From Branchiostoma floridae (Eukaryota > Chordata > Leptocardii > Amphioxiformes > Branchiostomatidae), in the NCBI RefSeq assembly GCF_000003815.2, contig NC_049993.1, forward strand, positions 11,188,778-11,252,777: DNA of 64,000 bases, given 5' to 3'. Position numbers and translations under genes: made by a program. Of the stretch, positions 1-64,000 are shown in pieces; the first letter of the stretch is position 1, and each line of letters begins with the position of its first letter. The notes beneath the pieces were generated by a model that saw nothing but the letters and a program-made list of their open reading frames with translations, did no database searches and was not told the origin of the DNA.

Positions 1-3000
1 CCCGGTCAAATTCCCTGAAATTTGGTAGGCCCTTAGAAATAGTAAATATCCCCAGAAGTTTTTTTCACTTTCCTGATAAAGGCCTTAGAATTTATGATAT
101 TTAGGGTTTTTGGTCATTTTTAGACAAAATATGTCTATTTTGGGCCCCTGTGCCCTGGTATTACAAGCTAATGACCTGAAATTTGGTACAGAGGTGCATT
201 AAACATATGTGCACAGAAAACCATCAACACTTTCTTCATAGATTGCTTAAAAAATTAGTTATTTTAGGGGTTTTGGCCATTTTTGACTAAAAATGTATAT
301 TTTTGGCTCCTATGCCCTTGTATTAAAACCAAATGACATGAAATTTGGTATATAGGTGCATTGGATATATGGCCACATATTTTTTTCAACACTTTATTCA
401 TTGTTTACTCCAAAAATGAGTTATTTTAGGGTTTTTGGCCATTTTTGACTAAAAATGTATATTTTTTGCTCCTATGCCCTTGTATAGAAACCAAATGACC
501 TGAAATTTGGTATAGAGGTGCATTGAACATATGCTCACAGGACCCCATTAACACTTTCTTCATAGATCACTTAAAAAATTAGTTATTTTGGGGTTTTCAG
601 CCATTTTTGACTAAAAATGTATATTTTTGGCTTCTATGCCCTTGTATGTAAACCAAATGACCTGAAATTTGGTAGAAAGGTAAATTGGACTTATGACAAC
701 AGGACTACATCAACACTTTCTTCATAGAGCACTCATAAAATGAGTTATTTTGGGATTTTTAGCCATTTTTAACTAAAAAATGTATATTTTTGGCTCCTAT
801 GCCCTTATATTGAAATCAAATGACCTAAAATTCGGCATGAAGGTGTGTAGGACAAGTGCCCACAGTACTTCATTTTCCCTTTGAGCAAACATTACTTCAA
901 ATTGTTAAATTTTGGGATTTTTTCAAGGATGAAGATGGATTGCAATATGCTGTATTTGCTCCTAAGCAAATATCGGCCTTTCTAGTTATATTGCAATCCA
1001 TACATAGTATGGGATTGCAATATATTGTTATATTGCAATCCATACATAGTATGGGATTGCAATATATTGTTATATTGCAATCCATACATAGTATGGGATT
1101 GCAATATATTGTTTTTCCTCGGTTTCTTCTTCTTCTTCTCCTGTCAAATCTTCAAATTGATTCAACTTTTTTCATTTTTGGGCCAAATGAGCTGAAATTT
1201 GGCATGGAGTTAGGGATAGCAAATACCCCCAGGTGTTTTTTTCACTTTTTTGATAGAGGCCTTAGAATTTATGATATTTAGGGTTTTTGGTCATTTTTAG
1301 ACAAAATATGTATATTTTGGGTCCCTGTGCCCTGGTATTACAAGCTAATGACCTAAAATTTGGTACAGAGGTGCATTGGACATATGAGCACAGAAAACCA
1401 TCAACACTTTGTTCATAGATCACTTCAAAAATGAGTTATTTTTGGGGTTTTGGCCATTTTTGACTAAAAATGTATATTTTTGGCTCCTATGCCCTTGTAT
1501 TAAAACCAAATGACCTGAAATTTGGTACATGGGTGCGTTTGACATATGACCACAGAACCCCATCAACGCTTTATTCATTGTTTACTCCAAAAATGAGTTA
1601 TTTTAGGGTTTTGGGCCATTTTTTACTAAAAATGTATATTTTATGCTCCTATGCCCTTGTATAGAAACCAAGTGACCTGTAATTTGGTACAGAGGTGCAT
1701 TGCACATATGCTCACAGGGTCCCATTGACACTTTCTTCATAGATCACTTCAAAAATTAGTTATTTTGGGGTTTTCAGTCATTTTTGACTAAAAATGTATA
1801 TTTTTGGCTTCTATGCCCTTGTATGTAAACAAAATAACCAGAAATCTGGTACAAAGGTAAATTGGACATATCACAACAGGACCCCATCAACACTTTCTTC
1901 ATAGAGCACTTATAAAATGAGTTATTTTGGGATTTTTAGCCATTCTAAACTAAAAAATGTATATTTTTGGCTCCTATGCCCTTATATTGAAACCAAATGA
2001 CCTAAAATTCGGCATGAAGGTGTGTAGGACAAGTGCCCACAGTACTTCATTTTCCCTTTGAGCAAACATTACTTCAAATTGTTGAATGGAAGAGTCCTTT
2101 ATTGTATGAAGATGGATTGCAATATGCTGTATTTGCTCCCAAGCAAATGTCGGCCTTTCTAGTTTTTGCTGAGTTTCTTCTCCTGTCAAATCTTCAGACC
2201 CCTTTAACTTTTTCATTTTTGGGCCAAATGAGCTGAAATTTGGCATGGGGGTAGGGATATCAAATACCCCCAGGTGTTTTTTTCACTTTTTTGATAGAGG
2301 CCTTAGAATTTATGATATTTAGGGTTTTTGGTCATTTTTAGACAAAATATGTATATTTTGGGCCCCTGTGCCCTGGTATTACAAGCTTAAGACCTGAAAT
2401 TTGGTACAGAGGTGCATTGGACATATGAGCACAGAAAACCATCAACACTTTCTTCATAGATCACTCCAAAAATGAGTTATTTTAGGGGTTTTGGCCATTT
2501 ATGACTAAAAAAGTATATTTTTGGCTCCTATGCCCTTGTATTCAAACCAAATGACCTGAAATTTGGTGTGAAGGTGCGTTTGACATATGACCACAGAACC
2601 CCATCAACGCTTCATTCATTGTTTACTCCAAAAATGAGTAATTTTAGGGTTTTGGGCCATTTTTGACTAAAAATGTCTATTTTTGGCTCCTATACCCTTG
2701 TATAGAAACCAAGTGACCTGAAATTTGGTACATAGGTGCATTGGACATATGAGCACAGGCTCCCATCAACACTTTCTTCATATATCACTTCTAAAATGAG
2801 TTATTTTGGGTTTTTCGACCATTTTTGACTAAAAATGTCTATTTTTTGCTCCTATACCCTTTTATAGAAACCAAATGGCCTGAAATTTGGTGCAGAGGTG
2901 CATTGAACATATGCTCACATGACCCCATTGAAACTTTCTTCATAGATCACTTCAAAAATGAGTTATTTTGGGGTTTTCAGTCATTTTTGTCTAAAAATGT

Positions 3001-5330
3001 ATATTTTTGGCTTCTATGCCCTTGTATTGAAACCAAATGACCTAAAATTCGGGATATAGGTGTGTAGGACAACTGCCCACAGTACTTCATTTTCCCTTTG
3101 AGCAGACATTACTTCAAATTGTTGAATTTGGGGATTTTTTCCAGGATGAAGATGGATTGCAATATGCTGTATTTGCTCCTAAGCAAATGTCGGCCTTTCT
3201 AGTTTTTGCTCGGTTTCTTCTTCTCCTCCTGTCAAATCTTCAAATTGATTCAACTTTTCCATTTTTGGACCAAATGAGCTGAAATTTGGCAGGGTGGTAG
3301 AAATAGCAAATACCCCCAGGTGTTTTTTTCACTTTCTTGATAGAGGCCTTAGAATTTATGATATTTAGGGGTTTTGGTCATTTTTAGACAAAATATGTAT
3401 ATTTTGGGCCCCTGTGCCCTGGTATTACAAGCTAATGACCTGAAATTTGGTACAGAGGTGCATTGGACATATGAGCACAGAAAACCATCGACACCTTCTT
3501 CATAGATCACTTCAAAAATGAGTTATTTTAGGGTTCTTGGCCATTTTTGACTAAAAATGTATATTTATGTCTCCTATTCCCTTGTATTAAAACCAAATGA
3601 CCTGAAATTTGGTACATAGGTGCGTTTGACATATGACCACAGAACCCCATCAACGCTTTATTCATTGTTTACTCCAAAAATGAGTTATTTTAGGGTTTTT
3701 GGCCATTTTTGACTAAAAATGTATATTTTTTGCTCCTATGCCCTTGTATAGAAACCAAATGACCTGAAATTTGGTAGAGAGGTGCATTGAATATATAATC
3801 ACAGGACCCCATTGACACTTTCTTCATAGATCACTTCAAAAATTAGTTATTTTAGGGTTTTCAGCCATTTTTGACAAAAAATGTATATTTTTGGCCCCTA
3901 TACCCTTGTATGTAAACCAAATGGCCTGAAATTTGGTACAGAGGCGCATTGGACATATGACAACAGGACCCCATCAACACTTCCTTCATAGAGCACTTAT
4001 AAAATGAGTTATTTTGGGATTTGTAGCCATTTTTGTCTAAAAATGTATATTTTTGGCATATGAAACCAAATGACCTAAAACTCGGCATGAAGGTGTGTAG
4101 GACAAGTGCCCACAGTACTTCATTTTCCTTTGAGCAGACATTACTTCAAATTGTTGAATTTTGGGATTTTTTCCAGGATGAAGATGGATTGCAATATGCT
4201 GTATTTGCTCCTAAGCAAATGTCGGCCTTTCTAGTATTCGTAGTGTTTCTTTCTTTCTTTCTCCTGTCAAATCTTCAAATCGAATCAACTCCGCCATTTT
4301 TTAACAGATTGACTTGAAATTTGGCACAAAGGTAGAGTAAGCCAATTCCCCCAGGTGTTTTTTTTTTCATTTTTTTCATATCTGCCTTTAAAATGATTTT
4401 ATTGAGTTTTTTGTCAATTTTATGTATATTTCGGGCTCCTGTACCCTGGTATTACAGCCGAATGACATGAAATTTGGTACAGAGGTGCCTTGATCATATG
4501 CTCACCTAGATTCAATAACAGTTTTGGCATACGGTACAACAAAATGCTTAATTTTGCGATTTTTGGCCATTTTTTGACAAAAAATGACGTATTTGGCTCC
4601 TGTAGCCTCGTTTTACAACCAAATGATCTGAAATTTGGTATAAAAGTGCCCTTCAATTATGTGCACATAAATTCAATAAAAGTTTTCCCATACGGTACAA
4701 CAAAATGCTTAATTTTGCGATTTTTGGCCATTTTTTTTACCAAAAAAAGGACATTTTTGGCTCCTGTAGCCTCGTTTTACAACCAAATGATCTGCAATTT
4801 GGTATAAAAGTGCCCTTCAATTATGTGCACATTATTCAATAAAAGTTTTCCCATACGGTACAACAAAATACTTAATTTTGCGATTTTTAGCCATTTTTTT
4901 TACCAAAAAATGACATTTTTGGCTCCTGTAGCCTCGTTTTACAACCAAATGATCTGAAATTTGGTATAAAAGTGCCCTTCAATTATGTGCACATAAATTC
5001 AATAAAAGTTTTCCATACGGTACAACAAAATGCTTAATTTTGCGATTTTATGGCCATTTTTTGACAAAATTTGGACATTTTTGGCTCCTGTTCCCTCGAT
5101 TTACAACCTAATGACCCGTAAATTGGTAAAGGGGTGCTCTAGATATCTATTCAAATGACCCATGTATAATTTTTGGCATGGACCACTTTAAAATGATATA
5201 TTTGGGATTTTTTGGTCATTTTCCAATGGCCAAAGGGGTCAACGACCTCAAGGCCTATTGTTGCATGAGGGAGATGGCTGAAATATGCTGTATTTGCTCT
5301 CAAGCAAATGTCGGCCTTTCTAGTTACATT
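1..5330. repeat. AT-rich satellite with higher-order structure
   Basis: The whole stretch is a tandem array of ~160-bp monomers, each carrying a core like 'gacctgaaatttggta', then 'cttcatagatcact', then 'gccatttttgactaaaaatg'. A distinct module beginning 'cagtacttcattttccc' and ending near 'atgtcggcctttctag' recurs at about 863, 2040, 3080 and 4113, so roughly seven monomers form a higher-order unit of ~1.18, 1.04 and 1.03 kb. From ~4300 to ~5150 the monomer changes to a ~168-bp type with 'catacggtacaacaaaatg'. The 'tgctgtatttgctc...tcggcctttctag' module appears once more at ~5290. The array runs off the left edge. Reading frames here are by-products of the repeat. Confidence 0.93.
986..1112. 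repeat. three 42-bp tandem hairpin repeats inside the satellite
   Basis: Three near-perfect 42-bp copies lie head to tail. Each contains a near-palindrome, 'ttgcaatccatac' paired with 'gtatgggattgcaa' around a 3-bp loop. Only the first higher-order unit has this expansion, which partly explains why that unit is longer than the next two. Confidence 0.9.
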
Positions 5331-5378
5331 TTTTATTTGTTTCTTTCGCATAGCCGGTAAAACGCATTTGGCCGTAAC

Positions 5379-5606
5379 TTAGGGCGCGGTCACGGTACAT
5401 ACTAGTAGGTCGCGCAATCGTCGTAAGATTTTGATGCAATAGGATTTTCAAGCAGAACCAACCACCGACATGGATCCAAAACAGCATTCTCAGTACAAAG
5501 GCAGTTAAACTTTGCAGGAGACGTATATTTTTGTCCTCCAAAATGCTCGAACACTTAGTGGTTATAGATCGTACGACGATCGCACGACCTATGTGACCGT
5601 GCCCCT
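5379..5606. mobile_element. MITE-like element, cgtacgac-TIR family, copy 1
   Basis: The ends are inverted: 'cttagggcgcggtcac' on the left and 'gtgaccgtgcccct' on the right, with inner arms of the type 'cgatcgtcgtacg'. The interior matches the copy at 27521-27735, for example in 'aggattttcaagcag' and 'catggatccaaaacagc'. It has no coding capacity. The target-site duplication is not clear. Confidence 0.75.
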
Positions 5607-6563
5607 GTCACATTGGGCGAAAATCGATCGGACGACGATTCTGCGGCAATCGGCCGAGCCTCGCTTATAGTAATAACTTTATTGCACAACAATTGTACAA
5701 GGTACAAAGTATGGATTATATGTGACAGGGACGTTTTCAGGTGAAAAATACGCGCAACCCTCTGGCGACCTTAAATATGGCCGATCTTCCATCGATACGC
5801 CCGAAGAACGTAGATAATGTGACAGGGGTATTAACAGTTTTGTACAGAAAGTACAAGCTGCACTTGATGACAAAGCTGTTTTCGTCTGTCCTCAAAAGAT
5901 AACATACCTTGTATGAAGTCACTTATTCAAGTACAAACACATGTTCTAGATAGGAGTGGCGTCAACTTTATAATTTCTCCTTTTCTGAGATACTGTATCA
6001 AAGTTCGTGCGATAGTATTCAACAACAGAACCTTGGCTACGACTCCAAACTGAAGGATATATCGTGTGATAAAAAAAGAACGATACATGGTTTTCACAGC
6101 TGCAGATAGATAGCATTTATGAAGCATCGGATCAGGAATACTGCCAAGTCGATATAAAGGTGAGTAGCATTTTGTCCCATCTCATTTACTCTACATGGGA
6201 TATGCTCATGGTCCACCGTGAAGGCCGATGTGATGGACACATTTTAGCCTCCACCAGGCTTTTCTACGGTGGTACAGGGATCGTACAATTCGGCAACAAA
6301 ATCAGGGAATTGGCCAGTCCACGATCAGATTGATGCTCTCCCTCCCTAGCGCGGCCGGCCAACTTCTCTGGTCCCCGGGCAAATCAGGGTTTCAGGTGAA
6401 AAATACGCGCAACCCTCTGTCTATCTTAAATATGGCCGGTCATCTTTGACGTTTATTGTTGGGTATCGCCCTTTCGACATAAGAACAACCCCAACATATC
6501 AAAGATCATTCGAATTCCCGGCATAGAAACCTCGCCGTGATATGTCGAAAATCGTGAATCCCC

Positions 6564-6779
6564 TACTCTCCAAGCAGAGGTTATAATAGGCTCCGGCTGC
6601 TTTTTAACGTTTTTTAGTCGTTTTTATCGGGCTTTCTATTTTGTCATTTTTCTTGAAGTACGCCAGCCAAAGTTAGGTTTTGACACAGCAAGATAATATA
6701 CAAAATAGAAAGCCCGATAAAAACGATTAACAAAGAACGTTAAAAAAACAACCGGAGCCTAATCTCTGCTTGGAGAGTA
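6564..6779. mobile_element. MITE with TACTCTCC terminal inverted repeats, copy 1
   Basis: The 216-bp element begins TACTCTCCAAGCAGAGG and ends with the inverse. Long TIRs continue inward through 'ggctccgg' and 'gtcgtttttatcgggctttct'. Flanking nonamers 'tgaatcccc' and 'tgaatcatt' are compatible with a decayed 9-bp target-site duplication. It is non-autonomous, and the same family occurs at 17220-17420. Confidence 0.85.
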
Positions 6780-9775
6780 TGAATCATTCTTTCCCTACCA
6801 CAGAATGTACTAGTATTCCGGTATATGATAATTCATCCACAAATTCAGTCACCCTCTATTTTAGGATATGGTTATCTATCCACACACACAAAAACAAGAT
6901 CCACAACCTTATTGGCGATTTAACATATTTTTATTGCACTGCAATATCTACAAAATATCCACTAATACGCATGCCACTGTTTGCACATCCGTTTCGAATA
7001 ACACAATATCTACAAAATCAAGAAAACTAGATGGCAAGAGATAATGTAAATGTGGTGGTACTCTCAAGTCTAAGGATAGCCCTTTCCGCAAGAATGATTT
7101 CATGTTACTAATTGTCCGCCATCTTTGTTCCTAGTGGATGATGGATGATGCGGATGTGAAGTGACGTCATCGCAACGACGACATTTCATTGGCCATGACA
7201 AGTAAACTTTTCACGACCAGGAGCCATTGGTCCTGACACAAATATCCACGACCTAGTTCGACAGGGCTAATCAACAATCAAACATTGCTACTCTCTTTAA
7301 TCATTCTTTACCACTGTATTTATTTATCTTTGAAAACCGTGTAATATGTATATCGATATTATCAGATATGTGTTGTATTTTGCACATTTGTAATGTCGTA
7401 TCATGGTTTAGTCCGTTGTCATAACATTGCGATAAATTTGAAGTAGTGGCTATACAGTTTTTCATATGTGCAAGATGTAGTATAATATTGGATGACTTCC
7501 AGCATAGGTTTACACAAGTGTTGGCTGCATTTACACATAACTAAATGACAACGCAGAAAAGACCAGGCTTTACCAATTTTACCAACTTGATAACTATACT
7601 AATTTTAAGTTTGTCTCCAAATTCGAATTTCCTATGATAACAGAAGATAACAATTTACTTATCCTCTTGAAATTACAGCTCATAATCATAACCATCTAAC
7701 ACGGCGCGCCGGCGAAATTTATTTCATGTGTTTAAAAATGAAAATAGAGTAAAAATGAATAAAAATATATTCAAATCTCGCCACATAAGACTTAACTACT
7801 TAGATCCTTTTGGGAAAAGTCCTCCCTCTATGCAGACTTCTCAATAAATCTTACAAATATGACTGACAAAACACCTTGTTTTCATCCACAAGCTTTCACT
7901 GTACAGACCGCATATACAAACTCATTAGCCAGGTCTGATCCTAGCCGGGATATGGGTAAGAACTTGCAATAAACTGTGTCTCAGTGATAATAGTACAAGG
8001 CCTTTTTTTTGTTTTCACTCTTAAATGACATTTTGCTTATTTGCTTACACGATTCTCACGAAGCAAGCTTGTTATTCCTTTCCTATCTATACACAATACA
8101 TAGGTCCACGTACATGTACGTACTGCTCTGCAGTAACTTAGCGCTTACTGACATGCGAGGCACGTCACTGCGTCTTGCTGATTCCTGTCAAATGAAGGAT
8201 CCTCAAGCATCTCATCGGGTCAGACGTAAATCACACAGACATGGTGTCACATTGAAAATCCAACTGCCTGCCATACTTCATATTCTGTTCGTACTGTTTC
8301 TGTGCATATATCTTCGTGCTAGCTAGTACTTTAACTTGATACCACTGCCCCTTTATCATTACACCGGATTGATGGAATAAATGGTTAATCACTATTTGTA
8401 ATTTTTTTGTAAAAAGACAAAAAAGCTTACATTCTTACTTTGATTTTAAAGACAAGCACATTCTCTTTATTTGGATTTTCTTTTTTTTTTTTTTTTGGTT
8501 TCCAAACACTTGTAACAACTTCACCAACTATCCCTAACATATTCTCTCAGCCTAACACATAACTAATCTAGCTTAGCCATGGACTTGACCATTTCGAACA
8601 GGCCTGTGCCTTGATTTATCTTTACAAATACTTGGCCTTTATGTCAATCCTGTTCAGTTTCACCATAACAGATGGAAAACGCTTCCAGCTATAACTCCTC
8701 ACCCCTCACACTATCTTCTGACCTTTTCAACTTGCACGTGCGGACCACATGTTTAAAATAAGCTTTATCTCAAGACGACAGGCGCCAAGTTCTCGAGCTT
8801 TCATTTCCGTCTTAGGGCACATCGTCCTTGCCTTGGTACAGATGGCGTTATTATAAAAAAATGCTTGATTAATGCTGTTTTACAGCATACAAATCAATCT
8901 TTGAGAAAATCCAATAAAATACAGTACTGTTGTGACACTGTGCGACGCCTGTTGTAACTGAAGGTTGTGAGGAAATAAATCATACTGAACAACGCTGACT
9001 TGTTATATACATACACCAATGCTTTAAATAGCTTTTTCAAAACATAAGACTTCCTTTTTATCATTACGTTGACAGGAGAGGAGGGTTGAAGGCCTCGGCA
9101 ACAAGATACCCCAATGATCTACGACCATAGCAGATTTTGGACGCTATGTTTAAAACGCTTGCCCCAAACAATGCACGGCGAGTTGGGCACTTCGCCAGGC
9201 AAATTGATGAAAGACCTTTCTGACCTCAATCTGGAGACCACTGCAAGTAGCCGTGCCAAGGAGCTTCTAAGGTAAAACTAGGTCCTTTCCGAACGTGACC
9301 CATCTACATTCTTGACTCCTCGCCATAATTACTTTCGCGGAAACATGCTGCTTAGAAGACGATTGGAATTTCTTCATTTCCTTTCGCCACCCCATTGGGT
9401 CAGTTATACCAGATACAAGTTTTCTTTTCCTTTTTTTCGTTGACTGACCCAATACGAAAAAAAACATTTTTTTTATAAAGAGAAATTTAGAGCTGTACTT
9501 TCCCCGTTTCTGTCTTTTATGTAGACTACGTAATGCAAAAAGGTTTCAATCAATTCACGCTTGTTGCTAACCTTCTATAGATACCTACAGAACCTATGAG
9601 TTCATCTGCATAAAGGATATATATATATTAAGTGCTGACGCGTAATCATGGCGTAATTTAGTCATCTTAGCCAATTCCGCCATCTTGGTGGGTTAAAGAC
9701 GCGTACATGGTTTAAAAATGTAGCTTGATATTGATTTTCCTCTAACTCTACTTTCAGCTCATTGGCTCGTGTACT

Positions 9776-9996
9776 CTTTAGCGCAGTCACATTAATCGTA
9801 TGTCGTCGAACGATTTTTTTACGTCGTAGAGTTTTCAGACAGGCTGTGAGAGAACCGACCACCAGTTAGAATCTGATACAGGCTTTGTGTAACAATACAC
9901 TTGGATTTGAATTTTGCAGAACACATGCACAACCCAAAAAAGCCCTTAGTTTCCGATCGTACGACAATGGTACGGCGTATGTGACTGGGACCTTAG
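9776..9996. mobile_element. MITE-like element, cgtacgac-TIR family, copy 3
   Basis: The left end 'tttagcgcagtcacat' is inverse to the right end 'atgtgactgggaccttag', and inner 'gatcgtacgac' arms match the copies at 5379 and 27521. It is more diverged than those two. A further partial relative is visible near 12255-12345. Confidence 0.6.
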
Positions 9997-10275
9997 AGAC
10001 TAGACGTGTACGTAGTTCCTTTCTCAGGATCATTGTCTGTGCGTTCCAAGTGACCTCTATTTAGACCTAACTTCTCACTACCATCACAGGTCCGGTTTTG
10101 TCTGGAACACCAGCACTCGCGTCTTTCGAATCTTGTGATTTGCATTGTTTCGTTGAAACGATTTAAAATGCTGCGTTGCGGACGACATGACCATGCTAAA
10201 CATCTTTTTTTTTGGTGCACGTTTCTATCCCAGGCACCTGGCATTCCTGCTTTTCACTAATGCTAAGTCCCTGTC

Positions 10276-10281
10276 TTTATT
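10276..10281 (-). terminator. candidate polyadenylation signal of the activin gene
   Basis: On the minus strand this reads AATAAA, about 415 bp downstream of the activin stop codon. It is the first such hexamer I noticed downstream. Placement fits a normal 3' UTR, but a hexamer alone is weak evidence. Confidence 0.35.
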
Positions 10282-10695
10282 TTGATGCACTTTTGTGTCT
10301 TTGCTTTGCATTTGGTCTCCTTTCTTTGGACCTTTATAATGACACAAAGGGCCACCCAAACAAGAAACAAACTTAAACACAGCTGAATTCTACTCCCAAC
10401 ATTTGAGCAAGCATCACATTATTGGTGGTGTTGATATTTAAAGGGTGGTCCTTATATACGCTACTTACAAGATCATTTGTCATCTTTCCATTCCTGTTTG
10501 ACAGAGTCATTGCATTCAAAATTGTTGTTTCCCACGTTTCTCAATATATACAACTTGGAACCGCTCAAAGTCAGGCACTGGCAACGTTCTAGGTCTTTCC
10601 TAGTGGTGCCACCTCTGTCTCCACATTGAAACGATATTGCGCGATACATGTACATGATTAGTACTGGGATTCTGTCTGACCACCTGTTCGTTATT

Positions 10696-13600
10696 TCACG
10701 AACAACCACACGCGTCTACTTTCATGTTGGGCAGGTTTTTGTTGAAGATGTAGCCGTCGTTGTCGAAGTACAACATGGAGAGGGCGGACATCTTGGTGGG
10801 CGTACAGCAGGGCGTGAGTTTTAGTCTGGTTTCTCTGTCTTTCTGGCTGAGGGCGACCCGCTGGAGCACGGAGGTGTGGTGGTAGCGCGGCAGGATGGTG
10901 CCCTGACATGACCCCGTACAGAAGTTAGCATAGTACCCCTTCGGAGAGATGATCCAGTCGTCCCAGGCGATATCCTTGAAGTCGACGTAGAACTTCTCAC
11001 GACAACACTCGTTGCTCCTGCCGTCGGGACAGTCGACGCTCCGGCGGTTACGCACGGGAGGCTCGCCCGTGTCAAGGACAAGGAACGGCCGGTGGTCTCC
11101 CGTGGTACGAATCAAATCGTGGACCCGTTTCGGGCAATGCTTACACACGAGCTCTACGTCAATACCGTAAAACGTGGCGTCGCTCATCCATTTCCGGAAG
11201 TGATGACGCACGTCCACATCAGCCCAGCCCTGGCGAGCTGTCCTCTGGGGTGAGAACAGCACCGTCCGCCGGGACCGCTGGTCCTCCTGAGACGACTTGA
11301 AGAGCGGCCAGAAGTGGAGAGTGACGTTGGCGGGCGGCGGGTTGGACACCAGCAGGTGGAACCAGAGCTGTGCGGACGCCACGGTGCCGTGCTGCGAGCC
11401 GGCGGGGAGGACGAACGTAAAACAGTGTTTGGCGCGCTTCCTGTGGCAGTTTCTCTCACCTATAACAACACAAAACACAAGGCTGGTTAGAGAACCTGGC
11501 AAAGTCACAGAACGAAATTAAGGTCCACCTCATAAACAAAAACAGCTGCTCTGGTGACGGATAAGGGCGGGGGTTGACGTCATCTACCGACACGGCCGAA
11601 CTTGACCTTGGGTAACGTTTCTGCGGCATGTCATGTCAGCTTTAATCCATTAACGATTACGTATCTAGCGCTAGCTGTGTTCTTCTTCGTGTTACACGGT
11701 CTCTACGCAAGGCAAAGAATTACGCAGTTACACAAGGTGTGGGGTTTAGGGCACTAGCGGGCAAGGCAGGCACAGAACCCAACTTTTCTGAGCCCTGGAC
11801 ATCAACCGCATTACGTTGATTGACATAATATTTAGCTTTATTTCACTTGTAATTTTCAGTTCCTTTTATAAACTTTGGTGATTGGACATGAGAAATTTGA
11901 ACTCTCTGCCATTGCAAACAAGCGAGACGGCGTAAAATTAAAGACTCCTCACGTTTTAGAACAAGGCATAGCCCGATAACAATGCTAGATGAAGGAAGAC
12001 CATGTAAAACCGCCACAGAGCTTTATCATACTGGTATACTTCACTGTGAAGTTTCCCTCTACAAATCTTAGTACACTGGTGCGTGGATGACACATATGAC
12101 GTCACGAGTTGATTCAAGGTGGTTCCACACGGACGGTAGCTACCAATGTAAACCGTCGTTTGTTGATGCCGGGACGGGGGGGGGGGGAGAGAAGGACAAC
12201 TAAGGTATCCGTCAGGGAGTGATACAGGCCAACTCCCTTTCCTTGTAAGGACCCTATCGCAAATGTCGTGCAATTGTCGTACGATTACAATCTGAGAGCA
12301 TTCTCAGGACAGTCGTGCAAAAATTCGGGGGGGGGGGGGGGCGGTAGAGAATCGTAAATCCCGACTTTAAACTACAAACTCTATCAGAACATTGTTAGAA
12401 ATCACCACACAAGATTTGTATTCGATACCCGGGGTGGGGGTAAGGGCGGAGTATGAAACAGTCAGCACGTCAGAAGTTAATTTTTCCTTTCGGGTTCTCC
12501 CAATGTCGATACTTCCGGATGTACATCAACGACTTTCCCGTCCAGTCAGTTTGACGTAGCCCTGATGCCAGACTGTTTCTAGGGCCTACATAGGCCAGCC
12601 CTTCGGTTCCGGGGCCAACATACCCCAAGGATACGCAACACGTACGCACGCACGCACACCACGTACGCACGCGCGCACAAACGCACGCAACCCCCCAACC
12701 ACCCACACCCACACACCAGTTTAACCATGAGAAACACTGCGATCACAGGGGAACTGTGACAAAATTTCGAGGGGAGGAGGCGAGAGAGCGGGCCTGTGAA
12801 CTCAACGTTCGCCTAAACAGTCTGGCACCCAGGCTAGTACAATCAATCTACCACCTGTTACGCTTCACACGAAAGCGACGCACCAAGGACAATCGTGCAA
12901 AATGAACAATAAACAAACTTGCTTTTTAGGATCATGATCTAGAAATATGACCAAAACGCGCCATGCTGTAAGGACAAATCTAACCGAAATTGTTAAACTT
13001 ACACAGTACTTTTAACATTTCCACATACCAACCCCAACCGCTACGCCCCTTCTTGGTGGGTCTATATCTCACTTTATTCACGAGTTGACCCCCTGTATGT
13101 ATCGATGCAACAGACTATGACGAAATTACCGCGCTTTCACTTCAGTTTACGTCCATCCCTAAAAGAATTTCCACCTCATTAAAACTGAGACTGCAAAAGC
13201 ACAAGTTCTTTAGGTGCCCGGTCTTAGACACTATCCTTGACACTACTGTATAAAACTGCTGACATATAATTTGTTGGGGTCAGACCTTGTCGACGTGGTT
13301 CAATTGCTCCGCATGAGACTCTTCACTTAGGACTCTGTCTGAACAAAGATCATCCGTGACAGGAAATTTGTCAATCTCACCGTCCTGTCGGCCGTTTTCG
13401 GACACCGGGGCAATTTTAACAACAGGCGGCCTGTCCTTGAAACAGTCAATGCGAGTCACGTGATCGACAAGAGTGATAAAAAAGATCCAGACCAACCGTT
13501 GAGCAATGGAAAAAAGAAGTTTAACCCCGCTACGACGTAAACAAACGGTAAGCGGCATTTGCAGCCCAGCTGAAAGAAAGGTTACGTGAGGTACGGGGTC

Positions 13601-15020
13601 AGCCTGACCAAGGAGGTTTTATCAAGATCTTGAATGTCGATAAAAACCTCCTTGGCTTGACCTGGAGTCAGGACAAACCTTATGGACAAATGTCTTACTT
13701 CTTAAAGGGGACAGGTTTTTGTATGAAGAGATTACTTTTTAAAAGAACTGCATGTATGTACATGTGTATCTAGAGGGCGTCGTCAGGGGGAAGGGGTGTC
13801 CACAGCAGGGTTTCAAGCCCAGACCCCACTACCCCGTCCCGTAACCCCCACATACACGGCTCGTCTCCTCGGACGAGTAGGTTTGTTTAACCCCCTTTCA
13901 TCTAACTCGACATATGTTTAGGCTGCATTTAGATAGGTGGCAGCGGTAAAGCCTTGCGGGATTAAAGGCCACGCCCTCACTTTTTAAAGTACCAAAAGTG
14001 TGTCCTAAAGTTAGGCAAAACCTGGGCATCCAGAGGATCTCTTGCGCAACCTCGTATATATACGCTTTACCTGAAGCACAGATTTAGCGCAGTGCTCACG
14101 CCTCCCCCATAGGAAACCTGTTTGAGCCCGTCTGCTGTACACGGCGACAATTTGGGGGCAGTAGGCCAAGCCGTGCAGACGACAGGCTATGTCAGGCCCG
14201 GCTCAGAAGACAAATGGACAGCAGAATTCCTGCCGAAAGAGAAGTGTCCTTACAGTACGTGCGCCCCGCCTGTAAACCGTCCACTCTTCATTAATCACAG
14301 CTTCGTTTCTGTAAACGTCCCGGCCAGACTGGAACCCGACAGATCGTTTAATCACTTGTGGAGTTAGAGGGTAAGGGGCTTATGTGTGGAGGCAAAGGCT
14401 ATAACGAGCAACAGAAATATACGAGTATGATAAAACGCTTAAAAGAACCGACCGACATACACACATGTGAACTATGGTGGGAGTTCGGTTGAGGTATTCC
14501 CAAACCGCAGGAGGGCTCGGGTATCTAAAACAAATACCTGTTATCTGAAACAAATAAGAGATCACTCAGTAAGACCCCCACCTGCTTCGGGAAATATGAT
14601 GATCTGAGTCGTCCGTCCGTAGAAGTCGTCGATGTTGAGGTTTGTCTCTACCTGCGGCTGCAGGTAGACGTCGGGCGGGCTGTCGTCTGCTAGCGGCCTG
14701 GGGATGGCCGTTCGCGGCACGGTGATGTTAGGACGGTCCGACATCCGCAATTTGCTCAGAATTTGCTGTTTGATGACTTCTAGGCGAAGCCGTTTGACTT
14801 CGTCCGGGTCCGCGGACTTCAGATAGTCTGCCTGCATTCTGCAGCTCGGGCAACTCAACTCCTCTGCCGAGCTGTCCGACCCCGCGGCACCGCCGCCGAA
14901 CTTCACCACATCGTTTATCGGTAAAACTGTAGCAGCAGACGCCAGAATTTGTGCAGCAAACCATGGACAACACACCGCGATAAGTGTAGCCTTACACACC
15001 GCTAGCAACACGGAAGGCAT
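10696..15020 (-). CDS. Inhb: activin / inhibin-beta family ligand precursor (TGF-beta superfamily), two coding exons
   Basis: Coding exons are 15020-14582 and 11459-10696. The donor (gcag/gtgggg) and acceptor (ttatag/gtgag) join in phase 1 to give 400 aa. Residues 1 to ~29 form a signal peptide. The propeptide has an early CPSC motif, basic helical stretches and sequons NIT and NVT. A furin site RNRR lies at 283-286, so the mature ligand is ~114 aa. The ligand has nine cysteines (single, CC, C, C, CC, CGC ending CGCS) and the block [21 protein letters not shown]. Vertebrate INHBA and INHBB also have two coding exons split at the same 'ITFAES' region. Myostatin/GDF11 was considered; the FKDI-W-DWII-P-GY-ANFC block and exon plan fit activin better. 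The precursor should be processed in the secretory pathway and act as a disulphide-linked dimer on activin receptors (family knowledge). Subtype is not assigned. Confidence 0.95.
12627..12720. repeat. CGCA/CACA microsatellite
   Basis: This is a degenerate run of 'acgcacgcac' and 'cacacc' repeats inside the activin intron. Confidence 0.85.
13608..13655. repeat. inverted repeat (hairpin)
   Basis: The arm 'ccaaggaggttttatc' is inverse to 'gataaaaacctccttgg', with a ~15-bp spacer. Partial symmetry extends outward through 'gtcagcctga' and 'gagtcaggac', suggesting a tiny MITE-like insertion in the activin intron. Confidence 0.75.
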
Positions 15021-15139
15021 CGTTGTAACAATATTGGGTACTGGAAACAGCCTAGGCAGAACACCAACTCCCAGTCCAGTGTGCCCGTAGTAGCAGCCTT
15101 TCGCACAATACCTCTGCGATCTTGTCGAGGCCTTCCAAG

Positions 15140-15150
15140 TTCTTATAAGT
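15140..15150 (-). promoter_or_regulatory. possible TATA-like element upstream of the activin gene
   Basis: The minus strand reads CACTTATAAGA about 120 bp upstream of the activin ATG, a plausible distance for a short 5' UTR. This is a motif match only. Confidence 0.3.
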
Positions 15151-17219
15151 GCGAGTTTTGCTGATTAAATACCGGGGCCCACTTGATTAATTTGACAGGC
15201 AGTGACGATGGTGCGTGTCGGGCGGATAGAAGGCTAGCGCGCATTCCAAAGCTCAGTCTCAGGTGACGCGTGCCGAGCGATGACAGCTCTATGTTGGACA
15301 GGGTTACGTGTTGGCGCGGTGGGGCGGCTGGGTACGGGTAGACCCCTGCCGACAGCACTGACCACTGCTCCCCAGACAATCCTCTATTATCCTACTTTAG
15401 TCCGTCGTTATACGGACCGTAAGCAAGTCGTCTGGACAGTATATTATGGTGGGTATTTTTAGCACCGTCACTGACGATAGTGCACTATCAAAAATAGTCT
15501 ATTGTACGGTAGAGGAGACTCAGCCGTCGCCAACTTGTCCAGCTTCCCGTCATCAACCACGGATACAGGTTTGCCTACGGAGTTTGCAAGTAGAGGCTAC
15601 ACTAGGGGTTCCCGATATACCGGTAGCACAAAGTTAATCTTGCCTAGGCTGGTGTCTTGTACGTTTCGTATGTCTTTTTTATTTGGATGTGTCAAGTTGG
15701 CTGGAGTGGGTTGGTGGGAGCTCGGCGGACAAGTAACCTGTTGTGGGTAGCTTGACACATCCCTTTTTCTTTCCTTCTTCTCTTGTATGTTCCTTGAAAT
15801 GATGTAAAAAAAATGAAAACAGTGAAAAAACGTATTGTCTCTTTTGTCTAGTTTTCTTTCTTTTTTGATTTTGCTATACCCCCATTAAAAACGGGTGTCA
15901 TTTCGCTTATTGGAAAGAAGATTGTGGCGTAGGGCTCAATTGCAAGGAATCCGTGACAATGGTCTGTCGCTGTATACCGTATGAACGACTTTGGAATTTG
16001 TTTCAAAGTTTAAAGACTCATAATATCATAAGAAAACTTTTATCATATTTTAACCTGTGTCGGGCTATGTATTTTGGTGCCGACTGGTACATGGCCGTTT
16101 CGCTGCTTGAAACGGAGTTACGAAAAACCCCATGAGGAGCCCTGTCCTGTATCGCCTCATCACCCTGTGTCTGTATGTACAGTCAGCTGGATGTAACGTT
16201 ACCAGCTGGGCGAGGTCACGGGTGCTCTGTGGTGATGGGCTTCATGTGGAAAGTTTGGACAACTCCGCCAGCCCCTGTCCAAGTTTGTGACGACTCTGTC
16301 CAAACGCGTCGTAAAGTTGGCAGAGGCACGATGTGCAACAAAAGCACATCACACGAGAACATTATTAGAATTGAATTAGACTTTTGGAATTCTAAAGCCT
16401 TTTTTTGCAACATAAGATTTACTCCAAAATCCTGTCATATACATGCAGCGTTCCTGTGCTATCTAGTTTGATTATGACACTGCACATGCCCCTGGTTTTA
16501 TCAGGGACTCAAAAGCAACTTTCCGTCTCTTTGTTCTAGCCGCCAAATAGTCAGTTCAACGGTCTCCTTCGAAAGAAAATATCTATCTAGTATCAGTGGC
16601 TTTAACGGTTTTGTATCCTGATATATCCCGTTAGAGATATAAGATATAGTGTAGAGACAAGTTATACCAGTGGTTCTCTAAGCTGCGATTTTGTAAGAAA
16701 TCCGGATACCTTAGGGTGGGGGACTACATATGGTGGCATCCAGTATCAGCCTCCTCCACTCTCTCTAGTTTCTGGCTCTGTGAGTGATGTACCCATCCAT
16801 TCTCGGATCTGAATACACGCGCATCATATCATTATGGCCCCGTGTAATATCTCTGTATAGCACGCCCTGTCTCTGGTTTATAAAGCCAATCCATGGCAAC
16901 ACACGTGTGCCCGACAACATGACCATACGAAACCTGATAGTTTTTATCAGTATCATTTACAGTACCTCAAACCTTCTCTCTGACGCACCGACTAAGGAAT
17001 ATTGCCTTGACTTCCAAACACTTGATAGGCGACAAATAGGCAAGGACATGTGCACTGTTTTTATTGATAAAAAACGCCGAAGCAGACTAGATTATCTTTG
17101 TTCGCATGGACTATCCAGGAATTTCAGAGATTGGCAGCACAATCTAAGAAAAACAAAACACATTTGTGTAATGTTGATGTCACGACATAAATGGTGAAAC
17201 CATTTTTGCAGAAATTCTG

Positions 17220-17420
17220 TACTCTCCAAGCAGAGGTTAGGCTCCGGCTGTTTTTTTTAGTCGTTTTTATCGGGATTTTAATTTTTTTTTATATATCTTG
17301 CTGTGTCAAAACCTGTTTGGCTGGCGTACTTCAAGAAAATTGACAAAATAGAAAGCCCGATAAAAACGACTAAAAAAACGTTAAAAAAACAGCCGGAGCC
17401 TAACCTCTGCTTGGAGAGTA
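17220..17420. mobile_element. MITE with TACTCTCC terminal inverted repeats, copy 2
   Basis: This 201-bp copy has perfect outer TIRs (TACTCTCCAAGCAGAGG and its inverse) and is flanked by the exact 9-bp direct repeat GAAATTCTG at 17211-17219 and 17421-17429. A 9-bp duplication is typical of Mutator-like transposases; that assignment is inference. Confidence 0.92.
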
Positions 17421-17757
17421 GAAATTCTGCGCAATCAAACCACCTGTTGATTGCGCAAGTTCTGTCACGCGCTCTCTTGTTCCATTCTTCTCAAAACTAT
17501 AGACTTGTCATCTGAAGATTGCAGAGATTGTTACTTTTGACCCTTTGCTCACGTGACTATAAGATCACGTGGCCTAAACGCTCTGGCCAGTCAATCCTGA
17601 CGAAGACCCGAGGTGTATGTTGTAAGAAGTTTAACTTTCGAATATGGCTTTGCACCAACACGGTTGAAAAGTCATACCAGAAAATAAGCTGAACTGTACG
17701 ATATGAGTCCCAATTTAACATCACCCCATGCTATAACGCTAGTTAACCTTTATCCAC

Positions 17758-17903
17758 AGGGTAACCTATATCCGTTGTTTAAAAAGAGAGAAGGATATCA
17801 AGTCTTCATACTGCAATGTATGTTGAGAGCATTGTAGTTTGAAACCTTCTTCCGTCGACTTGATCTACCTGTTTTTAAAAACAAAACGGATATATGTTGC
17901 CTA
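17758..17903. mobile_element. small inverted-repeat element
   Basis: The left arm 'taacctatatccgttgttt' is inverse to the right-hand 'aaaacggatatatgttgcc'. A related half occurs at 19651-19705 ('gggtaacccatatccgttg'), so the sequence is repeated locally. No duplication was resolved. Confidence 0.45.
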
Positions 17904-18512
17904 CGAATAAAGGTGAACAAGCGTTAACATGCAGAACTCGCTACAACCCAAAACGACCACCTCGCATTCTGAACATGTTGTCACCCGATCTGCTCCCGCC
18001 AGTGTATACAGTCCCAGCCAGCTGGCCCGCTGCCGTTTGCCGAATCCGTTTCGCTCCTTGATTTGTAAAAGGCTGGTTGATGGATTGACGGGAGGTCCAG
18101 TAAACCCGCTGCGCACGGCCAAATGTCCCCCGCACACCGTAACAATCTGAGCGAGAGGTGGGACCTCCGGTACAATGGACTCTCACCTCTGACACACTGA
18201 GCGGCCTTGACATCTGATCCCTCAAACAAATTTAGTATTGGTACGTCAAACAAAACATGGAAACACTTTCACTCATTGTACATCGATCAAAACAAGGGAA
18301 ACACATTTTAACTCTCTTGTTCTTTTTTATGATGTTATGCTCTAACAAAACAAAACAAAACAAGTTAGATTTTATTGTTATCAGAGAAATGTATTATTGA
18401 CATACAACGGTTATATATATGGATTTTTGTAATGTTGTGTCTTCATTGATTTTTGATATGCAAAAAACAATGATTTACGTGATTTGTATATTTTCCTTGA
18501 GTATATGGGTAA

Positions 18513-18685
18513 AGCCTACGTCATATTTATGATACAAAAGACACCAAAGTACACAAGACGTAAAGAGAATAGTCATGGGAATTATTTGCATTATTTATGT
18601 ATATTTTTACATATAACGTTACGTTTCTATTTTTCGTTTCCATAAACAGCCCCTGGGTCCCGGTTTGGAAATGTGACGTTAGCCT
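18513..18685. mobile_element. MITE, AGGCTAACGTCACATTTCC family, copy 1
   Basis: The right end 'tttggaaatgtgacgttagcct' minus its first two bases matches the right ends at 28282, 34542 and 35955. The interior ('gacaccaaagtacacaagacg', 'agagaatagtcatggg', 'ttttcgtttcca') also matches. The left end is degenerate. Confidence 0.65.
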
Positions 18686-20418
18686 AAGAAGGACTAGAAA
18701 ACGCGCGTACGTCTTCACAATGTCTCCCTTTCCTGAGCCCCATGTCTTGGATGACTGACAGGCGGTTCTACCTTTAGCCAACATGTCAACACTCAGGATC
18801 GATTAGTGTTCTCGCACCGCCGCTTGTCAATAGAGGAACACGTGCTGAGTCGCCTGGAGGGAGTGTGCTGTGGTCTCAGGCTTGTCAACAGTCTGTACTG
18901 GGAATTATCTGAGCTTCCTGTCATGTGGAACAGTCAGGTGAGACCACAGAAAACAGAGGAGAGATAAACGGCTTCTTCAGTTACAATGGGGTAACAATAC
19001 GATTGATTTTTTGAAAAAATTTGATTCACAGTTCGTTTTTTCCTTTCATTTTTTTCCAGAATACTTTATGGATCCTATGCTGAAGCCATGTCTTTTACTT
19101 CAAAACATTCCTTGCAAGGAGCATTAAAACGTATTCATCAAAACGTCTTCATAGTTTGGATTTTGTCAAGTCATCCTACCCACAATTACAAACAACTAGC
19201 CGCCCAACGTAGGTACAATCTTTTTTCTCAATGTGGTAAAGACCTTGAGGCGAACAAAGTCACGTGATGTTCTTGGATGACCAGCAATGACCCCAGAGGA
19301 AACCTCCAGTCCACTGGGCTTGTCGCCAAGACCCTGGCGTCTGTTTCTGCCAGGTATTAATATGTCAAGGGCAAATACAGAGCAACATTGGATCACATTG
19401 CAATTGGTGCAGCCAAAAACACGTAATTGGCCGGAGTTCTGGTGTCGGGATGATGGTTCTGACTCACAACAGAAACCAAGGCTGGGAATGTTCTTAATTT
19501 CCTCCTGTGGTTTTGTGATCCCTGTGTGGAAATATCCTTGACCTAATTGTATATCCTCCCCCCAACAATCGTAAAGCGCAGTTGGGCGTCTTCCTACGCA
19601 GGAGCGGGTCTTATACCGCAGGAGTAACGCTTGTTCAAGGCCTAATCCGCGGGGTAACCCATATCCGTTGTGTTTAAAGAAGGGGTATCCAAGGATATCA
19701 AGTCGTTGTTACTATTTTTCTTTTCTCTCATATTCTTTACAGCACGCGTATGGTCTCCTATGCATTTATCCCATGGGAAACGAATACGCAATAAAGATGC
19801 TTTTGGGTGCTTGCCAGAATTGGTTAGGAAGCGCCCCGTGCGGCATGCAAAAGATCTGCAGAAAAAAACGGCGAAATCTTGTAATGATGAATAATATCTG
19901 GTGTATTGTGCGAAGATAACTCTGAGGAGAAACTTGTAAGGCAACATCTTCGCTAAAATGCAGAATGTTTTCCCAGTAGCCTTTTGTCAAGCTACATCTA
20001 CTTGTCTTTTTGGACCAGGTCATTAACATAGTTATACTATATGCCATGGCATTAGGCTCGCCCTATAGGTGTGTGCGAGTAAAAATGTTCGTATTACAAT
20101 AGCAGTTAACATCCAACCTATGCTCTGATTGGCTGCAGGCGGAAGAAGAAGAAAGAAGAACAAAACAGCAAAAACAGTATGTTTTCCCATATCGAGGAGA
20201 ACATATCAACATTGTATATTGAGTTGAACCATTACTTACTGTGCAAGCTAGTAGAATTGTCGCCAGGCGTATGCACCATGCCGTCATTTCACGTGTCGGT
20301 GACTGCTGTAAAACGTTGTCATATCTCCCACTAGCACTATCGGATTCTTCGGCGGAAGAGATTACTTTTTAAGAGACAATCAACTTCACTGAAGAACGTA
20401 ACCTTTGGAGATAGAACA

Positions 20419-20483
20419 GTGGGTGGGTGGGTGTGGGTGTGGGTGTGGGTGTGGGTGTGGGTGGGTGTGAGAGAGAGAGAGTG
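20419..20483. repeat. GGGTGT / GA microsatellite
   Basis: A run of GGGTGT-type hexamers is followed by a GA run. Confidence 0.9.
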
Positions 20484-23002
20484 TCTGAGCATCTGCATGT
20501 GCGAGACCTTCCATTGAAATAACTCCTTAAGCCCAGCTCTGGAATTAAATTTAGCCCAACCCTTTCAACCTTACATGTGTATCTGTTTGAATTTTAGAAA
20601 TGTGGGGATAACAACTGTGCGTTCCAAAAGAACTTTGCACTTAGCAAATGGTTCAATGGGACAGGGCTTGTCATGGAGAAATGAGAAATGGCACCGGGAG
20701 CTTTGAACCTGAAACTTGAACCCCAGGAGAACACATGATAAGAGATACACAGAAGGTCGTCTTCCCATATCTAAATATGACGATGTAAACAGCATTTGTA
20801 ACCATAAAGGACTTGATAGTGCTCGTCATTAAGGGCGTCTCTGGAGCCCATGAAACTGTGGCTATCAACAATGATAACGCAGAAACGCGATAAATCTCCT
20901 GGAATCTGTGGATTCCTGGAAGACATTGAGCTCGTGAAAGAAATGTTTAAACCTCGGTGTTAAGAATGCTTAGCATATCTAGTGCAACTTACAAGCATAG
21001 ATTAGAACGTCTAGTCCATGGGGCCGCTACTTCTGAAGCGATCGGTCTATCATGGCCACAGTGGAGCCAGGAAATGTGGTTTGGTGTGTTTCAAGGTTTC
21101 TTAAAAACTATGTCTGTGCATAAGATTGCTTTGGTTTACTTTCGTACGTCGCACGGAAATGTTGGACATTACTTTGGAAATAGCGGCATATAAATGTATA
21201 AACATACATATGTGTAAATGTTTTTCTTGCGACATCGTTGATCTAAATAATAACAACCTAGAATTCGAAGGAAGGGTATGTATACTTATCACTTTTTCGG
21301 GTGCACTTCAGCCGTGGACCGCTAGTATCGTAACGTCCAGTATCGTCATGACCGCTTGGCCCCTCCTCATCTCCTACCTCATTTGTGGCTTCCAGCAGCG
21401 TGAATTCCAGCGACAATATAATAGTGATGATAAATCTCTGCATATATTGTTACACTTATATGTTACAAAAGTTATGTTAGAGTGAAAGTCGGTATATGCA
21501 TATGTCCGTTCGTTTTGGTGATTTCTGTTACTAGTGCCACAAGTAATGTGCTCTTCTCACCAGGAACAAACCATGTAACATTCGAGGGGTGATAGGCTGA
21601 TGTAGGGGCAACATATTTAATCATCAAGGTTAATCGTATAAAATTTTAGAGAGAGTTTACGTTTCCCTTCATCGTATATTTCTACGCAACTAAACGTAAA
21701 TTTTTTGCCAAGCTTTATAATGCGCGTTTAACGAATCTTCATGTGGGTATTCACTCATTTGCATGTGAAGGTGCAGGTGCAGGTGCTGTATTCTTCCCGT
21801 AGCGTAGTCCGTGGACGTGCCGTCCTCCTAATTTCGGTTCCCCAAATGTCTAAAAATGTACATTTTGCCCACATTTTCGCGGACGTTTTCCACAAAAATT
21901 GCGGGGAAAAGCTTTTGGAACAGCGTGGGTTATGATGGGCGGACAAAGTTTCGTGAGGAGCTTGGATGAACGGTTGGATTATTCTCCGGATTCAAAAGTG
22001 GGGAGGATGCAGCGCCAGGCAGGTGAGCTAGAAGGCTGAAAAATTCCTCTTGTCGTTTTTAAACAGAAATGAAGCGCCTAGTTTCGTTTGTCAAAACAGT
22101 GTAGTTGGCTAAATGTAATCTCAGCTGTGAAACTTGCGTGTCTTGTGTGTTTTCCCCCAAATGGTTAGAAATTGAAACTGGTGGCAAGTCAGTGGTGGCA
22201 ATAAGACGGGCGCATTTTTACGATTAACGAACGCGTAACTTTTAGGGCGCAGAGAAATTGTGCGGTTTGCTACTGGAATTTCAGACTGAGACGTCTAGAC
22301 GTAAGTTCCAACAAGTGTTTTATTGTATCCACACATTCTACGAGAACAGTAAATGTAACGTTGTATATCATTCTCTTTATTTTCAGCCACAAGTGGACAC
22401 ATGTGGCTGTGCAGCACACCCAGCCAACTACTTCAGCGTCAAGTCCGGGTCTAACAAAGACAACACTTCATTCTGTTTCTCTCATAGCAAGTAAGAAACA
22501 TTTCCACTTTTTATCTTTTGTTCAGTCACTTCAGTGTATCATTTTCGTTTTTCAAAGGAAAGATTCATCATCATCATGGGTTACCCCCATATAACCCCGC
22601 AAGGGGCAAAACCATATTTTGCAACTTCAGGCAATTGTAGTCAAGTTGGAGAGGCGCACGTTTTTCTCCAAAATGTTGTGTTGCTTTTATATGCAAATAG
22701 TGGAATGCAGCTTGACTTATTTCTCGGCAGTTATATTGTTCTTATTGACAGAAACTTGAAAAACGCATAAGTATATGAAAAAAATCTCTCCATTACCGTT
22801 TGGATCTACGTTTTTCTTAGAATACAAGATAGTGTGGTCGAATTCAAAACGACGAAACTGAAACACCTTTCGCAATACTTTTATGTCTCCAATTTACCGC
22901 AAACAGATTTGTTGGCCCGACGCGAAAATGGTTACCTGTTGTAATTATGGTTACAGAACAGAAAAGCATAACGAGATGTAAGGTTAGCACAGAATACAAA
23001 AT

Positions 23003-24128
23003 GCCTACTTTATGATTTATAGTCTTCTCACAAACATGTCAGTCAACTTGCTGAGGAGTTCGACCGCAAGGGGGAAGAAAACAGGAAACGTTAGGCGAGT
23101 AACCAGGCAACGGGGCTCCAGCCTTGTGAGTTACAGCACCGGGATGGAACTGGAACGACAAACGTTGTCTCAACAAATGAAAGGAAATCGTTGGTAGGAA
23201 ATCGTGTTGTCCTAAAGGATACTTATCTTCGTTGAGGAGAGTTCTGAGGAGCTAAGTCTAGATCGTAAACTGTTTTCGATTTCGTACCATGTGCTAGAGG
23301 TCAAGATCATAGAGTGGGGTGATCATATCTACCAATGTACATTAACGCCAACTTAGCCATTTCGGCAACGTGTGTGCAAACATTGGCCACTGTACACCAC
23401 CGACAGAGTCTGGGTATGGACACCCAAATTATATGCCTTGTTTAAAGGACTATGGAGGCTGGTGCGGGCTACTTGCCCGGAATAAAAAAAATGCTTGAGG
23501 ATTAGAGATCTACATTTGGCTTGAACACCAGGGTACCTTTTTCCCATGGGGGCTTAAATACATAGTGCCGGCGAGGGGAACGCCAGAGCAAAGCTCCGAG
23601 GCATGGTGGTGTAGTTTGCACACGATACGAGTCCAAAAGAACTGCGAAATACAGGTCTGATCAGGTAGCGCCTTGGGCCGGTGGAGTTATAGTTCCACTG
23701 TCTCCTTCCCCCATTGGTCTCTGTTCTCTCTTTGATCTTCCGCAAAAATCAAAAGAGCCAAACTTTGAAGGGTTCCAATGTTGATGTACAATAAAAGATA
23801 TGATCATCCCCCTCTATGGTTTTGACCTTGAGTACCTTGTACCTATACGAATGCTGCATACGATTTGGACTTGACTCTTTAGAACCCCCTCCGCGGAGGT
23901 AGTTGTCTTTTTTGGACCACACCATCTACCATCTACGTTTTTCCTTTCATTTTTTGAGACATATGTTTGTAGTCTAGTTCGATCCTGTTACTGTAACCCA
24001 GAAGACCGGACCCCCTGCACTAGTTACTTGCCTAACCTTTTCTGTGTTCTTCCACCTTGTGATTCCACTCCTTAGTAAGTTGATTGGCATGTTTGCGACA
24101 AGGGCTATGAATTGTAAAATAGTTTTTT
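23003..24128. repeat. inverted repeat pair ~0.8 kb apart
   Basis: Positions ~23003-23160 and ~23985-24128 are diverged inverse copies of each other. Conceptual translations share 'NM(S/P)(V/I)NLLRS' and 'VR(R/Q)VT' on opposite strands. This could be two copies of an unrecognised repeat or the long ends of one element. I do not recognise a family. Confidence 0.6.
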
Positions 24129-24802
24129 TGCCTTTTGTACTACCTAGCTTCTCATTATACTGTTGGAGTTCTTTTGATGATTCGAGAGTGTACGTGTACA
24201 AAATTGTAACAACTTACTGGCGGTCTACTCGAGAAGGAAACACGGCATAGGCGCCAGTACGCAAGTAAATCATCTTGAATGAACTCCGATAGGGGGCGCT
24301 CGTACACTGTCCATTGTTGAACCAACAATTGTGTCGTCACGGTCGAATTGGATGCTAGCTTTCTTCCAGACAAAACTCGGGTGCTAAAATCGGCTGCTAA
24401 CTGAACGGGCTGCTAACTTAAGCTCAGAGATTTATGCCTCACTGAATTGTCATTTTTAACCCATGGCAAAGATCGGTCGAAATCTTAAAGTGGTCTTAAG
24501 ACATTGTTTAGTGTCAGAATTTGCCAGCAAGAGTGTGGGTGGACAACAGTCTGACCGGACCGGGTCAGACCAAGTTTTACTTACATAGACAAAACATCGC
24601 AGGTCATTGACATTCTGTGGTAATGTCATATTTTGAGCGGCAATTAACAATTTGTGTCTTACTCAGAAATAGGTGATAGATCTACAAAACAACAGTAATA
24701 GAGAAACATTTTATAAAATTCTCAGAAAGACGACATCCCAGACGAACATCAGATCCCTCCCCAATGCGTCGTCGATATGAAACATGTCGCACAGCTTTTA
24801 GG

Positions 24803-25560
24803 CGTGTCCCGTTTTGAATGGGAACGTGCCTACGGCCACCAGCTACGTCACAAGGAAACGATCTCTTGAGAAAATTAGTTCATTGACCTGAAATATGAAT
24901 ACCTATGATACCAGTGTAATTCTAAAGAAAATTTGACAATCTTCTGGGAAAATACACGTACAAGATTAAGACTTCTTGCAGGGAACAATGACTCTATTGT
25001 TTCCACACAGCGGTATTGAACCTCGCCACAGCGAAATTGAATCCCTATCTGTTTTTTGGAGGTGCAGGGGCCAATTTGGATGAGAATAACTCAAGATGAC
25101 TTTTTGGGTGTGTCCCGTTTTGAATGGGAACGTGCCTACGGCCACTAGCTACGTCACAAGGAAACGATCTCTTGAGAAAATTAGTCCACTGACCTGAAAT
25201 ATGAATACCTATGATACCAGTGTAATTCTAAAAAATTTGACAATCTTCTGGGAAAATACACGTACAAGATTAAGACTTCTTGCAGGCGCGAACGATCGTG
25301 GGAACAATGACTCTATTGTTTGCACACAGCGATATTGAACCTCGCCACAGCGAAATTGAACGTACCCCTATCTGCTTCTTTGGAGGTGCAGGGGCCAATT
25401 TGGATGAGAATAACTCAAGATGACTTTTGGGTGTGTCCGGTTTGAATGGGACCGTGCCTACGGCCACCAGCTACGTCACAAGGAAATGATCTCTTGAGAA
25501 AATTAGTCCACTGACCCGAAATACCAGCGTAATTTGTTAGAAAATGTGGCAATCTTCTCG
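24803..25560. repeat. three tandem copies of a ~300-325-bp unit
   Basis: The start 'gtgtcccgttttgaatggga' or a close variant recurs at about 24803, 25105 and 25431. Each is followed by 'cgtgcctacggccac', 'agctacgtcacaaggaaa' and 'gatctcttgagaaaattag'. The last copy is incomplete and abuts a LINE tail. Confidence 0.88.
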
Positions 25561-25613
25561 GAAAATACAGGGTTCGGGACTTCCTGCAGGTGTGAACGGT
25601 CGTGTGGACAGTG

Positions 25614-25695
25614 AATGAATGAAGACCTTTATTGACTTCGTACATATATACCCACTCGGTTAAGTGCAGGTCACAACAAAAGAATAGTTTACAGA
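25614..25695 (-). mobile_element. LINE 3' tail fragment
   Basis: The minus strand ends 'aataaaggtcttcattcatt', preceded by 'gttgtgacctgcacttaacc'. The same 3' end occurs at ~32434, 46548 and 53088 on the plus strand, so one retrotransposon family with an ATTC-type tail is responsible. Confidence 0.8.
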
Positions 25696-26116
25696 TATAC
25701 AATATATATATACAATTATATTCTACTAAATCTATTCCACCTCTTCTCTGTGATGGTGAAATTTAGGAACTAATATTTTGGACTATATCAGAGCCAGGCT
25801 TGTGACCTTTTAGTAATATCTGAAGGACAAGGATACACCACCATGCAGCTGAAGTTCAGTTCGCTAGGCGCATGCGCGCTGAAACCTATAATTATCTACG
25901 TCATAGATCGGGGCTCGATCAAAACTTAACGTAATTCTATTTCTAAAGGAGCTGTTTTGCCAGTTTGTCTTTGTGGTTTACATAATAAAAGAAAATGACA
26001 ATGATATCTTTAAGATTCGGTTGTTGCTCCGTAAAACGCTTCCCGGTCAAAGAGAGGCTTACCTGTTATTCGTTTTTTTTACGAACAGAACAAATACCGA
26101 TATTTCCGTAACATTC

Positions 26117-26124
26117 ATTTGCAT
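26117..26124 (+). promoter_or_regulatory. octamer motif upstream of sushi gene A
   Basis: ATTTGCAT, followed by ATG, lies 119 bp before the proposed gene A start codon. The same octamer occurs at the equivalent place before genes B, C and D, which supports both the motif and the gene A first exon. Confidence 0.45.
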
Positions 26125-26242
26125 ATGCTGTCAATCAAAACAAGACATAAGCTACAAAAGTCAACTACGCAACGTCGACTGTTTCACAACTTCCGCCCAC
26201 AGCGAAGACATCGTTTGAAAAACTACCTTTGCTTAAGACAGC

Positions 26243-29200
26243 ATGAAAAGGTACATATACGTCAGTCTTTATTTTTCAGATAGTACATGTAAATATATTT
26301 CTCGTGGTATTCTGTAGGATAGAGTATATCAAAAGAGAACGACCTGAACTGAACTGTGCGTATGATATAGATAACGTCGAAATTCGTAAGGCCACAACAC
26401 CCAGGAGCCATAAATTGAATGTAGAAACAGGAAGATACCACAATGTAACGTTAGCCCCTGACCAAAGGTTCTGCCCATTTTGCCCAAAGCAAATTGAAAA
26501 TGAATTTCATTTCGTTATGGAGTGTCCTATGTATGATATGTTACGCAATAAGTTGTTCACATTCCTATGTTTAAACAATACAGATTTTACGATATTCGAT
26601 ACCAGAAGTAGATTTTACTATATCTTTAGAGCCCTCATAATGCTAAGATAGGTAAATAAATAAATGATTGCTTTGTGATTAGAAAAGGTAGTGACACTCA
26701 TGTTTAGCCCCGCCTGATTGTATAGAGGTTTTCTAATTATCCTATATTGTTTAGTTAGTATAGAGTTTTAAGATTTATTCTGTATTCAATCACTTTTTGT
26801 TTGTAGTATATATTTCACCATACAAAAGCCACTGTACTTTCTGTCGTGTCAATAAAGCTTGCACTGTTCATGCAGGCGTGTATCATTTTTTTGGGTTTCT
26901 TGGGTCAGAGCTACTCTCCAAGCAGAGGTTGGTGAGGTAGATTGCGACCTTTTTATCATATGATCCGTTTTCTGTCCGCACTCCCTACCTGCTTGGAGAG
27001 TGCTGAAAGAAAAAGGCATTGATGGAAAAAAAAATGCCTTCCCTACTAACCTCTGCTTGGAGAGTGCGACTCGACACAATGAATGTTTTGCTTTGTAAAG
27101 CTCACTTTTACGAAGTTGCTCAGCAAGTACGACTTGGCACAGCACCATCTCTTGTCTCTTGCCAATCTCATTTGCATACGCCTCAGGTCACCAACCAATT
27201 ACACGTCAACCATAGTCTAAAGCACATCTATCATGTTCAGAAGGATAACAATGGAAGCTTCTGTCAATTTGAAACTTAGGTTACTTCCTCATACGTCACC
27301 AACTACTTTTTCATCGGCACTTCGCTTCTTTACTCGCGAATGTCCATACAACAGCAGTGTTTGTGTAATATTCGCATCACTTTGAATAAATCTGGCACCT
27401 GAAGCAATGGTGATGACTCACTTCCAATTTCCATTGACGCAAAATGTTAAGACTTGACATGTTAAGATTATGTCTATAAACACCCATCGTTTGACATAAA
27501 GGCATGTTAGTTTGTTGCTAAGGGAGCGGTCACATAGGTCGTGCGATCGTCGTACGATTTTGATGCCATAGGATTTTCAAGCAGGTCATGACAGAACTAA
27601 CCACTGACATGGATCCAAAACAGCGTTTTGGGTACCAAGACAGTTGAACTTTTCAGGATCCGTACATTTTCGTCCTCAAACATGCCCGAAGTTAGCGAAC
27701 GTACGACGATCGCACGACCTATGTGACTGCGCACTAAGTTGCTCACAGGTCTGAAAGAAGCACCGTCATACGACCCATTCAATTTTCTAGCTTACAGCAA
27801 CGTTAGATCATAGGATGAAGTGTGCTATATGATGTCTGACGTCCGGTTGGTTGAAAAATGGAAGTATGACTAGCTTGTTTTGTCCCACCAGTATAAAGCT
27901 AGCCCTCGTGTTGGCGGTTACAGCGGTGCTTGTGTGGGAGTCGCAAGCCTGGTTGTGGAATCGTCGACGTTCGACTGTCTGTAAGTATTTCACCAGACTC
28001 CAATACTTGTTGCAAAAAGCGTTAAAAAAACACCTACGCACATTGTGAACAACAATAACAGTAAAATATATTGGCATGACACTTAACTTTGGCCTACGTT
28101 ACATTTCCAAAACGCTTTCGGGAACGAGAAGCATGATATAAAAGACACCAACTATACAACACGTAGAGGGAATATTCATGGGCATTATTCGCGTAATTCT
28201 TTTTTTACACATACGTTTATTTTAATTTTTCGTTTTCACCAGTTAACAGCCCGGCCCCAGTTTTGACATGTGACGTTAGCCTAACATAATTATACCTCAT
28301 AACTCCACATTTTTCAAAATTTCCTAGCCAACCGCTGCTCGAGGCCTGTCACCTCTACCGGAGTCTCCCGTAGTGNNNNNNNNNNNNNNNNNNNNNNNNN
28401 NNNNNNNNNNNNNNNNNNNNNNNNNNNNNNNNNNNNNNNNNNNNNNNNNNNNNNNNNNNNNNNNNNNNNNNNNNNACCGGACCTGCGAGAGCGGATCGTG
28501 GTCCGGCGAGGCCTTGGTCTGCCGACGTACATGTACGTATACGTAATGCCCATCTTACATTTGAGTACATTGTACGGTAACGTTAGGCTTAGGTCCAATT
28601 GTACCTGTGTCCGTCAGGGATGTAGCCCCGCCCGGGCTCCGAAGCCACAAATTTGTCCCGGTGGACTGCCGGATACCGGAGGTACCCCTCGGTGTTCCCC
28701 ACGGGTAGGTCACGGCGTCTATTTGTTACCGGGTCCCGGGCCGAATCTAACAACGACTTAAAATGAACTCGGTCTTAAGCGTATGTCGGGAGCCGCAGGG
28801 TATCCCACGGGGCCACATAGGGGTCATGCCCGAAAGTGCAAACTGTGAACTGCCCGGCAGGGCCCCTTTGTCCAATCGGGACCGTAGCCTGATAATATTG
28901 CGGCTGGATTCCATACTTATGGTCTCTACATATATTTTGTAGCGGGTTGCTCCTCGCCGCCCTACCCGGCCGGAGCCTCGCGCAGCGGCTGCTCCTGGCC
29001 GTATGCTGAGGGGGAGGTCTGCACCTACACCTGCTACTCCGGCTGGGAGCAAACCTCCGGCAACACCACTCGGACCTGCACCAACGGCCAGTGGTCCGGG
29101 GACCTGCTCGTGTGTGAGCGGACCTCAGGTGAGTTTTCGCAGCCGACAGTGCATACAATTAGTCGGTTCACGGATAAAAATAGCGAGATAAATTGTGCCA

Positions 29201-29737
29201 TGCATTGGTGATGTATCATGGTTGAAAGCCCCAGATATATGAGCAAAATACGCCTGGACATGCCTTAAGTATGGTCTAGACGAGAACTCTTTATGAGTTA
29301 ATGATCTTCACCTTAAGCTTTGACATATTCCCCACAATGCATAACGCTGAGCATGCGCAGTTAAATCCGTGAAGTGGCTCAGTACAGCAGGAACGGACGC
29401 GGGTAGTGACAACGAAACAAAATGGCCCAGACATAAAATTTGTGAGCAAAGTCTCTACGTTCACATTCCCTACTAGTATATGGTACAACCCATCTTCCCA
29501 GCCATCAAGGTGGCTTGACTTAGTATGAAAATGCAGTTTGCTAGCGCTGTTTCTTTCAAAGGATCCCTGGCCTTTAGTCCCCGTGGTCAAAGACGTGTTA
29601 TAGAATTAGATTCTCCAAGTAACAATATTTAGAATACTACGTGATCATATCAGCTATATTGTAATGAGATGATATTGTAATATAACTGATATTATATTCC
29701 AGGATGTAGCGGCTGGTGGTCCTGGTTTTGCCGCTAA
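26243..29737 (+). CDS. sushi array gene A: secreted protein with two six-cysteine CCP domains
   Basis: Proposed exons: 26243-26250 (ATG AAA AG), 27892-27980 (signal peptide), 28328-28532 (CCP1, interrupted by a 100-N gap), 28943-29128 (CCP2), 29703-29737 (tail). After phase-2 joining of the first two, all junctions are phase 1. The signal peptide reads MKSIKLALVLAV...WESQA, followed by the mature start WLWNRRRST. CCP1 is visible only at its ends (NRCSRP and WSGEALVC). CCP2 is complete, with six cysteines and GWEQTSGNTTRTC. The last exon encodes CSGWWSWFCR, then stop. It is the shortest and most diverged member. Function is unknown; secretion is inferred. The micro-exon is inferred from its counterparts in genes B to E and is the least certain part. 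Confidence 0.78.
26300..26870 (+). mobile_element. LINE C-terminal/3' fragment in intron 1 of gene A
   Basis: The frame 26304-26651 encodes a terminal LINE segment with a zinc-finger-like CPFC...HF...C arrangement (RFCPFCPKQIENEFHF), like the C-terminus of the element at 55919-59133. It is truncated at the 5' side. The 3' part includes an AATAAA-like 'gtcaataaagc'. Confidence 0.7.
26912..27066. mobile_element. TACTCTCC-family MITE remnants
   Basis: Three end sequences are present: 'tactctccaagcagaggtt' at 26912, then 'cctgcttggagagtg' near 27001 and 'cctctgcttggagagtg' near 27062. The layout looks like a rearranged or nested copy with two right ends. Confidence 0.65.
27521..27735. mobile_element. 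MITE-like element, cgtacgac-TIR family, copy 2
   Basis: The left end 'agggagcggtcacatagg' is inverse to 'cctatgtgactgcgcact', with internal arms 'gcgatcgtcgtacg' and 'cgtacgacgatcgcacgac'. The interior closely matches copy 1. It sits in intron 1 of gene A. Confidence 0.82.
28089..28282. mobile_element. MITE, AGGCTAACGTCACATTTCC family, copy 2
   Basis: The left end 'ggcctacgttacatttcc' is inverse to the right end 'acatgtgacgttagcct'. The interior has 'gatataaaagacacca' and 'tttttcgttttcac', as in the other copies. It lies between the signal-peptide exon and CCP1 of gene A. Confidence 0.7.
28376..28475. other. assembly gap (100 N)
   Basis: A run of exactly 100 N interrupts the CCP1 exon of gene A. 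The flanks read as the 5' and 3' halves of one sushi exon. The length is probably a placeholder, so whole modules could be missing. Confidence 0.97.
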
Positions 29738-29943
29738 TGACGACAACAGGACATGCGCAACAGCGTCCCAAAGCCTCATCCAATCACAACAAAGCACCCG
29801 CAAGTTTCATCCAATCACAGCCAAGATATGATGCCAGACGTTTGAGTTAAGTAGGAGATCAAACGAAAGGCGGAAAAAGATCGCGGAGCCTCAGCTATGT
29901 TTTCTTTGCACAGCATGTAAGACTTAGTCCTAGCGCATATCAC

Positions 29944-30050
29944 CTACTCTCAAAGCAGAGGTTATGCTCCGCTTGTTTTTGACGTATTTTACGGCGTTTC
30001 ATCGGGTTTTCTATCTTCTTAGGGTTTCTATTTTCTCTATGTCCACCAAC
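29944..30050. mobile_element. half copy of a TACTCTCC-family MITE
   Basis: 'cctactctcaaagcagaggtt' minus its first two bases is followed by 'gctccgcttg' and 'catcgggttttctat', matching the left half of copies at 6564 and 17220. No right end is seen. It lies in the 3' flank of gene A. Confidence 0.6.
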
Positions 30051-30150
30051 TGAAGATATGTTTTATTCTCTGTTAATATTTATTGTAATAACATGGACTG
30101 AACATGCTTTATTTTGCTTGATATACATTTACAAGCGTCTATAAAACAAT

Positions 30151-30156
30151 AATAAA
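30151..30156 (+). terminator. candidate polyadenylation signal of gene A
   Basis: AATAAA lies in a block ('ctataaaacaataataaaag') that is almost identical downstream of gene B at 37741-37770. Conservation between paralogues makes it more credible than a lone hexamer. Confidence 0.5.
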
Positions 30157-30208
30157 AGGTATTGAACCTATTGTCCATCTATTGTTTACCTTGCGTCAAC
30201 ATAGCTTA

Positions 30209-30575
30209 GGCCACACCAATTTAATTTCTTGGTTCACGGATTTTTTCATAAAAAATATGGAGCGAGAGGGCGAAATAAAAATAAAAATAAAAATTGTAAA
30301 ATGGTTGGGGTAAAGGTAACAAATTATCCAAAACATAAAGAAAAAAAGTTTTCAGCTTGAAAAAAGTACGAAAACACTATTATTGTACAGTAACAGCACC
30401 TGTACCCACACTTTAAGGAGCTTATGATATAAAGGCCAATTTGCTACACCAGAAATTGGTGAATGGCTTCATTAATGGTGAAAATTTGCTGAGTGGTAAT
30501 TTTTATTTTTATTTTTTTTTTCCAAAAAATAGGAGCGAGCGAATCCGTGAACCAAGAAATTAAATTGGTGTGGCC
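30209..30575. mobile_element. palindromic MITE with TTA target duplication
   Basis: The 367-bp element has long TIRs: 'ggccacaccaatttaattt' and its inverse at the right end, extending through 'cttggttcacggatt'. It is flanked by TTA at 30206-30208 and 30576-30578. A 3-bp TWA-type duplication is typical of PIF/Harbinger elements (inference). Confidence 0.85.
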
Positions 30576-31340
30576 TTAGTGTAATATGAAAACTTAGTAG
30601 GTTATCCATATCTTGTGGTTCCTTTGTGCTTACAACACCAAATCACGCGAGGAATAGCTTAAGGCGCAACGATTATTTACAACTGAGGAAATGACATGTG
30701 AAAAGAGGGAGATAGCACTGTATGGCACAAAACAGATGTTAACGTTAACGTTATACCCTTTTGTCTTTTACTTAAGCTCAAGATGAAATGACACGAAATC
30801 ACTGTTAGCGACGACTTCGAAAACAGTCGTCAACTAGAAAGATAACATTTGCAAGCAAATATATCATGTTCACCTTCACATGCCGAAGTCTAACACTGAC
30901 AACTGTTATGTTTTTTCTTATTCCAACACATTCCTGATTTTGTAAAAAAACAAAAAACAAAAAAAAACACAACAGGAGCCTACTACTTCACCGGTAACCA
31001 TGGTGACAGCTGTATGGTCCAGGTCGTTGACCTGATTTGTTTGGACAAGAAGAACGTCCTTGAAGAAACAGAGCAAAAACAAATTAAGTTTGCCTTCACA
31101 AATAGTCAATTAACCTAGAAATACAGTATATCATTCTGAAGAACAAAGTTTTTTGTGAGTGACCTCATTTTCTATCTCACAATGTTTAGACGTGTTTTCT
31201 GGTAATAATTCGATTGAGACCTCTCATCCTGAAGTAATTTTCTGAACAATATCCCAAGGACCCTCCATGATTGTATTATTCACATAATCATAAACATCAT
31301 TTGAGAAAAGCAGACGGCAATTATTACAAGCCTGTTCTCA

Positions 31341-31360
31341 AACAATGGGAACATTTGCAT
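31341..31360 (+). promoter_or_regulatory. SOX-like/octamer block upstream of gene B
   Basis: AACAATGGGAACATTTGCAT combines a SOX-type core (ACAATGG) with an octamer (ATTTGCAT), about 90 bp before the ATG. The same block is at 38321-38340 (gene C) and, with small changes, 43519-43539 (gene D). Binding is inferred from motif resemblance only. Confidence 0.45.
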
Positions 31361-31449
31361 ATGAGGTATCTACAGAAGACTGAGACAGCCCTGAACGGCA
31401 CAGAACAGGTCAGACCGCCCCCACCTTCAACACTCTCAAGACCTTCATC

Positions 31450-34400
31450 ATGATGCGGTAGGTACAACACCTTACTTTTAACGGATTGTGACGCTTGTGT
31501 TTGGCTTTATCCAGTTGGTTTTGGCGAGGAAAGGGGAAAGAAGTCATAAGGTGATTTTTTAAAAGTTTCTATCCGTTGTAAATGCGAGAAAATGCACGTA
31601 AACGGGCCCGTTGTGATAACGTATGTTCAATCCAACATGTATGACGCAGCATATCTCGTCTGTACAAAGAGGAGCTAGATCCACAAATATTTTGATCAGG
31701 TGGCATATTTCTCCCAATCAGTAGATGACTGGGCTCCCCTACTAAATGTAAAAGCACCCCATTTTATGCAAAAGAAACTGAAACTAGAGAGGCAACATTT
31801 TCGTGAAAATGCAGAATGTTTCCCAGTGGTTTTAACGGTCACTAGTCGATCGCTAAATTCTCTTCGTAGCAACTTTTGTGATAACGCGAATCCACTGATT
31901 ACTAGTTGAGGTCTTACAGACTGTTCAAGTCCACTTATAATGTGGAACAATACCTGGATATTGACAATATTCGGCACAGGACGGCCGTCACAAAACTACG
32001 AGTCAGTTGCCACAAATTACACATCGAAACCGGAAGACATAACCGCACTCCTCTAGAACAACGAATATGTAGATACTGCAGTCTAGATAAGTTAGAAGAC
32101 GAACATCATTTTGTAGTAGAATGTAGTTTGTACAAGAAAGAGAGAGCTGAACTCTACAGACTAATAGAATCCATGTTCCCCCACTTCATACAACTAAGTA
32201 ATATAGACAAATTTATATTCCTTATGAATCTAGACAAGCCTTTACTTATAAAGCATATCTGTTCTTACATTTTCAATATCACAAAGAAACGAGAAGAAGC
32301 CGAATGTACGCAGTAGAAGACGATCCTTGAGTAGTGTAGATTCATTGTATCATTATATCATGTTGTATCATTTGTTGTGACCTGTACTAAACCCAGTGGG
32401 TATGAATGTACAATAAAGGTCTTCATTCATTCATATATACATTCACAAGCAAGCTCTGTTTCTTTACCAAAACATGCCCACAAATGCAGAACAGAAAGTC
32501 CCAAGGTTTTGGTGGGTTTGATGTTGTGGTCGCAAGACAATGTATGAGATGGCTGTTTAAAAGGAAAAAACAAAATTGAAATTTTTTTTCCCTCCGCGGA
32601 CTCGAACCCGGGTTGAGCCCTGAGCCATGCTTTACGATCCCGTTCATCCCAACAGCGGGAAAAGGAAGAACAAAAAGTCTGAAATGCGGGTTATATTCTT
32701 ATATTAAATGGATGTTTAAAAAGGGGGGGAAAAGACAACTGAAAAAACCTTCTCAACCTCGGACTCGAAACCGGGTCGATCCAGCAACAAAAGCGTTCTG
32801 AGCAGATACTCTCACCATTTTGCCACTTGGCGCGAAACATTTCTGGAACTTTAAACAGGTATACAAATGTAGTGCATAGCTTGAACAAGTCCGTTCATAA
32901 TTTCCAATATTCCAAGGTCCAATTTTCTGAAGATGATTTTATGTGAAAAGTTAGATATGACGTACCTACACAGCGAGATGATACTATATAGCTAGTTGCT
33001 TGAACTTTCACATCAAATGTGACATTACTCCCGTCTACCCGCTGCAGTGTGAGGGTGTTGCTGACCCTGGTACTGATAGCCGCTCTGCTCTGGGAGTCAG
33101 AGGCAAGGTTCTCACGGAGGTACCGTAACAGGTACTCACGGAGGTACCGTCGCACACAACCTACATGTACGTATACAAACATTGGTGCGACTTGTGAAAC
33201 ATCTTTGGATGGTTTGGAAACGTTGTTTTCTGTTTACAGATAAGCGTTTTCTGATGTACATGTAATCAGATAGCTCTGGCATGTTTGTGGGTATTTAGTG
33301 GTCGTTTCTATGTAGTTATATCCTCCGTTGGTCAGTATTGGCCATTGTAAAAACCCTCACATTAGCCCTATAGCATCGACTATCTCTATTTTTTCTCTTC
33401 CACCTCCGTCTATTTCTCTCTATTATGACTTTAAAGGGCGCACAAGGACAAAGTAGATATACGCGTGCTGCATATGGGGGGCGTCGATTCGCGATTTTTA
33501 TCTGGGAATACGACGGGAAAGGAAAAATGCCGCGAGAGGAATATATACCGGGGGGAGTGCGCCGGCCCTAGGCCTAGGAGTGTGTATTGGCTTCGGTAGC
33601 CGGCCTAGGGGTGTGTATGGGTTCGGTAGCCGGCCTAGGAGCGTGTATGGGCTTCGGTAGCCGGCCTAGGATTGTGCACTCCTATGCCGGATACACTACT
33701 TTGCCAGCTTTCGATACTATCCGATGCTACCGTAGGATCTGCTTTGAGATTACGAACTAACCACAAACTTTTGTGTTTTGTAGCCAGGTGTTCTAACCCA
33801 TGGAGAGGGCGTGGTGTCCTCCAGACCGGCTGCCTCAAGCCGTACCAGGCGGGGGAGACCTGCGGGTTCTCGTGTCAGGACGGGTACAGGCAGACTTCAG
33901 GTGACAACAGCAGGACCTGTAGCGGTGGCTCCTGGTCCGGACAACCCCTGGTCTGCGAGTACGGTACGTTTTACCATGTTTTCCTGTCTTAGTCTAAATA
34001 AGCACATGCGCGTTTAATCATCAATCAAGCAGTGACAACTATTACTTGTTACATAAGATTTTTTCAATTAACTTTTAGATACCCTGATGTTGATGTTGAT
34101 GAAGTGACCCAATGGATCTTGTGAATGGATAGGAATACAGGAAATGTTATTGTGAAAGAGAGAATTCGAAGTAAAATGTAATTTACAGGTTGCTTGACCA
34201 ATGATCTATAAGGTTTATTTTTGTAACGCTGCATGATACTTGCTTGATACAACATGCGGTTGTAATGCTCTGCTCTGCACAGCTCTGCATGACGTCATCA
34301 GCTGACTTCCTATGGTCCTTGAGTGTTGAGCCTCCTTTAGGCTAACGTCACATTTCCACAAAGGGGCCCGACCGGGCAGCTTTGGAGAACGCAATGTACG

Positions 34401-36983
34401 ATATGAAAGACAACAAAAACACAAAACGAACCAAAAATAATTCAACAGCATGTCTTAAGCACATTTATCAGCGTAAACGCTAGTTTTTCGTTCCCACAAA
34501 CAGCACGGCCGGGCCCCCGGGTAGGGAATGCGACGTAGGCCTCATCACTGACATCGGTACTCTCTGCGGTAGGCGGCAGTCTAATCTCCAAGCAGATCCT
34601 ACGGTAGCATAAGATAGTATCAAAAGCTGGCAGAGGAGTGTGTTTGGCTACCGGGAAATGTACACCTCTTGGCTGACTACACTCCTTGGCCAGTTTGGTA
34701 CTATCTTATGCCATCGTAGGATCTGCTTGGAGATTAGCGGCAGTCTTCCACATGCTATCTCTACTTATCAGCTACACCCGCCGGGACGCTGCCTTCTACA
34801 AGGTTCTTTGCCGCTTCCTTCCTCTTCATTCCTTTAATCCAAGATGCTCGACACTGTAGTACATAGAGATTTAACTAAGATATGTTCTGTCCCAGCCGGA
34901 TGTTACCGACCACCGTACACTGAGGGTTCTTGGTGGAGAGGCTGCAGCTGGCCTTTTGAGACCGGGGAGAGCTGCACCTACGAGTGTAGGGATGGACACG
35001 TGGCAGTGTCCGGGGACTCCAGCATTACCTGTCAGGACGGAGCCTGGTCTGGGACGCCGCTAAGCTGCGAGTACAGTAAGTACTGTAACAGTACTGGGTT
35101 CTTACATGTACGGCATCATGTAAACGACTCCTCAGGAAGGAGCGATGAAGATGAGATGAAGGAATGAAGAACACATTTGTGCATCATGATATACCGAATC
35201 GATGATCTTACACGTGAGAATATATGAAACACAGGAGGCAAATAGTACAGTCTCCTGGCTTCCGGGATTCGAACACGAGATCGCGCCGGACTATTAGACT
35301 GGTCAGTTGGTGGCGCTTGAACCCCACAGTTACGCTACCCACAGTTACGATGACCAGAGTCATGAAATACAAGAGGTGAATCCACGCCGAACCCGGTCCT
35401 TTGCAGAGACAGCGCCAAATAACCCAACTGTTAACATTACATGTAGATTGACTGAGGCATCCTTTCTCCTGTAGCTGGCTGTGAGCGGCCATCTTTCACT
35501 AGGGGGACCGGAGCCCGGAGTCAGGGGTGCTGGTGGCCGTACAAGAACGGGGACAGCTGCACCTACACCTGCAAGCAGGGACATTCTAGGGTGTCCGGAG
35601 ACTCCATCATCACCTGTGTGAACCGTACCTGGTCCGGGTCCCCGCTGGAGTGTCAGCGTACATGTACGTACTGCCACAATAGTCCTAGTTTAGAAGCACG
35701 TCCGCGTGCATGTGTTTTTATCGACTTACCACTTCTCGATAACAGTACAGATCGGAAGATGGTGTCGCATTTCCAAACCGGGGCCCGGCCGGGCAGCTTT
35801 CGGGAATGAAAAAGTATGATATAAAAAGCACAAAACTACACAAGACGTAAAGAGAATAGTTGTGGGCATAGTTTGTGTATATGTTTACATATACATTTCT
35901 ACTTTTCGTTTCCACAGTCCGGCCGGGCCCCGTTTGGGAAATGTGACGTTAGCCTTAGGGTGCTCTTGTGCCGTCCAGCCAAACAGCCTAGAATACATGT
36001 ACACTCAAATTCAATGGTTGTTTCTAAAACGGCCTTCTTCTTTCTTCAGCCGGTTGTGGGCCTCCATCTCGTAGCCTTGGCTACTGGGGACCCTGGACCT
36101 GCCGCTGGCCGTACGAGGAAGGGGAGACGTGCAGGTTCGAGTGCCGGCCCGGGTGGGAACAGCAGTCGGGGGAGACCACCACCACCTGCACCGGCGGGCA
36201 GTGGACTGGAGCCCCGCTGGTCTGCACCAGGAGCTCCGGCCCTGGTGTCGGTAAGAACTCTTCTTTCACCTAAGGCCATGTTGATTTAATTATATGGATA
36301 CATAAAAAAAGAAAAAGAACAAGTTTTCAACCATGCTTTAAATTTTACAAATCAACTGTATGCAAATACATGCCTTAGATTAAAATATATATATATATAC
36401 TGTGGTTACGACAATTGCAAGGTCAAAGAAGGATGTGTGAAAACAGAAATGAAGACTTTATTGTTCGATATTCAGTACTCTTGTGACTGATTATTTCATT
36501 TGTTCAACATTCCTAATGATGACCACTTAAATTTCATAATGAAATTTATTTTTGGTTGAACCTTTTTTTACTCGCACGCTCGCATCAGTTTTGAGGCTCC
36601 CAGAGGATGCCATCCATATCATCAAATCAACGTGGCCTAAATTTGCAAAACTACCTGTCTTCCATTTCTTGGACATGTCAAAGGAGAACGTACGCGTACG
36701 ACATCTGAGCCCTTGCCACTCTTAGATTCGTCTCTACATCATCTAGCAAAAGAATGAATCCATATTATCTCTCTCCATCTCTTTATATCTATAACATCGT
36801 GACGAATGGGTAGAACAGCGTAGAACCAGTTTAATTGTTGTTGAACTTGCAGTAAGAATAATAGATTGTCAAAATGATTGTTTTGCCTAAAAGTAGATGA
36901 TCTAAGAAGATACTTGCCTTATCATTGTTGTACTGATTGATGCGTTCTCAGACGCAGCCTGGTGGCGGGGCGGGAGGCGGTAA
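31450..36983 (+). CDS. sushi array gene B: secreted protein with four six-cysteine CCP domains
   Basis: Exons: 31450-31457 (ATGATGCG), 33048-33166 (signal peptide), 33784-33963, 34896-35075, 35475-35663, 36050-36250 (CCP1-4), 36952-36983 (tail). Total 909 nt, 302 aa, all junctions consensus. The signal peptide (VLLTLVLIAALLWESEA) is followed by RFSRRYRNRYSRRYRRTQPT, a strongly cationic Arg/Tyr stretch. Each CCP has the four usual sushi cysteines plus two extra ones before the TYxC/FxC element, the arrangement known from selectin sushi repeats. The last exon encodes AAWWRGGRR, then stop. Without the micro-exon, the signal-peptide frame has no ATG, which is why I place the start at 31450. The second ATG at 31453 is an alternative. 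Role unknown; extracellular binding protein is an inference from sushi domains. Confidence 0.88.
31912..32434 (+). mobile_element. 5'-truncated LINE in intron 1 of gene B
   Basis: The frame 31906-32316 encodes the C-terminal LINE segment with RICRYCSLDKLEDEHHF, a C-x2-C...H...C arrangement, ending KREEAECTQ. The 3' end 'gtacaataaaggtcttcatt' carries an ATTC tail. It is related to but distinct from the 55919-59133 element. Confidence 0.85.
32590..32655 (-). mobile_element. tRNA-derived SINE head, copy 1
   Basis: The minus strand has a B-box match (GGGTTCGAGTCC). Next to it is a poly-purine segment shared with the copy at 32700-32835. The T-arm does not pair properly, so it is not a functional tRNA gene. 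Confidence 0.45.
32700..32835 (-). mobile_element. tRNA-derived SINE, copy 2
   Basis: On the minus strand, an A-box-like 'gtggcaaaatggtgagag' precedes a B box 'ggtttcgagtcc', with tRNA-like spacing. A tail follows. It sits in intron 1 of gene B. Confidence 0.5.
33571..33672. repeat. ~32-bp minisatellite
   Basis: Three to four copies of a unit containing 'ggcttcggtagccggcctag' are in tandem just upstream of CCP1 of gene B. Substitutions distinguish the copies. Confidence 0.85.
33673..33780. mobile_element. partial TAATCTCC-family MITE
   Basis: The segment 'cgatgctaccgtaggatctg' followed by 'ctttgagatta' matches the right half of the intact element at 34582-34736, in the intron just before CCP1 of gene B. 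No left end is seen. Confidence 0.5.
34339..34542. mobile_element. MITE, AGGCTAACGTCACATTTCC family, copy 3
   Basis: The left end is the clearest in the window (AGGCTAACGTCACATTTCC) and is inverse to 'gggaatgcgacgtaggcct' at the right end. GC-rich inner arms 'ggggcccgaccgggcagc' and 'gcacggccgggcccccgg' also pair. It lies in a gene B intron. Confidence 0.78.
34582..34736. mobile_element. MITE with TAATCTCC ends and exact 9-bp target duplication
   Basis: The 155-bp element begins TAATCTCCAAGCAGATCC and ends with the inverse. It is flanked by the perfect nonamer GCGGCAGTC at 34573-34581 and 34737-34745. The end resembles TACTCTCCAAGCAGAGG, so it is probably a sister family using the same transposase. 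Confidence 0.92.
35205..35350 (-). mobile_element. tRNA-derived SINE
   Basis: The minus strand has 'tagcgtaactgtgggg' (A-box-like) and 'gtgttcgaatcccgg' (B-box match) at tRNA-like spacing, then a 3' extension. It lies in the intron before CCP3 of gene B. Confidence 0.5.
35758..35955. mobile_element. MITE, AGGCTAACGTCACATTTCC family, copy 4
   Basis: Inverse ends are 'gtcgcatttccaaaccgggg' and 'ccccgtttgggaaatgtgac'. GC-rich arms 'cccggccgggc' follow. The interior is shared with copies 1 and 2. It lies in the intron before CCP4 of gene B. Confidence 0.78.
36274..36637. mobile_element. MITE with GGCCATGTTGATT ends and TAA target duplication
   Basis: The ends 'ggccatgttgatttaatta' and 'atcatcaaatcaacgtggcc' are inverse; TAA flanks both sides (36271-36273 and 36638-36640). 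Gene C has the uninterrupted site 'cacctaaattggcgaaacta' at the same place, so this is a proven insertion after the B/C duplication. The same family is at 61786-62597. Confidence 0.92.
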
Positions 36984-37752
36984 GACGTCTTCCCGACCAA
37001 GCGTGTGGAGCCAGCAAGGTCACACGTCATGACGTCAGCTCTCATCGCTTTCTTGTGTTTTGATTGCTGTGTTTGAGCTTGATTCACAATCAACTGTTCA
37101 ACTAGTGGTGAATGTGTCACGTTCAGCATGACGTCAGCTCCCCAAGGAGTGAAGTTTGTTTTGTGAATTCGTTATTTTCGTATATAGTAAACTTGTATGG
37201 ACTGAATTGTATCTGAATCACTTACATCTGCTAAATGGAACTTTTTTAAATAGCGTTTTTAAAATAGCGATCCTATAACATGGAGACATTTTGCTGACGA
37301 GTATTTTGTTGACTATGTTGTGACTATTTCCGCCCATGCTGTTTTTATTTTATGGTTTTAGTTAACATAGAATGACATACAAACATACATGCATCTTTAT
37401 TTATCAATATTGACGTCAAAATCGTTCACGCTGCGAACTAAAACATTGTTTTCAACAAAATAACGGCAGTACTGTCATTACTGAGTGTGAGACAACACGT
37501 CCCACCTTATTCAACTGGTATTTAAGAATATAAAGTGTTTATAATCTTGTTTGTCTCGCTTCAACCTATTACATTCCTCAACACTCGTGAAAGACACTAA
37601 ACACTTAAACAGTAGACAGTAAAACAGTAAACCTATCGCATACAAATAAAACTGGATATTTGTGATAAACTGGTACAATCTGATGTGTTGAGTGAGAGTG
37701 TGAAAAAAATTCTGCTTTCTACCAAATGTATATGAAGTGTCTATAAAACAAT

Positions 37753-37758
37753 AATAAA
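37753..37758 (+). terminator. candidate polyadenylation signal of gene B
   Basis: AATAAA in the block shared with the gene A 3' flank, about 770 bp after the stop codon. Confidence 0.45.
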
Positions 37759-38320
37759 AGGTATTGAACCTATTGTCTATCTATTGTTTATCTTACGTCA
37801 AGAGAGATTGTATGTAACATGAAAACTAAGAGGCATACAGAGAGTAGGTTATCCATACCGTGCGGGTCCTTTGTGATTACAACACCAAATCACGCGAGGA
37901 ATAGCTTACGGCAACGATTCAAAATAAGGTTTACAACAGCGTATTTCAACAGATGCTTTAAGAGAATGCTCCTTTGTCTTTTAGCCCAAGATGTAATGCT
38001 ACGAACTGCAAGTCACTGTTTGTGGCGGCCACGAGACCAATCGTCAATGTGTAGATGAACTGTTGAAGTTCTACAGATAGTTTATTTACCTATAACATAT
38101 CGTTCTGAAGAAGCAAGGTTTTGTGCGTGAGCTCGTGTTCTATCTCATGATGTTTGAACGTTTCTCTGACAACAATTCTATTGAGAAGTCTCAACCTAAA
38201 TTGATTTGCTGAGCAGTATCCCACGGGACCTCCATTTATTGTTAGATATATATTTTATATGTCATATTATTCACATCAAATAAGAAACGTAAGACATCAA
38301 TTATCATAAACCTGTTCTTC

Positions 38321-38350
38321 AACAATGGGAACATTTGCATATGACGTATC
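38321..38350 (+). promoter_or_regulatory. SOX-like/octamer/CRE-like block upstream of gene C
   Basis: The gene B block is repeated exactly and is followed by 'atgacgtatc', a CRE-like half site (TGACGT). Distance to the ATG is ~90 bp. Confidence 0.45.
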
Positions 38351-38428
38351 AAAAGACGGAGACTACTAAACGGCACAGAAACCGGTCAGACCGCCTCCAT
38401 CTTCAACACTCTTAAGAGCTTCACCACG

Positions 38429-41400
38429 ATGCGGTAGGTAGAACACCTTACTTTATCGTATTGTGACGTTTGTGTTTGTCTTTATCTTGTAAATTTGGCG
38501 GGGGAGACGAAAGAGGTCGGGAGGATGATTTTCATATGTTTCCATCCGTTGTAAATGCGAGAAAATGCACGTAAACGGACCTGTCGTATGACGTATGTTC
38601 AATCCGACATGTATGACGCAGGATACCTCGCCTGTACGGAACTGAGGATCGGTTCACAAATTCTTTTGTCAGGTGGACACCTGTTTCTCGACTCCCCGTC
38701 AATGGATGATGGGTTAGGTAAGAAATGTACAAGTTTCTCATCTACAGTTTTATACAAAGAACACTGCAAAATATCCAGCTGTTATTCAGAACTGCAACTA
38801 AAGTCACAAGGAAACGATGTGCGGCTACAGGGCATTGTTTCCGCACGAATGTACAGTGACGAACCGATGGCACGGTTCAGTCTGACTGTGTTCAGGAGTC
38901 CCTGTTCTCTTAAAATCAAATCACACGAAGTATCTTTTATCGTTTCAACCGACCTCCTTAAAGATCCTTATATATAAGCTACATCTGCTTTTGATTTTTG
39001 GTCACATATGTAGGTCACACCCTATTTCATACCATCATAGAGAACTCTTGGAGTTCGCCAGGCCAGGTAGGAACAAGGTAGTTCCACTTTAGGCCGGGAC
39101 CCCGTTTTACGTCGCCTCCGAAAGACGATAGCAATCCCTTACAACATGTCCGAGCTCGAGCCGAGCCGAGCCGACCCTGGGATCAAACTCAGGACAGCAG
39201 AACCATGGAATTGGATCCAGATGGCCAAGCAGAGGGGCTGCTTTAACCGCTCTGATAGATTCAATAAAACATTGATAGACTTTTAATTCCTTAGCACGTG
39301 GTACATGGATTATTGTAAAACATTTTGATCTACGGTTTGGTATCCGTAAAAATACGAAGAATCGCAACGCATCGCAAAAGTTCGGGTAAAATTGACACTG
39401 TAGACAATAAACGACCCGCAGGACACCGCCCTAGTTTGTTCGGGATATTGTTGTCAATGCGCATTAGTCATGTCTTGATTTAAAACTGATCTTTAAAATG
39501 TCGGTCTCCGGAAAATGGGTGTCTGAAATGAGGTTTGTTACCGCCTTTACCGGTGTCATGTTCTAACTGATGACCGTATTCTGAGAGAAATGATATTTGG
39601 GTGGAAGGAATAATCGCTACTTGTGTGGAACCGACCTCAATTTCTGAGAAGATAACGCCCGACTGCGCTCACAGTAAGTGGCGAGCAAGTCACAATAGGT
39701 TTGTGCTTGGGGCATTTTGTTCTGTAATGTCTTTTGTCGTAAAGAGTTAACTGAAGTTGCATTTTTTTAATGATTTTTCACTTCCTTCAGCGGATTCAAA
39801 CACGTGACTGTATACATTCGGTCAGTGTCACTGACGAAAACTAACAGATGCTAGTTGAAATGTCTGGCCGTTTCCAAAATCAATCCAGTTGCTTGAGTAA
39901 GTGCTTTTTGGCATATCTTATTACCTGGATGTTTAATCTTCATAGACGCGATTGTACACATAGTGCTGGTTGAGCAAGTTCCCACGAGAGAAAAATGTTT
40001 GGGGCGTTTTGTACTGTCTTTCTTAACTTTCTTTCTTTATTCACAATGATACAACACATTACACGGGTCAGTTTAGGTAGCTTGCGCTGGTAACGACTGA
40101 CCCACAAAGGTGCAGACAGACAAAAAAAACATGACGTACCGGTTTTTATTATTGCCATACAATGTTGATACTAGTAGCCTCAACTGTCGAAGTATCATTA
40201 TTCCTGTCTACCCGCTGCAGTGTGAGGGTGTTGCTGACCTTGGTACTGATAGCGGCTCTGCTGTGGGAGTCGGAAGCCTGGTGGGCCCGGCAGAGGTACC
40301 GTCGAACACAGCCTTCATGTAAGTACACAAACACAAGTTATTTTTGCCGTGGTCAGATCGGTCGGGCCTGTTTTGTAGGTTTTTACTTTTGACTTTTAGT
40401 GGCCTTTTCTGTGTATCTATCTGCGTCTGTCAATATTGGCCATGGTAAAACCCTCATTCACATCATTGTAAAGTGTTGGTTATGGCGTATCTATGTCTCT
40501 CTTACCTTCTTAGAGAGAAACATTATGTCTTAGTTTGATCTTTTACAGTATCACAAAGACCATCATCGTTCATAACTCTGTCTCCACCTTCCACAGTTAT
40601 CAATATCCAAAACCAGCATGTAACGTAAAATGACTTTAGGGCAACCTGAAGATATGCCCAAGGACCACGTGTAGAATCTAACAACGAACTAACAACAAAT
40701 CGTCCCGTTTCCTATTTTGAAGCGGGATGTTCTAGTCCTCCGTATGCGCTGGGTGTTAGTCGGACAGTCTGTACCTACCCGTACGGGGAGGGAGAGACCT
40801 GCGAGTTCTCGTGTATTGATGGGTACGGGCAGGCTTCAGGTGACACCAGCAGGACCTGTAGCGGTGGCTCTTGGTCCGGACAACCTCTGGTCTGCCAGTA
40901 TGGTAAGTTCTACCATGTATTCCTGTTCCTATAGTCTAAATAAGAACATGAACGTTTAATCACGCATCAAGCAGCATTCTACCCTGACTTGAATCTTTTC
41001 GATGATGCTAGACGCTGTTGATGAGGTGACCCAATGGATCGAGTGTATGAATAGAGGTAACTTATTATAGTAAAAGAAAAAGGTAAGATTTCGTATACAG
41101 ACGGCTGGAGAAATTCGATATTAGGTTCATTGCTGCATTGCTCAGGATAATATACATTTTTGTTCTTTCCCAGCCGGATGTGACCGACCACAGTACACTG
41201 CGGGTTCTTGGCGGAAAGACTGTTGGTGGCCTTACGAGAACGGGGAGAACTGCACCTACATGTGCCGGGATGGTTCCTCTGCAGTGTCCGGGGACTCCGT
41301 CATCACCTGTCAGGACGGAGCCTGGTCTGGGACGCCGCTAAGCTGCGAATACAGTAAGTACTGTAACAGTACTAGTTACTTACATGTACTGCTGCATATA

Positions 41401-42493
41401 CACAACCCCTCAAGAAAGGAGCAATAAAGATGAGGTGAAGGAATGATGGCAGGACAAAGAACGCATATGTGCATGAATGGTAAACTAGATGATCTTACAC
41501 ATACTTACGGTTTATTGATTCGGGAGTTATTTCTCCTGCAGCTGGATGTGAACGGCCACCTTTCACAAGGGGCAGCTGGAGTGAGAATTGCTGGTGGCCT
41601 TACGAGAACGGGGAAAACTGCACCTACACCTGCAGGGAGGGATATTCTAGAGTGTCCGGAGACTCCACCATCACCTGTGTGGACCGTACCTGGTCCGGGA
41701 CCCCGCTGGAGTGCCAGCGTACTTGTACGTAATACCGGCACTAGAATGGTTTTGACGTCATCTCAGAATAATGTTCGCGTGCGTACCATGAATATCTACG
41801 CTGTTGGTTGTTTCCCTCTCAATGAGGGTATGGACATTCTACAGATCAAAAGATTTGATACGCAATGGGCTTTTACATGCTTTTGACTTAAAACAGTCAA
41901 ACAGTTTGAAATATATGTATTTTTATGTTCCGAGTAACGCTATTATTTCCAAAACGTTTTTTTTTCAAGCCGGTTGTGACGCTCCACCCCGTCGCTATGG
42001 CTCCTGGGGACCCCGGGACTGCCGCTGGCCGTACGAGGAAGGGGAGACGTGCAGGTTCGACTGCCGGCCCGGGTGGGAGCAGCAGTCGGGGAACACCACC
42101 ACCACCTGCACCGGCGGGCAGTGGACTGGAGACCCGCTGGTCTGCACCAGGAGCTCCAGCCCTGGCTCTAGCGCCGGTAAGAACTCTTCTTTCACCTAAA
42201 TTGGCGAAACTACATGTATCTGCCCTCCATTTCAATGTCTCAAGAATAACGTAAGCGTGTGAATAACCCGTGCCGCCCTTAGATTCGTTTCTACATTATC
42301 TAGCAAAAATAGATAAAACCAATCTCTTTAAAGTGGCCAAGTTCATAGATTTAAAGCCAGCTAAGCTGTTGTTGAACTTGCAGTGAGAGCAATAGATTGT
42401 TAAAAAGGTTGTTTTACTTGGAAGTAAGAAAACTAGAAGATTATCATTGACATACTGATTGATGTGTTCTCAGGCTGGTGGAATGGGCGTTAA
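38429..42493 (+). CDS. sushi array gene C: secreted protein with four six-cysteine CCP domains
   Basis: Exons: 38429-38433 (ATGCG), 40221-40318 (signal peptide), 40723-40902, 41174-41353, 41542-41724, 41970-42176 (CCP1-4), 42474-42493 (tail). Total 873 nt, 290 aa. The signal peptide MRVRVLLTLVLIAALLWESE-A is followed by WWARQRYRRTQPS, the shortest cationic segment among B to E and the one that begins Trp-Trp. CCP1 has YGQASGDTSRTC; CCP2 and CCP3 have WWPYENGENCTY; CCP4 has WPYEEGETCRF and a Ser/Gly-rich exit. The tail exon encodes GWWNGR, then stop. CCP2-4 align one-to-one with gene B. Function is not known. Confidence 0.9.
39060..39250 (-). mobile_element. SINE-like element
   Basis: The minus strand carries 'gtcctgagtttgatcccagg' (B-box-like) and then 'cgtctttcggaggcgacgta', reminiscent of a central domain seen in many invertebrate SINEs. 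Boundaries are approximate. It is in intron 1 of gene C. Confidence 0.45.
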
Positions 42494-42797
42494 GACGTCC
42501 ACCCGACCGTGAGGCTTGGACCCAGCAACGTCACTACATCATGACGTCAGCTCTCATCGATTTCTTATGTTTTGAATACTCGTATTAGATGTTATAGCTT
42601 AATTACAATTAACAGCTCGACTAGAGATAAAAGGGTCACTTTCGTTTTTTTAATACCTTCGTGGATTGAACTGTCTCTAAATCAGTTACATTCACTAAAT
42701 GGATTATAAACGCTTCTAGTAGCATAGAGACATGTTTTGTCAACGATTATATTCTTTTCAACTTAACTCAGCTTTTTTCAAACAGTTTGCAGTAAAT

Positions 42798-42872
42798 ATG
42801 GTGAAAATGGGACAAACATTGTATGTTGTGATTATTTTCTTCCAGATTGTTATTCTCCTATTTCTTTTTTAT
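42798..42872 (+). other. short hydrophobic reading frame conserved in the 3' flanks of genes C, D and E
   Basis: From ATG 42798 the frame reads MVKMGQTLYVVIIFFQIVIL. Cognates start at 48482 and 60551 and keep the frame for ~25 codons without indels. The similarity may simply reflect shared 3' UTR ancestry, since the frames end differently. Coding status is doubtful. Confidence 0.2.
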
Positions 42873-43518
42873 GGCTCTAGTGCTATTTCTTATTATGGCT
42901 CTAGGTCACGCTAATATATACCGTTTTATTCAACTGGTATCATAGTATACAAATTAAAAAGATTCAAAATCTTACTTCTCTCTCTTCAACCTTGCTTTAC
43001 ATGCCTCAAACTTCGATAAAACCTGATATCTGTGATAGTTCGGGCATTCGGGGGAAGTTCGGGAAGCCGTGTTCTGTTATGTGTAACCAGGACTTCAGTT
43101 CTGTAACATACTGCTGCACAGATATCCCTCGGCTGGGATCGTCACCTATGGCATATCAGGACAATTTTATGTTGTTGTTTTTTTTTGACGCCAGAAGAAT
43201 ATCGAGTTTGATATTATCCTGGTCTTTAGGAAGATTGTAAGTTGTTTTTCATGGTCCATCAAAGTTCCATTTAGAGCGGCGTTCCCTACTTCTTTCCGCT
43301 CAACGAAAACAACTCATTTGTAACAACCCGGGCAATCAGTACTTCTCTCTGTGTGTCAAGGGTGCCACAAGTGAATTATTCCACTCTGAACTTTTGAACA
43401 TTCTGCTAGCTATGCAGAGCTTTTCCAGTACGTTGTACTTTTTAGTCGACATAATATAGGTAAATATTTAACATCACGTAAGAAACGTAAGCCACCAATT
43501 ATTATAAACCTGTTCTTC

Positions 43519-43548
43519 AACAATGGGCTACATTTGCATATGACGTAT
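43519..43548 (+). promoter_or_regulatory. SOX-like/octamer/CRE-like block upstream of gene D
   Basis: Variant 'aacaatgggctacatttgca' followed by 'tatgacgtatc', ~90 bp before the ATG. Confidence 0.45.
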
Positions 43549-43628
43549 CATCAGAAGACGGAGACAGCACTGAACGGCACAGAACAGGTCAGACTGCCTC
43601 TACCTTCAACACTCGTGCGCACTTCACC

Positions 43629-46600
43629 ATGATACGGTAGGTAAACACCTTACTTTTAACGGATTGTAACGTTTGTGTTTGCCTTTGTCTCGGTGATTTT
43701 TGGCGGCGGATGGGAAAGACGTCGGGAGGGAGATGTTATAAGTTTCAACCCGCGGTATGAGTGAGAAAAGTCACGTAGACGGGCCTGCTGTATATGTTCA
43801 GTCCGGCATGTATGACGCAGTATATATATCTCGTCTGTGCAGAAAGGATCGGTTCACAACTTCACGTGGAGTTTTTCTCCAGTCCTCGTCACTAGATGAC
43901 TGGCTTATCCTACAAAATGTAGAAGTTCCTCATTAGCAGTTTTACACAAAGAAAACTCTAAATATCCAGCTCTTATATATTCAGAACTGCACCTAAAGTC
44001 ATAAGGAAACGATGTGCCGTCCACGCAGGGCATTGTTTCCGCACGAATGTTCAGTGACGATTCGGGGGCACGGCTCAGTCTGACTGTGTTCAGGAGTCCC
44101 TCTTCGCTCAGAATTACATCATGTGAAGTCCCGTTTGTCGTTCCAATGGCCTCCTGATATAAAAGCTACATGTACTTTTGATGTTTGGTCGGGTACGTAG
44201 GGCATACCATATTTCATACAGAAGTCGACTTAATAAATCATTGGTCGACTTCCCCAGCACAGGGTACATATATAGATCGCTGTAGAACAATCTGATTTAC
44301 TGTTTGATGTCCATAAAAATATGAAGAATCGTAAAAGTTCAGGTAAAATTGGCACTGTAGATAACAAACGACCAGTAGGACGTCCCGTGGCATTGCCCTT
44401 TATGTTCGCAACGTATATTGCCAGGGGTCAATGCGCATTAGTCTTGATTTAAAACTGATCTAAAATCTCGGTTTCCGGAAAGTGGGAGTCTGAAATGAGG
44501 TTTGTTATCGCCTTTACCGGTGTCATGTTCTAACAGATGACCGTATTCTGAGAGAAATGATATTTGGGTGGAAGGAATAATCGCTATTGATGTGGAACCG
44601 ACTTCAAATTCAGATAAGTTTACACTCGACTGTACACATAGTACCGGGCGAGCAAGTCCTATGCCTAGTTAGTAACAGAACATTTTAACAATGCTTCGGG
44701 CGTTTTGTACTGTAAAGAGAGGGAAATGATATTTGAGTGGATTCAGAATAGATATTCGGCTAGAATCAATAATCGCTATTGATGTCGAACTGATCTCGAG
44801 TTCTGACAAGTTAACACCCAACTATACATATGGTGCTGGGCGAGCAAGTTCCATTGAGAAAAATGCTTGGGGCGTTCTGTCCACTGACTGTAATCTCTTT
44901 CTTCTAAAAGAGTCCATTGTTGTGTGTGTGTGTGTTTTTTTTTTACATAAATGATTTGCTACGCCTTCCAGCTGGTACAAAACTCGAAAAACGAACTTTA
45001 TCCTCTACAAATTTAGAACTAAAATTTTTTTCGGTGACTTGCCGACTTTTACTACATATATATAGTTAATCATAGAATTATAACGTAAGATTTGGCAAGG
45101 CAATGCACAAATTAAGTTTAAGGAAACAAGTTTGAAGGCTTCTTCGAAATGAAAATAACACATGAATTAACACATCCATTGTTTCTGGCCGCTCGTCGTG
45201 CGAGATCTAGAAGTAACTTTTTGTTTTCCTGTGTAAATTATTTTCATCTGTTTGTTGAAAAATCTTGACGATGTAGAGGGAGGCCAAACATTGCCACAAA
45301 ATAGACAAAAAAGTACCGGATTTTATTATGTAACGTTACATACAGTGAATTGATACTAGTACTAGTAGCCTCAACTCTCGGAGTATCATTATTCGTGTCT
45401 ACCCGCTGCAGTCTGAGGGTGTTGCTGACCTTGGTGCTGATAGCGGCTCTGCTGTGGGAATCGGAAGCATTGTTCTCATGGAGGAACCGCAGGTACTCAC
45501 GAAGGTACCGTCGCACACGGCCTACATGTACGTATACAGACGTTGGTACAACTTTCGGTACATGTGGTGATTTGGAAACGTTTGTTTTATTTCGGCTTAG
45601 GTCAGATCGGTCGGGCCAATTTTGTGAGTCTTCGGTGGCCTTTTCTGTGAGACTATGGCTCCATTTGCCAATATTGGTCATGGTAAAACCCTCACTTACA
45701 TCATCACTGCAGCGTTGGTCATGGCGTACCTAGGTCTCTCTTATCTTTTCGGAGAGAAACATCAATTCGCCTGACTCAGTCCTACGTCAAAGAATACTAT
45801 GTCGCAATGAGTTTGATCTTCTACAGTATCACAAAGATTATCATCGTTCATAACTCGGTCTCTACTTTCCACAGTTTATATCCAAAACCAACATGTAACG
45901 TAAGATGTATCGGACTTTGGGGCAACCTGCAGATATGACGGAACACGTGTAGAATCACGAACTAACAACAAACCGTCCTGTTTGGCCTGTATTCTGTAGC
46001 CGCGTGCTCCTCCGTCTCTCTGTCTGGGCGGGGTGTCCGTCGAACAGTCTGTACCTTCCCGTACGGGGAGGGGGAGACCTGTGAGCTCTCGTGTATTGAC
46101 GGGTACAGGCAGACGTCAGGTGACACCAGCAGGACCTGTAGCGGCGGCTCCTGGTCCGGACAACCCCTGGTCTGCGAGTACAGTACGTTCTACTGTGTTT
46201 TCCTGTTGCTTTAGCACATTCAAATGGATAATAATGTATTCTTATAGTGGTCACTGCTTGATACGTGATTAAACGTGCTAGTAACGTATGTATCCTGACT
46301 TGAATCATTTCGATGATGCCAGTTATTTGTAGAAAAACTCACATTCCCAATTCAACTAGACAAACCATCGATCTTAAAACACATCTGCTCTTTTATCTCC
46401 ATTATAACAGAAAAGCCGGAAGTTGAATTTATCCAGCATTAGTCACATTTTGTATCTGTGAACCGTATCTTTTCAACATGTCTTTTTGTAACCTGTACTT
46501 AGCCCGGTGTGGTAAAAATGTGCAATAAAGGTCTTCATTCATTCATTGATGAAGTGACCCAAATGGATCGAGTGTATGAATAGAGGTATTATAGTGAAAG

Positions 46601-48212
46601 AAAGAAGTAACATGTCGTATACAGACGGCTGGAGAAATTCGATATTAGGTTCATTGGTGAAACGCTACAGGATACACAGATTTATGTTCTTTCCCAGCCG
46701 GATGTGACCGACCGCCGTACACTGAGGGTTCTCGGGAAGACTGCTGGTGGCCTTACGAGAACGGGGAGAACTGCACCTACACCTGCCGTAATGGTTACGC
46801 GAGAGTGTCCGGAGACTCCGTCATCACCTGTGAGAACGGCAACTGGTCTGGGACGCCGCTGACCTGCGAGTACAGTAAGTACCGTTCTTACATCCACGCG
46901 TGTTCAAGAATGATTGATGAGGATGAGATAAAGGATTGGTAGGAGAACAACGAACACATGTGTGATCTCACTAAGATATAGATTGAGTCATGCATTCTTT
47001 CTCCTGCAGCTGGATGTGAGTGGCCACCTTTCACAAGGGGAAGCTGGAGGCAGGGATGCAGATGGCCTTACGAGAACGGGGAGAACTGCACATACACCTG
47101 CCGTAATGGTTACGCGAGAGTGTCCGGAGACTCCGTCATCACCTGTGAGAACGGCAACTGGTCTGGGACGCCGCTGACCTGCGAGTACAGTAAGTACCGT
47201 TCTTACATCCACGAGCGCTCAAGAATGATTGATGAGGATGAGATAAAAGATTGGTAGGAGAACAACGAACACATGTGTGATCTCACTAAGATATAGATTG
47301 AGTCAGGCATTCTTTCTCCTGCAGCTGGATGTGAGTGGCCACCTTTCACAAGTGGAAGCCGGAGGCGGGGATGCTGGTGGCCTTACGAGAACGGGGAAAA
47401 CTGCACCTACACCTGTCAGGAGGGTCATTCTAGAGTGTCCGGAGACTCCACCATCACCTGTGTGGACGGGTCATGGTCTGGGACTCCGCTGGAGTGCCAG
47501 CGTACCTGTACGTAATGCCACTAGAATGGTTTTGACGTCATCTTAGAAAAACGTCCGCGTGCGTACCATCAATCTTCGCTGTTGTTTGTTTCCCTCTCAA
47601 TAAAAATATGTACATTCTACAGATAAAAAGATTTAATACTGAAGGCGCTTTTACATACACTTGACTTAAAACAGGAAAACAGTTTAAAATACATGTATTT
47701 TTATGTTCCGAGTAACGCTATTATTTCCAAAACGTTTTTTGTTTTTTTCAAGCCGGTTGTGACCCTCCACCTCGTCGCTTTGGCTCCTGGGGACCTCGGG
47801 ACTGCCGCTGGCCGTACGTGGAAGGGGAGACGTGCAGGTTCCAGTGCCAGTGGGGCTGGGAGCAGCAGTCCGGGGAGACCACCACCACCTGCACCGGCGG
47901 GCAGTGGACTGGAGACCCGCTGGTCTGCACCAGGAGCTCCAGTATGGGCTTTACTTTCATTTGATCTAAAGCTAGCATCTTTCCTCCATTTCTTAAAGAA
48001 TGTTGTAACAGGAACGAAAACCTGTTAGTACCTATATCCAGCCCCGTGCCACCCCTAGCTTCAACTCTATATCATATCTATCAAAAATACATAAAACCAA
48101 TGTCTTTAACGTGACAAATGGCAAAACCAATAATAAGTAAGCAAATATTTGTCTTACCATTGATGTACTGATTTGCCTGCTCTTAGGTTGGTGGTGGCCA
48201 TGGGGGCGTTAA
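43629..48212 (+). CDS. sushi array gene D: secreted protein with five six-cysteine CCP domains
   Basis: Exons: 43629-43636 (ATGATACG), 45412-45527 (signal peptide), 46000-46182, 46698-46874, 47010-47189, 47325-47507, 47753-47941 (CCP1-5), 48187-48212 (tail). Total 1062 nt, 353 aa. After the signal peptide comes LFSWRNRRYSRRYRRTRPT. CCP2 and CCP3 are almost identical from WPYENGENC onward and their introns are near-identical too, showing a recent ~315-bp exon-plus-intron duplication. CCP1 matches the first CCP of genes C and E; CCP5 matches the last CCP of B, C and E. The tail exon encodes SWWWPWGR, then stop. Role unknown; secreted sushi protein by inference. Confidence 0.9.
46318..46548 (+). 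mobile_element. 5'-truncated LINE tail in a gene D intron
   Basis: A short C-terminal remnant (DKPSILKHICSFISIITEK) matches DKPLLIKHICSYIFNITKK of the gene B element, then 'gtgcaataaaggtcttcatt' and an ATTC tail. Gene C has the uninterrupted sequence 'cgatgatgctagacgctgtt' here, so the insertion postdates the C/D duplication. Confidence 0.85.
46750..47352 (+). repeat. recent ~315-bp tandem duplication within gene D
   Basis: Positions 46750-47037 and 47065-47352 differ at only a handful of sites and each spans a sushi exon 3' half, its donor, a full intron and the next acceptor. The intron includes 'atgattgatgaggatgagat' in both copies. Confidence 0.92.
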
Positions 48213-49636
48213 GACGTCTACCCGACCACGCAGACTTGGACCCAGCAACGTCACTACGTCATGACGTCAGTTCTCATCGCTATCGTATGTTCTGAATACT
48301 TGGATTAGATGTTATAGCTTAATTACAATTAACAGCTGAACTAGAGATAAATAAGTCACCTTCGTATTTGATAAACATGTATGTGTTCAATCTAAATCAG
48401 TTACATCCATTGTCGGCGATTGAATTCTTTTCAACTTAACTCAGCCTTTTTCAAACAGTTTGCAGTCAATGTCAAGTAAATATGGTGAAAATGGGCCACA
48501 CATTGTGTGCTGTGATTATTTTCTTCCAGATTGTTATTTTCCTTTTTCTTTTATATGGCTCTAGGTCATGTATGTATGTATGTATGTAGGTCATGCCATT
48601 ACTTTAAAACCACCGCTATTACCTAATATATATAACGTTATATATATATATAGAGAGGGACAGAGAGAGACAGACAGACAGACAAGACAGAGAGAGAGAC
48701 CCGGCTAATTCAAATGGTATCATAGTATATAAAGTGAAAGATTCAAAATCTTTCTTGTCTCGCTTCAACCTAGCTTTATATTCCTCAAAAGTCGATAAAA
48801 CCTGATATACGTGATAGTTCGGGGGAAGTTCGGGAAGCCGTGTTCTGTTATGTGTAACCAGGACTTCAGTTCTGAAACATACTGCCGCACAGATATCCCT
48901 CGGCTGGGATCATCACCTATGGCATATCAGGACGATTTTTATGTTTTCTTGGCGCCAGAAAAATATCGAGTTTGATATTATCCAGGTATTTAGGAAGATT
49001 GTAAGTTGTTTTTCCATGGTCCATCAAAGTTCCATTTAAAGCGGTGTTCCCTTCCTCTTTTCGCTCAACGAAAACAACTGATTGGTAACAACTCGGGCAA
49101 TCAGTATTCATTCTCTCTGTGTGTCAAGGGTGCCTCAATGCGAAATAGTCCACTACATTGTATGAAATTTCTAACGTTCTGCTAGCTTTGCAGAAGAAGA
49201 TACATTGTTTATCTTACGTCAAGAGAGATTGTATGTAACATGAAAACTAACAGACATACAGAAAGTAGGTTATCCATACCGTGCGGGTTCTTTGTGATTC
49301 CATAACCAAATCACGCGAGGAATAGCTTAAGGCAACGATTCAAAATAAGATGAACTACTCCGTGTTTCAACAGATGTTCCGAGAGAATGCCCCTTTGTCC
49401 TTTAGCCCAATACAAGACTGTCGTAGTTCTACAGATAGTTAATTTACCTAGGAATATAACATATCGTTCTGAAGAAACAAGGTTTTGTGCGTGAGCTCGT
49501 TTTCTATCTCATGATGTCATTCGATCGAGAAGTCTCAACCAAAGCTGATTTGCTGAGCAGTATCCCAAGGAACCTCCATTTATATCAACATCACGTAAGA
49601 AACGAAAGGCATCACTTGGTCAGAAACCTGCTCTTC
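48213..49636. other. D-to-E intergenic region
   Basis: It starts with the conserved post-stop block shared by B to E, followed by 3' UTR-like sequence and simple repeats. The segment 48790-49110 ('gggggaagttcgggaagccg') matches 43030-43330 after gene C. From 49200 it matches the upstream region of gene C (37790 onward). No separate gene is seen. Confidence 0.7.
48569..48707. repeat. TATG, TA and GACA/GAGA simple repeats
   Basis: A TATG run is followed by TA-rich sequence and a run of 'gagagacagacagacagaca' type. Confidence 0.9.
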
Positions 49637-49644
49637 AACAATGG
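49637..49644 (+). promoter_or_regulatory. SOX-like site upstream of gene E, octamer lost
   Basis: AACAATGG is kept and is followed by 'ggctgcatatgacgtatc'. A small deletion relative to gene D removes the first part of the octamer. Confidence 0.4.
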
Positions 49645-49733
49645 GCTGCATATGACGTATCAGACGAAGGCCAGGAGACAGCACTGAATGGCACAGAACA
49701 GGTCAGACCGCCACCACTCTTAAGAGCTTCACC

Positions 49734-52700
49734 ATGATTCGGTATGTACAACAGCTTACATTTAACGTATTGTAGCCTTTGTGTTTGCCTTTATCGCGTT
49801 GATTTTGGTGTGGGGGAAGAAGTTTTTATAAGGAGATTTTACATGTTTTGATCCGTTTTAAATGCGAACAAATGCACGTAAACGGACCTGTCGTATAACC
49901 TGTGTTGAATCCGACTTGTATGACGCAGCATATCTCGTCTGTGCAGAAATGAGCTATAGGTTCACAAATCTTTCGATCAGGTGGCATATTTCTCTTCCCA
50001 TCATTAGATGACTGGGCTATCCTACTAAATGTAGGTGTTCCTCGTTTTATGCAAAAGAACTGCAGATATCCAACTCAGAACTACAACTTTCAGCCACAAG
50101 GAAACGATGTGCCGTGACAGGGCACTGTTCTGGCACAGAGTTCTCGCACGAATGTACGGGGGCACGGCTGAGTCTGTGTTCTGTAGCCCCCTCTCCTCTC
50201 AGACTTACATCATAAGAAGCAACTGTCTGATTTATTCGTCTCTGCAAGCGTCCGTATTTATAAGCTACTTCTAATTTTTGGTCGGATACGTTGGGCGCAC
50301 TACATTTCATAAGGATATCGATTCAATAAATCTTTGATTGACGCTCCCAGCACAAGACAAGTGCATTATTGCAGGACATTCTGATCCACTGCTTCATGTC
50401 CAGAAAAACGTATGAAAAATCATGATCATAAAATTCGACATAATACCGGCTCGGTAGACAGTGAACGACCTTTAGGACGTCCCATGTTGTAACGCCCTTG
50501 GGGCAACATTCATTATTGGGGGCCAATGCGCATTAGCCATGTCTTGTTTTGACACAAAATTGATTTTTGAAATACCGGTCTCCGAGAAGAACTGGCTGTC
50601 TGAAATAAGGTTTGTTATCGCCTTTATCACTACTGTTGTCTAACTGCTGACCGTAATCTGAGAGAAAGGATATTTGGGTGGAAGGAATCATCGCTACTGG
50701 TGTGGAACAGACCTCGAATTCACACACAACTGCACTCACAGTACTGGGCGAGCAAGTTCCAACATGAGAACGATGCCTGGGGTGTTTGGTACTGTAATCT
50801 CTTTCGTCGTAAAAGTCCATTGTTGTTGTATTTGTTTTTGACATGATTCGCCGCTTCCTGCAGCTGATTTTAAACCTGAAAACAAAATTCCTTCTCCACA
50901 AATCATTGACTTTGCCGACTTTACTACATATTGATCATTAATTGAATAAAACGTAACATTTATAACTCATCATGGCAAGTTATTATGCACGAAACTAAGG
51001 CCGACGGATGAGCCTAAAAGTGTCACAAAGGCAGTACGATTTTAGTACATGATTACACACTAGCTGTTCCCTTAAACAATTTTTTCTACCCAACAAAGAA
51101 CCATGAGTAAGTTTTGCCTTTCGAGGAAAAAAGCTTGAAGGCTTATCCGAAGTGAAGGTAACACAAATTTCAACCATTCTTTGCTTAGAAAAGAGTAGTG
51201 TCCGTTGTTCATGGCCACTCGTCATACCAGATTAAGAAGTACATCTTTATGTTCACTTGTACAAATCTTGTTAACTGGCGATGATAACAAACTGTTCGCA
51301 TTTTCCTGGGTAAATTACTTATTATCTATTTGTTGAAAATTCTTGTTGATGTTGAGGGATGCCAGACATTGCCACACTAACAAAACATGACATAACAACT
51401 CTATTCACACAGCGAATGATACTACTACATGTAGCTTCGACTTTCACAATATTATTCCTGTCTTTCCGCTGCAGCGTGCGGGTGTTGCTGGCCTTGGTAC
51501 TGATAGCGGCTCTGCTGTGGGAGTCGGAAGCAAGGTTCTCATGGAGAAACCGCAACAGTTACTCACGGAGGTACCGTCGCACACGACCTATGTGTACGTA
51601 TACAAACATTGGTACAACTTGTGCTACATCTTTGGATGATTAGTAAACGTTGTTTTCCGTTCGTAGATAAGTTATTTCGGCTATGGCCAGATCGGTCGGG
51701 CCTGTTTTGTGGGTCTTTAGTGGCCTTTTCTGCATTCGTGTCGATGGCCTCCGTATGTCAATACTGGCCATGGTAAAAGACCTATTCACACCATCAGTAC
51801 AATGTTGGCTATGGCGTATCTATGTCTTTCTTGTCTTCTCGGAGAGAAACATCAATCCGCCTGACTCATCCCTTTGTTATAAAATATTATCTCCCACTGA
51901 TTTCGATCTTTTACAGTATCACAAAGATGATCATCGTCCAGCAGTAGGTCTCTACTTTCCATAGTTGATATTCCAATCTAACATGTAATGTAATGTAAAA
52001 TGTATCGGACTCTGGGGCAACCTGCAGATATGTCTGAGGAACACGTGTAGAATCACGAACTAACCACAAACCGTCGGTGGACGTTATAAACTTCCTGATA
52101 CGTTTGATCAACTCCTGACGTAACGTATCTGCAAAATCACGTGTTAATAATATCACGTGTCTGTAACTCTCGCGAGTTTACGATCTGAACTGATTGGCCA
52201 TCAGTATTGATCCTGAAGAAGGCGACAGTGGTCGTTGAAAATTTGTTCCGTGTGTACTTTTGTGTTGGAAGAAAGTTTAGCATTGTACTATAAACCATGC
52301 TGTTTGGACTGTGTTCTGTAGCGGTGTGCTCCAACCATCCCTCTGGGTGGAGTCCGGGTGTCGTCAGTGGAATCGGCTGTAGCTACCCGTATCATGAGGG
52401 AGAGACCTGCGGGTTCACCTGTCGGGACGGGTACAGGCAGACTTCAGGTGACACCAGCAGGACCTGTAGCGGTGGCTCCTGGTCCGGACAACCCCTGGTC
52501 TGCGAGTACAGTACGTTTTACCATGGATTCCTGTTGCTTTAGTTTAAATAAGCACATGCGCGTTTAATCACATATCAAGCAGTGACAACTATAAGAATAA
52601 ATCATCCATTTGCAATTAACGTTTCTATCCTGACTTCAATCTTTTCAATGATTGCTAGACGCTAATGCTGAATTCGAAGTGACCCAATAGATCGAATGTA

Positions 52701-55700
52701 TGAATAGAGGAGCTATAGGGAAAGAAAGAAGTAGAATTTCGTACATAGATGGCTGGATCAAGGAGGCTAAGAGATTATATATTAGGTTCATTGTTGCAAC
52801 GCTACAGGATACGTATATTTATCGGTAACAGGTCGTTTCGCCACAATGTCAGTTCGCCAACGTCATTTCGCCACAAGGTAAGTCGTGTCGCAACAAGGCT
52901 CAAGTCGTTTCGCAACAAAGCACACGCCACAGTTGAATTATCTCTAAGAAGCGAGAAGAAGCTGAACTTTTGTGTTAGACTAGATTTGTGACACTTTTAT
53001 GTATGTATATATCCTGATTTGTTGTGACCTGTACTTAGCCCGGTTGGGCAAAATTGTACAATAAAGGTCTTCATTCATTCATTCTAAATGGCCTAATAGC
53101 ATTTGGAAATCTTATCCCTAACATTACTTTATCTACGATATGTTCTTTTCCAGCCGGATGTGCCCGACATCCACCGTATAGTAGGTTTTCTTGGCGGAAA
53201 GGATGTTTCTATCCTTACGAGAGCGGAGAGAACTGCACCTACGAGTGTAGGGATGGATACACGGCAGTGTCCGGAGACTCTGTCCTCACCTGTAGGGACG
53301 GAGCCTGGTCTGGGACAATGCTGACCTGCAACTACAGTAAGTCACGTTCTTAAAGGGGCATTCCACTCCAAAAGCGAGTGTTATTTTCTGATAGATAATA
53401 TTTGTCGAGGTACAAATCCACCCGATTTTGGCTAGATTACCTCACCGAGTCATCTGTCTTTTCGGCAATAATCCTTTTCTAGATCCAAGTACGCCCATAC
53501 AGATCCACTTCTAATGTACTGTGCCGTATATGATTATGCTTGAATAGCCAACTTCCGTCACACTTTCTCGCTAACGGTAGTCGAGATAAGCAGTGAATGC
53601 TAGGACAAGGTCACAGGTTGTTTCGCAACAATGTCAGTTCGCAACCGTCAGTTCGCATCAAGGCAAGTCTTCGCAACATTTACAAATTACAAGTCTTTTC
53701 GCAACAAGGTACAAGTCGTTTTGCAACATTTGAATGTTATTAATTTTGATAGCCTTGTAGTATTAGAAATCGTTTACGTATTCCTAACATAATTATACTC
53801 CTACCTGTGCACGTATGAAACTGTACCGCCCGGCGCATGAAAATCATCGGACTGTCAGGTCCATGCGGCGCCATGTTCCTCTGCCGCCGGGGTTGTCTTT
53901 TGCACCCGGTAAAAGTTTTACGCGAAAGGAGTATAATTATGTTAGGAATACGATTTCTAATACTATTAGGCTATCAAAATTAATAACACTCAAATGATGC
54001 GAAACGACTTGTACCTTGTTACGAAAAGACTTGCCTTGTTGCGAACTGACGGTTGCGAACAGACATTGTTGCGAAACAACCTGTTACCCTAGGACAATGG
54101 ACACACGTGTAAACCAACTCGATGATCTCACTAAGATATAGGTTGACTCGGGCATTCTTTCTCACGCAGCTGGATGTGATCACTTACCGTACACTAGGGG
54201 CACCAGTAAATCGGGATGCTGGTATCCTTACGTGAACGGAGAGAGCTGCACCTACACCTGCAGGAATGGTTTCTCTAGAGTGTCCGGAGACCCCAGTATC
54301 ACCTGTCAGAACGGTACCTGGTCCGGGGCTCCGCTGACCTGCATGTACAGTAAGTACCTTGATGCCATGCCGCTGTAAAACATCTACATTTGCTATGTCA
54401 TACGTACCACGGTTAGTTACCGAATGGAACAAGCTTGATGTCACCGTTCTTAACATAGGGGCTGTGTCGTCACATCGGTCCGATTTATCGCCTTTCAAAC
54501 AGATTCTTGTGATATCTGTTGTTGACAGATACAGAAGTCACTTTGTATCCGATAACCTCTGTACCTGGTCTGCTGAGTGTAAGTGCGCCTCCTGCTAGGA
54601 TTAAATGGCTCGGTAGTCGGTACTCGATTGATTATGTCGACGTTCATCAGTATCTTAATCTGTACCCATTGTATTTTATGTTGGGGCGAGATCTAGCAAA
54701 AGTGCTACCACCTGCACATGTTCTCTCATCCATTCCACTTGTGCGGTGAATTTCAATAAACAAATAAACAAATACTGCACTGCACTGCTGCATATAAACA
54801 ACGCCTCAAGAAGAAGCAATGGGAATAAGGTGAAGGAATAATAGGAGGACACCATGCCACTGCATGCATGGTACGGTAAACCGACTTGATGATCTTACTA
54901 AGGACAAGGGCATTATATATGGTCTTGCTTAGATATATATTGACACGGGCATTCGTTCTCATGCAGCCGGGTGCAAACGACCACCGTCCACTGAAGGTAC
55001 TTCGCGGACAGGATGCAGGTGGCCTTTCGAGACCGGAGAGAATTGTACCTATACCTGCAGGAATGGTTACTCTAGAGTGTCCGGAGACCCCAGCATCACC
55101 TGTAGGGACCGAGCATGGACCGGGACTCCGCTGACCTGCGAGATCAGTAAGTACTGTACCGTACTTCGTTCTAATATGAAGTTGTTGTTGGCATCCGTCT
55201 GTCTCAGGAGACAATGGTAGGCAGACAGTTACTCGCCGTCGTGGGTTAGGCGACTCGTCTGCCTGGCCTGCACGTGACTTTTTAAGGTCAAGGTGGGGTG
55301 TGCACTTCCTTCTCCACCCTCTCGTCTACTGGCGCACTAAGTCCTACAGGGCCAAGAACTGCATGCCACGCACGTGTAAGACGGCCCCAGCAGATGTAGA
55401 TTTGTTGTTTGGAGTTTCCGTCTCCAAGGAGGACTTTGGACCAATGATGCAAGGGGTTCCCCCTACCCCTGACTCGTGTATAGCGTGTGCGTCATGCCCC
55501 TAAGGCCTGCCACTGCCAATAACCTAATATGTACTGCCGCATATAAACTACTCCCCATGAAAGAGCGATGAAGATGAGGGGAAGGAATAATAGGACAAAG
55601 AACACACATGCATATGCATAGTAAACCGACCTGATGATGTTACTTAGATATATCTTTTCATTCAAGGGAGTTTTGATATATTTACTCGGTCACTCATGCA

Positions 55701-58700
55701 GCTGGATGTGAGCGGCCACCGTCCACTAGTGGAAGCTGGGGCCGGGGATGCAGGTGGCCTTACGAGAACGGAGAGAACTGCACCTATACCTGCTGGAGTG
55801 GACACTCCAGAGTGTCCGGAGACTCCACCATCACCTGTGTGAACCGTACCTGGTCTGGAACCCCGCTGCAGTGCCGACGTACCTGTACGTACTGCCACAA
55901 TAATCCTGGCATTATAGCAACCTCGGCGAAATATTGGTAGGAGGTGATCTGAATGCACGAGTAGGAACTCTGCCCGACTATATTACAGATGACACCCCTA
56001 TAGACTCTCAAACCCTTCCCGTAAATTACGACTTCGACCATCCCCTCCCTAGGGCCAATATGGACGAAGGGCCTGTTAATGTTTTTGGAAAAAATCTGAT
56101 TGACTTATGTATAAATAGTAAAGTAAGAATTTTAAATGGGAGAACCCCAGGGGACATGTTTGGAAAACCGACATGCCACCAGCCAAAAGGTTTTAGCTTA
56201 GTAGATTATGTGTTAGGCAGTGAAAATATTCTTCTTCGCAAAACTACGTTTTTCCATGTTCATGAGTTAACTCCATACTCGGACCATTGCAAGCTCTCAT
56301 TAATATTGCAATCTAACTCGAAACCACCTCTTAAAAAAGAAACAAGTTTACCCTCCCGACCACACTACAAGTTCATCTGGGACAACGATTCCAAAGAAAA
56401 ATTTTCCGACACGCTAAATTCCTCGGAATTTACCTCTAGTATTAGCTTGTTTATGACCAAAAACTACGAAAAGACTCCACAATCACTAGACATGGCATTG
56501 AATGATTTTGTAAATCCCCTACAAAAAAGCAGGTCAAAAGTGCTTATCCCTACGTTGCTCGAAAAAACAACGAGGGAAATGTAAAAATCAACAAGACAGG
56601 AAGAAATGGTTCAACAAGACATGTGCGTCCGCCAGACGTGAGCTGCATAACTTAGCCAAGCTGTTATCAAACAATCCACGCGACCCATTTATTAGAGGCT
56701 CTTACTTCGTCAAGAAAAAGCAGTATACAAGACTTATACGAAAAACTAAAAAAGATTATAAAGATGGTATTTTCAAACAACTCAGCTCCTTCTCTAGTGA
56801 CAAGCCCGCAGCCTTCTGGACACTTTTGAAAAACTACAAATCAAATGACACAACTTCAACTCAGGGGACAATTCCCGACGAATCTCTCCATTCACATTTC
56901 AAAAGCCTGTATGGAGAGAATGCTCGACTCAATGCCCCAGAACCCCCTAGCACTAGTGGTTTCGAAACTCATATCAAAGGTAAATTATTAGAGCTAGAAG
57001 ACGCGATAGTAAACAATGACTTAGACTTGCCGATACAGAGGAACGAAATAAAGCTAGCGATCTCAAACCTCAAGAACGGTAAAGCCTCGGGCAGAGACTT
57101 GGTTCTCAATGAAATGCTCAAATGCTCCCCTCACATCCTCATTGAGCCACTTACCAAATTATTCAACTTGTTCCTGTCGTCTGGTTATTTTCCCCAGGAG
57201 TGGTGTAATAGCCACATTGTCGCCCTACATAAGGGCGGGGCAAAAGATGACCCCAATAACTATAGAGGGATATCAGTAACCAGCTGTTTGGCCAAGCTAT
57301 TTACATCTATTCTAAACTCTCGCCTCACCACTTTCCTAGATGAAAATAAACTTATATCTCCCAATCAAGCTGGCTTTAGAAGCAAATTCAGAACGAGCGA
57401 TAACCTGTTCGTTATTGATACACTTTTAAGCAAATATCTTACAGATAATAAACGTCTTTATTCGTGTTTTGTTGACTTTAAAAAAGCCTTCGATTTGGAG
57501 AGAGGGTCTCCGTTATAAATTGTTAGAGTCAGGAGTGGGCGGTAATTTCTATAAGCTTATTAAATGTATGTACTCAAAACCCCTGACATGCGTCAAAACA
57601 TCGTCTGGTTTAACGCCATCATTTGCAACCGAGAAGGGTGTCAGGCAAGGCTGTAACCTTAGCCCTACACTCTTTAACCTTTTCATAAACGACCTTGTAC
57701 ATGTACTTGATAATACTGAATGCTCACCACCCTCCCTACATAACCTGTTTGTATCATGCCTCTTATACGCAGATGATGTTGTTATTTTTTCTGAGTCCGA
57801 TAAAGGACTTCAAATTGCCCTGAATAGATTGAGCGACTTTTGTACGAAATGGAAATTACAAGTCAATTTAAAGAAAACAAAAGTCATTATCTTCAACAAA
57901 TCTGGCCGATCATTCCCAAAACAAACATTCTCTTTTGGGCAAGACACAGTTGACATAGTCCAGTCCTACTGCTACTTGGGCTTGAATATTACTGCATCAG
58001 GCAGTTTCTCTCTTGCACAAAAACAGCTCTCACTCAGAGCACGAAAGGCCATGTTCAGTCTCAAATCGCTACTCCGTTCGTCTGTCTCTCCGAAGTGCCT
58101 ACTAAGAATATTCGACACTTGTATTAAACCAATACTTCTGTATGGATGCGAAATCTGGGGTAAAGACCCTATAAATGACACCTCACCTATTGAAAATTCC
58201 CATAACCGCTTCTGCAAGAATGTACTTGGTGTGCACAGGAACAGTAGTAATGTAGCAGCCAGAGCAGAACTAGGAAGGTTCCCACTAGATTTAGATATAT
58301 CCCTGCGCACTGTAAAATTCTGGACACACTTAACACAACTAGACTCCGATACACACCCGCTGCAAGTTGATGCTCTCCGATTACAACATGCATCTCTGAC
58401 AAATAGTCGTCGACGGACATTATTACAGCGAGTTAAGGAGATCTTCGATCACTGTGGCTACTCATACTTATTATATGGTGATAGCACTAACTATGATCCT
58501 CAACATATATGCAATCTATTAAGGACAAGGTTTTCAGATATGTATATTCAAACTTTCTTCCATAATCTGTCTGCCGATACTGGCAAGCTTAGATTTTACA
58601 GAAAATTTAAAACCGAATATTGTATAGAGAAATATCTCGAACTTTGTGACTCTGAGCAGCGTTCAGCTACCAGTAAGATTAGAATTAGTGCCCACCCCCT

Positions 58701-60248
58701 GGAAATAGAAAAGGGGAGATATATGAAGCTACCTGTGTCCGAGAGGATTTGTAAATATTGCCCCTCAAATGCTGTGGAAGACGAGAGTCATTTTATCACT
58801 AATTGTTCTTTTTATGATGATATAAGAAACCAACTATTTATGAGTGTATCCAAAATACACGCTTACTTTCCAACTATTCCTGACAATGAAAAATCAATCC
58901 TACTATTAAAATCAAAGAACCCACACATTATAAAAGAAGTGGGTAAATTCGTCTTCCACTGCCTAAAGAGAAGAAGTCTAACCCAACAAAACCAGTATAA
59001 TGTACACTAGCATAGCATAGTCATAGAATGTAGTTCCTAGCACCTTTGTATTTTTGCTTATTCTACATGTTGTTTGTACCTGCAATTAGCCCTCGGGCAA
59101 GAACTTGCAATAAACATATCTATTGTTATTATACACTATAATAGTTTTGACGTCATCTCAGAATAACGTCTGCGTGCGTACCATTAAGATCTCCGCTGTT
59201 GTTTGTTACCTTCTCAATAAGGATATGTACAGATCAAAAGATTTGATATTCGAAGGTCTCTTATATGCTCTTAAAGCAGTAAAACAGTTTAAGATAAATG
59301 TATGTTTATGTTATAACGCTATTATTTCCAAAACTTTTCTTGAAGCCGGTTGTAGCCGCTCTCCACCTCGTCGCTATGGCTCCTGGGGACCCCGGGACTG
59401 CGGCTGGCCGTACGAGGAAGGGGAGACGTGCAGGTTCGAGTGCCGGTATGGGCATGAGCAGCGGTCCGGGAACACAACCACCACCTGCACCGGCATGGAG
59501 TGGACTGGAGACCCGCTGTTCTGCACCAGGAGCTCCAGTAAGGACTCTTCTTACATCTGATCTAAAGTATCTTTCCTCCGGATCCATTTCTTGAAATTGT
59601 CGTAAGAGGAACGAAAACCTGTTAGTAGCTATTTCGACGCCCGTGCCATCTCTACATTATCTATCAGAAATAGATAAAACCAAGATCATCCTTTGTCCTT
59701 AACGTGACAAATGGCAAAACCAATCACAAATTGTTTTGTTTTGTTTTATTTATTTTACCAGGGGTAACATATAGCCTTTTCTAGGCACTTTCCAAAGTGC
59801 ATACATATCAAATGAAATAAGAAGTAACATAACATGAGAAAATTAGCTTTGACGTATGCCCATCAATACAAATCATAGCAACTTAGGAATAACCAATACA
59901 TAATATCATTCTACGATACAAGTAAATCAAAATTGCAATGTTAACATAATATGACCGAAAACAAAAGTAGAATGAAATGAGAAGGGAAATGAATTTGCAT
60001 ATCAATGTGAAATAAAAAGACTTAATGGATAACAGTTCAAACAATATTATGATGTTCCCTTGAGTACTTTGTTTTAAAAGTACTGGTTGATGTAGCTGCT
60101 ATATGTGAGGGTAAGGAATTACATAGAATTGCGCCAGAACCAACAAAATGTTATCGAACTTGCAAATGGGTTAAAACGATTGTCTTATAGTTGTCTTATC
60201 ATTGATGTACTGATTGATGTGTTCTCAGACTGGTGGTATGGGCGTTAA
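49734..60248 (+). CDS. sushi array gene E: secreted protein with six six-cysteine CCP domains
   Basis: Exons: 49734-49741 (ATGATTCG), 51475-51593 (signal peptide), 52322-52510, 53154-53336, 54170-54349, 54967-55146, 55702-55884, 59346-59537 (CCP1-6), 60229-60248 (tail). Total 1254 nt, 417 aa. After the signal peptide (VLLALVLIAALLWESEA) comes RFSWRNRNSYSRRYRRTRPM. CCP1 has YRQTSGDTSRTC, CCP2-5 are the ENC/ESGENC-type middle modules, and CCP6 is the terminal type (YEEGETCRFEC). The tail exon encodes NWWYGR, then stop. Most introns carry transposon insertions, the largest a 3.2-kb LINE between CCP5 and CCP6, yet every splice junction and frame is intact. Function unknown. Confidence 0.9.
52824..52920. 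mobile_element. partial relative of the 53609-54088 element
   Basis: 'ggtaacaggtcgtttcgcca' and 'gtcagttcgcc' resemble the left TIR of the element at 53609. It is cut short where a LINE tail begins. Confidence 0.6.
52921..53088 (+). mobile_element. 5'-truncated LINE tail in a gene E intron
   Basis: It begins within the final codons of the LINE frame (KKREEAELLC then stop, as in the gene B copy) and ends 'gtacaataaaggtcttcatt' plus ATTC repeats. Confidence 0.85.
53609..54088. mobile_element. 480-bp MITE with GGTCACAGGTTG ends and 9-bp target duplication
   Basis: Ends 'ggtcacaggttgtttcgcaa' and 'ttgcgaaacaacctgttacc' are inverse, and long inner arms ('ttaggaatacg', 'attaataacactcaaatg') pair over more than 150 bp. 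The exact nonamer CTAGGACAA flanks it at 53600-53608 and 54089-54097. No transposase frame is present. Confidence 0.92.
54362..54780 (+). mobile_element. LINE C-terminal fragment with AAATAAAC tail
   Basis: The frame 54359-54598 contains YVPRLVTEWNKLDVTV followed by SPFKQ, resembling the extreme C-terminus of CR1/L2-type LINEs ('PR...WN.LP...FK'). The end is 'caataaacaaataaacaaat'. It lies in the CCP3-CCP4 intron of gene E. Confidence 0.6.
55180..55505 (+). other. unrecognised insertion in a gene E intron
   Basis: This segment has no counterpart in the matching introns of C and D. It includes a 67-codon frame (55300-55503) with Cys-rich ends (CMPRTCKTAP, CIACASCP). I do not recognise it. It could be a decayed transposon fragment. 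Confidence 0.3.
55919..59133 (+). mobile_element. 5'-truncated APE-type LINE in the CCP5-CCP6 intron of gene E
   Basis: It begins inside the apurinic-type endonuclease (VGGDLNARVG; later YSDHCKL). The reverse transcriptase follows, with NYRGISVTS, FVDFKKAFD, GVRQGCNLSPTLFN and the catalytic YADD, then a C-terminal CKYC...HF...C motif. The frame is broken twice: near 56575, between endonuclease and RT, and near 57490, just after KKAFD, where a few bases seem lost. The 3' end is AT-rich after 'gcaataaacatat'. Introns of genes C and D show the uninterrupted site ('cactagaatggttttgacgt'). It is inactive. The clade (CR1/L2/jockey-like) is not assigned. Confidence 0.92.
59731..60190 (-). mobile_element. 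retrotransposon 3' end, minus strand
   Basis: Compared with the matching gene D intron, gene E has ~450 bp extra. On the minus strand it ends in 'taaaataaataaaacaaaac', an A-rich tail, which points to a truncated LINE or SINE. No coding motif is visible. Confidence 0.55.
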
Positions 60249-60689
60249 GACGTCAACCCGACCGTGAGGCTTGGGCCCAGCAACGTCACTACGTCATGAC
60301 GCCAGCTCACATCCTTTTGTTATGTTTTGAATACTTGGATTAGATGTTAGAGCATAATCATAATTAAGAGCTCGACAAGAGATAAATCTGTATGGATTGA
60401 ATTGTGTCTAAATCAGTTTCATCCATTCAATGGATGATTATAAACAAAGCGTTCTCGCGCTTCTAGTAGCATAGAGACATATTTTATCGGCGATTATTTT
60501 ATTTTCAACTTAACCCTTTTCAAACAATTTGCTGTCAATGTCTCGTAAATATGGTGAAAATGGGCCGAAGATTGTGTGTTGTGATTATTTCCTTCCAGAT
60601 TGTTATTCTCCTATTTCTTTTTATGGCTCTAGTTCGCTCAGAATAATATACAAATACACATCATAGTCATTGAGCAATATTTTTTTTTA
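60249..60689. other. 3' UTR/flank of gene E
   Basis: The first ~75 bp after the stop are conserved with genes B to D ('taagacgtc', 'ccagcaacgtcactacgtca'). The rest is diverged 3' UTR-like sequence matching gene D. Confidence 0.65.
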
Positions 60690-61425
60690 CTTTCTTTCTT
60701 TCTTCTTTATTCATTAAAATCAACCTTACAGAGATTAATTCTTAGCAGAAGCATCTCTGAATGCCGTTGATCTTTACAATGTGACTCAGAGTAAATACTT
60801 ACAACGACTAGACAACATGTACAGTACGCATGACATACACAGTACATTGATTTGTTGTACAGTCTGATTGTATAGTGTAGGAATGAGTTGCGCAGTCTGG
60901 AGGTCCTTGCTTTTGGGACCGAAATACTACATGAGCTTCGAAGTGACCTCCCAGTGACCTCTGACCTGACCGGAGGGACCATGTCATGTAGCGGGTGATC
61001 CGGGTTCATCATTTGCTTGAGTAGCTTAATGGCAGCGAGTTCACGTCTCTCCTTGAGTGTGGGCAAATCCGGAACACTTCTCCTGCCACCCAGAGAGATG
61101 ATCTTTAGTGCTCTCCTTTGCACTTTCTCGATTAACTGTTCTTGTTGTTTGGTGCAACCAACTAAGAGAACATGGCCATACTCAAGTACGGGCCTGACCA
61201 GGGCCGTATACACCTGTACAAGGTCGGACACCGACATGCCTTGTTTGGTTAGGACACGTAGGTAGTAAAGTCTGCGTGAGCCCTTGGTCACCATCGACGT
61301 AACCTGGTCGTTGAGGGTTAGACCTCTGTCAAGGATGAATCCTAGACCTTTAGCTGACTCCACGACGGGTACTGCTTCCCCCCCTAGAATCAGAGTAGGT
61401 GGCGTGGCATATTGGTGGTAAGAAT
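60690..61425 (-). mobile_element. 5'-truncated LINE (CR1/L2-like) in the 3' flank of gene E
   Basis: The minus frame within 60707-61477 encodes the region after the RT active site: LGFILDRGLTLNDQV, then YTALVRPVLEYGHVL, then KVQRRALKIISLGGRR. It ends in an 'aagaaagaaag' tail. Its left and right flanks match the 3' flanks of genes B to D, so it is an insertion. Confidence 0.85.
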
Positions 61426-61785
61426 CGTTCACGATACGAACTAAAACACTGTTTACAACAAAATTACAGCAGATCAATTACATGTACAGCACTGTGTGAG
61501 TGACTATATATCCCGCCTTATTCAACTGGTATGCAGGCTGGGATCAACACCTGTGGCATATCAGGACGATTTCATGAAGTTATACAACGGCAGAAAAAAA
61601 ATCGAGATTGATATTATCCAGGTATTTAGGAAGATTGTAAGTTGTTTTCCATGGTCCATCAAAGTTCCATTTAATGCGGCATTCCCTACTAGTACTTCTT
61701 TCCGCTCAACGAAAACAAGTCATTTGTAACAACCCTGGTAATCGATACCTTCTCTCTGTATGGCAAGGGCGCCACTATTATATAA
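61426..61785. other. array 3' flank homologous to those of genes B, C and D
   Basis: 'aatcgttcacg...gcgaactaaaaca' matches 37418 after gene B. 'ggcatatcaggacgatttca' and 'ccatggtccatcaaagttcc' match 43140-43270 and 48915-49030. No further promoter block or signal exon follows, so the array appears to end here. Confidence 0.7.
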
Positions 61786-62597
61786 GGCCATGTTGATTTG
61801 ATTATATGGATGACATCCTCTGGGAACTCCAAAACTGATGCGAGCGAGCGAATAAATAAAAAGTTTGGCCAAAAAAAAGGTATGAAATCAAAGTGGCCAG
61901 GAAGGTTGAACATAGGACTAAACACACACAGTATGGTATACCAACAGGTGTAGGGACCAGTACATTATACGGGTGCAAGACAAAAAACGGACCTGGAAAA
62001 AATCAGAGGAACAGGTTTCGCCAATTAGAAAATGGACACTCTATGTCGGCAGGCATTTGGGGTCTTACCGGGGGCCAACAAGAGGAAGTCAAGTAGAACT
62101 TATAGTCAATTGTACCAAGTTTTTACAGTCAAAGGTACAGAGATGGGATTTTTAAATGCCAGTGGGAGTCCAATAATCCACCAAACAGATTCCTTTGTAG
62201 CAAAACTGACCAATTACTATTGTTTTGAGTATTGCCAATTCTCATGTTTCCACAGACAATCAGGTCCAGGTTCAGATCCGGACCTGAAATGATCCTCTGG
62301 ACCTGAACGGGACCTGAATTTTCTGTACTGGTACCTCCCCCTACCAACAGTAGATTTTTTTCTTTCTGCCCTTTCACATCTTATTCTTTGACTTAAGATT
62401 TATTTTGGCATTCTATAGCATTAGACTATGATTAGTTATCTGTTTTCTGATACTTTTTTTAAATCTAGGGAATATTTGTGCTCGTTTTACAGCTGCTTTG
62501 CACAATTTATTGTGTGGTCGAAATTTTTCTTTTTTTGGAAACGGCCGAAAATTGGTGCGAGCGCGGATGTCATCCATATAATCAAATCAACATGGCC
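61786..62597. mobile_element. 812-bp MITE-like element, GGCCATGTTGATT family
   Basis: The ends 'ggccatgttgatttgattat' and 'ataatcaaatcaacatggcc' are inverse, flanked by TAA at 61783-61785 and 62598-62600. Subterminal 'gcgagcgagcg' and 'gcgagcgcgg' are shared with the 36274 copy. No transposase frame was recognised. Confidence 0.88.
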
Positions 62598-62704
62598 TAA
62601 AGCGAATAAAAAAAAAAGAACGACATAAAAGTAATATTGCCAATAGGATTTTACATTGATTATCTATGAGCGACCCCTAGCAGTCAATGAAATAAATGCT
62701 GCAG

Positions 62705-63300
62705 ATTGAATACAGCTTGTGACAGTAGCTGCGCATTGATTGGTCAATCAATCTTAGCTAACCAATCAGCATATAACATTGCTTGATGTACAGTGATATC
62801 AATAGAATTATCTGAATGTCCACTTACGCGACCAATCAGTGTCAATATCACCTTCAGGCCGCACAGCACAGTTTTTATCCGCGGCAAAAAATAGTGCGAA
62901 TGAAGTCTTCAACAAACGTACCTTATTGCTGAAAAATTACGACCATTTTGTAAACACTTTCGCGTTTACAGTTAAGTTGAAGCCAAATTTAATGTGTGGT
63001 GGTATGATAAGTTGGCCTTTGAGTGCGTATATCGTATTTGAGCGCGTATTTAGAGTGTCATAGGGTCTCATGGTAGCTGCACACCGATTGGTCAATTAAT
63101 TTTAGTGGACCAATCAACATATAGCATTGTTTGATGTACAGTAATATCGATAGAAATTATCTGAATGTACATTCACACGACCAATCAGCGTTGATATCAC
63201 ATTCAGACCGCACAACACAGTTTTTATCCGCGATACAAATGAGTGCGACCGAAATCTTCAACCTATTCACCTTCTTGCTGTATGATTACCGCATTTGTGC
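62705..63300. repeat. two diverged ~350-bp tandem copies rich in CCAAT boxes
   Basis: Segments starting near 62726 ('gctgcgcattgattggtcaa') and 63078 ('gctgcacaccgattggtcaa') align through 'cgcacaacacagtttttatc' type sequence and 'aatcttcaac'. Each has ATTGG and CCAAT boxes in both orientations. Confidence 0.85.
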
Positions 63301-64000
63301 ACCATTTATAAACACCTTGGCGTGAAAGCCAACGAGGCTGGAATATTTCCTGCGTAGTGGTATAACTTCAGTCGGCTTTCACATCGAATAAGATTGTGGA
63401 GTTTGCCCAATCGACGTATTAATGCGCATGGCCCAGCCGACTGCTTGGTCAGTCTACCTACAGGTTGGTGGAAAATAGTAGAAATAGGCCAAATCAACAT
63501 TTAACATGCCAGAGAAGTTAGCTGTCCAGGGAGTACAGTTTATGACTGTGGTTAGCAAGCGAAAAGATTGAGCCGGCGATTACTACGGAGGATGGCAAAC
63601 AGGTTAACGAAACGTATCCTGCAGTGACAAAAATAATTAGAATCGCTAGGGGTCCTCGTTGACACGTACAGATTATTTGGATAACTGACATACCGCGACA
63701 TTATTTAGTATGAGGTCCAGGTGGATTGAGGTTACAGGTGACTGCTGAGAGAGTGCGCGCGAACTTTGCCATAATATTTGTTTGTTGATGTTTGATCAGG
63801 CGACTCATGAATGGGATAATGTGGCTGCTAGTGACATTGCTGTGTCGACAGGAAAGCGCGCGGCAGGTAAATTATTAAATAGTCCAGGTACAGGGCTGGG
63901 TCAGCAGCGCCAGTAAACGTAAGCTGCGTGTCAACGTCACAGGCATCGTGTCTGAATTCAACTCAACAAAGCGAAAGAAAAAGAGCACAGGAGGTATGAT
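63301..64000. other. right edge, nothing supportable
   Basis: No open frame with recognisable motifs, no clear repeat boundaries. A gene beyond the right edge cannot be excluded. Confidence 0.5.

Follow-up and report, generated by a model that had tools for sequence, protein, structure and literature searches.

A 64-kb window of the Branchiostoma floridae genome (the whole stretch of DNA analyzed here, 64,000 nucleotides) contains five clustered genes predicted to encode small secreted sushi proteins, and the sequence confirms that the genes look real. The five neighboring genes are arranged head-to-tail on the same (+) strand between positions 26243 and 60248 of the window, which lies on a 21.5-Mb contig of an assembly of 513.4 Mb and 431 contigs. 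Each rebuilt gene opens with a start exon and a signal-peptide exon, continues with sushi exons and closes with a short, Trp-rich exon, with no internal stop codon. The models were built by comparing the five copies with one another and by reading the sequence, and the splice sites were chosen by eye. The predicted genes, and the retroelement frames that lie within the last of them, are as follows.

26243-29737, + strand: gene 1; exons 26243-26250, 27892-27980, 28328-28532 (sushi, with a 100-N run), 28943-29128 (sushi) and 29703-29737 (tail CSGWWSWFCR)
31450-36983, + strand: gene 2, 302 aa, four sushi modules, tail AAWWRGGRR; exons 31450-31457, 33048-33166, 33784-33963, 34896-35075, 35475-35663, 36050-36250 and 36952-36983
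38429-42493, + strand: gene 3, 290 aa, four sushi modules, tail AGWWNGR; exons 38429-38433, 40221-40318, 40723-40902, 41174-41353, 41542-41724, 41970-42176 and 42474-42493
43629-48212, + strand: gene 4, 353 aa, five sushi modules, tail SSWWWPWGR; exons 43629-43636, 45412-45527, 46000-46182, 46698-46874, 47010-47189, 47325-47507, 47753-47941 and 48187-48212
49734-60248, + strand: gene 5, 417 aa, six sushi modules, tail SNWWYGR; exons 49734-49741, 51475-51593, 52322-52510, 53154-53336, 54170-54349, 54967-55146, 55702-55884, 59346-59537 and 60229-60248
56514-59010, + strand: retroelement frames inside the seventh intron (3461 nt) of gene 5, outside the gene product; two overlapping frames match the reverse transcriptase domain RVT_1 (Pfam)

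The module counts of genes 1-5 are thus 2, 4, 4, 5 and 6, in agreement with the range of two to six given in the preliminary description of this DNA, and the four complete models reproduce exactly the lengths of 302, 290, 353 and 417 aa reported there. The first module of gene 1 is interrupted by the 100-N run at 28376-28475, which represents an assembly gap or withheld sequence. In the seventh intron of gene 5, the frame that precedes the retroelement frames (55904-56584) has no Pfam match. Two other frames, 26247-26651 (which overlaps the gene 1 start exon by 4 nt) and 31906-32316, resemble the C-terminal end of the retroelement by eye and have no Pfam match.

A sushi pattern scan of all six frames of the window yields 22 matches, two of which (at 21111 on the + strand and at 12588 on the - strand) were judged by eye not to be sushi. 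The remaining 20 are complete modules located at 28.9-59.5 kb, all on the + strand, and the interrupted first module of gene 1, recovered by a profile search, brings the total to 21. The profile search finds no further cluster member within 100 kb on either side, where ~3.7 kb of N adjoins the left end of the window, and the only other sushi frame that it finds in both flanks is of the ordinary type (≤21.5 bits). An uninterrupted 2423-aa frame of ordinary sushi repeats is located at window-relative positions 156473-163741, ~96 kb downstream of gene 5. Sushi modules are abundant genome-wide, with 2222 first-look candidates, 150 of which were scored. The window also contains a TGF-beta family ligand gene on the - strand (10696-15164), whose mature domain is encoded in the frame 10696-11517 (Pfam E 1.6e-30) and whose propeptide-like match in the frame 14562-15164 is below the curated Pfam cut-off. 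Five arrays of ~162-bp tandem repeats, interrelated by eye, occupy the left end of the window (100-5128).

The exon phases support the gene models. The start exons (8, 8, 5, 8 and 8 nt), signal exons (89-119 nt) and tail exons (20-35 nt) of all five genes have lengths of 2 mod 3, and 20 of the 21 sushi exons have lengths of 0 mod 3, the exception being the exon that holds the 100-N run. The GT and AG sites were picked by eye, and conformity to the GT-AG rule is therefore partly built in. However, the shared phases and the length differences in multiples of three are not built in and thus provide independent support for the models. The earlier proposal that each gene has its own start micro-exon, signal exon, sushi exons and stop in consistent phase holds for the predicted structures.

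The start micro-exons require evidence beyond their own sequence. Among 386 random 2-kb flank stretches (of 400 drawn, 14 were discarded because of N), 16% contain a start exon of at most 8 nt with an acceptable donor. When start codons with a good donor in the correct phase were scanned for mechanically, the starts of genes 1 and 4 were recovered; the scan also reported further candidates, not shared between copies, upstream of genes 1, 2 and 5, and it reported no candidate for gene 3. Start-exon assignment by the scan was replaced by a block alignment of genes 2-5. Taken singly, the putative micro-exons are weak, and it is the alignment that supports them. In the alignment upstream of the signal exons, the starts of genes 2-5 (ATGATGCG, (ACG)ATGCG, ATGATACG and ATGATTCG, respectively) share one position in a conserved block, followed by the donor GTAGGT in genes 2-4 and GTATGT in gene 5. 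The first introns that follow are 1590-1787 nt long in genes 2-5 and 1641 nt long in gene 1. This shared upstream block, which the preliminary description did not include, is exemplified by gene 2.

31353-31457, + strand: upstream block of gene 2, including ATTTGCATATGAG and the start exon; the motif is also found at 38333 (gene 3) and 43532 (gene 4) and is partly lost before 49734 (gene 5)

The block of genes 2-4 contains ATTTGCATATGA, and ATTTGCAT is the octamer recognized by POU proteins. The 10-mer TTTGCATATG occurs four times on both strands of 264 kb, at 26118, 31354, 38334 and 43533, which corresponds to 125, 96, 95 and 96 nt upstream of the starts of genes 1-4, respectively; ~0.5 occurrences are expected by chance at equal base use and somewhat more in AT-rich DNA. 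Gene 5 retains only TGCATATGACG of the 10-mer. The start of gene 1 differs from those of genes 2-5, yet gene 1 has TTTGCATATG in common with genes 2-4. The presence of the 10-mer before the starts of genes 1-4 is the best evidence for a genuine gene 1 start exon and for the copies being separate genes. A single transcript spanning all five genes is unlikely, given that each model begins and ends with a start and a stop of its own and that genes 2-5 have both the start block and a post-stop stretch in common. This conserved post-stop stretch (36984-37050, 42494-42560, 48213-48280 and 60249-60315) contains the palindrome TGACGTCA in three genes and TGACGCCA in gene 5. A poly(A) signal (AATAAA or ATTAAA) is found within 1.5 kb past the stop in four of the five genes and is not found in that interval after gene 4.

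All four complete proteins match the Pfam Sushi profile (PF00084) with E values of 5.6e-18 to 2.4e-30 and scores of 65.5-105.1 bits against a curated cut-off of 20.7, and fold comparison likewise identifies the Sushi fold. No other Pfam domain exceeds its cut-off in these four proteins, and a search at E values up to 1 returns only Sushi and one sub-threshold Antistasin match (E 0.4, one protein). In all 20 complete modules, six cysteines are invariant instead of four. The extra cysteine pair, a feature added to the earlier account, is absent from eight ordinary sushi modules printed from the same genome. The cationic Arg/Tyr/Trp head and Trp-Trp tail that had been described are both present in the predicted proteins. 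The heads are rich in Arg and aromatic residues and contain RR sites, and the tails have the form WW...GR or GRR in four genes and WWSWFCR in gene 1. The predicted mature proteins of genes 1-5 have net charges of +6 (gene 1 without its unread part), +11, -5, -1 and +13.

How do these proteins relate to known sushi families? They share the module profile, the fold and the arrangement of modules in a row with Sushi/CCP/SCR proteins such as complement factor H, CD55 and CR2, but differ from them in the two extra invariant cysteines per module, the short charged head and the Trp tail. The cluster proteins are a variant of a very common sushi type, set apart by the extra cysteine pair, the head and the tail. 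The short consensus repeats of selectins have a six-cysteine pattern, and the six invariant cysteines of the cluster modules might pair in the same way. In selectins, however, a C-type lectin domain and an EGF domain precede the repeats, whereas the four complete cluster proteins have no lectin or EGF match in Pfam. Selectin kinship by sequence was rejected, since no selectin is present among the structure sequence matches listed (the best 60 of 70, 85 and 90 matches and 29 of 29) and E-selectin (4c16) is only one of many fold matches.

Beta-2-glycoprotein I (apolipoprotein H) may offer a partial likeness in working, without family membership. Its Lys-rich patch sets the affinity for anionic lipids, its Trp-containing loop can insert into membranes, and insertion into bacterial membranes and lipopolysaccharide binding have been reported (PMC6698853). 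In beta-2-glycoprotein I the binding parts reside inside a modified fifth module, whereas those of the cluster proteins would be separate ends encoded by separate exons. Beta-2-glycoprotein I is defined by a modified last module that has an insertion, is extended C-terminally and gains a disulphide to a C-terminal cysteine. The last modules of genes 2-5 have no large insertion and no cysteine past the sixth, and gene 1 has two tail cysteines (it ends in FCR) but lacks the insertion. Membership in the beta-2-glycoprotein I family is ruled out by these last-module features. The TGM proteins of Heligmosomoides polygyrus resemble the cluster proteins as a secreted multi-sushi gene family with some six-cysteine modules (PMC10516467). 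However, TGM modules span ~80 aa and two exons each (PMC10516467), whereas the cluster modules span ~60 aa and one exon each in our models. The parts of the open-licence literature available to us contain nothing on this gene family in relation to sushi-type (CCP, short consensus repeat) proteins of amphioxus and nothing on this protein plan in relation to six-cysteine repeats. Judged by this literature, Pfam and the PDB, the plan still appears undescribed, as first suggested, but its module type is itself the very common Sushi/CCP type.

The five copies provide a record of their history. The signal exon is 82-88% identical among genes 2-5, compared with 59-83% in the next 100 nt, and the last sushi exon is 83-92% identical, compared with 58-91% in the 100 nt before it and 51-78% in the 100 nt after it. 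The first sushi exon is 77-83% identical, compared with 52-91% in the 80 nt that follow. A clear exon-over-intron contrast is confined to the signal and last sushi exons. Identity in the tail exon reaches just 50-90%, below the 73-90% of the 100 nt past the stop, and its sequence is therefore not strongly conserved beyond W-W and G-R. In a tree of the 20 complete modules, grouping is largely by position: the D modules of all five genes, the A modules of genes 2-5 and the last middle modules of genes 2-5, with low support (one of 17 inner branches starred, six drawn open). Because the modules group in this manner, whole genes were probably duplicated from an ancestor with A-B-C-D modules, and middle modules were copied later; 315-bp tandem copies in gene 4 exemplify such copying. 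The models, the shared start block, the module tree and the exon phases agree with the original proposal of five tandem genes of one secreted sushi family.

The substitution rates differ along the genes. Gene 1 is far from the others (dS 1.4-2.0, last module), and we infer that it is the most diverged copy. Among genes 2-5, dS is 0.08-0.13 in the last modules versus 0.29-0.61 in the first modules, and the low last-module values suggest recent exchange among the 3' halves of these genes. Positive selection on the last module was considered and rejected: the raw dN/dS ratios among genes 2-5 look high (0.65-1.89), but none of the six pairwise tests is significant, and the ratios are indistinguishable from neutral. 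Elsewhere dN/dS is below 1, and in the first module three of six tests show fewer replacement changes than expected, a sign of constraint.

We tentatively propose that the cluster proteins are surface-coating or bridging proteins composed of a sushi rod with cationic and aromatic ends, a weak functional assignment that follows the precedent of beta-2-glycoprotein I. The string of sushi modules would act as a spacer stiffened by the extra disulphide in each module. The Arg/aromatic head and the Trp tail would bind negatively charged surfaces, for example bacterial envelopes or acidic glycans, and the protein may thereby coat particles, or link them to one another, in body fluid or mucus. A wider target range would come from copies that differ in rod length and in their ends. 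Several findings count against this explanation: the mature net charge is not uniformly positive, as genes 3 and 4 illustrate; the positive selection expected of a pathogen-facing role does not reach significance in any last-module test; the tail varies apart from W-W and G-R; gene 4 shows no poly(A) signal in the 1.5 kb past its stop; and support for the module tree is low.

Alternatively, the proteins may be structural, forming a gel or coat in a gamete coat or mucus matrix through sushi rods and sticky ends without microbe recognition. We regard this as rather unlikely, even though the proteins are predicted to be secreted, repetitive and cysteine-rich, carry 1 to 7 N-glycosylation sequons each and come in tandem copies that differ in rod length. 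It is improbable that the genes encode precursors of small peptides, in which the head would be cut at basic sites and the Gly-Arg or Gly-Arg-Arg tail would be trimmed and C-terminally amidated. Such an end is a classical amidation signal and is present in four of the five tails, and the heads have RR sites, but gene 1 ends in WFCR without a Gly there, and peptide precursors do not usually carry a large sushi body. We similarly doubt that the proteins are complement regulators or C3b-binding proteins, an activity that would be predicted by analogy with many vertebrate multi-sushi proteins. Complement and clotting proteins (factor H, factor XIII B, CR2 and CD55) are indeed the best solved-structure sequence matches among those listed, but such matches follow from the module type alone, the extra two cysteines have no cysteine partner in the printed part of the factor H and factor XIII B alignments, and in the best 60 matches listed for gene 5 the best stretches cover residues 40-355, with almost the whole head and the entire tail unmatched. 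Finally, it is very unlikely that the models are partly wrong, with other first or last exons in real transcripts or with some dead copies, because the conserved start block of genes 2-5, the 10-mer before genes 1-4 and the length differences in multiples of three stand against the reading of models from genomic sequence alone, the chance level of a single 8-nt start exon, the N run of gene 1 and the missing poly(A) signal of gene 4.

In the most far-reaching reading, to which we assign a very low probability, the cluster would encode lancelet-specific secreted effectors with a six-cysteine sushi rod, a processed Arg/aromatic head peptide and an amidated Trp-Trp tail, tandem-diversified under one shared promoter type and made together as a bridging or membrane-attacking battery of different reach. 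The cluster presents a compact, testable case, where the common upstream block, the uniform gene plan and the differing rod lengths can be compared directly. If the ends neither bind microbes nor are amidated peptides, the cluster would be one more sushi expansion; if they do bind microbes or are amidated peptides, it would represent a new effector design.
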